Part shown: in pieces, positions 1 to 64,000 of the stretch
How positions within the stretch are numbered: the first letter of the stretch is position 1
Layout: each line of letters opens with the position of its first letter
NCBI GenBank assembly: GCA_949152475.1
Contig: OX424562.1
Coordinates: forward strand, 37,496,157 to 37,560,156
Direction: 5' to 3'
DNA length: 64,000 nucleotides
Origin: Terebella lapidaria
Taxonomy: Eukaryota > Annelida > Polychaeta > Terebellida > Terebellidae
Made by a program: the position numbers and the translations under genes
Notes under the pieces: model-generated
Database searches by the model: none
Seen by the model: the letters and a program-made list of their open reading frames with translations, nothing else
What the model was told of the DNA's origin: nothing

Positions 1-1073
1 ACCTGATTAAATCATTAGAACATTTTATTTCAGTCACAGTACGTGGTAGAACTACGAACGCTGAGAGTGTTGAATTCAGGAAATTTGTAGCCAGGTAACC
101 ACCATCAAAATAGTAGTCTGTAATAAAGACTAGTCTGGTCGAGTCGCAGCTTAAAGTTAGGAAGAGGGCTGTAAAATTTCATGCGACTTACCCGCGGGGA
201 GGTGAAGAGTCTCGAGATCTCGCCCGTGTTGGAGTCGTCTCGTCCCCAGAGACACAAGAACTTTCCATCAGGAGCCTGGACGTCACTCTCGAGTCGTGAG
301 CTCAACATTGCCTTCTGGACCTGCATCCACTTCAGAGGCTGGTCCGTGTCGTTAGCCTCGAGCTGGTAGCCGCACAGATCAGAGTCCTCGATGTCACAGT
401 CGCCGTCCTCGAACGTGACGTCATCACGACTGGAACAGGATTCGTCTGTGTAGATCACGTGGTCGACGGCGATCAGTTGGTGGCTCGTGTTGTGTTGTTT
501 GGCCGAGAATGCGATCCGATAGATTCCCGAGAGTCCCTGAAGGGGAATTCGCTCCGAGTACCACTGGTCGTCGTTGATGCAAGGATACTCCCGGACAAGA
601 GTGGAGCTGAGCGGGTTCATGCCCTTGTGGTCGGCGTACTGCTGAAGCAGCAACCTGAAGTGTGTATCGAGAGGGTCGGCGAGGTCTCCGCACACGTTGT
701 TGTGGAAGAGGAAGTACAGACAGCCCTGACGGTCTATGGTGAGCGGGGGACTGACGAGGTCAGTCCAGAGCCCCACAGCCCGGAGGTCGAGCGTGGCGGG
801 GATGTACATGTACTCTCCCTTAGGACTGGATGACAGCATGGTGCCGGGTTGACCAGGGTCATACTCTGCTCGGGGGATCGACCCGCTCCGCACTGACCAC
901 TTCAGGCCATGCTGGTCGTAGCTCCGATAAGACTTGGTGCAGCTGTCAGACGCGCCAAAGGAACAGTTGACAGCTGTGTTGACATCGGGACAGCTTGCTG
1001 AAGTTGTTGCAACCAGAATTGAAGTCATCAGCAGCGGTGGCAACGCCAACCAAAACATCTGTGACATTGTCAT
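1..1073 (-). CDS. Secreted MAM-domain protein, copy B (partial, runs off left edge)
   Basis: The first coding exon runs from an ATG at 1073 to a GT donor at 191-190 (last exon base 192), 294 codons. A polypyrimidine-poor acceptor at 4-3 lets a second exon begin at base 2, exactly as in copy A, so the rest lies outside the window. An acceptor just before the ATG suggests a 5' UTR intron. The product starts with a hydrophobic signal peptide (core around LALPPLLMTSILVATTSAS), then a complete MAM-like domain, then the start of a second (FEDGDCDIEDSDLCGY). MAM domains are extracellular adhesion modules of about 160-170 residues with paired cysteines. The mature part differs from copy A at about seven residues in some 270, whereas the introns (about 189 and 106 bp) do not look alike. 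The ligand is unknown. Confidence 0.85.
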
Positions 1074-2040
1074 CTGAGAATATCGAAATACATGTTTTAC
1101 TTGAGGTGCAAGAATTGTGTATGATAATTGAGCGAAATTGTTGAACCGAAATTTATTACAATTAGGTGTAATCCTTCCTTGAGATAGCACTTACTCTCAC
1201 GCGCGTGTCCGTCGTAAATATCAAGTTTTGCCTTTGTTCCAAACGAAATCAACCTTAGCTGCAAAAGTGCCAAAACTGGAAATGGAACAAACTTGCGTCT
1301 CGAAGCGAGCCCTGTCCAAAAAAAGAGAAACGAATTTCATAAAATTTCTCATAATTTATGTACGAATATTCACAATAACGCACAATATAGGCCTATGTTT
1401 GCTAGGTAAGGTTTATTTTTCACATTAGCTTTTTGAATGTGAAAGAGAAAGACTGAACCGAAAGTACTCTGGAGTGTTTAAACTCTCACCAATGCACATC
1501 CTGTGGACTATTGTGTCTCTCGTGTAGTTCTCTTCATTACCCTCTTGTAAAATTGGTTGAGAGTAAATTTCCGCCTCACATTATACCATAGCGGCCTACC
1601 TGGATTTCCAAGGATTTCCGGTATTTTGTTGTTTGTTCGCTGTACGTGCCCTGGGAAAATGACAGCAAGGCTACAGGCGTGCAGGAGAAATGTCAAAAGA
1701 GCTTTTGGAAACTCGACAGTGGACTCTGGACCCGTCGTCAGGCCACACTGCATGTCGGCATCCAGGCATCACCGTAAGTATTGCACAACTTCAATCTGAT
1801 CATATTTGCAGTGTTTGAGATTAGTGAACGTTTGAGGGTATTGCAAATATTTTGAGGTTATTACAAATAACAAATACTTTGTCGCGCAAAGTTGACACGA
1901 ATCGAAGATGCCATGTTTGAAATAATTTAATAGGAATATAAATTTTACAAGGATACAGCCAAAGTATTGAAGTCGCAACCGTAACAATACTTATATTTAA
2001 AAAAGAAAGATATTCTCTGAAAAGGTATACCCCAAAAGTT
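1074..2040. other. Intergenic space between the divergent MAM genes, no gene seen
   Basis: This AT-rich stretch holds only short unsupported reading frames on both strands. It includes the 5' flank and probable 5' UTR of MAM copy B. I see no conserved domain and no long repeat. Confidence 0.5.
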
Positions 2041-2129
2041 GATTGATCGGAACGTCTATTTCCACCCATTTTGTATTTTGTTCTAAATATACATGCACTT
2101 TGGTTAGCATGAGATATGATAGGCATTGT

Positions 2130-2660
2130 GCAGTAAAAAATGTTTTTCAATGTAACTTGAGATATGTCACATATCAACCAGCCTTTTTGTCCTGTGACCT
2201 TGAAAATAAGGTCAAGGGTCAAGTTCAAGGTGACGAGCAAATTCAGCATACATGTATATCGTTTTCTGATTCTATCGTTTTCTGATTCCCAAGCCATAAA
2301 GTCAATGATAAGCAAGAAATTAGCCATTTTGTCCTGTGATCTTGAAAATTAGATCGAAGGTCAAATTTAAGGTCACGAGAATATTCAGCATATGTCATTT
2401 CCTATATGGCAGCAATTGATTCCTAATCTCTAATCTCAAAAATTAAGTGAGATATTAGGCATAATGTGTCCGATTATAAAGCATAGGAGAATTTAACATG
2501 GGAAAGTCCCATCTGGGAAGAAAAACTCAGAATGGTCGCCACACGCAGACCGGCGATTCAATGGCAACGAAACTTATACACGTCACAGAGGTATATACAA
2601 TTTTTGAAGCACTGATCAGAATGTTTTTGAGAAAATGGCCACCGAAGATAAAAATGTAGA
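2130..2660 (-). repeat. Dispersed AGGTCA-rich repeat, copy 1
   Basis: Reads as the reverse complement of the family at 21.7 and 25.1 kb. It has CCTTGAAAATAAGGTCAAGG-type blocks, the phrase on cells with missing UBA is absent, and it ends in a GC-richer part with GCCACACGCAGACCGGCGAT that recurs near 18.8 kb and 21.95 kb. No coding capacity is apparent. Confidence 0.6.
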
Positions 2661-2730
2661 CGAACGCCACAGCAATTGGTTATCGGGCCAAAGTTCCTTC
2701 ATTCGTATGTGAGACCTTTCCCTGAAATAC

Positions 2731-2850
2731 ATTGTCTAGAGATGGAGGAGATTTCAGTGAAAAATCGAGTTGACTCGACCGGGACTCGAACGACGGACCT
2801 TCCGTTTGCTGGGCGACTGCTCTACCAATTGAGCTCCATCTCTAAACATT
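2731..2850 (-). repeat. tRNA-derived SINE-like unit, left member of an inverted pair
   Basis: On the minus strand an A-box-like GCTCAATTGGTAGAGCAG (2834-2817) is followed about 40 bp later by a B-box-like GTTCGAGTCC (about 2790-2780), the spacing of a tRNA-type Pol III promoter. The 3' tail (GATTTTTCACTGA, then CTCCATCTCTAGACA) is shared with the unit at 3020-3135. The acceptor stem does not pair, so this is a tRNA-derived repeat, not a tRNA gene. Confidence 0.7.
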
Positions 2851-3019
2851 GTCTATGAGGCCAACATGCCTGCTATCACATTTCTATACATAGAAAAGCA
2901 TAAATAAATGAGGCATACCATACTAGCGTGTCCAGATCAAGACTGAATGGTCGTTTTGGTACATCAGCTAGAGAGCCTAGTTGGCCCATACATATGCACC
3001 TATATTTCAGTGGGAAATT

Positions 3020-3135
3020 GGGGAGCCTCGGTAGGTCAATTGGTAAAGCACCCGGCAAGCGGAAGGTCCGTGGTTCGAGTCCCGGTCGAGTCAATTCGAT
3101 TTTTCACTGACATCTCCTCCATCTCTAGACATTTT
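3020..3135 (+). repeat. tRNA-derived SINE-like unit, right member of an inverted pair
   Basis: A-box-like GTCAATTGGTAAAGCAC (about 3034-3050) and B-box-like GGTTCGAGTCC (3072-3082) are followed by the same tail as the 2731-2850 unit but in the opposite orientation. About 45 bp of downstream flank (ATGAGGCCAACATGCC) recurs beside both units. It does not fold as an intact tRNA. Confidence 0.7.
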
Positions 3136-3446
3136 CTATGAGGCCAACATGCCTGCTATCACATTCCTGAAATACATGTAATAGATATATCATGTATATG
3201 TATCAATTCAATTTTGCACGACAGCGTTTCTATATTGTGCCCAGGTCAGTAAAAAAAAGCTCCAAATGTAGCTAATTCAAGCAATATCCTTGTTTTACGT
3301 CTTGAATACTCAATAAAATAGTTAATGAACTTCAGTATTTCAGTGCAAAAGTGGAGTTAGACTTTAATCTGACACGGATATGGATAATTTGAACTCGAAT
3401 AAAGCGTTCGTCTAATTTTGAAACTCCCTAGGCTCTTTGAAGAAAC
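3136..3446. other. 5' flank of MAM copy A
   Basis: AT-rich, with no repeat or gene that I can support. It should contain the promoter and 5' UTR of the MAM gene starting at 3447, but I see no clear TATA box. Confidence 0.4.
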
Positions 3447-4932
3447 ATGGCATTGATTGTGTGGCTGACGCTACCACTGCTGCTGTTGGCTTCAATTCTG
3501 GTTGCAACAACTTCAGCAAGTTGTCCCGATGTCAACACAGCTGTCAACTGTTCTTTTGGCGCGTCTGACAGCTGCACCAAGTCTTATCGGAGCTACGACC
3601 AGCATGGCCTGAAGTGGTCAGTGCGGAGCGGGTCGATCCCCCGAGCCGAGTATGACCCTGGTCAACCCGGCACCATGCTGTCATCCAGTCCTAAGGGAGA
3701 GTACATGTACATCCCCGCCACGCTCGACCCCCGGGCTGTGGGGCTCTGGACCGACCTCGTCAGTCCCCCGCTCACCATAGACCGTCAGGGCTGTCTGTAC
3801 TTCCTCTTCCACAACAACGTGTGCGGAGACCTCGCCGACCCTCTCGATACACACTTCAGGGTGCTGCTTCAGCAGTACGCCGACCACAAGGGCATGAACC
3901 CGCTCAGCTCCACTCTTGTCCGGGAGTATCCTTGCATCAACGACGACCACTGGTACTCGGAACGAATTCCCCTCCAGGGATTGTCGGGAATCTATCGGAT
4001 CGCATTTTCGGCCAAACAACACGACACGAGCCACCAACTGATAGCCGTCGACCACGTGATCTACACGGACGAATCCTGTTCCAGCCGTGATGACGTCACG
4101 TTCGAGGACGGCGACTGTGACTTCGAGGATTCTGATCTGTGCGGCTACCAGCTCGAGGCTAACGACACGGACCAGCCTCTGAAGTGGATGCAGGTCCAGA
4201 AGGAAATGTTGAGCTCGCGGCTCGAGAGTGACGTCCAGGCTCCTGATGGAAAGTTCTTGTGTCTCTGGGGACGAGACGACTCCAACACGGGCGAGATTTC
4301 GAAACTCTTCACCTCCCCGCGGGTAAGTCAAAGAAAAAAATTCCGTGTGCTAGCTGGCATTGTATATTTTTTTGGTAATGTTTTTGTTGCAAAATGCATG
4401 AGGTGAGAAAATAATATCTACTGACCAGGTGCTGATTGAAAATGATGGCTGTTTGAGTGTGGTATACTACAGCGGTCGCTATGACAACGACAATGACGAC
4501 GAGGCAGCTTTACAGCTCTTCACTGAAGATTCCAGTGGCACCAAGTCACTTCTTCACGAGTTTCCCGCCACGCTTGGCGACGAACCAATCAGAGCCTTCG
4601 TTACATTGCCTCGTGGTCAGCACAATGTCACGTTCTCGGCTTCTGTGAAACTGCCGTTCGGGGGAGCCCCTCGTAACGTCATCTGTCTGGACGACGTTGA
4701 GATTCACCAGAAGGCCTGTGACGAGATCCGCTGTGATGATTCTGTGTGCGAGGTGGAGGCAGCGGAGGCAGCTTGTAACGGACAGGGGACGTGTGTTGGT
4801 CAGGGCCTCAAACACAGCGTCTGTCACTGCAACCTGCCCTACATCGGTCGTGAGTGCAGCCACAATCCAGACCCCACAACAACCACGCCATCAACCACGA
4901 CCCCATGTCCATACTGGCAATGGTGTAACTAA
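3447..4932 (+). CDS. Secreted protein with two MAM domains, an EGF-like module and a Thr-rich tail, copy A
   Basis: Two exons, 3447-4322 and 4429-4932, joined in phase 0 across a 106-bp GT-AG intron, give 459 residues. Residues 1-25 are a signal peptide (MALIVWLTLPLLLLASILVA). A first MAM-like domain spans about 26-225 (SCPDVNTAVNC to DHVIYTDESC). A canonical MAM domain spans about 230-405, from FEDGDCDFEDSDLCGY through LCLWGRD to VICLDDVEI. Then comes a six-cysteine EGF-like module (CNGQGTC, CHCNLPYIGREC) and a short TTTTPSTTT mucin-like end with no membrane anchor. The exon-2 start matches the family rule of a MAM domain split by an intron. Family knowledge suggests a secreted adhesion or matrix role; partner and tissue cannot be read here. 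It lies head-to-head with copy B. Confidence 0.88.
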
Positions 4933-5116
4933 GGTCTTCGACAAAATATCGTTTAATCGTGTGATGAATAATGTAATTGTGTCAGCTCAAAAAGATGTTT
5001 TGCAATAATCTCACTCCACGTTATGATTCCCTTCCATGATTCGGTGCCTCATTGGTCTTTATTTGGACTCACGTAGCCATGTTATAGTATTTTGTTATCG
5101 GGAAACTTTGCACATG

Positions 5117-5122
5117 AATAAA
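5117..5122 (+). terminator. Poly(A) signal AATAAA for MAM copy A
   Basis: AATAAA lies 185 bp after the stop codon of the MAM gene. A second AATAAA-like site follows near 5157. This is a canonical hexamer in the right place; the cleavage site is unseen. Confidence 0.5.
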
Positions 5123-5556
5123 CCTATATTTATGAATTTCATTTATGGTTCAAAGTTAATAAATAATTTTATTATATACATCACATTGTACCGTCAATTT
5201 AATGGTCTTCAAATGCCTGTGGAACAAACCCCGCGTTCTGCGTAATTTTGTGAAGTTTTGTGCGAGGTGCTTTGCTGCAGCAGAATTGTGGGCCAGACAC
5301 ACTATAAAACACACCGGGAAAAATCAAAGGATCTACATGTATGTGTTCGAAACAACAATGCATTTCCTTCGTAAGTTAAACAAAAGTATTATATACTATG
5401 ATCATAAAAGTCGATATCTATTTACATAGTGTGTAACATACACAAAATCGTTACACTTTTACATATTGGGCCATAAAAAGTATTCAAGCCGACGTTACAG
5501 ACCAGATCGTATTATGCAATTCTTCTCTAAAAACCACTCCATTTTCATTTTGTTAT

Positions 5557-7015
5557 TCAGATCAGCAGACCGATGAGTGACGATGTGATTAGCGCCATTA
5601 CAGACACCACAAGGGGCGGGGCTCCATCTTCAGGTGCCGGGGTAGACTCCGCCCCGTTCTGCTCGCTCGCCCCGCCCACCTGATCCTCGGCCCCGCCCAC
5701 TTCAGCCCCTTCGTGCGCCTCCTGCTCGTTGATTCCGCCATCCTCCATAGAACCTGTTCGTGATGATTGAAATGATGAGTGAAAATGAAGATATTCAAAC
5801 TATAAACACATCCATGCGGCGACAATACAATAAACTCAATTTAGTCATTCCGCATTAGCTGGTTGTGAATATATCGTCTTAGAGCACTGTACCAGTTGCA
5901 GTTTTCATGATATTCAGAATATTCATACATAAAACACTTGCATATTGCCATATATTCAAACCTGTTTGATCTTCAGAATTCATTCCTCCATCTCCACTAC
6001 CGCCTTCTAACACCCTATTATCGCTCTCTGGTGGATCTGAATTTTGTGGTGAATTGCCACTTTCTTGTTCGGCTCCTTGATCGGGATCATCTGAATCATC
6101 ATCATTTGGCTGGATTTCATCTGGAGCTGGTTCTTCGGAATCTGGATATGAGATTCCTTGATCTGATATAGAGCTGTCCGTATCCGTCTCACCTTCTGGA
6201 TCCGTTGGACCTTCGCTCGTGTCTGGTGTTTCTACCTCAGGATCTGACGTCATATCCTCTGAGTCCTCTGTCGTGTCAACTTCTTTGTCTTTGTCCTTCT
6301 TTTTCTTGTCTTTGTCCTTGTCCTTGCCGTCTTTTTTTGTATCATCGCCCTCTGCTCGAGAACCTTCATCTCCAGTCTCTTCCTCCTGGGTTTGTCCTGG
6401 ATCCTCTTCAGTGTCGGCCTGTTGTTCTTCCTCAACTTGTTCCTCAGCCGGCTGTTCCTCATTCGTTACCTCTTCATCCTCGCCAGTTCCAGTATCTTCA
6501 TCCGTGGATGATTCACTTCCCTGTCCCGGAGTTTCTTCCCCATTCTCTGTCCCGCCGTCAGCCTCGTCTTCTGTGGAACTCTCCGGCGAGAGGTCTATTT
6601 CCACCTGACCCCCCTCTGTGTTGTCTTGGTCACCGGGTGTCTCTTCACTGCCAGTGTCTGTGTCATAAAGATGATATCCCATAAAGATAATTGAACACTT
6701 TTTTTAGTCAAGAACCAGAAGTTCGGAGCTTGTACACAGAGACAAACAGTTTCTAAATTTTCAACATTTTTTTCTGCCAATTCATTCTCATTTATGTGTA
6801 TTGTTCGTATCCAGTACAAAATATCGTGGGTGACTTTATATTTGGAGGGCTCCAGAAGAGAACCGGTTCCAGTTTGTCACCACGTCTTAACTTTTTGGAA
6901 TAGATCGTTTCGCCAGCAGACCTTGTGGAGTGTCCTGGTCCTGCTGGTCCCCTGTCTGTGAGCTTACAAGCCTCGGTAAACAGACGAGAAACAACAGCAA
7001 CACCGCACCATGCAT
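5557..7015 (-). CDS. Acidic secreted protein with C-terminal GPI-type signal (three exons)
   Basis: Exons 7015-6922, 6657-5962 and 5753-5557, all joined in phase 1 at GT-AG borders, encode 328 residues. Exon 1 gives a signal peptide (MHGAVLLLFLVCLPRLVSS) and QTGDQQDQDTP. Exon 2 (232 codons) is almost wholly Glu, Asp, Ser, Thr, Gly, Pro and Gln, except for one basic block of alternating KD/KK near its middle (about residues 130-150). Exon 3 ends in a small-residue site (PEDGAPPL) followed by about 18 hydrophobic residues and stop, the layout of a GPI-attachment signal. It belongs with the genes at 23435 and 30227, which share the first and last exon types. No Pfam-like fold is visible. I infer a glycosylated cell-surface or shed acidic protein. 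Acidic biomineral-binding proteins look similar in composition, but nothing here proves that role. Confidence 0.75.
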
Positions 7016-7570
7016 CTTCTATGATATAATAACAATTGTAAATGATATAATCTGAAAAAAATGGATTATAGCTCATAAAGATTACTGCATTATGATGAAA
7101 AAACTATCAGTGAAATATACCTACTTTAGCTTGTTTGCCTCAGGAGAATTCCAATTCTGCTTGAAATAATCCATATATTGCTTAGTCATATCTGCGCGGA
7201 AAAAGCAGTTACGAGTTGATGTGCTGATAATATTGATCAAATCCACAGATCGGTGTGCGCTTTTGTGTTTTGTTTTTGCCTGTCGTAATTGGCTGTGGTT
7301 TTGGTATGTTGTGAGACCAGCATCTGTCACTACTTGAGTGGAACACCAGGCCGAAGTTGGTGGAGAATCGTACAAACTGGACCAATAATATGAGTATCAT
7401 AATGTTTTCTCGAATACGACAAACGAGATCAAATTAATGACAAGATTCTGGTATATATACACCACTAAACTATTGCCTGAATTGATATAAACTAGTTATT
7501 TCAGAAACTAGTTAGAAAATTATAACATAATTACAATTATTAATTATGGAATATGTTTGATTAGGAAGAG
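7016..7570. other. 5' flank of the acidic GPI-type gene
   Basis: AT-rich, with an 84-codon minus-strand frame (7375-7121) that I cannot assign. It may be 5' UTR or an upstream exon, or chance. Confidence 0.35.
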
Positions 7571-7579
7571 TTCAGTCTT

Positions 7580-8038
7580 GTGTTAATGTTCGGAGGAAGA
7601 TTGGACAAATTACCAATTTCTGATAGTATCGATTTATTATCAAACGAGCTTGGGTTTCTGACACTGAAAGTGCTAAATGTGTCCCATGATGTTGTTCTTT
7701 ATCAGACTGAATCAACATACTCGAATGAACAAATTGTCCGCAAGAAAAGCTATGTGACAAAAATAGGCCGGTTTGTAATTTCTCTAAAAACTGAAAAATA
7801 CCTAGCGGGCCAAAAATTGCACGTTTGCCCGCTGCTTGCTATGAAGTCAAAACTACGTTTTTACATTAAATATATTACTAATCGTTGTAAACTTCGGGAA
7901 AATGTGCAAATTATTAAATGTTTGAATAATCTTCCCAGACTCGCATGTGATCAACTGGATTATTCCACAAAAGGATTTTTTGTGTGTGCTTTCGATGCAA
8001 GTTGCATCGAACCTTCGAAGAAGTTGAACCGTCAGTAA
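7580..8038 (+). other. Unassigned 152-codon open frame
   Basis: An uninterrupted frame starting MLMFGGRLDKLPISDSIDLL and ending at a stop at 8036-8038. It is mixed in composition, with no signal peptide, repeat or motif that I recognise. Length alone in AT-rich DNA makes it a candidate exon or small gene. No paralogue is visible in this window and no splice context decides it. It could equally be chance. Confidence 0.25.
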
Positions 8039-8727
8039 AAAATCCAAATTGTTGAATAACCCTGTACATACATAACATTTCATCTTATTATTGTTGCTGT
8101 ATAGTGTTCAGTGTGACTCATAGTGTTCAGTGTGATATTCATTCCAGTTATTCCATCACGCTCCACCCCAATCAGTTGCTCAATTTGCCATGAATGTGAC
8201 TGCTCTGGAAGCTAACAGCCATCCACTGGGGATAGATGCTGCGACATTTGGTAAATTCGCCATAAAATTAAAAGTTGTTTTGAGCTGATAACTGCCTGCT
8301 ATGTCCAGTACAGCTCATGACGGATGGCCTGTCATCAAATCAGGGGGCCGGGGGGGGGGGGTCCCGGGAGCGAGTGAGGTGGTCCTCGGGTGGTCCGAGG
8401 TCGTTCTTCAGCCGCCTGGTGGTAGTCTGAACAGCTCACGCTGTTATTTATCACTAGATTATCGCTCTGTGGATAAATTTTACTCAACTCTCTTTAGGGC
8501 AATCGTGTACAAGGCGCTATTTAGTTTTGCAGACTATCTGTAACCATGAATCTGGTCCTTTTCGAAATTAGCATCGAATCAAATTTATTGGCATTATATT
8601 TTCTTCCTTTCTTTTTCTCTAATTCTTTCATGCGTATTACGTATATTAGTAGCAATTATTTCTTAACACACCTCTTATTTCAGAAAAAGAACAACTGTTC
8701 AATAACGTTGCTGTTTTTATTCATAGA

Positions 8728-8947
8728 GCCTGAAGTGACGTTACCCTATTCGGCGAAATTTGAGTTTCAAGCATCTTGTTATTTTATGTTAGGTTTTGAC
8801 CTTGGAAGAACATTGAATGTTACATGTAGAGAACATGACGCGACGCCTGTCCATTTCCCGTATAACTGGACAGTGATATGTTGTTATGCTATAGAACTCC
8901 CTATTATACTGTGTATGTTGGGGTACATAGCCTTAATATCAGCGTAA
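8728..8947 (+). other. Possible terminal exon with a C-terminal membrane segment
   Basis: A TTCATAG acceptor-like site at 8720-8727 precedes an open frame to a TAA at 8945-8947. It reads EPEVTLPYSAKFEF, then two N-glycosylation sequons (NVT, NWT), and ends in a hydrophobic run (CCYAIELPIILCMLGYIALI). That is a plausible last exon of a type I membrane protein, but I cannot find its upstream exons and the composition is close to background. Confidence 0.2.
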
Positions 8948-8949
8948 AC

Positions 8950-11340
8950 TATATACACGCACTTGTAAAAAAAACAATATTAACAAGTAACTTGATGTTG
9001 ATTCAAAAATGGCAATCATCGACTCATCGTGTATTTGAACGACATAAAAGTTGTAAATGTTGTAATGTAATAAACAGACATCGTATTTACACATGGCGAT
9101 ATATTTGCACTGAGCTTCCTGCAGTAGCTGATTGCGGGGTGACACACACGGAACCAGTCCCACCCCTGCCCGGCTACACCAAGCGCGTCATCTCTCCCGC
9201 CCGCCTCGTATTCCCACCAGCCACTCGCGCCCATCACGAGACCAGCAGCCCCGTGCAATATCCTCTCGTTATTGCCCGCCCCGGCACGACAGCGCTGTCG
9301 TGCAATATCGGTTCGTTACCGCCCGCTTCCGGATACGATTGTAGCGAGGAGTGTACAATATAGGAAGTGCGTCCTCTTGTGGTTGTACACTTTAAGTTGT
9401 AGCACACAGCACGACAGTCGGTAAGCTGTGGATTATCAGTGCAGGATTCAGGCTTGACACGCAAGGTAGGCGAAGAACAACGATTTATTTGACCATATAA
9501 TATTCATATATATATATATCGATAATACTACTCCAGTTTTGTAATAGTGCCATTTGTACTGGCAGTGGCAAATTGTTGACGTAATCTTAAACAAAATTGC
9601 ACACAATACGCAGATAAATCCACCGGATTCTATCAACTAAACGGGAACATACTTTCAATATCAAGGTAACGCGCTCAGCATCAGTGTGGTTAGTGAACGG
9701 ACATCATTGTCCAGAATATCTAACATTTGTATGTACACAGCTGTATGAACAGAAACCAAGTGTACATGGTCCACATTATATTTCGTAGTTATTGTGTGTT
9801 ATACAGTAGATATTGCCAGAACTGTCGAGGGTATTTCTTGTGTTGAAATTGCCTCTAGACAGTCTGTTCTCGAAAGACGCTGCGTCAATTCCAGACGGGG
9901 ACTTCCAAACTGTCCGATATTACCACGGGAAGCCCCGGCGCCAGCACAGCGAAAGGTCACGTGAAGGGGGTATACGTGAGTGGCGACTAAAACCAATGCT
10001 TCGGAGGGAGGGGTAACAAGCATTTTTCTTAGACTATGATACGCATTATGGTTAGTATATCTCTGTTTTAAAGAAAATAATAGTCTACCGGAACTAGTTG
10101 TGCCTCTGGTAATAAGTTCATTACCGTCATTGCTTTGGAGATTTTTGTTTTGGCAGTATCAAAAAAAAAAAAAACGTACGAAGACAGTGTATTAATCCGA
10201 GTTACAAGTAATGGGGCATTGTACGGGTATATACCCGAATATGACGTTCATTATTGGAGAGGAGAGTCGTCCTGTTCCAGACTGCTAAAGAGTGTGTTCG
10301 TCTTCCCTCGTCTGAGAAACAGAAATTACCCCCTTGATGCCATAGCCGTGCCTGGAGTGACATCAGCATCGTAAAATGTCTTATCCTGGACATGTTCTTA
10401 CTAGACAACTCAGCCCGACTCGACAAGCCTAGTGCAATATGCAGACTGAACGGGTGAAGAATTCGGTGCAATATCCACTCTGAATGCAAGTTATAACTCA
10501 TTCTCTGACTCGGCTGAGGAAGATTTCCGGGAAAAATGCATCTCGTTATGAATAAGCTGATGTGGATATAAACATGCATTTTTACAATCTTTTTCTTTTT
10601 GGCACGTAGGCGTATCAATTCAGTGTTTTCCGACAGTTTTCCGACGCAGACATCTATTTCTGCCCGTGACCAGTGTTCATTATCTACTTTGTACACGCGT
10701 CGTCAGAGTCACGACGCATCACGTCTCTGGATATTTCAGCAAAATAATGATGCCATGTGCCAGATATTTGACAGTTTCATTGACGCACAATGACCATAGC
10801 ATCGGTTGAGAATGCTGCTAAAATTACACCCATGTTTATGCAAAATCATGATGATATGGGAAACAATATATTGGTAAATTTTTTAAAAACACCAAAATCA
10901 ATTGGTTGTTGATGCAGATTTTTATTATGCAATATCAATGATTTATCCATGAAACGTGTCCTGGAGTCTTTTCGGAGTTTTACGTGTGGATCTATAGGCG
11001 AATGAACCAAAACGTGAATATTTATTATAGCGGTATATATCGTTTCCACGTGAAAGAAATGAAAACGAATGTCAGTAGCACATGTTCTGAACATATAAAT
11101 ATCATCAGAAACCCATATGGGTTTCTGATATCATTAATCATAAGGGAGCATTGTCAAAAACATGTATGTAGTACCTCCTGTACACGAGTAAATATATGTA
11201 AATATATGTACGTACTTAAAATACAACAACAAATAAACTAGCATATTCTTGTTATTAATTAGGTATCTTGATATATGTACTAAATACTGTTTATTTATGG
11301 GACTGCCCAATTGACAAATGTATCATATCAACGTACGGGA
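8950..11340. other. Gene-poor stretch with a GC-rich island
   Basis: Mostly AT-rich. A GC-rich island at about 9120-9350 contains a short imperfect tandem repeat around GTGCAATATC and CCCGC. The open frames crossing it (for example 8878-9363) have no recognisable domain. I find nothing else that I can support. Confidence 0.4.
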
Positions 11341-11344
11341 ATTA

Positions 11345-14300
11345 ATTTAGAATGAAATGAGTGAGCAAATTGACTGACCAAAAGTGGGTCTATTTTGGGT
11401 GGAGGAAGTGTTTCAGACAACTAAATCTCTCGCTCGTCTCGGTAGACAAAATCTCCAACGTTTCAGCCGTGCCTACAATTATTATATCAGCATCAGTATT
11501 AATATTGCACCGCTCTGTATTAACTCGCCACGTGATGTCGGGTTTTATCGTTATCGGTACTCTCTGTGATATTTTTATGGAGGAACTCTCACAAACACGC
11601 GGATTCTACTTTCACTTTCGCTTTATATTCTACACAGCAGCTGAGCATCAGACCAGCAAGTGTGCACGTTTTGCCTTCTTCTCTTGGAAAGTCCCCCACA
11701 AACTGATTATTTTTTTATTTATGAGTTCTTTTTAAAAACTTTTCATTTTAGTCGCAATGGAAGAAATTCCAACTGTGTTCTCTCCCCCGAGACAACTTGC
11801 TGGCATCAGTTTTAACTGTCCATGGGGATAATCATACTCTGCGATCGATATTCACTGATTTATACTGTATATGATGCCTAAATGTGCGATAATAAAAGTG
11901 GCAATATAGCTTTTTTTCTTTTTTGCAGTTAGAAACAATGGAATGAAGGATAAAATTACCCTGATGCAGTCTATGCTCATTTTCTGTCCAAACAGTTCTA
12001 CTTCCTGTTCGCCCGTAAACTCCACCAAATAATATATAATGTCATTATATCTGGCATTATCCTTAGCTTATATCCTGTGGACATGATTTTACTTCTGGTT
12101 TGGTACAACTTGACACCATAAATTAATATGTATGAATTGTAATCTACATGATACCGACCTACTCTTTAATGCATGCTAGAATCCACCATTTGGGGAAGTT
12201 AATTAACGTCATTCCTATTCTATGATTATTCAATATTTAATTGAATACACTGTGTCTGTTTTTTCGGATATTTTTCTGACACTGACGTCCAATCTATGTA
12301 TCCAAAAATTGAATGAATTTAAAATCCTACCGTGGTCGATGTTCTGACCAAGTTTGGTGATGACTAAACGCCACATTTTCCTCCCTCTACAGAAGGTGAA
12401 TGATCTGGATCCAATCCGGATTAAAGTTAATGTGGGTCTGCTTAGGTAAGTTTCGTTGATGTCAAATTTCACATGAGGTACTGGCTTGAATCCCACTGAT
12501 GGAATATTAGGTCTAACAAACAGTAGAAAGTGATACTAATCACTAAACAGTAGAAAGTGATACTAATAATCATACTAAAAATAGTATCTTATCTTTGGGG
12601 GTCTGCCATGGAAATATAGGAGGCCTTAAATATTTCCACAGGTCTGCTAGGATTGTCAAAAACAATCTTTGAGGTCAGAAGGTTTCGGTTTCGCATTAGT
12701 ATAAAAAGCACTACTATATCGCTGAATGACAGTTGCTTACTTCGAATTTTTGTTATTTCTGATCTAGAAAAATACTTCCACTGGTTACAAAAATAAATAT
12801 GTATTTTCACTATATATTACTCGTTATAGTTCATTTATGTCAATGTATAGGCCAATGTCCAACATATATTGTCGCTGTGTGGTGTATGGTTCTGTGTCTG
12901 ACCGTGAACATTGCTCTAGTATTGCTGTAGTCTTCAATTCCATAGGTCTCCGGAGGTTTAGTACCTGTTGTCTCATTCATGCTTTATTCGGCCCAAGTAT
13001 CATACGCTGCGCCTTACTACTACTCGTCCACTAAATGAATGCTATATAATCCGTCTGTCACCTTTTTAATCCGTATTGAATACAGAGGAAGGCGCAGGAT
13101 ATGATACTTGGACCCTTTAGGCCAAATATTCCAGCGACACATTGAGGTCTAATGCAAGGACACGTTCATGCAAGGAACATTCAGACAAGACCATTGAGGA
13201 AAATGTTCCCAAAACCTGCTATTAGTGTATGATGTCGTGTACTGATGCATGTAAGACAACTCCACAGGAAGTAGTTGTTAGAGGTATTTTAGATTACAGT
13301 ACTTCATGTTTATGAATCACTCGTGTACATTTCGGAGGCTAGGAGCATTGTACATGTAGTTTTGTCAATTTTGAAGTGCGCTGCGAGATTGGATACCCAG
13401 TATATTTACCGTACAGCTCCGAGGTTCCATCGAAATGTGGCCCAGTGCGTGGATATCATTGGCGAAAGAAACATGTTCCAAGTTGAGAATCTAGATATTT
13501 ATGTTACACCAACATGTCACCTTCACCGCTCAGCAAAAAATAGGTATCGGCCTCGAGTTGTTTTGTATAACATCTTAAACATTTTCCGAAAAATAAACCA
13601 CCAAAACAAGATTAAATTCAGTTTCTAGCGGAAATGGTTCATCGTATTTATCCTCTCATATGTTTTGTGTTCAGCAGAGCTCCGCATCTGTTTTGTTCCC
13701 GTCCATTTAGGAGAACAAATATTTCAGATACTAATGGTTAATCATTGATTCAATTAATACTATCAGAAATACATAACGAGATACTTTTCTGATACTATTC
13801 TATTCGAAATAAATCTGCAACCGTGCCACGGGATTATTACTTCTACTTCTAGTCTCATTGAATCTTACGTGCTGTACTGTACGATTTGATATTGTCTGTG
13901 AGTCAAGATTTGTTTTCGATTCAACTCTTTGAAGTTACTTTTTAATTACTTTCTTTTCGAAAAATACTATGTCGGTTTTTTACCGAACCAATGTTTTTAC
14001 TTTGAAACCCCAGGCAAACACACGTGTAATTATTCTTCAAAAGTGATGATATTCACTTCAATTAAGATTCTCTATACATATTAAATTCATGTGACAAAAT
14101 TATATATGTTAGCCTTTGATTTCTGTTCAGGAAGTTTGGTGAAGTGATGCGATATCCTTCAACGAATCACTACTAATGAACACTTGGGTAACTATGGTAT
14201 ATATCCTTCATGTGGCTATGACATTTTCTGGTACTGCCCCTGCTCCCCCCCCCCCCCCCCCCCAAAGTACCAAAAAGTTTAACACAACTGATGATTAGTG

Positions 14301-14610
14301 GTCATCAAGCGCGTGTAACCTAAGTGTCTCGAGCCACACAAGGTAAATCTCCCGCTAGACTGGGCGGCTTTTCCAGTATCTACCCCTTGCTGGAATCGAG
14401 AGAATCCTCAGTAACCTTCTCTGCAGTGAGTCATACCATCTCAGGCTTGTGATGGCAGGTTCATGGACGGACTTATCGATGTCCAGAACCATGTATCTTT
14501 GAAATAACTTCTCAGCAACGTGGCAGTTTGAGTAATCAGCCAACGTATTTAATTCGTCTGATTGATTGTGAAGATATAAGGTGAAAACAACAAAGTTATA
14601 CGTGTGATGA
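11345..14610. repeat. Old segmental duplication, copy 1
   Basis: Collinear similarity to 19200-21440 appears in at least four places. These are a GGAAGAAGTGTTTCAGACA-like block with ATATCAGCATCA (about 11400-11500 and 19240-19325), a GGTTTaGTACCTGT block (about 12953 and 20145), a TTTCTAGCG block (about 13620 and 20540), and a stretch ending in CTCCCGC-AGACTGGGCGGC (about 14300-14400 and 21230-21300). Translated fragments look alike too (FALYSTQ and FAMYFTQ), which hints at a decayed membrane-protein gene, but the frame is not continuous in either copy. Confidence 0.55.
14245..14263 (+). repeat. Poly-C tract
   Basis: Nineteen consecutive C residues; a mononucleotide tract, capable of G-quadruplex or i-motif formation. 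Confidence 0.9.
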
Positions 14611-14786
14611 TTCAATATTGTTTTGAAAAGATATTACAAAACACTAGTCGGATACAGATGATCGTTAAGGATAATTGTTCAAAAGGTTTGAAGTTATCAA
14701 ATGAATGTCCAATTTCGGCCCTATAAGGGGACGGGGGTGGGGCACTGCTATAGCTTCTCCTTACGAATCTCCATCATATCTCTTCC

Positions 14787-16446
14787 ATGCTATCAACAGA
14801 TAGGTTTACCAAGGACCTCTCTGATACAAGATGCTATCAACAGACAGGTTTATCAAGGACCTCTCTGATACAAGGTGCTATCAACAGACAGGTTTACCAA
14901 GGACCTCTGTGATACAAGATGCTATCAACAGACAGGTTTACCAAGGACCTCTCTGATACAAGGTGCTATCAACAGACATGTTTACCAAGGACCTCTCTGA
15001 TACAAGATGCTATCAACAGACAGGTTTACCAAGGACCTCTCTGATACAAGGTGCTATCAACAGACATGTTTACCAAGGACCTCTCTGATACAAGATGCTA
15101 TCAACAGACAGGTTTATCAAGGACCTCTCTGATACAAGGTGCTATCAACAGACAGGTTTACCAAGGACCTCTGTGATACAAGGTGCTATCAACAGACAGG
15201 TTTACCAAGGACCTCTCTGATACAAGGTGCTATCAACAGACAGGTTTACCAAGGACCTCTCTGATACAAGGTCCTATCAACAGGCAGGTTTACCAAGGAC
15301 CTCTGTGATACAAGATGCTATCAACAGACAGGTTTACCAAGGACCTCTCTGATACAAGGTGCTATCAACAGACATGTTTACCAAGGACCTCTCTGATACA
15401 AGATGCTATCAACAGACAGGTTTATCAAGGACCTCTCTGATACAAGGTCCTATCAACAGGCAGGTTTACCAAGGACCTCTCTGACACAAGGTGCTATCAA
15501 CAGACATGTTTACCAAGGACCTCTCTGATACAAGATGCTATCAACAGGCAGGTTTACCAAGGACCTCTCTGACACAAGGTGCTATCAACAGACATGTTTA
15601 CCAAGGACCTCTCTGACACAAGGTGCTATCAACAGACATGTTTACCAAGGACCTCTCTGATACAAGGTGCTATCAACAGACATGTTTACCAAGGACCTCT
15701 CTGATACAAGATGCTATCAACAGACAGGTTTACCAAGGACCTCTCTGACACAAGGTGCTATCAACAGACATGTTTACCAAGGACCTCTCTGATACAAGGT
15801 GCTATCAACAGACAGGTTTACCAAGGACCTCTGTGATACAAGGTGCTATCAACAGACATGTTTACCAAGGACCTCTCTGATACAAGGTGCTATCAACAGA
15901 CAGGTTTACCAAGGACCTCTGTGATACAAGGTGCTATCAACAGACAGGTTTACCAAGGACCTTTCTGACACAAGGTGCTATCAACAGACATGTTTACCAA
16001 GGACCTCTCTAATACAAGGTGCTATCAACAGACATGTTTACCAAGGACCTCTCTGATACAAGGTGCTATCAACAGACAGGTTTACCAAGGACCTCTCTGA
16101 TACAAGGTGCTATCAACAGACAGGTTTACCAAGGACCTCTCTGATACAAGGTGCTATCAACAGACATGTTTACCAAGGACCTCTGTGATACAAGATGCTA
16201 TCAACAGACAGGTTTACCAAGGACCTCTCTGACACAAGGTGCTATCAACAGACATGTTTACCAAGGACCTCTCTGATACAAGATGCTATCAACAGACAGG
16301 TTTACCAAGGACCTCTCTGACACAAGGTGCTATCAACAGACATGTTTACCAAGGACCTCTCTGATACAAGGTGCTATCAACAGACAGGTTTACCAAGGAC
16401 CTCTCTGATACAAGGTGCTATCAACAGGCAGGTTGACCAAGGACCT
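14787..16446 (+). repeat. 44-bp minisatellite, about 38 copies
   Basis: The period is exactly 44 bp (unit starts at 14787, 14831, 14875 and so on). The core words are GCTATCAACAGACAGG, TTTACCAAGGACCTCTCTGA and TACAAG. Variants at a few positions (ACAGG or ACATG, ATG or GTG at the unit start, TCTCTG or TCTGTG) are mixed along the array, so units have been shuffled by unequal exchange. There is no long open frame. The array ends in a degenerate unit at 16410-16446. Confidence 0.95.
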
Positions 16447-17047
16447 GATTAACGCAAGACTGATTTGACACAAGACCCTTCGAGCTGTTATCACTTCCTC
16501 GACCTGTTATCACTGCCCCGAACTGTTATCACTGTCTCGAGCTGTTTTCACTGCCTCAAGCTGTTATCACTGCTGTTGGTGACGTTGATGATTCGATTAC
16601 GGAAGCTGTTGTCGCTGGCAGCCCCGTGTGTTGTTCTCCTGAATGACATGGTCTCCTTCCTTTGGGTGCGGTGGACACATGAATGGAACCTCCACCAGCC
16701 TGGTATTGAGAGCCCGTGATGTAGGCAGATTGGAGTCTGGTCTTGTTTCAGAATCCTGAACCTGCTCTTCAGTGTGTGGGAACTACTAGCTTATATTTAC
16801 ACGCAAATTGAGGTCACTTGAAGAGATGATAGATATGTTTGTTTACAATACCGTGTAATACAACTATTGCCAACTACTATTGCCAACTACTGTTTCCAAC
16901 TAATCGTAAAGCTGTCCATAAAAGGCCCGATCATAATGCAGCCCTTGGTAACAAAGAAGAAATGTTGTGAAAGCGAAACACAAAAGTAAGGATATACCTC
17001 TGCTAAAAGTCATCCCAAGTGGTCTGCATCTCAATGGCAAATTTATG

Positions 17048-17101
<54 letters not shown>

Positions 17102-18330
17102 TGTTTTGCACATGTCATTAGAGTAAGTTGTTTTAATCATACGGAGTGGTTTGTAGAAGACTAAACACACAATCGTGGTTGATATGCATTGATCAATTTT
17201 AACACATTTACTTACCTACACAGTGTGTGTAGTCGTTGTGTGGATTCACATGTGTTTCACGTGTCAGGATTGTTCGTTATAGATTATTATTGATCAAGTA
17301 TATATTTGATCCAGTGCCTGTATAGTGGTGAGTTTAAACCCGCAGTTCGAAAGTGATGCGTGTGCAAATTCAATTGGGTTATACAAAGTGGAGCTACTGA
17401 TGAATCACGAAATAGTTTTACACCACTTATTTTAGCACTCATGTATAATTTTATTTATGATTACAAATATTCAGGATTTTTCGATTAGGATGAGGATTGG
17501 GATCAGAGAGTCATAACTTGTTTGATGATAAATCCTTTTATACATCTTCCCGGACGGTCTTTTCGGGTTCCGAATGGTGTTTTTTGCCCCCGGACGGTCG
17601 AGGACGGTACCGGGCGGTTTTTAGTGCGACCCTGTTTTTTATACCCTAATGAACTTGAAATTAATTTATAAAATAAAAAGTATTGAATGTCGAAAGAATG
17701 GGCATTAATTATATAGGCCCATTGTGTGCATATTGTTGAAAGTCATTGATTGCGACGACTGCATGAATTATTATTATTAATTTAAGCACACCATAACTTA
17801 CTGATTAATTAAAAGTGGGTATAGATACCAATCTTTAATATGTTTAAGCGGCGTCACTTCTATGCTACCTCCTGAAAACGAACGTAGGTGCACAACATAT
17901 CAATGCTTCATTCTGTATAATATACATTATGTATCGAAATATGGTGTATACGAATATTGTTCATATATTATGTCAATGTATTTGTAACTATGGCAATTTA
18001 CGATCACGAGGCCTCAATGAACCCCGCATGGAGGTAGTGGAGCGCCTGTTAGTTGCTATGGAACCGGCTCTTCAAGATCCTAGATGTGGCAAAGCTATAT
18101 ATTTAGGCAGCTAATTATAACCAGATGAACGTGTACTCTATACATTGTGGTAGTGGGTTTTGTGTGCTGGTCATTGACCCGCATATTTATTGCGGGCTTG
18201 CCAGAAATGAGTATATGGAAATAATTACATATATGCACAATATATGGGGAATTATTAAAAATTGTTACACTGATCTTAAATGTTTGTAGATGTTGCTGGA
18301 AATACATTTTCTGTATGGGCTATAATACGA
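16447..18330. other. Gene-poor stretch
   Basis: An 84-codon frame at 16465-16719 directly follows the minisatellite and has its own short CTGTTATCACTG repeats; I do not regard it as a gene. The rest is AT-rich and contains the ATT microsatellite at 17050-17100. Nothing else is supportable. Confidence 0.45.
17050..17100 (+). repeat. ATT trinucleotide microsatellite
   Basis: About seventeen uninterrupted ATT units. Confidence 0.95.
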
Positions 18331-18334
18331 AATC

Positions 18335-19145
18335 AAGTTACATCTTGAAAGGTTTTTTTTCGTTGATATTCACAAACCGTAGATTCAAAAACAACAAAAC
18401 TTTTACACATCACAAAGGCACATAGGGAGAATCTTATGCATTTTGAGGAAAATTGTCTGAATAGGTTTTGAGAAAATGGCCACCAAAGACAAAAATCATT
18501 GTTCCTTTTGACAAAAAGGTCGTTTTGACCTTCCAAGGTCATTCAACGTAATATTCAAGGTCATCATTCAAACCACAATATATGATTTCCCATTTGAATG
18601 TGCTAATACTTAGGCTCTATCTTGAAGTGTTTTAGAAGTTCACCCCGCAAAGCTCCCATTATGACGGAAAATTGAGTCCAACAAAGTCCACAAAATTGTT
18701 CAATGGCCGAAACAAAACGAAAAAAATTTTTTTTGCTGGAAATGACTCAACACGATTAATGACTTGATTTCGGACAAAATTTTTTTTTTCGAATACCCGT
18801 CAAAAAATCAAAATGGCCGCCACACGCAGACCGTCATTTCAAAGGCAACAAAACTTAAACACATCACAAAAGGTACACAAGGAGAATCTTATACATGATT
18901 TTGAAAAATAAAACTGTCTAAATAAATTTTGAGAAAATGGTCTCAAAAGACAAAATTCACCTTCTTTTCGACAAAAAAGGTCGTTTTGACCTTCCAACGT
19001 CATTGAAGGTCAAATTTAAGGTCACCACTCAAGCCGCAATATATGATTTCCCATTCGAATGTGCCAATACTTAGGCTCTATCTTGAAGTGTTCTATGATT
19101 TTACTCCGCACAGCTCCCATTATGAATGAAAAATATCGTAACATT
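18335..19145. repeat. Dispersed AGGTCA-rich repeat, copy 2
   Basis: Two related halves, each with GAGAAAATGG, GGTCGTTTTGACCTTCCAA and a block ending CAATATATGATTTCCCATT, lie about 450 bp apart. It shares the GCCACACGCAGACCG segment with copies 1 and 3. It is non-coding. Confidence 0.6.
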
Positions 19146-19199
19146 TAGAGGGATATCGCACGTACATGCCAATGCAGGGAATCAATGTCCATTATAACG

Positions 19200-21440
19200 A
19201 ATTGGATGAGCAATTGATTGATCAAGTGTGTTTACTCGGAGTGGAAGAAGTGTTTCAGACAGCTAAAACTTGTCTCAGATGAAAAATCCCCAATATTCCA
19301 GTCGTGCAAGCAATGATATCAGCATCATTGAGTGTGTTTCCCTGCAATGTTTTTACTAGTTATGTCTGGATTATGAGAGGATTTGTCGTTGCTCCCAGCG
19401 TTACACAGCCCGGCTTAAAGGGACTGTTTCTACTCCGGAATTTTATGGAGAAACTCCATTTCTTGCTACCGTCATATTTGCCATGTATTTTACACAGATG
19501 CCGATCACAAGACAAGCGAATGTGCAATCAGCTGAATACCACCTTATTGTACCCTTCATTTCCTTCGGTCTTGCGTGTTGTATTTTAGCTCGGATACAGG
19601 AAATGGTTAGACGCAGGGGATCGTGGGATACCAGGCTACTAATGACTGTTTACACTACTGCCCTCACTCAGTAATGGATGTCGTCATTCGATGATAGGAG
19701 TCGTAACAAGGACCGAATGTTGAGCAAACACACTCTTGCATGGAACTTACCAATTTGACATGTACATGTATCCGAGTACAGACGTTAGGTTACTGTCTCG
19801 TGGGACATTGATGGGACAAAAAAGTCAAATAAACAGTGACAGATGATATGCAGTGGTAGACGTCTGATACAAATGATAATCCATCAAATGAAGCACGTAA
19901 CACTTCCAAGACGAGTTGGCTGATGTTGAGGTCTCTAGTCGTGAGCTGGCCTCAATGAATCTGGACACAACTGTCAGACAACAATGTGGATGTATTTGTA
20001 TATTCCCTATATTTTTTTGTTTTGTTTCCGCAACATACCTGTGTCAGTTGCCTGATGTAAAGATCTGTTTCTGACTCCGAGTATTGCTCTAGTACATGCT
20101 CGAGTTGTCTTTTGACTTGCCGTCTTTTACAGACGTCCTTGGAGGTTTGGTACCTGTCGTCCCAGTCGTATACATCGCAATGATTTCATGTTTTCCCCAC
20201 ACATTTAATCGAAGTTTTGAAGTCTTAATTTAATGACAATTGCATGGTTTTATTGTATTACAAAACAGCTCAACGGTAATTTGTTGACACTAAGGTGTGG
20301 TTTCTGATGGTATCCGGTCAAGTAAGATATGGATAGTGTATCAAACTTGAAATGGGTCTGGTTTATGCATGGCATTAGATGGAACAAAATCGAATGATTC
20401 GAGATGACAACGTAACTGAAAAACACCATCATGTCATGTTCTATAGCATCATCCAACAGAAAGCAAAGAATCGACCTCGGTTGTGAATAACGTCTTCAAA
20501 AACCGAACACCTCATGCCACCAAACTAGATTCTACATAGTTTCTAGCGAAAGCATTAATTGTATTTACTCTCTCATTCGTCTTCTGTTGAGAAGAAAATT
20601 GTTAATAATCAGCTATTCAATTAACATTATTAATAACTTGAAGCGTATTCATTCCTACATATTCTGACCGGAATATTACTAGCTTTATGCCAGACTAAAA
20701 TAAGGTTTTGTTCGAAGACCAAAGAGACACAGCCAGGTTACAGACATTTGACTGCTGTCGGCTTCTGTCATCCTGAGAGTGAGACGGGTAACGCTGGTGT
20801 TGTCATAGCAACGGTACTCCGCCCTAGGGCTACAGATCTCTGTCGAGCCATTAAGCCGAACATAAGAACGATATTGGAGGGCAAGAATTACATCAGCAAC
20901 CGAAATAAATCTTTCGTTGCTGAAGCGTATGTGGAAGTGTTGTAAAATTTCATATGCTGCTTGTAAATGAAGATCTGCTTTTGTCCAGGATATGTATATT
21001 GAAATACTAACAAATACTGTGATGTCTGGGTTTGGACGAAAAAGATGATGAAATTCAATCTGAACTAAAATTTGACTCTTCATTTAGAACATTTGCGAGA
21101 CACTTGCAGAAAGCGCTCCCGAGTATACACTTGGGTTTCTATGGGCTATATCCCTCATGTCGGTATGACTGTAGGGTACTATAGTATACCTTGCGGCATG
21201 TACATTTCCCTGATGAATAGCGGTCACCAAGCGCCATGTAATCTAAGTGTCTCGAGCCAGACATAGTAAATCTCCCGCCAGACTGGGCGGCTGTTCCCGT
21301 TTCTATCCCTTGCTGGAATCGGGAGAACCCCAGTAGCCTCTTCTGTAGTGAGTCATGCTGTACCAGCCTTGTGATGACAGGTTTATGGACGAACAGAGCT
21401 GTGTCATTACAATACTTTCTCAGGTTACTGGTGACAGTGA
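19200..21440. repeat. Old segmental duplication, copy 2
   Basis: Collinear with 11345-14610 at several anchored blocks, but clearly diverged and lacking some spacer. Two frames here (19304-19588, and the overlapping frame with ATVIFAMYFTQMPITRQ to about 19674) have a hydrophobic, membrane-like pattern similar to copy 1. I cannot name the family and regard it as a decayed or highly fragmented gene. Confidence 0.55.
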
Positions 21441-21689
21441 TCATGTGCTCATGTGAAACACGTCTTCCTCTCGTTGTTATATTTCACCAGCTAGGTATAG
21501 TACAAAATGTTTCTTTATCTATGTGAATAAAGGGTAAACAATATTATAATCTTCTTGTATTCAATATCAAATAGGTATAATTGAACAGGTTTCGTTCATA
21601 CGTTTTTTCGAACGTCAAGGGGTGTACTTCTTTTCATTTCGAACATTTTCGGACGTTCAGTGTGAAAAGTACTAGAATGGTCTTTTTTA

Positions 21690-23040
21690 GTTTACCGGAC
21701 CTATGATCCGATAACCTATTGGCATGGCGTTGCACAAAATATCTAGAAAAATATTTCAAGAGAGGGTCATTTTTCTGCCTTTTTTTATTTTCGCTTTTTT
21801 TTCAAAATGGCGGCCATTTTCGCCGAGAAACGGCCAATTTCTGACTTTGGCGGCCATTTTCTCAAAAACTGTTCAAACAGTTTTGAGATTTTTAGATTGC
21901 TCCCACATACCTTTGTGATGTGTATAAGTTTCGTTACCCTTGAATCGCCGGTCTGCGTGTAGCGGCCAACTGGGACTTTATCATGTTAAATTTTCCTATG
22001 CTTTATAATGATACACATTATGCCTAATATCTCACTGAATATTGACAGTAGAGAATAGGAATCAATGGTGGACACATGGGAAATGATATATGCTGATCAT
22101 TGTCATGACCCTGAATTTGACCCTTGACCTCAGAGCACAAATTGGTCAATATCTCGCTTATTATCGGTTTTACAGCTTAGGGATCAATTGTGGACATATA
22201 GGAAATGATATAGTCCGAATATTCTGATGACCTTGAATTTGACCTTTGACCTCATTTTCAAGGTCAAAGAACAAAATGGCTAATATCTCGCTTATTATCG
22301 ACTTCACGACTGGAGAATCAATTGTCGACATATAGGAAATGATATGCTGTATATTGTCATTACCTTGAATTTGACCTTTGATCTCATTCTCAAGGTCACA
22401 GCAAAAAATGGCTAATATCTCGCTTATTATTGACTTTACAACTTAGGAATCGATTGTGGACATATAGAAAATGACATATGCCGAATATTCTGATGACCTT
22501 GAATTTGACTCTTGACCTCATTTTCAAGGTCAGTGCACAAAATGGCTAATATCTCGCTCATTATCGAATTTACAGCTTAGGAATCAATTGTGGACATATA
22601 GGAAATGATATAGTCCAAATATTCTGATGACCTTGGAATTGACCTTTGACCTCATTTTCAAGGTCAAAGCACAAAATGGGTAATATCTCGCTTATTATCA
22701 ACTTCACAACTTGAGAATCAATTGTCGACATATAGGAAATGATATGCTGTATATTGTCATTACCTTGAATTTGACCTTTGACTTCATTTTCAAGGTCAGA
22801 GCGCAAAATGGCTGATATATCGCTTATTATCGACTTTACAGCTTAGGAATCAGTTATGGAAATACAGCAAATGATAAATGCTGAATATTCTGTAGACCTT
22901 TAATTTGACATTTGATTTTATTTTCAAGGTCACAGGACATAATGATCAATATCTCTCTTATTATTGAATTTACAGCTTAGTAATCGATTGTGAACGTATA
23001 GGAAATCAAACATGCTAAACACTCTCGTGACTTCAAATTT
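21690..23040 (+). repeat. AGGTCA-rich repeat with internal tandem units, copy 3
   Basis: Begins with an imperfect palindrome (TTTACCGGACC and the mate GGTCCG-like arm) and CCTATTGGCATGGCGTTGC. After a segment with AAATGGCGGCCATTTTC come about seven tandem units of some 130-150 bp. Each unit carries AATATCTCGCTTATTAT, a CAATTGTGGACATATAGG-like stretch and TGACCTTTGACCTCATTTTC followed by AAGGTCA. The copy at 25.1 kb starts with the same words. Confidence 0.75.
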
Positions 23041-23434
23041 GGGCTTTTTTTATGTATAGCATGTAGGCCTATGCAAATATTGGCACAGCTAGTAGTGGAA
23101 TTGTTTGAATAACTAGAGTCAACGGGTATTTTTCGAGAGGCGGAAGTTTCCCACAGAATGAAACCAGGAAAGCTGAAAACGATCATTTATATATGCAGTT
23201 AGGCTACCGATGAAAATGTGTTGCGAATTTGAACGAATTTTTCCATAAAGAATTGATATAATAAGATAGAGTTTATATGACTTGGAATACCTACTGACGG
23301 CTACTGAACGGTTTTAAAATATGTCTATACGAGATATCATATCCAGAGATGTTTTTCTACATGACATTTTCTTCTGAAAATCTGCATCATCCGCATTCTG
23401 TGCTTGAATATTTTGCAGGACAGAAGCTGCCAAG

Positions 23435-23792
23435 ATGCGCGTGTGGTTGTTAGGCTTGTTGTTGATCTGTGTGCTGCAGCTGACTCTGGCTCAGAACGAG
23501 GACACACAGACCACGACACGTAAGCCTGATATTTAAACAATGATTATATTTATCTAGCATAATTACACTGTTTATATCTGAATCCAATTTCTCATGGGTT
23601 TCTCCACACAGTTTGTAGCTCTAAATATGCCTTGCAAGGAACTGTCATGCTCGATTTTGTGTGTTTACAGCAATGGCCAACATGTCGGACGCGCCGGTAG
23701 GGACGGAGACTGGGCCTGGGAGTGGAGCCCCATCCGTTGGGATGTTCGGACTGGTTCTTCTCCTCTCGGTCTCAGCCACACTCGTGCTCTAA
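23435..23792 (+). CDS. Minimal GPI-type surface peptide, 68 residues (two exons)
   Basis: Exons 23435-23519 and 23671-23792, joined in phase 1 at GT-AG borders, encode 68 residues. Residues 1-19 or 20 are a signal peptide (MRVWLLGLLLICVLQLTLAQ). The predicted mature part is only about 28 residues: acidic and Thr-rich (NEDTQTTTP), with one N-glycosylation sequon (NMS) and a Gly/Pro/Ser-rich end (GPGSGAPS). A final hydrophobic run (MFGLVLLLSVSATLVL) ends at the stop, as in GPI signals. The first exon is closely similar to that of the gene at 30227, and the last exon resembles those of 30227 and 5557. Size and layout recall vertebrate CD52, by analogy only. Its function is unknown; the short peptide may serve mainly as a glycan scaffold. 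Confidence 0.72.
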
Positions 23793-24521
23793 TGTAGTCC
23801 ACACACGTACGTGCTTCGGCTGCTACAGTTCCCAGCGTGTTTATCAGTTTGGTTCAGTAGTTCTGACACGTGGTGTTATGCCGAGAACCTACGGGGTATG
23901 TTCTGAATCATGTAATATTGCTTGGTGTCACAATCCGGATTTGTGGAAGATACATGTATAAATTAGCTTGATCAGGTATATAAATGGATAGTGTCATATG
24001 ACTGTATTCATATAATCGAATATTTGTGTTAGACCATAACAAATAATGTCTTTCATTCACTTGTTTCTTTCCATTGGCTTGCTTTGTTCTCTTATGAAAA
24101 TATTTTGTACCAAGTATTATTTGTGCATTGTCCCCTCCATGTCCTTAAACGAACAATACTGATCTTGCAAAGAATTGTAATGTCCCATTGTCAAGACAAG
24201 CGTTCAAAATGGTGACTGCATGGCAAACGTTTCTCGCTTAAATGTTTGTCGTATATCTAGTTTAATTCGTGTTTTCTTGTAACTATGGAATACCGGAATC
24301 GAGTGCTTTAATATATAATGTATAATTATTTGAGATGTGAGTATGAGCGATTGGCGTGTTACAGACTTCAGACACTGGTGCTTCTGGGCGGTACGAGATA
24401 CCTTGCTCGAGTAAAAGCCAAGTGTGTTTCCATGGATACCATGCTGGTTGTATCTGATACCCTTACATACAGGAAACCCGCCAGTGTTTTGTAGCGTTCC
24501 ACTGATGCTCGGTGATATGTA

Positions 24522-24527
24522 AATAAA
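24522..24527 (+). terminator. AATAAA in the 3' region of the 23.4-kb gene
   Basis: This hexamer is in the conserved 3' block, but the duplicate has AATATAAT at the matching place (about 31440), so it may not be the used site. Confidence 0.35.
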
Positions 24528-24925
24528 ATCAACGTTAATTATATATATATTGAAAGTTGGATGATGATTTGTGAGGTATGTAATATGTAGCTAGGAAAGA
24601 GGTACGTTTCATTGTTGTAAAATATATATCTTGCACATCATGTAGCCTTCCATTCGTTCCTTCTGCTGATTACTGCGATGATTTCAAACAGGCTTTCGAG
24701 GTTGTAATTTACTGGTGTATTGCACAGGTATGTGTAAACAGTCGTGCTGTGATTGCACGTGTGGGGTTGTCATGACAACTCAGATCATCACGCACTGATT
24801 GAGTAGGGTGTATGTGTCGATCTATATATTTGATAGAACCAGCTATTTGTACGAGAGCCTTACTAGAATGACTGACAGAAACAGCTATACAAAGACTTAA
24901 TTGTATTACATGAAGTAACAGTGTC

Positions 24926-24931
24926 AATAAA
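24926..24931 (+). terminator. Conserved AATAAA downstream of the 23.4-kb gene
   Basis: GTGTCAATAAA is kept in both duplicates (here and at 31756-31761), about 1.1 and 1.0 kb after the stops, which favours a real poly(A) signal with a long 3' UTR. Confidence 0.45.
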
Positions 24932-25124
24932 GAGTGTTTATAAATATCAGTATTTTACAAAGGTAACATCAGTGTTCATTCAATCGTGCTTGGTCACTAT
25001 ACTACATCTTGAAAATACATATAATATGCGGCATCATTAATTGTCATTGACTTAGGTTATTTGTTTCCACGGAGGTGAGACTTGGGGGAAATACTCTCGA
25101 AGAGTCCGGTTTATTCATCACGGC

Positions 25125-25885
25125 ATCTTTCGGTTACCGGACCTTTGGTCCGATAACCTATTGGCATGGCGTTGCGTCCGTCGTCCGTCCGTGAACAATT
25201 TTATCTTTAAAGTTTACGTTCGAATCTTCCTGAAATTTTGACAAAATGCCTAGAAATATTTCGAGAAGGAGGTATTTTTTTATTTTTTTTTATTTTCGCA
25301 TTAGGAATCAAGAGATTAGGAATCAATTGTGGACATATAGGAAATGATATATGCTGAATATTCTCGTGACCTTGATTTTGACCTCTGACCTCATTTTCAA
25401 GGTCAGAGAACAAAATGGGTAATATCTCGCTCATTATCGACATCACAGCTTAGGAATCCATAGTGGACAATGAGGAATGATATATGCTGAATATTTTGGT
25501 GACCTTGAATTTGACCTTGACCTCATTCTCAAGGTCAGAGAACAGAAAAAGTTAATATCTCACTTGTTATCGACTTTACAGTTTAGGAGTCAATTGCGAA
25601 CATATTGGAAATTATATATGCTGAATATTCTCATGACCTTGAACTTGACCTTTGATCTCATTTTCAAGGTCAGATGTCAGATTCAAAGTCAGACAAAATG
25701 GCTAATATCTCACTTAATATCGACTTTACAGCTTAGGAATCAATTGTGGACGCTAGAAATGATATGGGCTGAATGTTCTCGTGACCTTGAATTTACCAAT
25801 GGCCTTATTTTCAAGGTCATGGGACAAAAGGCTAATATCTAAAATATACATTGTTCCGGTAACCTTTCTTAGCCATTGGGCTAAT
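25125..25885 (+). repeat. AGGTCA-rich repeat, copy 4
   Basis: Starts with the palindrome GGTTACCGGACC-TTT-GGTCCGATAACC and CCTATTGGCATGGCGTTGCG. It holds about four tandem units like those of copy 3 and ends near CCGGTAACCTTTCTTAGCC, which partly inverts the start. That suggests a non-autonomous DNA element with short terminal inversion. Confidence 0.7.
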
Positions 25886-26040
25886 TTTCGATCTTACTTT
25901 TATTTATTTCGAATAATTATTATATTCTGATTAATATATCCATGCAGAGAACGTTGCTTCGTACTGTTGTCCATCATTTATGTTCTGTTCGTGAAAAGGT
26001 TTCCGAGGACCGTATACTTTACGTAAACGTATTCGATTTA

Positions 26041-26628
26041 GGGGCCGGTCAGGGGGGGGTGGGGAACTGGGGGGGGGGGGGGGGGTCACACTTTCATTTT
26101 CAACATTATTGGGGGGAGGGGGGTCATACTTTTATCTTCAATGGGACTGGGGGGGGGGGGGTCGAAATTTGAAATTGAGCTTTTCTGAGAAAATCTGAAT
26201 GGTAAATCAGTGAAATAATTAGGTGGAAACAATCCACTCAATATCAGTACATGGACTGAATGGAGTACGCCATGGAATTTCATAACATTTTCAATAAAAC
26301 CATAATCTCACTGAAACCGGATCCTGCAGAGGACCATCCAGGAACACCAACATCGAGAGATGCCACAATCCGTGTGCATCAGTACGGAGCCCCTAAGAGG
26401 ACAAACCTGTGAGCGAAGTTTTCGCATTCGAACATGATGTTTTCGATATTGAACGCGATGTTTTCAAAAGGGGAAAAGATCGCGAGGGAACGCGAAAAGA
26501 TCGCGTTCGAATTCGAAAAAGGGGGGGGGGGGGTCATATATTGGTTTTCGATATTTGTCAAACTTTGAAAAAACTCATTTCTCGGATAAATCATCCACCC
26601 CCCCCCCCAGTAAATAATGACCGGCCCC
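26041..26628. mobile_element. PIF/Harbinger-like MITE with TTA target duplication
   Basis: Eleven-base terminal inverted repeats GGGGCCGGTCA (26041-26051) and TGACCGGCCCC (26618-26628) are flanked on both sides by TTA (26038-26040 and 26629-26631). A 3-bp TTA/TAA duplication and GGG-starting ends are typical of PIF/Harbinger elements. At 588 bp with no transposase frame, it is non-autonomous. The interior holds several long G runs (up to 17) and a C run. Confidence 0.72.
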
Positions 26629-26769
26629 TTATCATTTTCAAAATGTCTCTCATTTCACTCAATTGTAAACATTTTTGAGAAGGTGTTGATGTTGATGTTG
26701 AAGCGTTTCATAAACGAGTGCATGAGGAAATTATATGTACGTTTGTGTAGCACTTTTTCTAGTATTAGT

Positions 26770-27160
26770 ATAAAGGTAATAACGAGATTGGTCTATAGTT
26801 AGAAAAATCATCTTGGGCTTTACTTTTGTGTATGGGTATAACTTTTGCTAATTTTAACGTTTCTGGAAAAATATCATTTGCGATAGACTTATTTATGAGT
26901 CTGCTAATGGGAATTGATATTTCGTGTGCCACCAACTTCAGGAAGTGACTGCTAATCCGGTCGTGCCCACAGCTTTTTTTTCGCTTGCAGGCTAACTATA
27001 ATTTTATAAATTTCTTCCGTGTCTGTGGGATGTAGATACATAGAGACATGGTTGGCATTCTGTTTCTTCAATAGGTGGGTTTTGAAGTTATTGTTTGGTT
27101 GTGGAATGGCATATGTTAATGATTCTTTAAGCACCTTCTGGTTACAGCTCACGCTCAACT
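26770..27160 (-). mobile_element. LINE (non-LTR) reverse-transcriptase fragment
   Basis: On the minus strand 27158 to about 26773 reads as the N-terminal part of a LINE reverse transcriptase: HPTDTEEIYKIIVSLQAKK, then RISSHFLKLVAHEISIPISR, INKSIANDIFPETLKLAKVI and finally FSNYRPISLLP. NYRPIS is a hallmark of CR1/L2/Jockey-type LINEs. The two parts are in different frames, shifted in an A-rich run near 26980, and the polymerase is cut off before the catalytic FADD motif. It is a dead fragment next to the MITE. Confidence 0.75.
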
Positions 27161-27520
27161 GACAACCTTGAGCTGTAACCTTTTTCTTGTAATTAAATTG
27201 TTAAATGTTCTTTTCAATGTTACAGTTAAAAAATAAACCATCCATCCATCAAATTTTTTTCTAAATCGTTTTAATTTTCTTTTTTTTCTGGTTCTGTGAA
27301 CTTCGTCGTAAGAGTTCCGTGTTCGAGAGTTCGTATAACTACGGTGTAGCAAATCGAATACGCCGTTCTTCGGTCCACTGTCGCGTGTTGAAATAGACCC
27401 CGTGAAGTATGCGGTCCTATCACCATTCCGAAACAGGTCAACCCTCACATGGTATAGGGATACGTATACACGATAGTCCTTGTGATGTCTTTGCTTTGGG
27501 GAGGTGCAATAACACCACCT
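27161..27520. other. Flank of the LINE fragment
   Basis: AT-rich; may be 5' LINE sequence too decayed to recognise. I see no gene. Confidence 0.3.
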
Positions 27521-27659
27521 ACGATTCTCTATTTATGTGGAAGACATAGCATAGGGGAGGATAGCAGCTCAAAAATGTCTTCTTTATTCTGTGTAGGGCG
27601 AAATCAAGTTTGATCCCGAGCAAGACAAACCATTTTTAGTGGTCACAACAGTGAAATGG

Positions 27660-28335
27660 ACTGTGGACCTAAGATTATGTGGTTTACCGGCAGACTTATA
27701 TCAAATGTGATATGGTGTTTTAGTACTGAAGGTAGTCTGAGGTAAAGTTAGAGGTCACCAAAAGATCTACCATACATGATATATGATTCCCTATATACCC
27801 GTAAAACAACCATAGGATCTATTGTCATCATATTGTATGCAGAGGCCTATTTACATAGGTCATGTTAAACGTGACCTTGAGATTCACCACTCAAAGTCTT
27901 CCGATGTCAACTTCAAGATCTAACATACATGTATATGATTTTCTATATATACAGATATAAATGCTCCCAATGCAACCCGAAGCACTATCTACAAGCGTTT
28001 CGTCTACATAGGTAATTTATACAATTCAAACAATTCAAGTTAGAAGTCATGTATGATGGCTTCATGTCTCAAGGTCACAAATAAAGCCATCATACATGAC
28101 CTATTTTATACATGTGCGCTAATAATACATTCCTAAGCTCTATCTACAATATTAATGTTTGCCCAGGCCAATTTACACATTTCGAGTCAGACGTGAACTT
28201 GAGGTTTGCCACTCAAGGTCGTCCAGGGTTAATTTTAACATCGCCAAAATATCCACCATATATGACTTTCTATATGTTCATAAGGCCACTCCTGTTTAAT
28301 TTTTTGTTTCTCGTCCTCTGGAAAATCAAAAGCTA
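27660..28335. repeat. Diverged AGGTCA-like repeat, copy 5
   Basis: Repeated phrases such as GAGGTCACC, CAAGGTC and ATATGATTTTCTATATA recur about every 130-150 bp, in the style of the other copies but more diverged. Confidence 0.45.
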
Positions 28336-30004
28336 GGAGGAAGGGCGGAAAAAAACCTCAAATAAAAAACGATATACCGTGCAATGATTCTCTGAATGCA
28401 AACGATGCTTGGGTGGGGAACCTATGTCTTTGAGCATCTGAAATCATAGTTTCATATTGAATCTTAGAAATTTATTTGTGTAAGAATTGTCAATTTGAAA
28501 TGTTAGTCTGTTCAAAACTCTGGATACATCTTGTATTCACACAAGCCAGTCGGATGAGTTTTGCTGTGAGACCAATATGGGTAAGCTTTACAGAGAATAT
28601 CGGAATTTTTTGTGTCAAAATCGCTTTTATTTCCATAATATTACACCTTTTTCTTGTTTGTTTTTTGCTTTATAATTCACAAAAAGCTAGGCGCGCGGGG
28701 ACGAGAAACAGAAATTTAAACAGGAATGGCCTAATACAAACTTAAGCTCTAAACTATACGCGATCTGTCCCCATATGCCAATTTGTGAACACTGTAATTG
28801 GCATACGTCTAATGTTTCAACATCAATTTGTTTGACAATTATATCAGCCCTAAAAAATCTGTCAGCAACTTATATATGCAAAAAGAATAGGCACTCATGC
28901 CTCTATAAATTAGCCCGTTGGTATTAACCCTTTCAAATCGGTGTTAGATGTTGCATCGGTAAAAAGCTTTGATAAATGAAACACTTGGATGATATTCTGC
29001 GGTAGATATGCATGTAACACAATATGTTACATCTTTAATCAAATAAAAAACATTCTGATACCATATTGATCCCACAATATCAAATTCATGTACTACACGG
29101 AAGCTTAATGTATAAATAGTAAATTATATGTTCGTAACGATGTTAATTTTGTTATGATTTTTCTTTGATAGCCATATGTTGAAAAAAGAACGGGAGTTTT
29201 CTCCTTAATGTAGAGGATTTGAAACATGAAATTGATTTCGCAATCAATAAAATACGTCATATTAGGCAAAATTGTTCGAAATTGCATTGGTATCTAACAA
29301 TCGTAGGACATTTCACAAACCGTATGGGCGTGAACAATGCACAACAAATACTCTGGCAACAGATGTAAGAATAACGAACTTCACAGACAAAAATGCGAAC
29401 ACTAATACTGCAGTATAGATTTCCACTTCGCTCAAATCGATCAATACATCAGAACAAATACACCTTTTGGTAATAACTCTACTCCCAAACTGAACCATTG
29501 TGCTGGTCGAGGACAACTGAAGGTATGTATATCTGCATGTATTTGAGTTTACATTAGGTGATTCATTAATTAGGTATGGATCAAATCAATCACGTATTTT
29601 TATCTTTTTAATTAGGGTACATAATATCATGATCGTTTTGTATTTAATATTTCATCAATTAGGCTACTGGTAGGTATACTTGATCATATTTCCGATTTTT
29701 TTTCGAATATAAAGAATAATATATGATGTGTACTTCATCTATTCATTTTTAATGCACAGAGATGGCCCTCTTGTGTGTATCACATCTCTCTTATGGGTTT
29801 CTGATGACATGTATTACAATGCAAATATTGACGTCGCTGTTAGGCTGAAACTGAATTTGTACATCTAAAGTCCATGGGTATTGTCCGATAATGGAAAAAA
29901 ATCACCACTGAATATAATCGGGAGAGTGGAGAAACGACTATTTGAATATAAAATATGTGCATAAAATTATATTTTAAGATTGCTTGCTTGTAGTATTTTT
30001 CTAA
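28336..30004. other. Gene-poor AT-rich stretch
   Basis: Only short frames. I find no repeat family member, domain or RNA gene that I can support. Confidence 0.45.
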
Positions 30005-30226
30005 TGAAAACATGTTGGCCACTTGAAAGAGAAATATGTTTGAAGATTTGACATGCTAAAGAAGAATTTATATAGAAGCCTCATCAATGGCTATTGAAAT
30101 GGATTTTTTTAAATATGGCTATACAAGATATCATGTCGAGAATTGCTTGTCTATGTGACATTTTCTTGAGAAATTCGGCATCATCCGTTCTTCGGCTGGA
30201 TATTTTTCAGGACAGAAGCTACCAAG

Positions 30227-30761
30227 ATGCGCTTGTGGTTGTTGAGTTTGCTGCTGGTCTGTGTGCTGCAGCTGATGCTGGCTCAGGGTGACACCGACAC
30301 TGGCGGGGAGGGCGAAAACACGAACACTGGCGGGGAGGGCGAAAACACGAACACTGGTGGGGAAGGCGAAAACACGAACACGGGCGGGGAGGGCGAAAAC
30401 CCGCCAGGTAAGGAATACGTGTCAATACAGCCCTGGGCAAACATCACCCAAATGTCCTGGTCCAAAGAAACATTCACCATTTAAAAGTTTCAAATATATT
30501 ATTGATCTTAAAATATTAAACTCATACTTGAACAACGAATATTTTCGTCTGGCCTGGAGTTTCCGTGTATTGTACGTGAACTGCCATGCTTGATTCCGTG
30601 TGTTCACAGCAGCGGACCCGGCGACGGACGAGGGCGAGGCCGGTGAGCAGGGCGCACAGGAGGGGGAGCAGTCTTCTGCGGAACCCGAGAACGGAGCTCC
30701 TCCCCTTTTGATGTCAGGGCTGGCTCTCCTCCTGTCAACCCTGGCCATACTGACGCTGTAA
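30227..30761 (+). CDS. GPI-type surface peptide with GGEGENTNT repeats, 110 residues (two exons)
   Basis: Exons 30227-30407 and 30610-30761, joined in phase 1 across a GT-AG intron, encode 110 residues. The signal peptide (MRLWLLSLLLVCVLQLMLAQ) is nearly that of the 23.4-kb gene. It is followed by four units of a nine-residue repeat, GGEGENTNT (27 bp at DNA level), in the first exon. The second exon is Glu/Ala/Gly-rich (ATDEGEAGEQGAQEGEQSS) and ends PENGAPPL plus a hydrophobic tail (MSGLALLLSTLAILTL), a GPI-type signal. The last exon aligns well with that of the minus-strand gene at 5557 (PEDGAPPL). No sequon of the N-x-S/T type is in the repeat (NTN does not fit). The repeat copies are nearly identical, so the expansion is recent. 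Function unknown; likely an acidic cell-surface peptide. Confidence 0.75.
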
Positions 30762-31755
30762 TGTGCTCCACACACGTGCTTCGAACGCTACAGTTCCCGG
30801 CGTATTCATCAGTTTGGTTTAGTAGTTCATGTGGTTCAGTAGTCTCACGGGGTATGTTCTGGATCATATTGCTTGGTGTCTGCATCCAGATTGTGGGAAG
30901 ATATAAAACAGGCTGGTAAAGTGTATAAATTGCTACTGGTACTATTTGTCGATTATTTGTGCAAAAACGTTAACAAATAATGTATTTCACTCACTTGTTT
31001 ACTTCCATTGGCTTGCATCGTTTTCTTATGATTATACATTGTATAAATTATCAAATATGAAATGACGGACTTTTATGTCCTCACAAATGGACAGTATTCT
31101 CATACTGAATGTATTGTACCTATATGTATCAATATGAAGAAAAGCGTTCAAAATGGTGATTGGTGAGTATTTCCTGCTTGCATTAGTCGTAGATTTAGTC
31201 TATTTTTTCTTTGTGTATTTGATTAATCACATATTTTAGTAGATGTACAGTTACATGTGAGTATGAGCGATTGACGTGTTACAGACTCCAGACACTGGTG
31301 CTTCTGGGCGGTATGAGATACCTTGCTCCAGTACAAACCAAGCGTGTTTCCATGGATACTGTGCTGGTTGTATCTGATACCCTTACACACAGGAAACCCG
31401 GCAGTGTTTTGGTAGCGTTCCACTGATGCTCGGTGATATGTAAATATAATCAACGTTAATTATATTGAAAGTTGGGAGTTGATGTGAGGTATGGAACATT
31501 CAGCTAGAATAAAGGTACCAAGTAGCATATCACCAATGATATACTAGTACTAGTATCTTGCACAACAAGTAGCCTTCCATTTGTTCCATTTGCTGCTCAC
31601 TGCGATGATTTCAAACAGGCTTCCGATGAACACTAGGGTGTATGTGCCGGTCTATATATTTGATAGAACCAGCTATTTGTACGAGAGCCTTACTAGAATG
31701 ATTGGCAGGAACAGCTATGTGAAAAATTATTTGTATTACATGAAGGATAGGTGTC

Positions 31756-31761
31756 AATAAA
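31756..31761 (+). terminator. Conserved AATAAA downstream of the 30.2-kb gene
   Basis: Matches the site at 24926-24931 in the other duplicate. Confidence 0.45.
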
Positions 31762-32249
31762 AGATGTTTATAAATGGCAAAATTTTATAAATGTAACATC
31801 GGTGTTCACAAATCGTGCTTGCCCACTATATAACGGAGTTTACTTATGTGGCATTGTGTCATTGGCTTAGGTTATTATTATGTGGAAGACACAGGAGCTC
31901 AAGAATGTCTCCTATATATTCCTTGTAGGCGGAATTGAGTAAGATCCTGAGCACGACACACACAAAGCATTGTTATTAGAAATATAAGTGAAATTAGGAT
32001 GTGAACCCAACAATAACCAACATAACTTCTGAGGTACATCACCGATTTTTAACAGGCCAGGAATAGACACGATAGATTAAACACAATTGGAGTTATTTCA
32101 TTGCACGGACACAACGCATCTGTAACACGTTCCCGCTTCTGGATTCCATGATGAATTTCCAGATACGATGTAACTGAATGATGTTGACAGTTTACTGTCA
32201 GAGGCAAACCCAAGACACTTCAAGATTCTGTGAGGTTAGCGTTAGAGCA

Positions 32250-35200
32250 GGAATCATTCCAACAAGGAAGGCATCGTTTAGAGCACAAAGCATTCCAACA
32301 AGGAATGCATCGATTAGAGCACAAAGCATTCCAACAGGGAAGGCATTGATTAGAGCACAGAGCATTCCAACAGGGAAGCTATCGATTAGAGCACAAAGCA
32401 TTCCAATAGGGAAGGCATCGATTAGAGCACGAAGCATTCCAACAAGAAAGGCATCAATTAGAGCATGAAGCATTCCAACAAGGAAAGCATCGATAAGAGC
32501 ACGAAGCATTGAAATAAGGAAGGCATCGATTAGAGCTTGAAACATTCCAACGAGGAAGACATCGATTAGAGCACAAAGCATTCCAACAAGGAAGGCATCG
32601 ATTAGAGCGCGAAGCATTCCAACAGGGAAGGCATCGATTAGAGCACGAAGCATTCCAACAAGGAAGGCATCGATTAGAGCACGAAGCATTCCAACAAGGA
32701 AGGCATCGATTAGAGCACGAAGCTTCTCAACAAGGAAGGCATCGATTAGAGCACGAAGCATTCAAACAAGGAGGGCATCGATTAGAGCATGAAGCATCCA
32801 AACAGGGAATGCATTGATTAGAGCATGAAGTATTCCAACAGAAAAGGCATCGATTAGAGAACGAAGCATTCCAACAGGGAATGCATTGATTACAGCACGA
32901 AGCATTCCAACAGAGAAGGCATTGATTAGAGCACGAAGCATTCCAACAGGGAAGACAACGATTAGAGCACAAAGAAGGCATCGATTAGAGCACGAAGCAT
33001 TCCAACAAGGAAGGCATCGATTAGAGCACAAAGCATTCCAACAGGGAAGGCATTGATTAGAGCACAGAGCATTCCAACAGGGAAGTTATCGATTAGAGCA
33101 CAAAGCATTCCAATAGGGAAGGCATCGATTAGAGCACGAAGCATTCCAACAAGAAAGGCATCAATTAGAGCACGAAGCATTCCAAGAAGGAAGTCATCGA
33201 TTAGAGCACGAAGCATTGAAATAAGGAAGGCATCGATTAGAGCTTGAAACATTCCAACGAGGAAGACATCGATTAGAGCACAAAGCATTCCAACAAGGAA
33301 GGCATCGATTAGAGCGCGAAGCATTCCAACAGGGAAGGCATCGATTAGAGCACGAAGCATTCCAACAAGGAAGGCATCGATTAGAGCATGAAGCATTCAA
33401 ACAGGGAATGCATTGATTAGAGCATGAAGTATTCCAACAGAAAAGGCATCGATTAGAGAACGAAGCATTCCAACAAGGGAATGCATTGATTACAGCACGA
33501 AGCATTCCAACAGAGAAGGCATTGATTAGAGCACGAAGCATTCCAACAGGGAAGACAACGGTTAGAGCACAAAGAAGGCATCGATTAGAGCACAAAGCAT
33601 TCCAACAAGAAAGGCATTGATTAGGGCACAGAGCATTCCAACAGGGAAGGCATCAATTAGAGCACAATGCATTAAAACAAAGAAGGCATCGATTAGAGCA
33701 TGAAGTATTCCAACAAGAAAGGCATTGATTAGAGCACAGAGCATTCCAACAGGGAAGGCTTCAATTAGAGTACGAAGCATTCCAACAGGGAAGGCATCGA
33801 TTAGAGCATGAAGCATTCCACAGGGAAGGCATCGATTAGAGCAGGAAGCATTCCAACAAGGAAGGCATCGATTAGAGCATGAAGCATTCCAAGAAGGAAG
33901 GCACCGATTAGAGCACGAAGCATTCAAACAAGAAAGGCATCGATTAGAGCATGGAGCATTCCAACAAGGAAGGCATCGATTAGAGCACGAAGCATTCCAA
34001 CAAGGAAGGCACTGATTGGAGCACGAAGCCTCTCATCAAGGAAGGCATTAATTGGAGCACGAAGAATTCCAACAAGAAAGGCATCAATCAGAGCATGAAG
34101 CATTCCAACAGAAAAAGCATCGATTAGAGCACGAAGCATCCCAACAGCGAAGGCATCCATTAGAGCACGAAGCATTCCAACACTGAAGGCATCGATTAGA
34201 GCATGAAGCATTTCAACAAGGAAGGCACGATTAGAGAATGAAGCATTCAAACAGGGAAGGCATCGATTAGAGCACAAAGCATTCCAACAGGAAAGGCATC
34301 GATCAGAGCATCAAGCATTCAAACAAGGAAGGCATCGATCAGAGCAGGAAAAATTCCAACAAGGAAGGCATCGATTAGAGCATGAAGCATTCCAATAAGG
34401 AAGGCATCGATTAGAGCACGAAGCATTTCAACAGGGAAGGCATCAAATAGAGCACAAAGCATTCCAACAAGAAAGGCATTGATTAGCGCACAAAGCATTC
34501 CAACAGGTAAGGCATTGATCACGGCATGAAGCATTCCAACAAAGAAGGCATCGATCAGAGCAGGGAGAATTCCAACAAGGAAGGCATCGATTAGAGCACG
34601 AAGCATTCCAACAAGGAAGGCACGATTAGAGCATGAAGCATTCAAACAGGGAAGGCATTGATTAGAGCACAAAGCATTCCGACAGGGAAGGCATCGATCA
34701 TAGCATCAAGCATTCAAACAGGAAAAGCATCGATTAGAGCACAAAGCATTCCACAGGGAAGGCATTGATCAGAGCACGAAGCATTCCAACAGGGAAGGCA
34801 CGATTAGAGCATGAAGCATTCAAACAGGGAAGGCATCGATTAGAGCACGAAGCATCCCAACAGGGAAGGTATTGATTGAACACGAAGCATTACAACAGAA
34901 AAGGCATCGAATAGCGAATGAATCATTCCAACAGGGAATGCATCGATTACAGCACGAAACACTCCAACAGAGAAGGCATTGATTAGAGCACGAAGCATTC
35001 CAACAACAAAGGCATCGATTAGAGCACGAAGCATTCCAACAGGGAAGACACCAATTAGAGCACGAAGAAGGCTTCAATTAGAGTACGAAGCATTCCAACA
35101 GGGAAGGCATCGATTAGAGCACGAAGCATTTCAACAGGGAAGGCATCGAATAGAGCACAAAGCATCCCAACAAGAAAGGCATCGATCAGGGCATGAAGCA

Positions 35201-36345
35201 TTCCAACAAGGAAGGCATCGATCAGAGCAGGAAGCATTCCAATAAGGAAGGTATCGATTAGAGCACGAAGCATTCCAACAAGGAAGGCACCGATTAGAGG
35301 ACGAAGCATTCAAACAAGAAAGGCATCAATTAGAGCACGGAGCATTCCAACAAGGAAGGCATTGATAGCACGAAGCATTCCAACAAGCAAGGCATTCGAT
35401 TGGAGCACGAAGCCTCTCAACAAGGGAAGCATTAATTAGAGCACGAAGCATTCCAACAGAGAAAGCATCGATTAGAGCATGAAGCATCCCAACAGCGAAG
35501 GCATCGATCAGAGCTCGAAGCATTCCAACAGCGAAGGCATCAGTTAGAGCACGAAGCATTCCAACAAGAAAGGCATTGATTAGAGCCAAAGCATTCCAAC
35601 AGGGAAGGCATCGATTAGAGCATGAAGCATTCCAACAAGAAAGGCAGCAATTAGAGCATGAAGCATTCCAACAAGAAAGGCATCGATTAGAGCACGAAGC
35701 ATTCCAACAGGGAAGGCATCAATCAGAGCACAAAGCATTCCAACAGGGAAGGCATCGAATAGAGCAGGAAGCATCCAAACAGAGAAGGCATCAATTAGAG
35801 CACGAACCATTCCAACAAGAAAGGCATCAATTAGAGCATGAAACATTCCACAGGGAAGGTATCAATTAGAGCACGAAGCATTCCAACAGGGAAGGCATCG
35901 ATTAGAGCATGAAACATTCCAACAAAAAAGGCATCAATTAGAGCATGAAGCATTCCAAGAGGGAAGGCATCGTATAGAGCATGAAACATTCCAACAAGAA
36001 AGGCATTGACTAGAGCACGAAGCATTCCAACAGGGAAGGTATCGATTAGAGGATGAAGCATTCCAACAAGGAAGGCACCGAATAGAGCAGGAAGCATTCA
36101 AACAGAGAAGGCATCGATTAGAGCATGAAGCATTTCAACAGGGAAGGCATCAAATATAGCACAAAGCCTTCCAACAAGAAAGGCATCGATTAGAGCATGA
36201 AGCATTCTAACAAGAAAAACATCAATTAGAGCACAAAGCATTCCAACAGGGAAGGCATTGATTAGAGCACGAATCATTCCAACAGGGAAGGCATCAATTA
36301 GAGCACGAGGCATTCCAACAAGAAAGGCATCAACTAGACATAAAA
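32250..36345. repeat. 36-bp satellite array, about 114 copies, main block
   Basis: The period is 36 bp (for example, unit starts at 32291 and 32327). The core words are GCATTCCAACAAGGAAGG and CATCGATTAGAGCACGAA. Because 36 is a multiple of three and the unit rarely makes stops, two frames stay open on each strand. On the minus strand they read RALIDAFLVGML and SNRCLPCWNASC; on the plus strand RHRLEHEAFQQG and SIPTRKASIRAR. These frames break wherever units have lost or gained bases, so I treat them as by-products, not genes. A higher-order duplication of about 0.6-0.7 kb is visible (32316-33015 against about 33030-33590). Confidence 0.92.
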
Positions 36346-37330
36346 GCCTATAGGCTTTGTGGCATCCCCCAATTTCTTATCATTTCAAATGGTCATACTG
36401 GACTGAGAAAAAAGGATACATAGGCCATTGTATGTGGGTAAGAGTGAGAGCTCATCATACAGTTTCTTACCAGAACTGCTTTCTATCATCTTGACAACTT
36501 GGCCCACCAGACATTTGCCACCCAAAATGAATGGACAATTACCCAGCCAATATTCAGAGTACTACCCAGCCAATATTCAGAGTACTAGTATATTTAATCA
36601 GGATGTTCGTGATATTTTTCAGGTGCTCCTGTCAAATGTAAAATGATACGTGACTAAAAGAATGCTGTGTCATCTTGGCCAATTTTGTGATTCCAAAACT
36701 GGTACAAACAGTGGAATATTCGCATTCACATTATAACCAAAGCCAAACATTTCCCAGCTAACTAAAACAATGATGATTTGGTCATTGCATGTGAAATAGA
36801 GTTGAATAACAAAACATTCAAACAATACATGTTTGTACAATATAAATGCAGACAGGGCAAATCATCCCCCAAGCATGTTGTGTCATGTGTGTTGGCTTAT
36901 TATAACCAACTATTGTATCCTGTGGGGTGGAACTTCATTCTTTTACCATGTACACACACTAGTAAACCAGGCTTTGGAGGGGGGAGTGAGGGATTATGCA
37001 TGGATATGAGCCTGGGGTCAAGTTGGACATGCTAGCTGTATCACTTGTCAGGCATGACTGAGCAGGGCTGGCTGAGAGGGCGGAGCCTATTGCTGTGCTG
37101 GACAGACTGGCTGATCTTGTAAGGCATGACTGAGCAGGGCTGGCTGAGAGGGGCGGAGCCTATCGCTGTGCTGGACAGAGTGGCTGATCTTGTAAGGCAT
37201 TACTGAGCTCTCATATACTGCACTGGCTGAGAAGGCAGAGTCCAGCCTCATGCTGGACAAGCAGGCTGCAGTCAGTGAATACAGTAGCATGGCTCAGTCA
37301 CAGTATTACATCTGCATGGGGGCAGGCGAG
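36346..37330. other. Unique-looking interruption of the satellite
   Basis: Non-satellite sequence with no confident gene. It includes about three tandem units of some 74 bp at 37050-37270 (AGGCATGACTGAGCAGGG, GCTGTGCTGGACAGA). The right side leads into the 468-bp duplication. Confidence 0.5.
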
Positions 37331-37331
37331 G

Positions 37332-38240
37332 GAAAATTCTAAGTCCAAAAAAAAATACACCCAAAAAATGTTTTCCCCCTGGAAATTGCCTGAATCAAAT
37401 TATGACATTGACAGGAATCGCCCGATTTTTTTTTCCAAAATGGCCGCTGGCGGCCATCTTGGATTTCGGATCTCGACGAAAAACAATAGGGGTTAGGAGC
37501 AAAGTATTTCGGATGAGCTGTGAAAATTTCGGAAAGATAGATCAAGGCGTTCAAGAGTTATGATCCGGAAACCAAACGGCGGAAGACAAAAAAAAAACAA
37601 AACAAAAAAAAAAACAAAAAAAAAACAGACAAAAACATAAGGCCTCCCGATTTTCAATCGGGATACCTAATTAGAGCATGAAGCATTCCAACAGGGAAGG
37701 CAGCGATTAGAGCACGAAGCATTCCAACAAGAAAGGCATCGATTAGAGCACGAAGCATTCCAACAAGAAAGGCATCAATTAGAGCATGAGGCATGAGGGA
37801 AAAATTCTAAGTCCAAAAAAAAATACACCCAAAAAATGTTTTCCCCCTGGAAATTGCCTGAATCAAATTATGACATTGACAGGAATCGCCCGATTTTTTT
37901 TTCCAAAATGGCCGCTGGCGGCCATCTTGGATTTCGGATCTCGACGAAAAACAATAGGGGTTAGGAGCAAAGTATTTCGGATGAGCTGTGAAAATTTCGG
38001 AAAGATAGATCAAGGCGTTCAAGAGTTATGATCCGGAAACCAAACGGCGGAAGACAAAAAAAAAAAAAAACAAAAAAAAAAACAAAAAAAAAACAGACAA
38101 AAACTAATTAGAGCATGAAGCATTCCAACAGGGAAGGCAGCGATTAGAGCACGAAGCATTCCAACAAGAAAGGCATCGATTAGAGCACGAAGCATTCCAA
38201 CAAGAAAGGCATCAATTAGAGCATGAGGCATTCCAACAAG
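37332..38240. repeat. 468-bp tandem duplication spanning an inserted element and satellite units
   Basis: A block of about 270 bp (from AAAATTCTAAGTCC to CGGCGGAAGAC plus an A-rich run) occurs at 37333 and again at 37801 with essentially no differences. Each block is followed by the same three satellite units. The first copy also has about 31 bp more, including the hairpin CCCGATTTTCAATCGGG (37646-37662). The block contains a perfect small palindrome, ATGGCCGC-TG-GCGGCCAT. Confidence 0.88.
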
Positions 38241-38818
38241 AAAGGCATCGATTAGAGCACGAAACATTCCAAGGGGGTTGGCATCGATTAGAGCACGAAG
38301 CATTCCAACAAGGAAGGCATCGATTAGAGCACAAAGCATTGATTGGAGCACGAAGCATTCCAACAAGAAAGGCATCGATTAGAGCATTAAGCATTCCAAC
38401 AGGGAAGGCATCTATTAGAGCATGAAGCATTCCAACAATAAAGGCATCGATTAGAGCACGAAGCTTTCCAACAGGGAAGGAATCGATTAGAGCACAAAAC
38501 ATCCCAACAGGGAAGGCATCGATTAGAGCACGAAGCATTCCAACCAGAAAGGCATCGATTAGAGCATGAAGCATTCCAACAGGGATGGCATCGATTGGAG
38601 CACAAAGCATTCATACAGGGAAGGCATAGATTAGAGTAGCAAGCATTCCAACAAGGAAAGCATCGAATAGAGCATGAAGCATTCCAACAAGAAAGGCATT
38701 GATTAGAGCACGAAGCATTCCAAAAGGGAACGCATCGATTAGAGCACGAAGCATTCCAACAAAAAAAGCATCGATGAGAGCGCGAAGCATTCCAACAAGG
38801 AAGGCATCGATTATGCAT
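38104..38818. repeat. 36-bp satellite array, second block, about 20 copies
   Basis: Same unit as the main block, with the same frames open on the minus strand. It ends abruptly at about 38818. Confidence 0.92.
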
Positions 38819-40800
38819 TCTAAGGTCCCCAGTGGCGGATGATGTCTTAGTCCCCTTCTAAATCCCGAGAACATATCAGTCCTCAGTGTTGTCCTCGTCC
38901 AAGTCATCCAAGGGAATACTATACCCATTCAACTACTATAGCCTAGCTCCTATCTGTACCGCATGTATGTCTCCACTGAGGTGATGGGAGTGAAAAGGGG
39001 CTGGGAGCCAGGCAACTAGTGAATGCATCCTTCACGGAACTAAAATGAGGGGTTGTATGTCCAAGAAAGAATCGAGCTCACTAGGATCACTCAAACCTGG
39101 ATGCAACTTGCTCTATAAGCGTCAAAGAGAGTTTGTTTCCATATGTATAGACACTTGATGGGCACTAGTCGAGTATGCATCTAAAAAAATCTGCCTTCTT
39201 ATCAAGTATACATGTATTGCTAAAAGGAAATGTCTTTGTTGACAATATTATGTCAAGACCCTCTAGACGAGACCTGGGTCAGACAACTTATCTCGCAAGG
39301 TGTATCGTGCCGTGTGATTCACGAGTAGATCAATTCATCAGTCATAATACACATACCAATTGTAAATTTTCTTCAACAGATAGGGAAACAAGATTGTTGT
39401 TTTTGTTTATTTTAGGAATATTCATGTTACAGCTCTATATTCCACACACACACAATGTCATTATTGAAAATAAACCTTCAATAGCTTACATTAAACAGAT
39501 TCAGCAATATTACAAGATATGACAGCATGTCCACATTTATATATAACCTATCAAGATATTCAATTTCTTTTATCTACATGCAGCCGACACTGAACAAAGC
39601 AATAAAATCACAAAGAGCTCGTCTATGAGGCATTTCTCATTATTTCTACTTGTGCTATGTACAAATCATTCATTATCACTAGGTTCAGGGCACCTTAATG
39701 TTTTCAGCTTCCAATATTCATGGGTTTTTCTCAGCCTCTGGCACATTTCCCCGATATGGCACCAATTGTGAAGAACTATCAGATACAGAGCCTTACACTT
39801 CCTAATTCAGTCTGTTATCTGCCAAAGCTTCACCAACATAATTATCAGGACATGTAAATAAAACTGTATACTGAATATGTGGATAACTACAGCCTCTAGA
39901 CTAGTGGGTAATTTTGTATGCTCTCTAATTGTAACAGTAACGAGATTGCAAATTTATGATACAAAACACTGAAAGCATCTTCCAGAAAATAAACACCAGA
40001 TATCAGAAATACAATTACAAACACTGGTACAGAAATATATACAAAATTACTGTCACAACATATCAACTATCTAGCAAGTTTGTAAATCTGGTTAAAATGT
40101 ACCTTTATGAAAGGTTTGATGACGAAGTAAATTCAAATATCTACTGCTGACTCCAACTGCAGAAATCTTAAATTTATTTTACAGGCAATTTTTCTTGGGG
40201 AGCAGCAAACTCTTTTTGATGAGGTCAGAAAAGAAGATTTCGCAGCAATAATGATTTATACTTTTTCTCACATTTTATTCCAAGTGTACACACCATAAAT
40301 TACAAAATCAATCTGTACATATAGAAACAACTACCACAGAGCAAATATCAATGGCGTTATACGTTAAAATGTCAGAGGCTGTTACAGAATATCTCGGCAC
40401 ATTCTGGCCAAATAGTTGGAGGAGACTTCAATTATATGCACCAAGACATTCCCTGGGCAATGACACTGGTGTCTGCAAAGAGCACAGCTTTAAACAATAG
40501 ATCCATGCCAGGCGTAGTAATACAAAATTGTGCTAGGGCAGTAAGTAGGCAGCTCCACAGGAAAAATAATCGTACAAAAAGAGGATCTCACGATGAGAAA
40601 ACAACAGCACAGAGACCATCTGTTCAAGAAACTAAGAAATTAACAGCCATCTCTCTTTTTATGTCCTGTATACAACGTTCAGTTTACAGTGAGCCTTGCC
40701 AATAAATACAGAATCTGTAATACAAATACAAACAGTGCCACTTTGAGGAGAAAATATTTACAGTAATTTTTCCTTTTACTTTTTTTTTTCTCTTCCTTCT
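38819..40800. other. AT-rich region downstream of UBAP2L, probably partly its 3' UTR
   Basis: No gene supported. On the minus strand, AATAAA signals occur at 40809-40804, about 40277-40272 and about 40176-40171, so the UBAP2L 3' UTR could end near any of these. Confidence 0.4.
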
Positions 40801-40803
40801 GCT

Positions 40804-40809
40804 TTTATT
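40804..40809 (-). terminator. First AATAAA after the UBAP2L stop codon
   Basis: Canonical hexamer on the minus strand about 100 bases past the stop at 40910-40908. It is the nearest candidate poly(A) signal, but later ones may be preferred. Confidence 0.4.
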
Positions 40810-40907
40810 CGCGCATTTTCCATTTCATCCCCAAGTTCCATTATGTCTTTGATCGACGAGCCATCGAGAACCCGGGATCGGTGGTTGTCATCTCTCAGGC
40901 GATGGGT

Positions 40908-43900
40908 CTAGTTGGCCCCCCAGTAGGTGCTGTAGTTCTTGTTGATAGCCTGCTTGTTTTGGCTGCTCGACTGTTGGGAATTACGAGCCGAGCTTCCAGT
41001 CGAGTCCTGAAAACAGAAACGCCCGAGTCAAGTCAACAAAAATACATGATTTTCTGTTGTACAAAGGAATTTGAAGGAAAATCACCACCTGCTGACTGGC
41101 AGCACTGCAATCGCAGACATGGGACATCATTTTGGAGCCATTTTATCCATGTATAGATCACAGAGAATGATTTTCATTTTCACCATTACAATGCTGTCAC
41201 ATACGAGTATCGAATGTGTTCTGTAAACGTCAGTGATCTGTTGAGCGAGCCAAAACTCGAGCACTCACTTGGAATTTTGCAAATTTCGAGCGATCAACCC
41301 TCAATTCGAATGATCGATTATTTAAACGTATTCATTGTGCTCGGATTTCTATAGCAATCATGAAATTTAGGCCATATTTCGCACCAACAAGACACAAACA
41401 CAACTTATTTTCTTTTCCAACTTTGCGATATCACAGTTCCGGTTACAATCTTGGTTGGTGTGGTGAGACCCCACGTTAAATCACCAAGGGATCATTTATT
41501 TTCACACCAGCTCACGTAGCCGCGCTCGATGGTTGCTGTTTTTTTCCAACGATTGATCGAGCTTGAAATTTCAAACGATTCCGAATACTAGTAAATGTAT
41601 ATACTTTAGATGGGGTCGCTCTTGCTTGCAAACACAATGTATGAACAAACGCCACACTGTACGGAGTTGCCTGATCTACAGAACATCTCAAATTTAAACA
41701 TCTCCCCCTCCAAAACTGCTGGTTGTGTTACATACCCTCCATAAGAGCTTACCTGTTGCAGAGGGTGGTGAAGCATCTGGGAGTGGGGCTGGTGTGTCAT
41801 GACGGGCACATACTGGGCTCCATACGCAGTCTGAGGACCCATCGGGCCAGCCTGGGTCCCGCTCGGCAGTGGCAGGTTGAAGGGTGGCGGGGTGCCTCCG
41901 TGGAATCCGGCCTTGTCAAACGACTGTCATAACATCAATAGCGACGAATGCAAGAACTATCTAAACAATTTATCATCTGTCAAGATGTGGTCACTTACAT
42001 GGAAGACATTCTGTTACAGATACAAGTACATACATCGCACACAGAGAATGGCTTCAGAGAGTGTGTAAGTACATGTAGAACGAAAGTCATCGTTTTCTCA
42101 TCATACTGCCACTCAACATTCGCACCCCCAATTCACATTATCATCTATTATTTTCTTGTCTACTGGTCTTCCAATTCTCTTAATTTTTTCTGAATCTAGC
42201 TGAGAGTTGTTCGCTGATTCCCTGATGCAGTGTTGGGTTTTACCTGGGTGTGAGTTTTCCCATAGCTCCCAGAGCCGGTACCAGTCAGGTCAGAGGTGGA
42301 GGACACAGTTGCCATGGTTCCCGACGACAACTTGTTCTGAGAAGCCGACACACCGCTGTAGCCCTTCGAGAAATCCTGGTTCTGTCCAGCTGCAAACACG
42401 AATCACACCAATCAAATGGTTAGTTTCACAATTCCTTCATGTTCATTCCTTTGTTCAAATCCAAAACTTTATTTCCCTAATGAAGTCCCTAGCTGTACCA
42501 GGATATGTGCCCATCAGGACCATGGCGTACACCTTACGTACAACTTATGTGTGGTAGAATGTGAAATCAGAAACAGAAAACTTCCTCACTTTGGATCAGT
42601 AGAACGAAAGTCTTTTGTCTTCATCCCATTTCACATTCAAAGCTTGAAGCCACACAATATTTTTTTCCATTCCATTGAATATTCATCATATTTTTATTTA
42701 AAAGTTATATATGCATCCGTATCCACTCTGGTCAAACATCCCTTTGTTCAAACTGGCTGTTTTATGTTAATAAAACTAGTGTTATATACTATACTTACCT
42801 CCAAAACACATTACGGGTTATGGCTTATTAGCCTTACTGACATAGGAGTTCTCCATAGAGAGAACCCCATTTGGTAAATGGGCTAGACAATGAATTGTCC
42901 AAGCCACTAACCCATGTGACCGGATGGTGACGTCATTCTCGTCGATTCTAGGAACCAACCAGAAGGAGTACGCGGGGCCGGCCGGGTGGGCACTCTGAAT
43001 GTGTTTTGGAGGTAAGTATAGTATATAACACTAGTTTTATTAACATAAAACAGCCAGTTATATGCCTATATCTTACCTCCAAAACACATTACGGGTAAAA
43101 TCAGAATAAAGATTGGAGGCGGGGTGCTCCAAAAAGAACTCTGACATAACCAAAAGCTCAACCCTAGGGCCTCAGTGAGGGACAGGGTGGGCTTTTCCCC
43201 TGAATGATTGGAGGAACCAAAGGAGGGTGTCCTCAGGGGACCCAATACATTTATGGTTTAACAATAGGGTAAGTAGAAAAAACCACTTACCTCCGAGTGT
43301 CGAGTGACTGGCTTCCGGTCATAAGTGACGTAACGTATGTACATGAGGATATGCCTTGCTGACGCAACTGAGTCACATGCATACCGAACTAAGGAGTACG
43401 ACCGTACTGACATAGGAGACCAATTTAACGGTAATCGGAACCAGAACTCGCAACACGGAACTTCAACATATGTACAAGAGGAACGTATGTACAAGATGGG
43501 CCACGTCATCCTCAAGGGGTGACGACGCTCCAAGCAGCTACCACGGGCCCGAGGTGGTAGCCCTCACTCCCCGTCCACGTCAGGTCTCTAAGGTAGAAAG
43601 ACGTAAAGGTGTTATGGGATTGCCATGAACATGCTTGCATGACCTGATCAAGTGGAACCCGTCCCATATATGCAAGAGAGGCCGCCATGGCCCGAACATC
43701 ATGGGCGCGTACCTTGAACGAACAGGCGGAGTCCTGCTCGGCCAAATCGTAACAGGTGCGGATACATTTTTGAATCCAGGATGAGATGGTAGCGGAACGT
43801 ATGTCCCGTTGGAATTTCAACTGATGTGAAATGAACAACAGTCGCTTGCCAGCCCGGAGACCTTTTGTCCGCTTAAGGTACAAGCGCAAAGCCCGCAACG

Positions 43901-46900
43901 GGCACAGGAGACAGTCTTCCTCGAGATTCGGGCCTACAGACGCCGACAAAGCCGGAATCGTGAAGGCTAGCGGGGGAGACGACGCCAGCTGGGTTTTCGC
44001 CAGGAAAGAAGGGATGACCTGCAAGGAGACCTGGAGGCCATCCTCTCGCCATCTAACTTTTGAGAAATCCAAGGCGTGGATTTCGCTCCTGCGACGTCCA
44101 GAAGCCAGAGCCAGCAGGAAGACTGTCTTCCAAGTAAGGAACTTTAGGGGGGCGGAAGACATAGGTTCAAAGGGAGCAGACGCCAAACGGTTCAAAACCA
44201 GGGATAGATCCCACTCCGGAACTGAGTTACGGGTAAGCGGACGTTCAACTTTAAAGTTATTGAGCAAGGCGCTCAGATCTTGATCCTCGCCGAGATTGAT
44301 GCCAGTGTGAGGCAAAATAGTCTTGGCTAGAGCGGTCCTATAACCCGCTAATGTCGAAGGGGCCGCACCCGCTTGGAATTTCTCCAAGAGAAAATCAGCT
44401 ACTGTCTGAGCAGAGGCATTGAATGGATCAACCTGCCTGCCATCGCACCAAGCAGCGAAGACTCGCCATTTAGACTCATAGACTCCCAAGGATGAGTTTC
44501 TATTAGGGCGGGCGATCCTACTGGACACTTCTGAAGAAAATCCCTTTGCGCGAAGGGATCGCTGGACAGAAGCCACGCGTGGAGGTTCAGGCTCGCGGGT
44601 CGGCTGTGAAACAGCTGCGCCCGGGGCTGTTTGAGAAGGTCGTCCCGAGGGGGTAGGGCCACTGGTTGATCTACCAACAGGCCCAGAAGTTCTGGGAACC
44701 AAGGCCGCTGTGGCTGGTATGGAGCGACCAGGAGAATACGGCATGTGTGGGACCTGATCTTGGCCAAAACCTTGGGCAGCAGAATCGCCGGAGGGTATGC
44801 ATACCCGAACAGGCCGTCCCAATCCGTGGACAACGCGTCGATGGACATCGCAAGGGGGTCCGGAAGCGGAGAGACAAACACTGGAAGCTTGTTGTTCCAC
44901 CTGGTCACGAAGAGATCCACTGTAGGGCGGTCCCACCTGAGGCACAGGGAACTGAACACCTGAGGATGGAGAGACCACTCTGTTGGCTGGATCTGCCCCC
45001 TGCGTGACAGCTGGTCCGCCAACACATTCAACCGGCCCGGGATGTGACGTGCACGCAAGTGAATGTTCCGAGACCGGCACCACAGAAGAAGCGTCGTGGC
45101 CTGCCGACACAGGGTAACGGACTTTGTACCCCCCTGTTTGTTTATGTAGGCCACGACAGTGGAGTTGTCCGTGGACACCAGGACAGCACGACCAGCACAC
45201 TCCTCCTCCCAGTGGGCCAGGGCCAGGGAAACTGCCTCCAACTCTAAGCGGTTGATGTGCCACGAGCTCTCGGGCTCTGTCCACACCCCAGACACTTCCT
45301 TGAAGTCCAGGTGTGCCCCCCAGCCCTCCGTAGAGGCATCCGTAAATAGATGCTTGGAGGGAGGAGGCTGACGGAAGGGTGAGCCCCGAGTGAGGTTGGT
45401 AGCGGACATCCACCACAGTATGGACGCCTTCCCTGCTGAAGAAAGGACGACCGGTTGCTGAGGGCAATCCGTGGCTGCGATCCACTGGGAGCGAAGGTCG
45501 ATCTGTAACTCCCGCATGTGGAGTCGACCGTAAGGAACTAACTTCTCGGTTGCTGCCAGCAACCCGAGCATCGACTGCCAGATCTGTGCTGACTGACTGG
45601 GCTCGTCCAAGAATCTGCGGAGTAAGGACCGTATCTTTGACAGCCGCTCCTCCGTGGGAAAAACCATACCCAGCTGTGTCTTGTACCGGTACCTGACAAA
45701 CACGAAGTCCTGGGCCGGCGTTAGCTCTGATTTCTGGAGATTGACCAGCAAACCCATGCGTTTGCACAAGTCCAGGACGCACTGTAAGTGCCGAGTCAGA
45801 ACCTCGGGAGACTGGTGATAGACAATCCAGTCGTCTAGGTACTGGTAGAGGAGGATGCCCTCCTTGTGGGCGAGTATCTGTAACTCTTTCACCACCATTG
45901 TGAAGATCCATGGAGCCGGGGACAGTCCGAATGGCAGGGCACGGAACTGATACACGGTGCCCCGGTGCACGAAGCGCAGATATTTGCGGGAGACCGGATG
46001 AATCGGGATGTGAAAGAACGCGTCCTTCAGATCCAGGGAGACGACCCAAGAGTTCTTTGGAAGGGACAAGCGGATCGATTCCGCCGTCTACATGGCGAAC
46101 TTGGGGGTCTTGACATGGCGGTTTAGAGCGGACAGGTCGATCACGGGGCGCCACCCGCCTGAGCTCTTGGGAGTCAAGAACAGGATACTGTAGTAACCTG
46201 GAGAGGAAATTCCTACTTTTTCGAGCGCGTTTTTGGCCAGCATATCGGCGATCTCGAGCGAGAGTGCTAACCGTTTGGCGTGAGCTCCGGGAAGTGAAAA
46301 GGGAATAGGCTCGGTAGCCAGTGCAGGACGCTGACTGAACTGGATGCGAAAGCCCCTGCGAAGGACCGACACGATCCACGGGCTGGCTCCGAGTGTCTGC
46401 CACTCTTGCCAATAATTTGTTAGACGGGCGCCCACAGGCTCGCTTGAATTTTGGAACGAGGGTGGGACAGCCCGAGGTATCGCAGGGTCCATCGCAGGGA
46501 GCTGATTCTGTGAAGTACTCACCTGCTGCGGGGGCGGAGGACTTCTTCTCCCCTGCTGGCTTGGGCTTGCCCTTGTGCTTCGACTTCTTGGTCGCTTTAC
46601 TGCCGGCAGGGGCCCTCTGAAAGGGCTTCTTCTCCTTCTTCTCCTTGGACTTGGTCGGTGGAGGCTTGGAGGAAGAGGGGGCGTACGCCTGAAGAGGGGA
46701 GGCCAGACGCTTGGCGATCGTCTCCGTGAGACGCTTACTGGTCGAGACCGACTCCTCCTGACGGGCCAGCTCACGAGCTGCAGGCAGCTTAGACTCTAGG
46801 CCGGCGAAGAGAGGTGGAGGAGAGGTAAGAGCAGCCGCTGCCTCTGGATCTACGAGCGGGGCACAGCGAAGCTCCGTCACCAAGGCCGGGGGAAGCTTGA

Positions 46901-49900
46901 ACCTAGCTTGGCCTAGAAAATCGTCTCTCCTCAGTAAGTGGAGGACCCACTCCACGTACGTGGACTACTCCATCCGGTGGGCTGACGCCAAGTCACAAGA
47001 CTCCAGGAGTTGGGACGCCGAACGGAGGTGGTCCCCCAGGGACACTAGCTGAGACGGTGGGGATTCCAGGTCTTCCAGCGCTGTCAAGGCAGACTGTAGT
47101 TGGCGGTAAGCCGCAGTACGGAACCAGTCCTCCAGGGAGGACACACAGGTGGCGGCGCGGACGGCGTGGTTCCGGGAGAGTAAGGTCTCCGGCTGAAGAG
47201 TCACGGGGCGAGCCTTGTCGCCAAGGTACTGGGCCGCCGCCTCGGGGAATACTGCTGGCTTATCCAGGTAGTCCGGGTTGGACGGGAGGTAGTCCTTCTT
47301 GTGGAAAGGAGGCCGACGGGGAAACTTCCCCAACTCTGTTTTCCCCTGGTCCAGTGTCTCAGAGCGGCGCCGGGAAAACTCCTCGCGGAGCCCGTCCGGG
47401 ATAGGGAGACCTCGTCGAGGCTGACGTTCCGGGGAGCGCTGGGATGCCAGCAGCGACGTCGGACGCTTAGACACTGTGGGCTTTGGCTCAGCTGGAAAGA
47501 GGGTGGGCTCCAAGGTCGAACGCACGAGGTCGAGCTTGTGATCAAAGGAAAGGTCCTCCTCTCCCTCCTCACTGTCGGCCGGCTTGGCGTCAAGACGAGA
47601 GCGCTTGTCGCTGGGAGCCACGGAAGCCACGACGGAAGCTGGGCGCTTCCTGGAAACTGGAGCCAGTGGCGCCGAAGGAGTAGGCACATCCTGCCCGCAC
47701 GCAAGCGACTCCTCCCCAGAGTCCTCATCAGACTCCTCCCCGAAGATCTCCGCAGGCAACTGCTGGGGAGGCTCCAAGGCCTGAGTACGCCGTAAGGCAT
47801 CTGACGTGGGGGGAAGGGACACACCCGCGCGGGCGTCCAGGGCTGCCAAAACAGCCGTAACAAGGCTAGCCACATCCATCGCTGGGGCCGCTGGGGGAAC
47901 TCCAGACGGAGAGGGGGGCCGAGAGACCACCGAAGAAGGACCTGGCAAGGAAGGCTGGGCCGCCGAGCTAGTCGTCACGGTGAGAGAGGCCGAAGAGGCA
48001 GTCAACGCCGATGAACTCTGCAAAGAGAAAGAAGCGGTAGAATTCTCTATAGAAGCAGCTGTCAACAGCATGCACTCAAGGCTCGGACCCCGTAGGACGG
48101 GGGCCGAGCCCTGAGCGGGCAACGGCAGGGCAGAAACAGCACTGAGAGTCGAGTGCCGGATCCGCACCCCGGGGCCCGGACCCCGTGGCACGGGGTCCGG
48201 GCCAAGTCGGACGGAGCCCGGCCCCCGTGACACGGGGCCCGGCCCCCGAAGCACGGGGGCCGGCCTCTGCGACTGAGGCTGTGCCAAGCGCAGAATACCC
48301 AAAGGGTCGGGGTCCGGACCACGTACGGGGTCCGGACTCCGCGCCATCACACTAACCAGAGCACCGCTACGACGGGCCACACAAAGCCCCTGGACCGAAG
48401 TCCGGGGCCCGGACCCCGAGGGCCGGGAACCGAAAAACGCGGGAGAACTGGCCAGAAAAGGCGCGGGCGCAGTGCAGGAACCTGTTCGCCGATAATAGCG
48501 GAGGTGACACGCGCAAACAGGATCCCCGCTGACGGTACATGAAATACACAGTGAATTGACTCCCGGGGCGTGCCACCGTGGGTCGAGTGCGACTCTCCCA
48601 CCAGCAGATCACCCGCGGGACAAAACAAAGAGGAAGGGGAAGAAAACTTAGCTTCTAGGCAAACCAGGGTACGATCCAGCTTGCCCAGCAGGGCAGAAGT
48701 CTTCCTCTCCTGACGACGGCGACGCTCGGCCGACGACGCGGAAGATGAAGAGGACGGGGCTGGAGACACTTGACGGGACAACTTGTCTCTCCGTGCGAGA
48801 ACAGCTCCAAGAACCTGCCCCCACTCCTCCCGCGAACGGTCCGCACACAAACCGCACGTAAGTTGATCCGTATGCACCGGGTCCTGGCACGCAATACACT
48901 CTGAGTGTACTTCCCACGACGGAAGCTGCTGCCCGCACTGAGCACAGCGGCGCATCACGGCAAGAGGGGAGTCCGCGCTCCAAACACAAAACGAAGTCCG
49001 AGGAGCGGAAACTATCCACGCGAAGCACGCCAAAAGAGCGAGGAAAAGAAATATCCAAAAAGGCATGCAAAGAAAGTGTTCGTAAGACGATGAAAACTAA
49101 AAAAATTGCAAAGTTATGTCAGCAAGGCAAATCCAATGTGGTAGAGCAGCCATAGGAGACGAGAATGACGTCACCATCCGGTCACGTGGGTTAGTGGCTT
49201 GGACAATTCATTGTCTAGCCCATTTTCCAAATGGGGTTCTCTCTATGGAGAACTCCTATGTCAGTAAGGCTAATAAGCCATAACCCGTAATGTGTTTTGG
49301 AGGTAAGATATAGGCATATAACCCAAAACTTTTCCCTGATAATCTCACTAGCTGCATAATTATAGCATAAATGTATATCGTAACTATTTCATATATACAT
49401 ACATTTTTGTACATGTATACCCTAATGAAATATGAACAATCCATGTTGTCTGTGTTCAAGTGAAATCAGAAACAGAAAACTTCCTCACTTTGAATCAGTA
49501 GAACGAAAGTCTCATGTATTCATCACATTTCATGTAACACAACGCTCTTTTGGTCATTCTATCGAACCAGGAGCAGTATATTTATATCCAATCTCAAAGA
49601 GGAAAACTGCATTCATATTCAATCGAGTCAAAACTAGACTTTACTATGTCCAATGCAAGCTACCAACCAGTGCCATAGGCATGAGATCCATATCCTCCAG
49701 GTTTCTGGAACTGTACGCTAGCAGTACTTCCACCGTGGGCAGCATTAGTCACAGAGGGCACCTGCAAACAGTAACCAAGCATATCCAAGCAATTATAAAT
49801 ACGGTATCGTATCGGAAACTATTCAAGGCAATGACAAAGGGAGTGCCAAAAAACAACATTGGGAAGCTTACACAGAATTCTTGTATGATGAACCCAACAT

Positions 49901-52900
49901 TGAAAATTAACTCTTTACTATTCTTGTTTCCGACAATAGAATTTTTGACAGTTAACATCCAGTCGATTGGCAAAGACAGTTTTCACACAGTGTGTTTACC
50001 GGGAACATAGTTGGTGGGTACGAGTACCCGCCGGGGAGCACGCCACTGGGGTAGTAGTAGTTGTAGCCAGGGGGCAGCGCTGTCGGGCTGATAAACGTCT
50101 GCTGTTGCTGGTGTCCGGCCGTCTGTGCTTGTGTTGTCTGTGCGTTCACTGGTGACTGGGCGTCCATCCGTGTCAACTTCGAGTCAGCCCCGGACGCTAC
50201 AGAATAACGTTTTCATTTGTAATCAGTAGTAAATTTTAGTCCTATAATTGATAACTTTCAGAACTAGATGTCGTTTGCTAAGACAGGTAACTTCAATCGT
50301 TCATCAAAGCCTACTCGGCAGTGCGAACTGCCAGGGATGTGAGACTTACTGGAGTAAGGAGCGGATGCCATGGCGGGGTTCTGGTCGCGCGTGGAGAGTG
50401 TTGTCGTGGGCTGTAAGGGCAGGTCATATGAGTGACCGGGCTGTTGTGAACACCAAAGGAAAAACGGCACATGTTCAATGCACCACACTCATGCCTATGG
50501 ACATCCAGCTCAATGTAACTTCTTTTTCTTCCTTTCTTCTTTGATGAAATTAACTCGTAAATTCAGGGAAAACACTTAAAATATAGGGAAGTTTCTCTTT
50601 CACGTTCATCTACATATGACAACTATATTATCGTATAGATGCAAGATCCATAAACTGTGACGTTAAGATGTGTTAAAAGATATGTACATCATCGGTTGTC
50701 CATACGCTAGGGACAGGAAAGTTTGCTAATCTACAACTACAAAGATACTACACATATACACAGAGTACATTACACACAACTTGATGTACTTGCGGCCACT
50801 TATTTGTTCAGTGTTAACCACTGAACAAACTGACAGGAAGACATCAATTGACACAAGTTCACAAATTGGACAAAGAGCAATCGAAATTGATTAACAGGTT
50901 ACATATTCTGACTCATCAATTTGTAGATATTTTACAGTATAAATCATAACTCTAGTCCATAATTCTGAACTTATAAACATATACATGTATTATTAACACA
51001 TACATGTATTAAAATGAAACATTTAGTTCGGGATTATTCAGCTAATTATTACATGTACATTTTCATCGAGAGTGAATACTATATTAGACAGTAATCCTGA
51101 TTTCATCATTTGTACAAGTCCTACAGATCTATCAGTAGTTCTTAGCTACAGAGGGCAGAAGAACTCACCACGGGGATTCTCTGCTGTGCCAGTTGAAGCT
51201 GTAACTCCTCAAAGTTGTAGTAAGGCTGCTGGCCTGCCGCTGCGAGTCCCTGCACGGAGTCAAGTGAATTCTAAATACAATACTGATACGTCATCATAGT
51301 CCGTTGATTTTAGTTGTATGCAGAGGGTGATACATTTATGAAGCAAACAACTGAATATGGCATGGTGATTAGACCCGAACACTGCAAGATCATCCTTTAA
51401 ATCCTAGAACTAGTATTGTTTACAATTACTATACCCGCATCTATAATGCTACATAGAGGTGTTGTATATCACAAAATATGTTCACTATATAAATCCCAAC
51501 ATGAGAACAACGCACAGTTACGAGACATTACTGGTCTAAATACTGGAGCCTGAATACTGAATATGCTTCTAAAACAATAACAGCTAAAATTTTATCAACA
51601 ACCCTAGTTATGCGATAGAGGCTGCTGCAGGCCACTTACTGGAAAGGGGAATGGAGCCATGCCAGGCTGTCCAATGGCCATGTAGTTCTGTATGAGAGGA
51701 ACACCTGGGGGTAAGTTTGGAGGCGGCTTAGCTGGAACATCAACAAGAAACACATGTTCTACAACTGTGTTCAAAATTTTGTGGGCAATATATGTCCAGT
51801 TTGGAAACAATTGTGCACATTCAGCCACAAGTTATCAGCAGACATTTCAGACGAACGAAAGTCAAGAAAGGTAGGATCATCATACAGTGCACATGTGTTG
51901 AATTCTGGCTGCCTGCTGCACCGTATGTATACGTACTGTTGACCGCGCTAGAACTCTTGCTGGTAGCCGTGGTGGCCGTCAGGGAGTTGGGGATGGTGTT
52001 AGAGAGCCCCAGTGACGTGGAAGTGTTGACACTGCCACTGGCCAATGAGCTTGATGTCGTGGAGGTGGTCGTGGTCAGACTGGCCGACGACAGACCGCTA
52101 GACGAGTGGTCAGTAAACTGTGACGACTGCGAGTCTAGACCGGTCGTGTCCTTCATGGACATCTTGCCAATGCTGTCACTGAGTTTGCTGCTAGCAAGCG
52201 ACGACTGGTGCGAGTTTTGTGACGGTGATCCATACGTCTGGTGATTGTAAGCAGTTGCTGACTGACTGTCGCGCTGGTACACAGCAGATGTCACTGGCGT
52301 CGTCGACTGTGTCACACTTGCTTGATACGGCGACGCTGACTGACTGACTCCACTCGACGACTGGAAGCCGCGACTGCTCGACTGGCCGCCATGGTTACTG
52401 TCCCTGGAATCACGATTGGAGTAGGACTGGCCCGCGTAGCCACCACTTGATTGACTCGGGTAAGATCCACTCTGGCTCTGGTAGGATGAAGCAGGTCCTG
52501 ACGAGTAGGAGGATACCTCCGGGCTGTAGGAGTTCTGATTGCTGGAGTTCTGGTATAGCGAGCTCTGCGTCTGGCTCGAGTAGCCTGATTGGCTGGGGAA
52601 GGAGGACGTCTGGTAGCCAGATGCAGAGCTGTAAGGACTCTGTCCTGAGAGACCCGACTGGTGTGAGAGACCTCCGGAAGTCAAGCCGTTAGTCTGGTGG
52701 GAATACGACGATGCTGACGTGGTGTGCACCGGTTTGTAACTGGACGACTGATAGCCGGAGGAGTAACTTGACTGGTTGTAGGCCATCGGCGAAGTTGTCG
52801 GCTTGTTTGAACTGATCGAGCCTGTAAGCACAATATATTTTGAAGAAACCATAAATTCCCACATGATATATTCAGCCAGCAATTTTATAGTGATTAGATT

Positions 52901-55900
52901 CAATAGGTCACATGACAAATTAAAACACGAACCTGAACCTTGGTTTCCGCGTTGAGCACTGTATGGACTAGCTTTTCTATCTTGTGAGCTGGGGTACTGA
53001 ATTGAGTCCGGAGAGGACATCTGAAAGACACAAACCAAAACTTAGTGTACAAAACAACAACTGATGACATAAGCTAATCAGACAGTATGGCATTCGAAAG
53101 ACAAGAAACATATACTATGTGATGTTGAAAACAACTCACAGCAGCAGTTTGGGCGAGTGTGGCCTGCGAGTAGTCTTTAGGGGGCGTAGCACTACTCGAG
53201 GGCGGGAAGGGGCCGGAGGAAGCTCTCGGCGACTGGGAACTAGACTGGCTCAAGCTGTCCAGCGTCGAGATTCCTGTAGAGCCCTGCGGCTTGGTGGGGG
53301 CCACACTGTGTGTAAAAAAGATACCTTATACACATTTCGCTCACTTCTGTTGCTTACTTGTTCTTTCTACAAGTAACTGTGCTATACCTCTGGATATCTA
53401 GGCCTGTGTCAGCAATATTTTTTTCAAATACCTTAAACTTTATATGTACATGTATCTGGTAGCACTATCTATTACCTGATCTGTGGTGACTGGTAAGTGT
53501 TTGGAGCCGTCCCTGCACTACTGTTTATGGGTGAGCCAAACCCAAGCCCTGCCGTGTTATTGTCATTCACAGAGTTGCCAAAGTCAAGGTTGCCGAACTG
53601 CACGTCCAGCTGAAAGTTCATTCCTCCAGGCATCTCCACTGCTGATGCCGGAATCTGATAAAACATGAAAAGGCAGAATATAGAAAGTTACATTTCCCAG
53701 CATCAAATTTTCAGAAAATTTCTTCTGAAATCTTCTCCAAACCAACCGGGAATAAAGTTCCCTCAACTACTTCTTTAAGCAGTGATTAGGAAGACGTGCG
53801 GGATTGCGCGAATCGCGCATAACTTCGAAATATCCCGCATACAACAGTTTATCAGTGCGCCCAATGCGCGCACTGTAAATATTTGCGAATGTTATGTTTT
53901 TATTGGAATTATTGCGAAAGTTTGGAAATCAATCGTATGACGATCTTCCATTATGTTGGGGCGCCCTTGATGTCAGTGTCAGACGGTCTCTAGACTTAGT
54001 CTAGAAACCGCTGAACAGATTGGCTGGCTGAGCATAATTTGGGGTATCCCATGACGTCATAGTTGACGGTTTCTAGATTTACAAACATCCACTGACAGTT
54101 TTTGACACCGCTCTCGGGAGTTGTCAGTGCCTCCAAATAAGTTGATTATCCTAAATTCTGCATCCATGGCAATTTATTAAAAAAAAACACACAATGACAA
54201 AGAAACTTTGTTTCATGCGATGAAAGATTGAACTGAGCTGCAGCTGCAGGAAGCAGCCCACACAGTCACCGGCAACAACCACGTGTTACTGTTGACATAT
54301 ACACACTGACAGCAGGCATTCACGGTGGTGATTCAGATCGTGATGATGACAATGACAGGTTTCTCACGCAGACAATTATAGCTACGACTACCGCAGTTGA
54401 TGATTGAATAAAATCGTTTTTAAAAGTACAAACCCAAAATGTCCCACAACTTTTAGAAAATCCCCCATAACTTTTTGAAAATCCCCCATAACTTTTGAAA
54501 ATCCCCCATACATTTCAAACTGAAGGGGGGATTCTCTCATACTTCGAGTTCCTCTTCCCAATCACTGTTTAAGTGTACATGTACAAGATACCTTTGACGG
54601 AGGCGGAAGCTTCGACCGCTGTGTTTTCGGTCGCTGCTGACTGGTCGGCTGTCCGGGTGCTGTGAGATTCCTGGAACTGTCACCAGATGGAGGCACTGTT
54701 CCAATAGAAGCCTGCTGACCTGCAGCTGGACTTCCAATCTGCAAAAGGAATCAAATGTTGCAGTTTTTTTCTTGTGGTTATTGGATGGACACTTCAAGAC
54801 CAATCCTTCCCATAAATGAAACAAACATGCCCCCACTTAAACTCACCCCTACTGCGTTTTTGATGGACTCGGCCGCTGCCTTCTTGTACTGAGTTAGATA
54901 CTGCTGTTGTTGCTGTGCTATTGAGCTGGTCGTCTCTGGAGACTTGGGGAAAAACGTGTCAAGGTCCAACCTGCGAGACAAATGTGTACATGAATTTACC
55001 ACATGTCAAATTTCAACAACACTTTTTTGAACAAAGAACAAAACTTTAATTTTCACAGAGCTGGAAACCTCTATTAGTTTGTAGTATGATCTTGTTTGTT
55101 CTGCTAATGTAGTCGTCATTAGCAATTACCTCTGTCCCAGGGAATTGGGGCCGATGGAGTTCTGTGATATTGCCGACTGTCCGATGGCACTGTGGCCAAT
55201 TGGCACCTGAGAGTGAGTGTTCTGCTGCCGCAGGGGAGAGCCATTGTGTTGAAAGGTCCCAGTCGAGTTGTTGAGCGTCGGTGACACGCTCGTGTTAGCC
55301 GCTAGCGAGCTCGCAGTGAACACTTGGGTCTCTATCGCAGGGGGCGGCGTGAACATCTTAGCATCATTGTCGTTTACAGACGACGAAAACATGCTCTGCT
55401 CGGTAGCCGTGCTCGGTGTGAACACTTTACTCTCGTCCAGCTAACAGAGTAAGCAGAAGATCAACGCTCAGCCATTGCACTATTACAATCTAGATTTAAT
55501 ATATGTAGCCCTGATATTGCGTCTTGAGAACATCTGTTTCTGTACAATACTCACACTTCCCTGCCAGTCGTCCGCTGTCCAGTCCTCAGTCATCTCGTCC
55601 CACGCTGGAAACGACAACATTGGGTAAATATAGCTCTAACCTGAATGCATGGAAGAAAAAAACCCATAATTATATCCTAGAGATGTGGTTCAACAGATGA
55701 AATCTTTGAAATGCTTACAGCCAATGTTGTCTTTTTCCGGAGCCTTCGCTTGTTCATTTGTCCATGTGTCTATGTGTGGACCTTTCTCTTTGTTCTGGTC
55801 AAATCTGGTACCTCTACTATTTGAACTTGTGCTGCCTCTATACATGAAAATACAACAATATATACACAATGTTCAACGACACAATACACCAGAAATCATG

Positions 55901-57668
55901 CTAATAATAGTCTAGTTCAAATAGTGACTGCAACGAAATTGACGAACCTTCCTCGTCCGCGGCCGCGCCCTGCACCGCCACCTGGTGAGTGAACATATAC
56001 AACATACGAGTATAGAGGACAAATATGAGTAAAAGTAGAAAACCACAAGTGACATGCTAGCATGTGAGGGAGCAGATCACATGACCAAGATGACAAACCT
56101 CTACCGCGTCCACGGCCCCCTCGCTCTCCCCGGTCATTGTTACGATCTCCGCTCTGGTCACCACCTCGCAGGCGGTCACCCTCCTCACCACCACCTCGGT
56201 CCCGGCCGCGTCCTGTCACAAACACAATCTGCCTTGTGGTCTAGTGTACTAACTACTACACAAACTTGTGGAGTTCATTACAGAGTGACTATCCGAGCAC
56301 TGACATGGACAAGGACAATGCTACAGGACATTTCCTTTTCCTGATTTTTACTACCATCCGACATATAATAGCACAAAACGTGTAGGATCTCTAAGCAGTT
56401 ATCATGCAGTAGACGAGAACACTGACCTCTCTGGAATCTGGGCGGGCCTCTGTCTCGTCGGCTACGACTCTCTGTTCGTTCAGGTTTTTCTACATCTCGA
56501 TCTTTGCTCTTCTCTCGTTTGGAGTCACTTTTAGGTGTGTTGTTCACTATTGGCTCAACCTTCGCCACAGCCGGCTGAGTTTTCTTTGTTTTCTTGCTTA
56601 TTGAATGCCATTCAGTCTACATTAAAAATGCAATGCACAGTTATTCAATACTCATAGTTATGATGACTAAAATGATACATGTGCAACTGATTGCCTTCGA
56701 AACCATTGTACTTGTACTTTCATTCAAATTACATAAAATGTGACTTGGTGGAAGAAGTTGTGACACTTACCTGAGTTTCGCTTTCTAGTAATTTTTCCAC
56801 CGCTCTGTCGAGATCATAATTTGCATCATACAAGGCAAATAAACAGTCATCCTCTGATCGTCCAGTCAACTCCCGCACCTACAAAGACAGCAAAACTACA
56901 TTTACTCTTTCTGATCTCAATGATGGCTACACGAAAGATTGATGATTACTTTCGATAGTTACCTTGGTTATTTTTTCCTTGACAATTGGGTCTTCACCCT
57001 TGTTGCTTTCACTGGTAATCATTTGTGCCAATCTCATTTGCTCTGCTGTTACCTGAAAAAGAAAAGGGATTCCTGATTGTTGAGGAAACAAATAGTTGTT
57101 ACTTTTCTGGTACAAATAGCCATGGATTCGTTATTATTACGTACATGTACGTGAATAGTTCGTTCACATTGCAGTTGAACATGTTATGACTCCAGTTAGT
57201 ATTACTAGTGTTAGTGAGAAATTTACGATCAATGAAATGTGTCAAATTGTTTTGTAGTATATGAATACCCAGGAAATATGGTATATGTGGTGACTTTACA
57301 CAAGCAATTGTGCAGTTTATTAACTCAATAACTTTGATAAATGTGTAAGTATTGATTAATTGTAAATATTTCCTCAAGTTCTGGTCAACTATGGGGAATT
57401 CATATAAATTTAATCACACCATACTATCTCAGTCTATCTGGGATCTCTAGGTTGAAAACACTTAGCTCCGGGTCAGTACTATCAGGGAATTTAATATGAT
57501 GGTGGAATATCTAGCAGGATACTGACAGTCGACCAAGTAATCAAAAAGAATTACCTGGTGCTTAACCGTTGACCCCTGCGCGTCTGTGCTAGTGACAGTG
57601 TGGTCTGTAGTGGTGTGAGATTTGTTGTTTTTGTCTCGATTAGGGCGGTGTGCATGAGCCGCGCTCAT
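40908..57668 (-). CDS. UBAP2L: UBAP2L/lingerer orthologue: UBA-domain, RGG-rich stress-granule protein
   Basis: Twenty-three exons join in frame (3,654 nt, 1,217 residues): 57668-57555, 57052-56963, 56878-56771, 56616-56427, 56212-56099, 55981-55948, 55837-55719, 55604-55555, 55440-55130, 54970-54847, 54738-54592, 53654-53476, 53305-53140, 53020-52939, 52821-51937, 51731-51640, 51249-51169, 50410-50350, 50196-50000, 49761-49668, 42389-42244, 41923-41753, 41006-40908. UBA domain at about residues 39-104 (TAEQMRLAQMI; YDANYDLDRAVEKLLE). RG/RGG region at about 160-220. Trp-rich WDEMTEDWTADDW at about 257-270. IPASAVEMPGG at about 468-478. Ser/Tyr/Gln-rich 610-905. PPPNLPPGVP, LPPGYNYYY and the end NYSTYWGAN are all kept from human UBAP2L. 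Family members act in stress-granule assembly and RNA-protein complexes; fly lingerer restrains growth with FMR1. Human UBAP2L is about 1,087 residues. A single orthologue of vertebrate UBAP2 and UBAP2L is likely. Exon borders are my reading, not transcript-tested. Confidence 0.95.
42555..42640 (+). repeat. Direct repeat flanking the DIRS-type insertion, copy 1
   Basis: The stretch GAAATCAGAAACAGAAAACT through AGTAGAACGAAAGTC recurs at 49460-49545 in the same orientation with one or two changes. Both lie in the same UBAP2L intron, outside the element. Confidence 0.8.
42783..42950. repeat. Inverted terminal repeat of the DIRS-type element, one end
   Basis: Contains CTTACCTCCAAAACACATTA and GGAGTTCTCCATAGAGAGAA; reverse-complements the 49155-49320 arm closely. 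Confidence 0.88.
43000..43075. repeat. Internal complementary region of the DIRS-type element
   Basis: The left part inverts the terminus at 42752-42805 and the right part inverts the terminus at 49270-49320, with the two meeting near 43041. This is the signature used in DIRS replication to form a circle. Confidence 0.85.
43512..46955 (-). other. DIRS-type element: long frame ending in tyrosine recombinase
   Basis: Open for 1,147 codons. The last 300 or so residues are a tyrosine recombinase with the conserved Arg in GRRRSEIHAL, the HDVR (H-x-x-R) motif and a late Tyr in TSFYLRDL. The N-terminal part is Lys/Pro/Ser-rich. The middle overlaps the polymerase in another frame, as is known for DIRS-1. 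Confidence 0.82.
44399..46069 (-). other. DIRS-type element: reverse transcriptase and RNase H region
   Basis: Shows WVVSLDLKDAFFHIPIHP, RALPFGLSPAPWIF and the catalytic YLDDW of the reverse transcriptase, then an RNase H with TDAST-GWGAH, NRLELEAV and STDNSTVVAYINK. All are typical of DIRS polymerases. Confidence 0.88.
46965..48380 (-). other. DIRS-type element: gag-like region
   Basis: Pro/Ser/Arg-rich 471-codon frame upstream of the polymerase, with an acidic-serine middle and YLPSNPDYLDKPAVFP near the end. A Cys-pair motif (CAQCGQQLPSWEVHSECIAC, then CGLC) lies just upstream at about 48815-48955, as in DIRS gag N-termini. Confidence 0.65.
49155..49320. repeat. Inverted terminal repeat of the DIRS-type element, other end
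   Basis: Mate of 42783-42950, ending AGGTAAGATATAGGCATATA. Confidence 0.88.
49460..49545 (+). repeat. Direct repeat flanking the DIRS-type insertion, copy 2
   Basis: Pairs with 42555-42640. It is too long for a target-site duplication, so it reflects an intronic duplication or a separate small repeat. Confidence 0.8.
54450..54520 (+). repeat. Short tandem repeat in a UBAP2L intron
   Basis: About three to four units of some 22 bp around AAAATCCCCCATAACTTTT, in the 0.94-kb intron between exons 11 and 12. Confidence 0.8.
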
Positions 57669-57709
57669 CGCTTAACAGTTTTGTTTACAAAGGTGTATGT
57701 ACAGAAGTC
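57669..57709 (-). other. UBAP2L: Probable 5' UTR exon part of UBAP2L
   Basis: A good acceptor (TTTGTTTCAG read on the minus strand) ends at 57710, 41 bases before the ATG, which suggests a non-coding first exon further upstream. Confidence 0.45.
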
Positions 57710-57797
57710 CTGAAACAAAGTGAAGATTTTTAATAGTTGTTATGATTTACAGGTACTAAACTCGAAACAACAAAATATTATTTTGTTATAGATAAAG

Positions 57798-58290
57798 TTA
57801 GCTGATAAAGTGGATGTTATTTTGAAAAGATGTCAAGGAGGCTACATGGAGTTTGTTATAGTTCCTTGGGCTAGCATATATTACAATGATATATGTATGA
57901 CCGATAGATCCACATGGAAAGCCCAGCTCAAATGGAAAGTGCTCTAGAATGTTGAAGATGTCAAATAGCCATGATCCAATGACACTGCCTTGCTCTAACT
58001 GGGACATGTATTTCTGAATTGCAACCCTGCGACAGTGCTCAGCAGGATCAAAATATTTTCAAAAAATCAAGAAGGAGGTTCAACTTTATTACGCATAAGT
58101 CAGGACATGATTCAGTGCCGAAATCCTCATTAAAGTGGACAAGAGCCTCTGAAGCCTCAGATTCAATTTTTACACCATATGATTCACAATGTTCTGGAAC
58201 AAATACAATTATCATGCCGTTCCATTCCATTCGCAACTTCACATTCAGATTGTTGAAATTTTACCCCACCCCTGTGATCATTTGCAGATT
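57798..58290 (-). pseudogene. Coding-like fragment, possibly a decayed gene
   Basis: Two adjacent minus-strand stretches look protein-coding. The upstream one (58242-58048) reads FVPEHCESYGVKIESEASEA, then EDFGTESCPDLCVIKLNLLL. The downstream one reads FDPAEHCRRVAIQKYMSQLE, then GSWLFDIFNILEHFPFELGF and ASPRNYNKLHVASL, with a stop at about 57798. They sit in frames one base apart around 58060. I do not recognise the family. It could be a pseudogene, a frameshifted last exon of an upstream gene, or a mobile-element relic. Confidence 0.35.
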
Positions 58291-60300
58291 GTTTTGTCTA
58301 CAGGTGCTGATTTGTCTTTGATTTCATGAGTTATATGCGCACAGCTGCGGTCATTGGGAACACTATGCAATTCCTATATTTTGGATACAAAAAAAAGCTG
58401 TTATCAATTAATTATATATTTGTCATGATAGCGTGAGGATAGTAGCAATCTCATTATGATGCCTAAAGTGCATGAAGTGTGTTCAGAATTTTGGTTATAG
58501 ATCTAATTCTTCAAAATATTAATATTGTCATGACATGATAGTTTCCTGGGTGATAAATGGAAGCACGGCAAAAGAATATATATATTATTCAGTTATTCTT
58601 TGCCATGCTCGGTAGTGTGGCAGCACATGCGCAGACATGCAATCGGCCCATTTATCTCCCAGGAATGGAGAAATCAGAAGTTGTGGATTATCTTGTTGAT
58701 TTGAAATGATGTTCAGATCGGATTCCACTGGGTATGACCAAGGAATTCGGACAGTCTGGTGCCAGGTAAATGTCTGGTCATGCAATCTGAGACTTGGTCA
58801 CGCTCGAAGAGTAAAACAGTACGACATGTGAACGCTTGAACCTGTGTCGCACTCGAGAGACTCAGTGAGTGGGACACCTGCCTTGCGTTCAGTGACAGCG
58901 AGCGCTCTGCAAACGTTCGCCGTTGCCCCCTAGTTGCTATGCAAAAACAATAGAAAATACTACTTCCGTCCTGTAGCGCCACAGAACGTTTTGTTCACTG
59001 AACGCAAGGCTGGGTTCAATGTTTGTCAAGGCATGGCATGTCTGGCAAAGTCTCCTGGAATCAATTTATAACCTAGCCCATTAATTTTGCCTGTGCTGTG
59101 TAAGACATAAATTTCAGGGACAGTGTAAATTTGATTCAGAGCATTGCACGAACTCACATATGACCAATACATGAACACTGAACATGAGCAGTCACAATGA
59201 ATATCTTCGGTAAATGCCATGTGAATGACGCGCCATGCTGTGCACATTTCTGACTTTTCTCAGTTTTCTGACAGAAAATCACGACAATTGAAATCGCAAA
59301 TATTTGTAATCTACGATCTTCTGCGTTTCACTAAGAATATCAGACATTTCCACAGTTATTATTCTATGGGTGGGCACACTATAGTTTGTTTAGAGGTGGC
59401 ATGAAATTCATTTACATCGAATTTCTTCCGTCTCCACACATTTACCTGGAAAATGCTCGCACAAAAGCAGAAGGTCACGTGACTTTTCCTGAAAATCGCG
59501 CGGCCATGTCAGTTTCCGATGATAAATGCGGGGTTGGGGAATCCCCATATTTTGCAAGTCGTTCTATGAATATATGCGCAAATAAGAAATAAAACGTTGA
59601 ATAATTAGTGTTATAACCATAATTTTAACACCAAACGTACGCGCAATAAGGTCTGTTTGAAATGTAAGTCGTAAAAGTTAGCTCGGACGCTCAGAGGGAA
59701 TTCCTTCGTCAATAGTCACGGAAATTAATGAAAACTATATAAATCCGTTTATGGCTTGCGTACCGCATCATAATCTAAACAGATCACTATATGTTGGAAG
59801 AAATTTAATTTTTATGGATTAAAAAAAGTATACGAGAACTTGTTTCATGTGGAAATAAGTCATAAAAGCGACAAGTATTGATACCGAATATTCATGAGCA
59901 TTTTATCGTGACGTCATATCAAAAGCTCAACGTTGATTGGTGGCTTTCTTAGTTACTTCATTTAGCCATACTTTGCCGTCTTTTACAGCACTTTTTTTGG
60001 GAACTGAGTCTCAACAGGCATTTAACCTCCAGTAACGGCGGAATAGTCACACTAAAGCCTAACTGAAGTCAAGACAAATATTGAAGCATTATATTTTAAA
60101 CAATAAACACACTTTTTAGAAAATATATATATCGTAATAAAGATATTGAAGTTTTTGTTGCCAATTTTAACAATATTTTCACCGTAGCCTATATTTTTCT
60201 TCATTGGCTATTATAATTATTATTCATGACGTCACACGATGATACTTGCTTTAAATAGTTAAAGGGGTATTATCTGGAATTCTGTTTTCAGGGCATTTCC
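58291..60300. other. Gene-poor flank beyond UBAP2L
   Basis: AT-rich; short frames only. Two inverted GAACGCAAGG-type words occur near 58880 and 58998. I see no gene that I can support. Confidence 0.4.
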
Positions 60301-60302
60301 AA

Positions 60303-60514
60303 GATTCGTCGGCCGACGCTTCAGGACTGTTCTATTTATAGAAACAAATTTAAAGGTCAGATTACGTTTTTGACCCAGGATCTCTGCCGAGCCGCTGGTC
60401 AGATCAACCCGGGGTCAGCCCAGGTTAATTGGTCGGCAGAAATTCTGGATCAAAAACGTAATGTGATGTTTTGTTCTATAAATAGAACCGTCCTGAAGCG
60501 TCGGGTGACAAATC
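60303..60514. repeat. About 210-bp imperfect palindrome (foldback element)
   Basis: The arms are centred near 60408. The left arm has CCGACGCTTCAGGACTGTTC and TTACGTTTTTGACCCAGGAT; the right arm inverts them (AACCGTCCTGAAGCGTCGGG, TCTGGATCAAAAACGTAA). The match extends over almost the whole length, leaving nearly no loop. Likely a foldback MITE. Confidence 0.85.
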
Positions 60515-60715
60515 CTGACGTCTCGGTCAGTAATGGGCATGCAGATAGACTGTTCTGGTTACCACAGCCGGCAGGGTTTATCCCCTCGAGGAGCCTGGCT
60601 CTAATGTCCTACAGTCAATAAGGGACGTGGTCGTAGGGCCTGATCACAATAGAGCCCGCTCACCCTCTCCCCAGCTTCAACCCTCCTAGCTCGGAGAGAT
60701 TGGCGAAGAGAGAGC

Positions 60716-63310
60716 ATGCAGCGGCTGATCCAGATTGTGCTTGAGCAGAGGAGTATAAGTGCAGTCAGCCAGCTGCGTCGAGTCTGGACCCTACGGTTCC
60801 TTACAGCTCGAGGATCGCCAGCCCATCGGCCCGAGCCCTCATGTGCTTGGGACCAAGACCATGAGACCTGTGCTGAGGTTTGGGGACACCACGTTGGTTA
60901 CGACCTCCACTTCCAGCAGTGGGTTCTTCTATGGCCATGCACTGGGTCTAGTTATCCCGCTCCAACTACTACTCTGGGAGCTAGTAAGCACCCTGCGGCT
61001 TCGTCCTCTGGTTACACCGGCTACCCTGCCTCATCTGCATCATATTCATTAGGACCAGCGGGGGCTCCCTCCATACCCAACATAGGTGGCATATACCCGG
61101 ATGTATACCCATTGGCAGCTCCGACGGCTCTGTACGGGCCCTCCCCGATGGACCCTATTGCAGCCAGGAATGGAGTATGGGCTGCCCCTTTACATGCCAC
61201 CAATTCCGGATTGGATTCCAAGGAGCACTCCTCGCCTGACAGGAAACCAGACCAGTCTGCATGGCGTAAGCGGTGCAATGGTCACAACGCTGATTTAAAG
61301 GCTTACCTCATACAGCTCTGGCGAACCGCTTGCTATGACAGATGGATGTCTAACGAAGTCAGACACATCCTCGCAAGAAGCCTGGAGAGTAAAGCCCTTC
61401 AGGTCATGCATGTCTAGTATTCCGATCGGGCCGGCGACGTTTGCTGAGGTTGCTGAGCATCTTTGCTTGCTGTTTGTGCATAAGGCGAATACTCATGTAT
61501 GCAAGTGTGACGCTTCGCGTCTGTATATATTTTGTGTTTATGTCTGTGTATATAGTATGTCCATGTTGGTATGTATTGCATGTGTACATTATGACTTTTA
61601 CCAATACTATTCTTGTTCCTGTGGTCAGTTCACACAGGTGGCAGCACTCTGCCAGGTATATGTGTTTTCTAAGTAGTGTAAATGTCGCCACCAGGGGCGC
61701 CACCACTCATGTATTGCATGAGGAGTGATCCATCTAGCGACACCATTATTATGGTAGGGATGGGCACTGGTACCTCTGAGCGGACCTGCAGCTCAGACAG
61801 CAAGCCTTTGTCGCTGGTCGCCGACTCAGTGCTGCTCACTGACCCGGATCTTGATCAGGACTAGCAATGTTGCCGACAAGTACCAGGTATTGGCGTTATT
61901 GCCGACCTTCACTACTGCAGGGAACCTGTTCAGCAGGGAAATTGTTAGATCTACACGTACCCAAGACAGCTACACTAGCTTGGGTAGATTACTGTGTAGG
62001 GGCTTCTTCCCAGGATTGTGGTGATACTCACATTGGGATGTCGCAGCATCGCGACGGTCACATGCCTGATTCCCCGGCAAAAGCAGTGACACTCACTGGC
62101 TTTTGGGGCTCACATCATCGTGAGGACGTTCTGTACATATATGTAGCTAGGTATATCTTTACACGGCTTGTGTAACTGTTGCCCATGTGGCGGAAGTGTG
62201 TGACTCTCAGAAGCCAGGATATCGGCTGGAGAGTGTCTGGATTCAGACGGTTCCACACTTGAATGTTCTTGCCAGGATATCGGCAATATCTCCATGTCTC
62301 TCAGGAGCCAGTATATCGGCTAGAGAGTGTCCTGCCAGGATATCGGCAGTATCTCAGTATTTCTCAGGAGCCAGTATATCGGCTAGAGAATTTCCTGCCA
62401 GGATATCGGCAGTATCTTGTATATATTGTTTGCCTATGTTTAATATGTCTATTCAATAAATGATGTGTGTTATTGCTAAAACCGGCTCTCTGTGTTGCTG
62501 GCAACTTTCGTAAATACTTAGCTGTACACTTGGGCAGCATTAAAACGCTACCACACGAACAAAAGCCCAAATGTGTTACACAAGAAGAAGTTCAAATCTC
62601 GCTTCCATCTTCCGAATGAGTCCCTCACTGATTATGCTTACGAGCTCACATACTCGGCCGGAAAGCCTTTCCAGAGTTTACTCCAATTAGGTTTGAGATG
62701 ATGCTGATCGATCAGTTCATGGATGGACAGCCATATCACATCCAGTATGTACTGGTCGCCCACGAGAAACGGTTAATGCAGGAGGCCATCAATGCGACAC
62801 TCGTGATATAGGCAGCTCCAGCCGCAGCTGTTCCCACGTGTGCTACTACATCACCTCCTGCTGCAGCAGCATCTCAGTTGTTCCCATGGCACTTTTCAGC
62901 CTACCGGGAACCCGCTATGGCCCCTAGCCCTCAGTTGGTTAGTGCACCAGCCAATCCACCTGCGATGGCAATGCAAGTGGCTCTGGCCTCTGCTCCTTAT
63001 TCGTCCTCGTATTAGTACGATCAGGAAGAGTATGATCTCAGTGCTGCGCACATGATCATGTATGGCACCGAGATTGAGTCTCCAGGTCCTGCAAATTGCT
63101 GCGCCTTCACCTCCGGACTGAACGCCAACTGGCCCTGTTACTACTGTATTAAACAGGGTCATTTCTGGCTTCAGTGTCTTGACTTGTTGGAGCAATTGCA
63201 GACCAGTGGTTGCAAAGGCAACATGCCTGAGCCACGAAGGAGGCATTTTTCCTTACATCCTGGTCCTCCAGTATCCCAGCATCGTCCTCCACATGATGGA
63301 AACTAAACCC
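60716..63310 (+). mobile_element. Broken LTR-retroelement gag region, interrupted by a second element
   Basis: Gag-like blocks at about 60716-61417 and 62540-63310 carry a Pro/Ala-rich stretch and a CCHC zinc knuckle (CYYCIKQGHFWLQC at about 63137-63178). Between them, about 1.1 kb (61430-62540) of different sequence has short repeats (CCTGCCAGGATATCGGCA) and an AATAAA near its end, so it may be an inserted LTR-like piece. The region carries several breaks and looks old. It continues off the right edge. Confidence 0.5.
62230..62430 (+). repeat. Short tandem repeat, about three units of some 63 bp
   Basis: Alternating words CCAGGATATCGGC and CAGGAGCCAGTATATCGGCT recur within the LTR-like insert. 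Confidence 0.7.
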
Positions 63311-64000
63311 GGATGTAGTGGTGACCAAAACTGCATCCAGGGATAGACCCGAGTTGGCACCTGAGTCTGCACCATTTGCGAATGAGCGGGACGATTCTCA
63401 AGTAGATATAACTCCTCTGGGAGTGTTTGACAACAAAGATTCCTGACTTTAGTGCTGGAGCGAATGTCAATTGCTTTTTCCGTATGGTTCTGTCCCATTC
63501 GTTTCCACTCCAGGTGGCACAGTTGTGCCACCCTACTGTGAGATGATCATGGAGGCACGGCCACACAACCTGCGCAAGCCTTTTAATGATCGTCCATGTA
63601 CAGTACAACATGTGAGTAATATCGCCCAGGAAAAGGGACTCATGCCAGGTGCTGACGGCCTGTCACATTGCCAAAATGCAAAATCCGGACTGCACGGGAA
63701 TGACCCTGTTCAAGGATTCAATGACCCTGTTCAATGACCCTTTCACTAGAACGTAGCGTTATCTTCGCAACTGGCCACATTCGATCCGGGAGTGAGACCC
63801 TGCCCTAGCGGGTCCTCCTCAACGGTTGTGATGTTTCCCTCCTGGGAACCCACTCAGTCCCTATCTGAGTACGAGCGACAATTACTAGCTATGGTGATGG
63901 CTGCTAAGTCGCAGCCGGATGCACAGGATGAGGAGCCGGTCTACTAGGGTGTCTACTCTCCGGAGCAGCTGGCTGTGAAGCGGTAGGTACATAATGCTAT
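63311..64000. other. Right edge: likely continuation of the retroelement
   Basis: Short frames only and no polymerase motif that I can point to. It follows the zinc-knuckle region directly, so it is probably the same degraded element, cut by the window end. Confidence 0.3.

Follow-up and report, generated by a model that had tools for sequence, protein, structure and literature searches.

A phase-1 signal-peptide exon common to two small predicted GPI-type peptide genes and to basigin-like duplicates in Terebella lapidaria

In this study, we describe two small genes, B and C, in a 64,000-nucleotide stretch of DNA from the annelid Terebella lapidaria (the window). Their anatomy, their duplication, their intron phases, the conservation of their signal exon and the sharing of their 5′ module with other genes are observed. 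Judging from the sequence, we consider it likely that they encode small GPI-anchored surface peptides built by the shuffling of a portable signal exon; expression, GPI attachment and a coat function would be expected of both. One gene seems to have acquired a ready-made surface-targeting exon from another. The features of B and C are as follows.

23435-23519, plus strand: coding part of gene B exon 1, with signal peptide MRVWLLGLLLICVLQLTLA followed by QNEDTQTTT, and a phase-1 donor
23671-23792, plus strand: gene B last exon, PMANMSDAPVGTETGPG[S]GAPSVGMFGLVLLLSVSATLVL and stop, a GPI-type tail
30227-30407, plus strand: gene C exon 1, with signal peptide MRLWLLSLLLVCVLQLMLA and a coding 27-bp minisatellite (TGGEGENTN units), and a phase-1 donor
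30297-30400, plus strand: coding tandem repeat of gene C, 27-bp unit, 3.9 copies, 93% match
30610-30761, plus strand: gene C last exon, an acidic spacer, then the GPI-type tail EPE[N]GAPPLLMSGLALLLSTLAILTL and stop

All splice sites placed by the sequence-only reading, 23519/23671 and 30407/30610 here and 6922/6657 and 5962/5753 in a third gene, A, read as GT...AG in phase 1 at the positions claimed. Spliced in silico, B gives an open protein of 68 aa and C one of 110 aa. Both N-termini are hydrophobic by reading, and signal peptides and GPI-type ends alike were assigned by simple rules rather than trained predictors. In the mechanism we propose, the signal peptide of exon 1, cleaved between ...LA and Q, would direct the chain into the ER, and the last exon would supply a small-residue site ([S]GA in B, [N]GA in C) and a hydrophobic C-terminus of ~20 residues to be swapped for GPI. 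This would leave a short Thr/Gly/Glu-rich, unstructured peptide at the surface, with a predicted mature length of 27 residues in B and 69 in C, the latter including the nine-residue repeat. Since the single intron is phase 1, a 1-1 exon or a coding minisatellite can grow between fixed ends, as the minisatellite may have done in C. By eye, the last exon of B carries a single N-glycosylation sequon (NMS), and neither C nor A has one. Neither B nor A matched a Pfam family at E<=0.1, and C matched only SARAF, below threshold at 14 bits against a cut-off of 30.8; a PDB search with C gave one non-significant match (E=0.53).

A rule for the GPI-type C-terminus was passed by 4 of 5511 ORF ends in 290,402 bases, three of the four being A, B and C; this rule was set after inspecting these genes, so that the test was not blind. 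The sites all have the form [D/S/N]GAP, with [S]GAP in B and [N]GAP in C. That the hydrophobic C-terminus is instead a plain transmembrane or secreted end, carrying no GPI signal, strikes us as quite improbable: its ~18-20 residues would be enough to span a membrane, but the charged stop-transfer and cytosolic residues are absent, and the omega and omega+2 residues are small in A, B and C, by the same post-inspection rule.

Alignment identifies B and C as tandem duplicates. Their 3′ sides are 73% identical over 1003 bp and 85% identical over 198 bp.

23724-25001, plus strand: 3′ portion of the B unit, with a duplicate in C (30693-31830) in two blocks

The acceptors of their last exons align, and their signal exons share 82% DNA identity over 183 bp, with an alignment score matched by none of 3000 shuffles. 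Local duplication, as originally proposed, is confirmed for this pair alone. In the signal exon, dN is 0.107 and dS 0.383 (p=0.004 for constraint), and in the GPI tail 0.389 and 0.678 (dN/dS ~0.57; p=0.19), which points to constraint on the signal exon and looser constraint on the tail, where purifying selection is unclear. The middle is unalignable. A proposal of fast change under strong diversifying pressure finds no backing in this combination of constrained signal exon, loosely constrained tail and unalignable middle. An unlikely alternative is that B and C are non-functional copies of a 5′ end running into arbitrary sequence, decaying by-products of segmental duplication. The tail ratio, not significantly below 1, and the unalignable middle would agree with decay, as would exon CpG observed/expected values of 0.65-0.89, which bracket the window's 0.76; however, acceptor, frame, [S/N]GAP and hydrophobic tail are kept in both genes next to a 3′ flank that is ~73% identical, the signal codons are constrained, and the exons of B and C are GC-richer (0.54-0.66) than the window (0.43).

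Gene A (7015-5557, minus strand) is a more distant matter.

6922-7015, minus strand: gene A exon 1, MHGAVLLLFLVCLPRLVSSQTGDQQDQDTPQ, phase-1 donor
5962-6657, minus strand: gene A exon 2, a 232-codon acidic exon, symmetric 1-1
5557-5753, minus strand: gene A last exon, GPI-type tail APE[D]GAPPLVVSVMALITSSLIGLLI and stop; the pyrimidine tract of its acceptor is weak

Splicing in silico yields an open protein of 328 aa with a predicted mature part of ~287 residues, D and E making up 35% of residues 22-305. One phase-1 acceptor passes the pyrimidine-tract filter in each of B and C and none does in A, for which reason we call the last acceptor of A weak. The last exons of A and C are each other's sole reciprocal partners among the genome-wide matches listed (E 0.04 and 0.009). 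No shuffle in 3000 reached the C-A or the C-B last-exon score, whereas 2054 of 3000 reached that of A-B; C is therefore the bridge linking A and B, and through it the alignments make the last exon homologous across the three genes. For the signal exon, the A-B score was reached by 108 and the A-C score by 272 of 3000 shuffles, and we rejected the A exon as another copy of the module. Thus the two exons claimed as common to all three genes fared differently: the signal exon is demonstrably common to B and C alone, and the last exon joins C to A and C to B, with no direct A-B match. Gene A appears to be tied to B and C via its last exon only, and may be a relative in which a 1-1 acidic exon has grown between the fixed ends. 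The earlier picture, of small GPI-type surface peptides whose ends are conserved and whose middle does not align, is borne out by anatomy for B and C, and weakly for A. A multi-gene family did not emerge, the genome searches yielding A, B and C alone; a larger gene cluster was rejected after genome-wide DNA searches with A, B, C and the basigin-side module, a mismatch-pattern search and protein searches with the last exon of each of the three genes gave no extra member among the best candidates, which are all that these searches score, so that diverged copies could escape.

The signal exon of B and C belongs to a longer 5′ module, which would act as a portable cassette of upstream DNA, signal exon and phase-1 donor.

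23118-23507, plus strand: module in B, the signal exon and ~317 bp 5′ of the ATG that contain an acceptor-like TTTTGCAG/GACAGAAGCTGCCAAG
30025-30286, plus strand: module in C, ~200 bp 5′ of the ATG alignable
C8:41448611-41448714 and C8:41367213-41367316, both minus strand: module at the basigin-like copies, common to B and C
C8:41448683-41448602: MRVWLL exon of a basigin-like locus, with the Ig1 start at C8:41444956
22014-23047, plus strand: 133-bp satellite array immediately 5′ of the B module

The start of the signal exon has four matches in 761.6 Mb (34-nt pattern, <=3 mismatches; reversed control, 0), and the pooled DNA searches give the same four. The two copies outside B and C lie on the same contig, 3.9 Mb away, in phase before basigin/neuroplastin-like Ig exons; one of these chimeras reads intact and one has a stop. 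The exon fits peptide genes and basigin genes because all borders are phase 1, and since the Ig exons begin in equal phase the module can provide an unrelated type-I membrane protein with its signal peptide; 5′ of such a protein in both copies, g1 and g2, it passes the simple signal rule. By these matches, the 5′ end once taken as fixed is common to basigin-like duplicates and hence not family-specific. The acceptor-like site of the module is conserved, 5′ of GACAGAAGC. Arrays of the same 133-bp satellite repeat, in equal relative orientation, also lie 5′ of the g1 and g2 signal exons, and none is close 5′ of C (nearest, 25305-25840). Between B and g2, 2 of 77 exon positions differ against 67 of 264 upstream (p=1.3e-6), with no nonsynonymous change over ~45 signal-exon sites. 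Synonymous sites there are also nearly unchanged (1 change in ~15; p=0.08 against upstream), which makes gene conversion of the exon conceivable, and this could mimic coding constraint.

Downstream of the module, both copies carry in phase the basigin exons for Ig1, Ig2 and the TM segment LAALWPFLGIVAEVAILCTIIFIYEKKRAK; among solved structures, tested on g2, neuroplastin (E=5e-20) and basigin (5.2e-19) match. The g2 protein spliced in silico has 285 aa, opens with the exact 20 signal residues of gene B, and contains the Ig domains and the LWPFLGI..E TM segment, both absent from B and C. The Ig2-TM part of g3, a third basigin copy, reads identically. This copy has a separate candidate phase-1 signal exon (MAYRIALIALSCCICSVHLTE/V), 9.2 kb 5′ of Ig1, in a context that is promoter-like by eye (TGACGTCAC, CACGTG, ATTGG); the candidate has no DNA match in 131 kb around g1/g2 and a single place among the matches listed in a genome-wide protein search. 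Against g3, the other two copies have a common breakpoint, g3 homology beginning at 41508250 and 41508248, and in the gene body g1 falls outside g2/g3. Differences between g2 and g3 number 5 in 776 exon and 13 in 1039 intron positions (p=0.24), and the two amino-acid changes are both, by reading, on the g2 side when polarised by g1. Because g2 and g3 are so alike, the intact frame of g2 tells us little. Purifying selection on g2 as proof of chimera use was rejected: identity is 96% over 4.3 kb, yet intron divergence is 1.25% and the exon/intron difference non-significant. Near the basigin copies, no trace of the last exon of the tiny genes was detected.

As to direction, we lean, a little less firmly than on the origin of B and C by shuffling, towards transfer of the module out of the lineage of the peptide genes and into a basigin duplicate without its own first exon. 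Of the informative sites in the module tree, nine group B+C against g1+g2, two B+g1 against C+g2 and none B+g2; the tree is unrooted and therefore does not fix the direction. It is possible, if less probable, that a basigin gene was the donor. The MRVWLL exon would then be an old (alternative) first exon of basigin-like genes that g3 lost or replaced, and B and C would stem from a copy of it that landed 3.9 Mb away and became linked to a GPI-type last exon resembling A's. The nine against two conflicting sites fit either direction, A has the last exon while its signal-exon match to B/C stays within shuffle range, and the outlying g1 means that the module could predate all three copies. A basigin donor nevertheless has to contend with the separate candidate first exon of g3 in its promoter-like context, and with the MRVWLL module having been found neither in 36 kb of g3 DNA nor at further places genome-wide. 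A speculative and rather doubtful reading would make the 5′ module a 'surface-delivery cassette' in active exchange, which carries regulatory DNA and signal exon beside a satellite array and re-equips unrelated genes. If so, GPI peptides and basigin duplicate would share one inherited expression programme in the same cells.

Very small GPI-anchored glycopeptides are known from mammals in CD52 and CD24, which consist of a signal peptide, a short unstructured Thr/Ser-containing mature part and a GPI signal. B and C resemble them, as predicted from sequence, in signal peptide, short mature part and GPI-type end, and by this analogy their mature peptides are probably glycan- or charge-bearing coat elements. 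They differ in that Pfam gave no sequence relationship, in C with its Gly/Glu/Asn repeat and, by eye, no N-sequon, and in a signal exon common to basigin-like genes. With basigin/neuroplastin (CD147) the link is that the module, in two of its four copies, stands in phase before the Ig exons of genes of this kind, but B and C are without Ig domain, conserved-Glu TM segment and cytosolic tail. The SpTransformer (185/333) genes of sea urchins are clustered and combine a leader exon with a variable, repeat-bearing mature part; compared by description alone, the present case differs in having three genes only and a GPI-type end.

An excess of phase-1 introns around signal cleavage sites is reported in PMC1626468, and exon shuffling is treated in PMC8001218. 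The accessible literature on signal peptide exons, gene duplication and exon shuffling includes dog CEACAM. In the accessible parts of the literature on basigin/CD147, GPI-anchored peptides, CD52/CD24 and exon shuffling, we found no description of the arrangement joining B/C and basigin. It offers a compact case: on a single contig, one signal exon can be read, with the DNA 5′ of it, as part of two unrelated kinds of gene, and a basigin copy that has no such exon stands next to a chimera whose reading is intact and a chimera with a stop. Phase-1 exon shuffling, and how tiny surface peptides arise, could then be studied in events that are recent instead of ancient. Set against phase-1 exon shuffling at signal borders, the likeness lies in phase-1 borders and a signal exon joined to unrelated downstream exons, whereas the shuffling here appears recent, with upstream DNA still alignable and recipients of two unrelated kinds.

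The signal-peptide exon of two small genes in the window recurs, together with the DNA upstream of it, in basigin/neuroplastin-like genes about 3.9 Mb away on the same contig. The genes concerned are as follows (C8, contig coordinates; other positions are those of the window, which corresponds to C8:37496157-37560156).

7015-5557, minus strand: gene A, candidate GPI-type surface peptide
23435-23792, plus strand: gene B, candidate GPI-type surface peptide
30227-30761, plus strand: gene C, candidate GPI-type surface peptide
~C8:41.352-41.371 Mb, minus strand: g1, basigin/neuroplastin-like copy
~C8:41.443-41.449 Mb, minus strand: g2, basigin/neuroplastin-like copy
~C8:41.506-41.517 Mb, minus strand: g3, basigin/neuroplastin-like copy

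A 34-nt pattern covering the end of the 5′ UTR and the start of the signal exon (≤3 mismatches) was found at four places genome-wide, namely B, C, C8:41448669-41448702(-) and C8:41367271-41367304(-), and its reversed control at none. At both places outside the window, an Ig exon comes next in the same phase, and g2 then continues with Ig2 and TM exons. The shared module comprises upstream DNA and the signal exon with its phase-1 donor; between B and g2 its alignment begins ~317 bp before the ATG, breaks at a gap midway and continues into the exon. C is alignable from ~200 bp upstream, and in g1 the upstream part is interrupted by ~3 kb of other DNA. Homology may also extend slightly into the intron (C versus g1, 19 bp, E = 0.014).

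Comparison of the predicted Ig2-TM part with solved structures identifies it as basigin/neuroplastin (neuroplastin 5e-20; basigin 5.2e-19), the top-ranked match being neurofascin, a generic Ig hit (4.9e-22). Among the genome matches listed, basigin-type TM exons were those of g2, g3 and, with a stop, g1. Spliced in silico, g2 yields a complete 285-aa protein with the gene B signal peptide as its N-terminus, and g3 a 279-aa protein with a different one (MAYRIALIALSCCICSVHLTE, then V). This predicted g3 signal exon was the sole candidate in a rule-based scan of 36 kb; it had no DNA match in the 131 kb around g1/g2 and a single place among the genome-wide protein matches listed. The g1 copy (C8:41352034-41367285) has an in-frame stop in the TM exon, an altered TM segment, an intron of ~11.8 kb after Ig1 and an L-to-P change in the signal peptide; it looks like a decaying copy that retains the module.

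B and g2 differ at two of 77 positions in the exon (20 codons plus 17 nt of 5′ UTR), compared with 67 of 264 farther upstream (p = 1.3e-6), and the 20 codons specify identical residues in both. The corresponding figures are 10/77 and 81/264 for B versus C (p = 0.002), and 8/77 and 68/264 for C versus g2 (p = 0.005). Low exon divergence is what would be predicted for a signal peptide translated in both contexts; conversion of the signal exon could explain it as well, since synonymous changes are also few between B and g2 (1/~15, p = 0.08). The B-C tail appears loosely constrained (dN 0.389, dS 0.678, p = 0.19). These comparisons give no support for positive selection, the diversifying pressure considered in the sequence-only reading.

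Relative to g3, g1 and g2 break at one common point some hundreds of bases before Ig1, so that a single joining of the module to basigin is the simplest account. The gene bodies of g2 and g3 are nearly identical (13/1039 intron and 5/776 exon differences) while g1 is 85-90% identical to each, which suggests that a duplication produced g2 and g3, or that conversion made them alike, only recently. Nine informative module sites group B+C against g1+g2, and two conflict. Given the different candidate first exon of g3, absent from g1/g2, we prefer transfer from peptide gene to basigin, the opposite direction being less likely but plausible. Ectopic exchange between arrays of one 133-bp satellite could have been the vehicle: B, g2 and g1 each have such an array upstream of the signal exon, oriented alike relative to it, and in g1 the array separates the two module parts; C has none close by on its upstream side. 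This coincidence is weaker than it appears, since around g1/g2 the repeat is abundant, with 9,688 of 131,200 bases; it was absent among the matches listed for the g3 stretch and the right flank.

All splice borders proposed for A, B and C are present and in phase 1, and in-silico splicing gives proteins of 328, 68 and 110 aa, respectively. From predicted signal cut to omega site there are 27 residues in B and 69 in C, where a coding 27-bp minisatellite (3.9 copies, 93% match) precedes an acidic spacer; the middle of A is an acidic 1-1 exon of 232 codons. A GPI-end rule drawn up after these three ends had been inspected (last 15 residues hydrophobic and uncharged; small omega and omega+2; preceding stretch hydrophilic; omega 18-24 residues before the C-terminal end) was passed by 4 of 5511 ORF ends in 290,402 bases, three being A, B and C. 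At the last exon, B and C each have one phase-1 acceptor with a pyrimidine tract and A has none, so the last acceptor of A is weak.

The three genes had been read as one family with fixed ends and a free middle, which holds in part. Sequence comparison shows B and C to be two copies of a single unit (5′ side, 82% identity across 183 bp; 3′ side, 73% across 1003 bp and 85% across 198 bp), with aligned intron acceptors. A joins through its last exon only, and kinship of its signal exon to that of B/C was not demonstrable by shuffle comparison. Searched against the genome (761.6 Mb, 438 contigs), the last exon of C had only itself and A (E = 0.04) among the matches listed, that of A itself and C (E = 0.009), and that of B nothing but itself; the A-C values are weak alone, yet the match falls within 25 kb in a genome of that size. 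C bridges A and B, since the C-A and C-B scores were reached by 0/3000 shuffles but the A-B score by 2054/3000.

Beside gene A, a pair of MAM-domain genes at 105-1190 (-) and 3441-4932 (+) (Pfam MAM, E = 7.6e-17 and 3.1e-19), inverted relative to each other and almost the same in sequence when read by eye, looks like a recent inverted duplication; the plus-strand copy continues into a Cys-rich, by eye EGF-like stretch and a Thr-rich end. The window also holds a 44-bp tandem array (14788-16446; 37.7 copies, 94% match) and a long 36-bp minisatellite (32242-38813) whose units read LEHEAFQQGRHR; one stretch of it has 78 copies (78% match), more blocks continue to 38813, and it is partly open in several frames. 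A retroelement at 43512-48608 (-), with matches to RT and RNase H, has an end that by eye resembles a tyrosine recombinase and may thus be DIRS-like. Ser/Gln/Tyr-rich and RGG-like open frames at ~41606-60900 (-), two of which gave no Pfam match when scanned, presumably resemble a UBAP2/Lingerer-type RNA-associated gene.

Among the literature matches listed, titles and abstract openings describe no such arrangement of exons between B/C and basigin. As their most likely role, and jointly with the shared cassette, we consider it reasonably probable that B and C would serve as GPI-anchored coat peptides, being alike in layout to CD52 and CD24.
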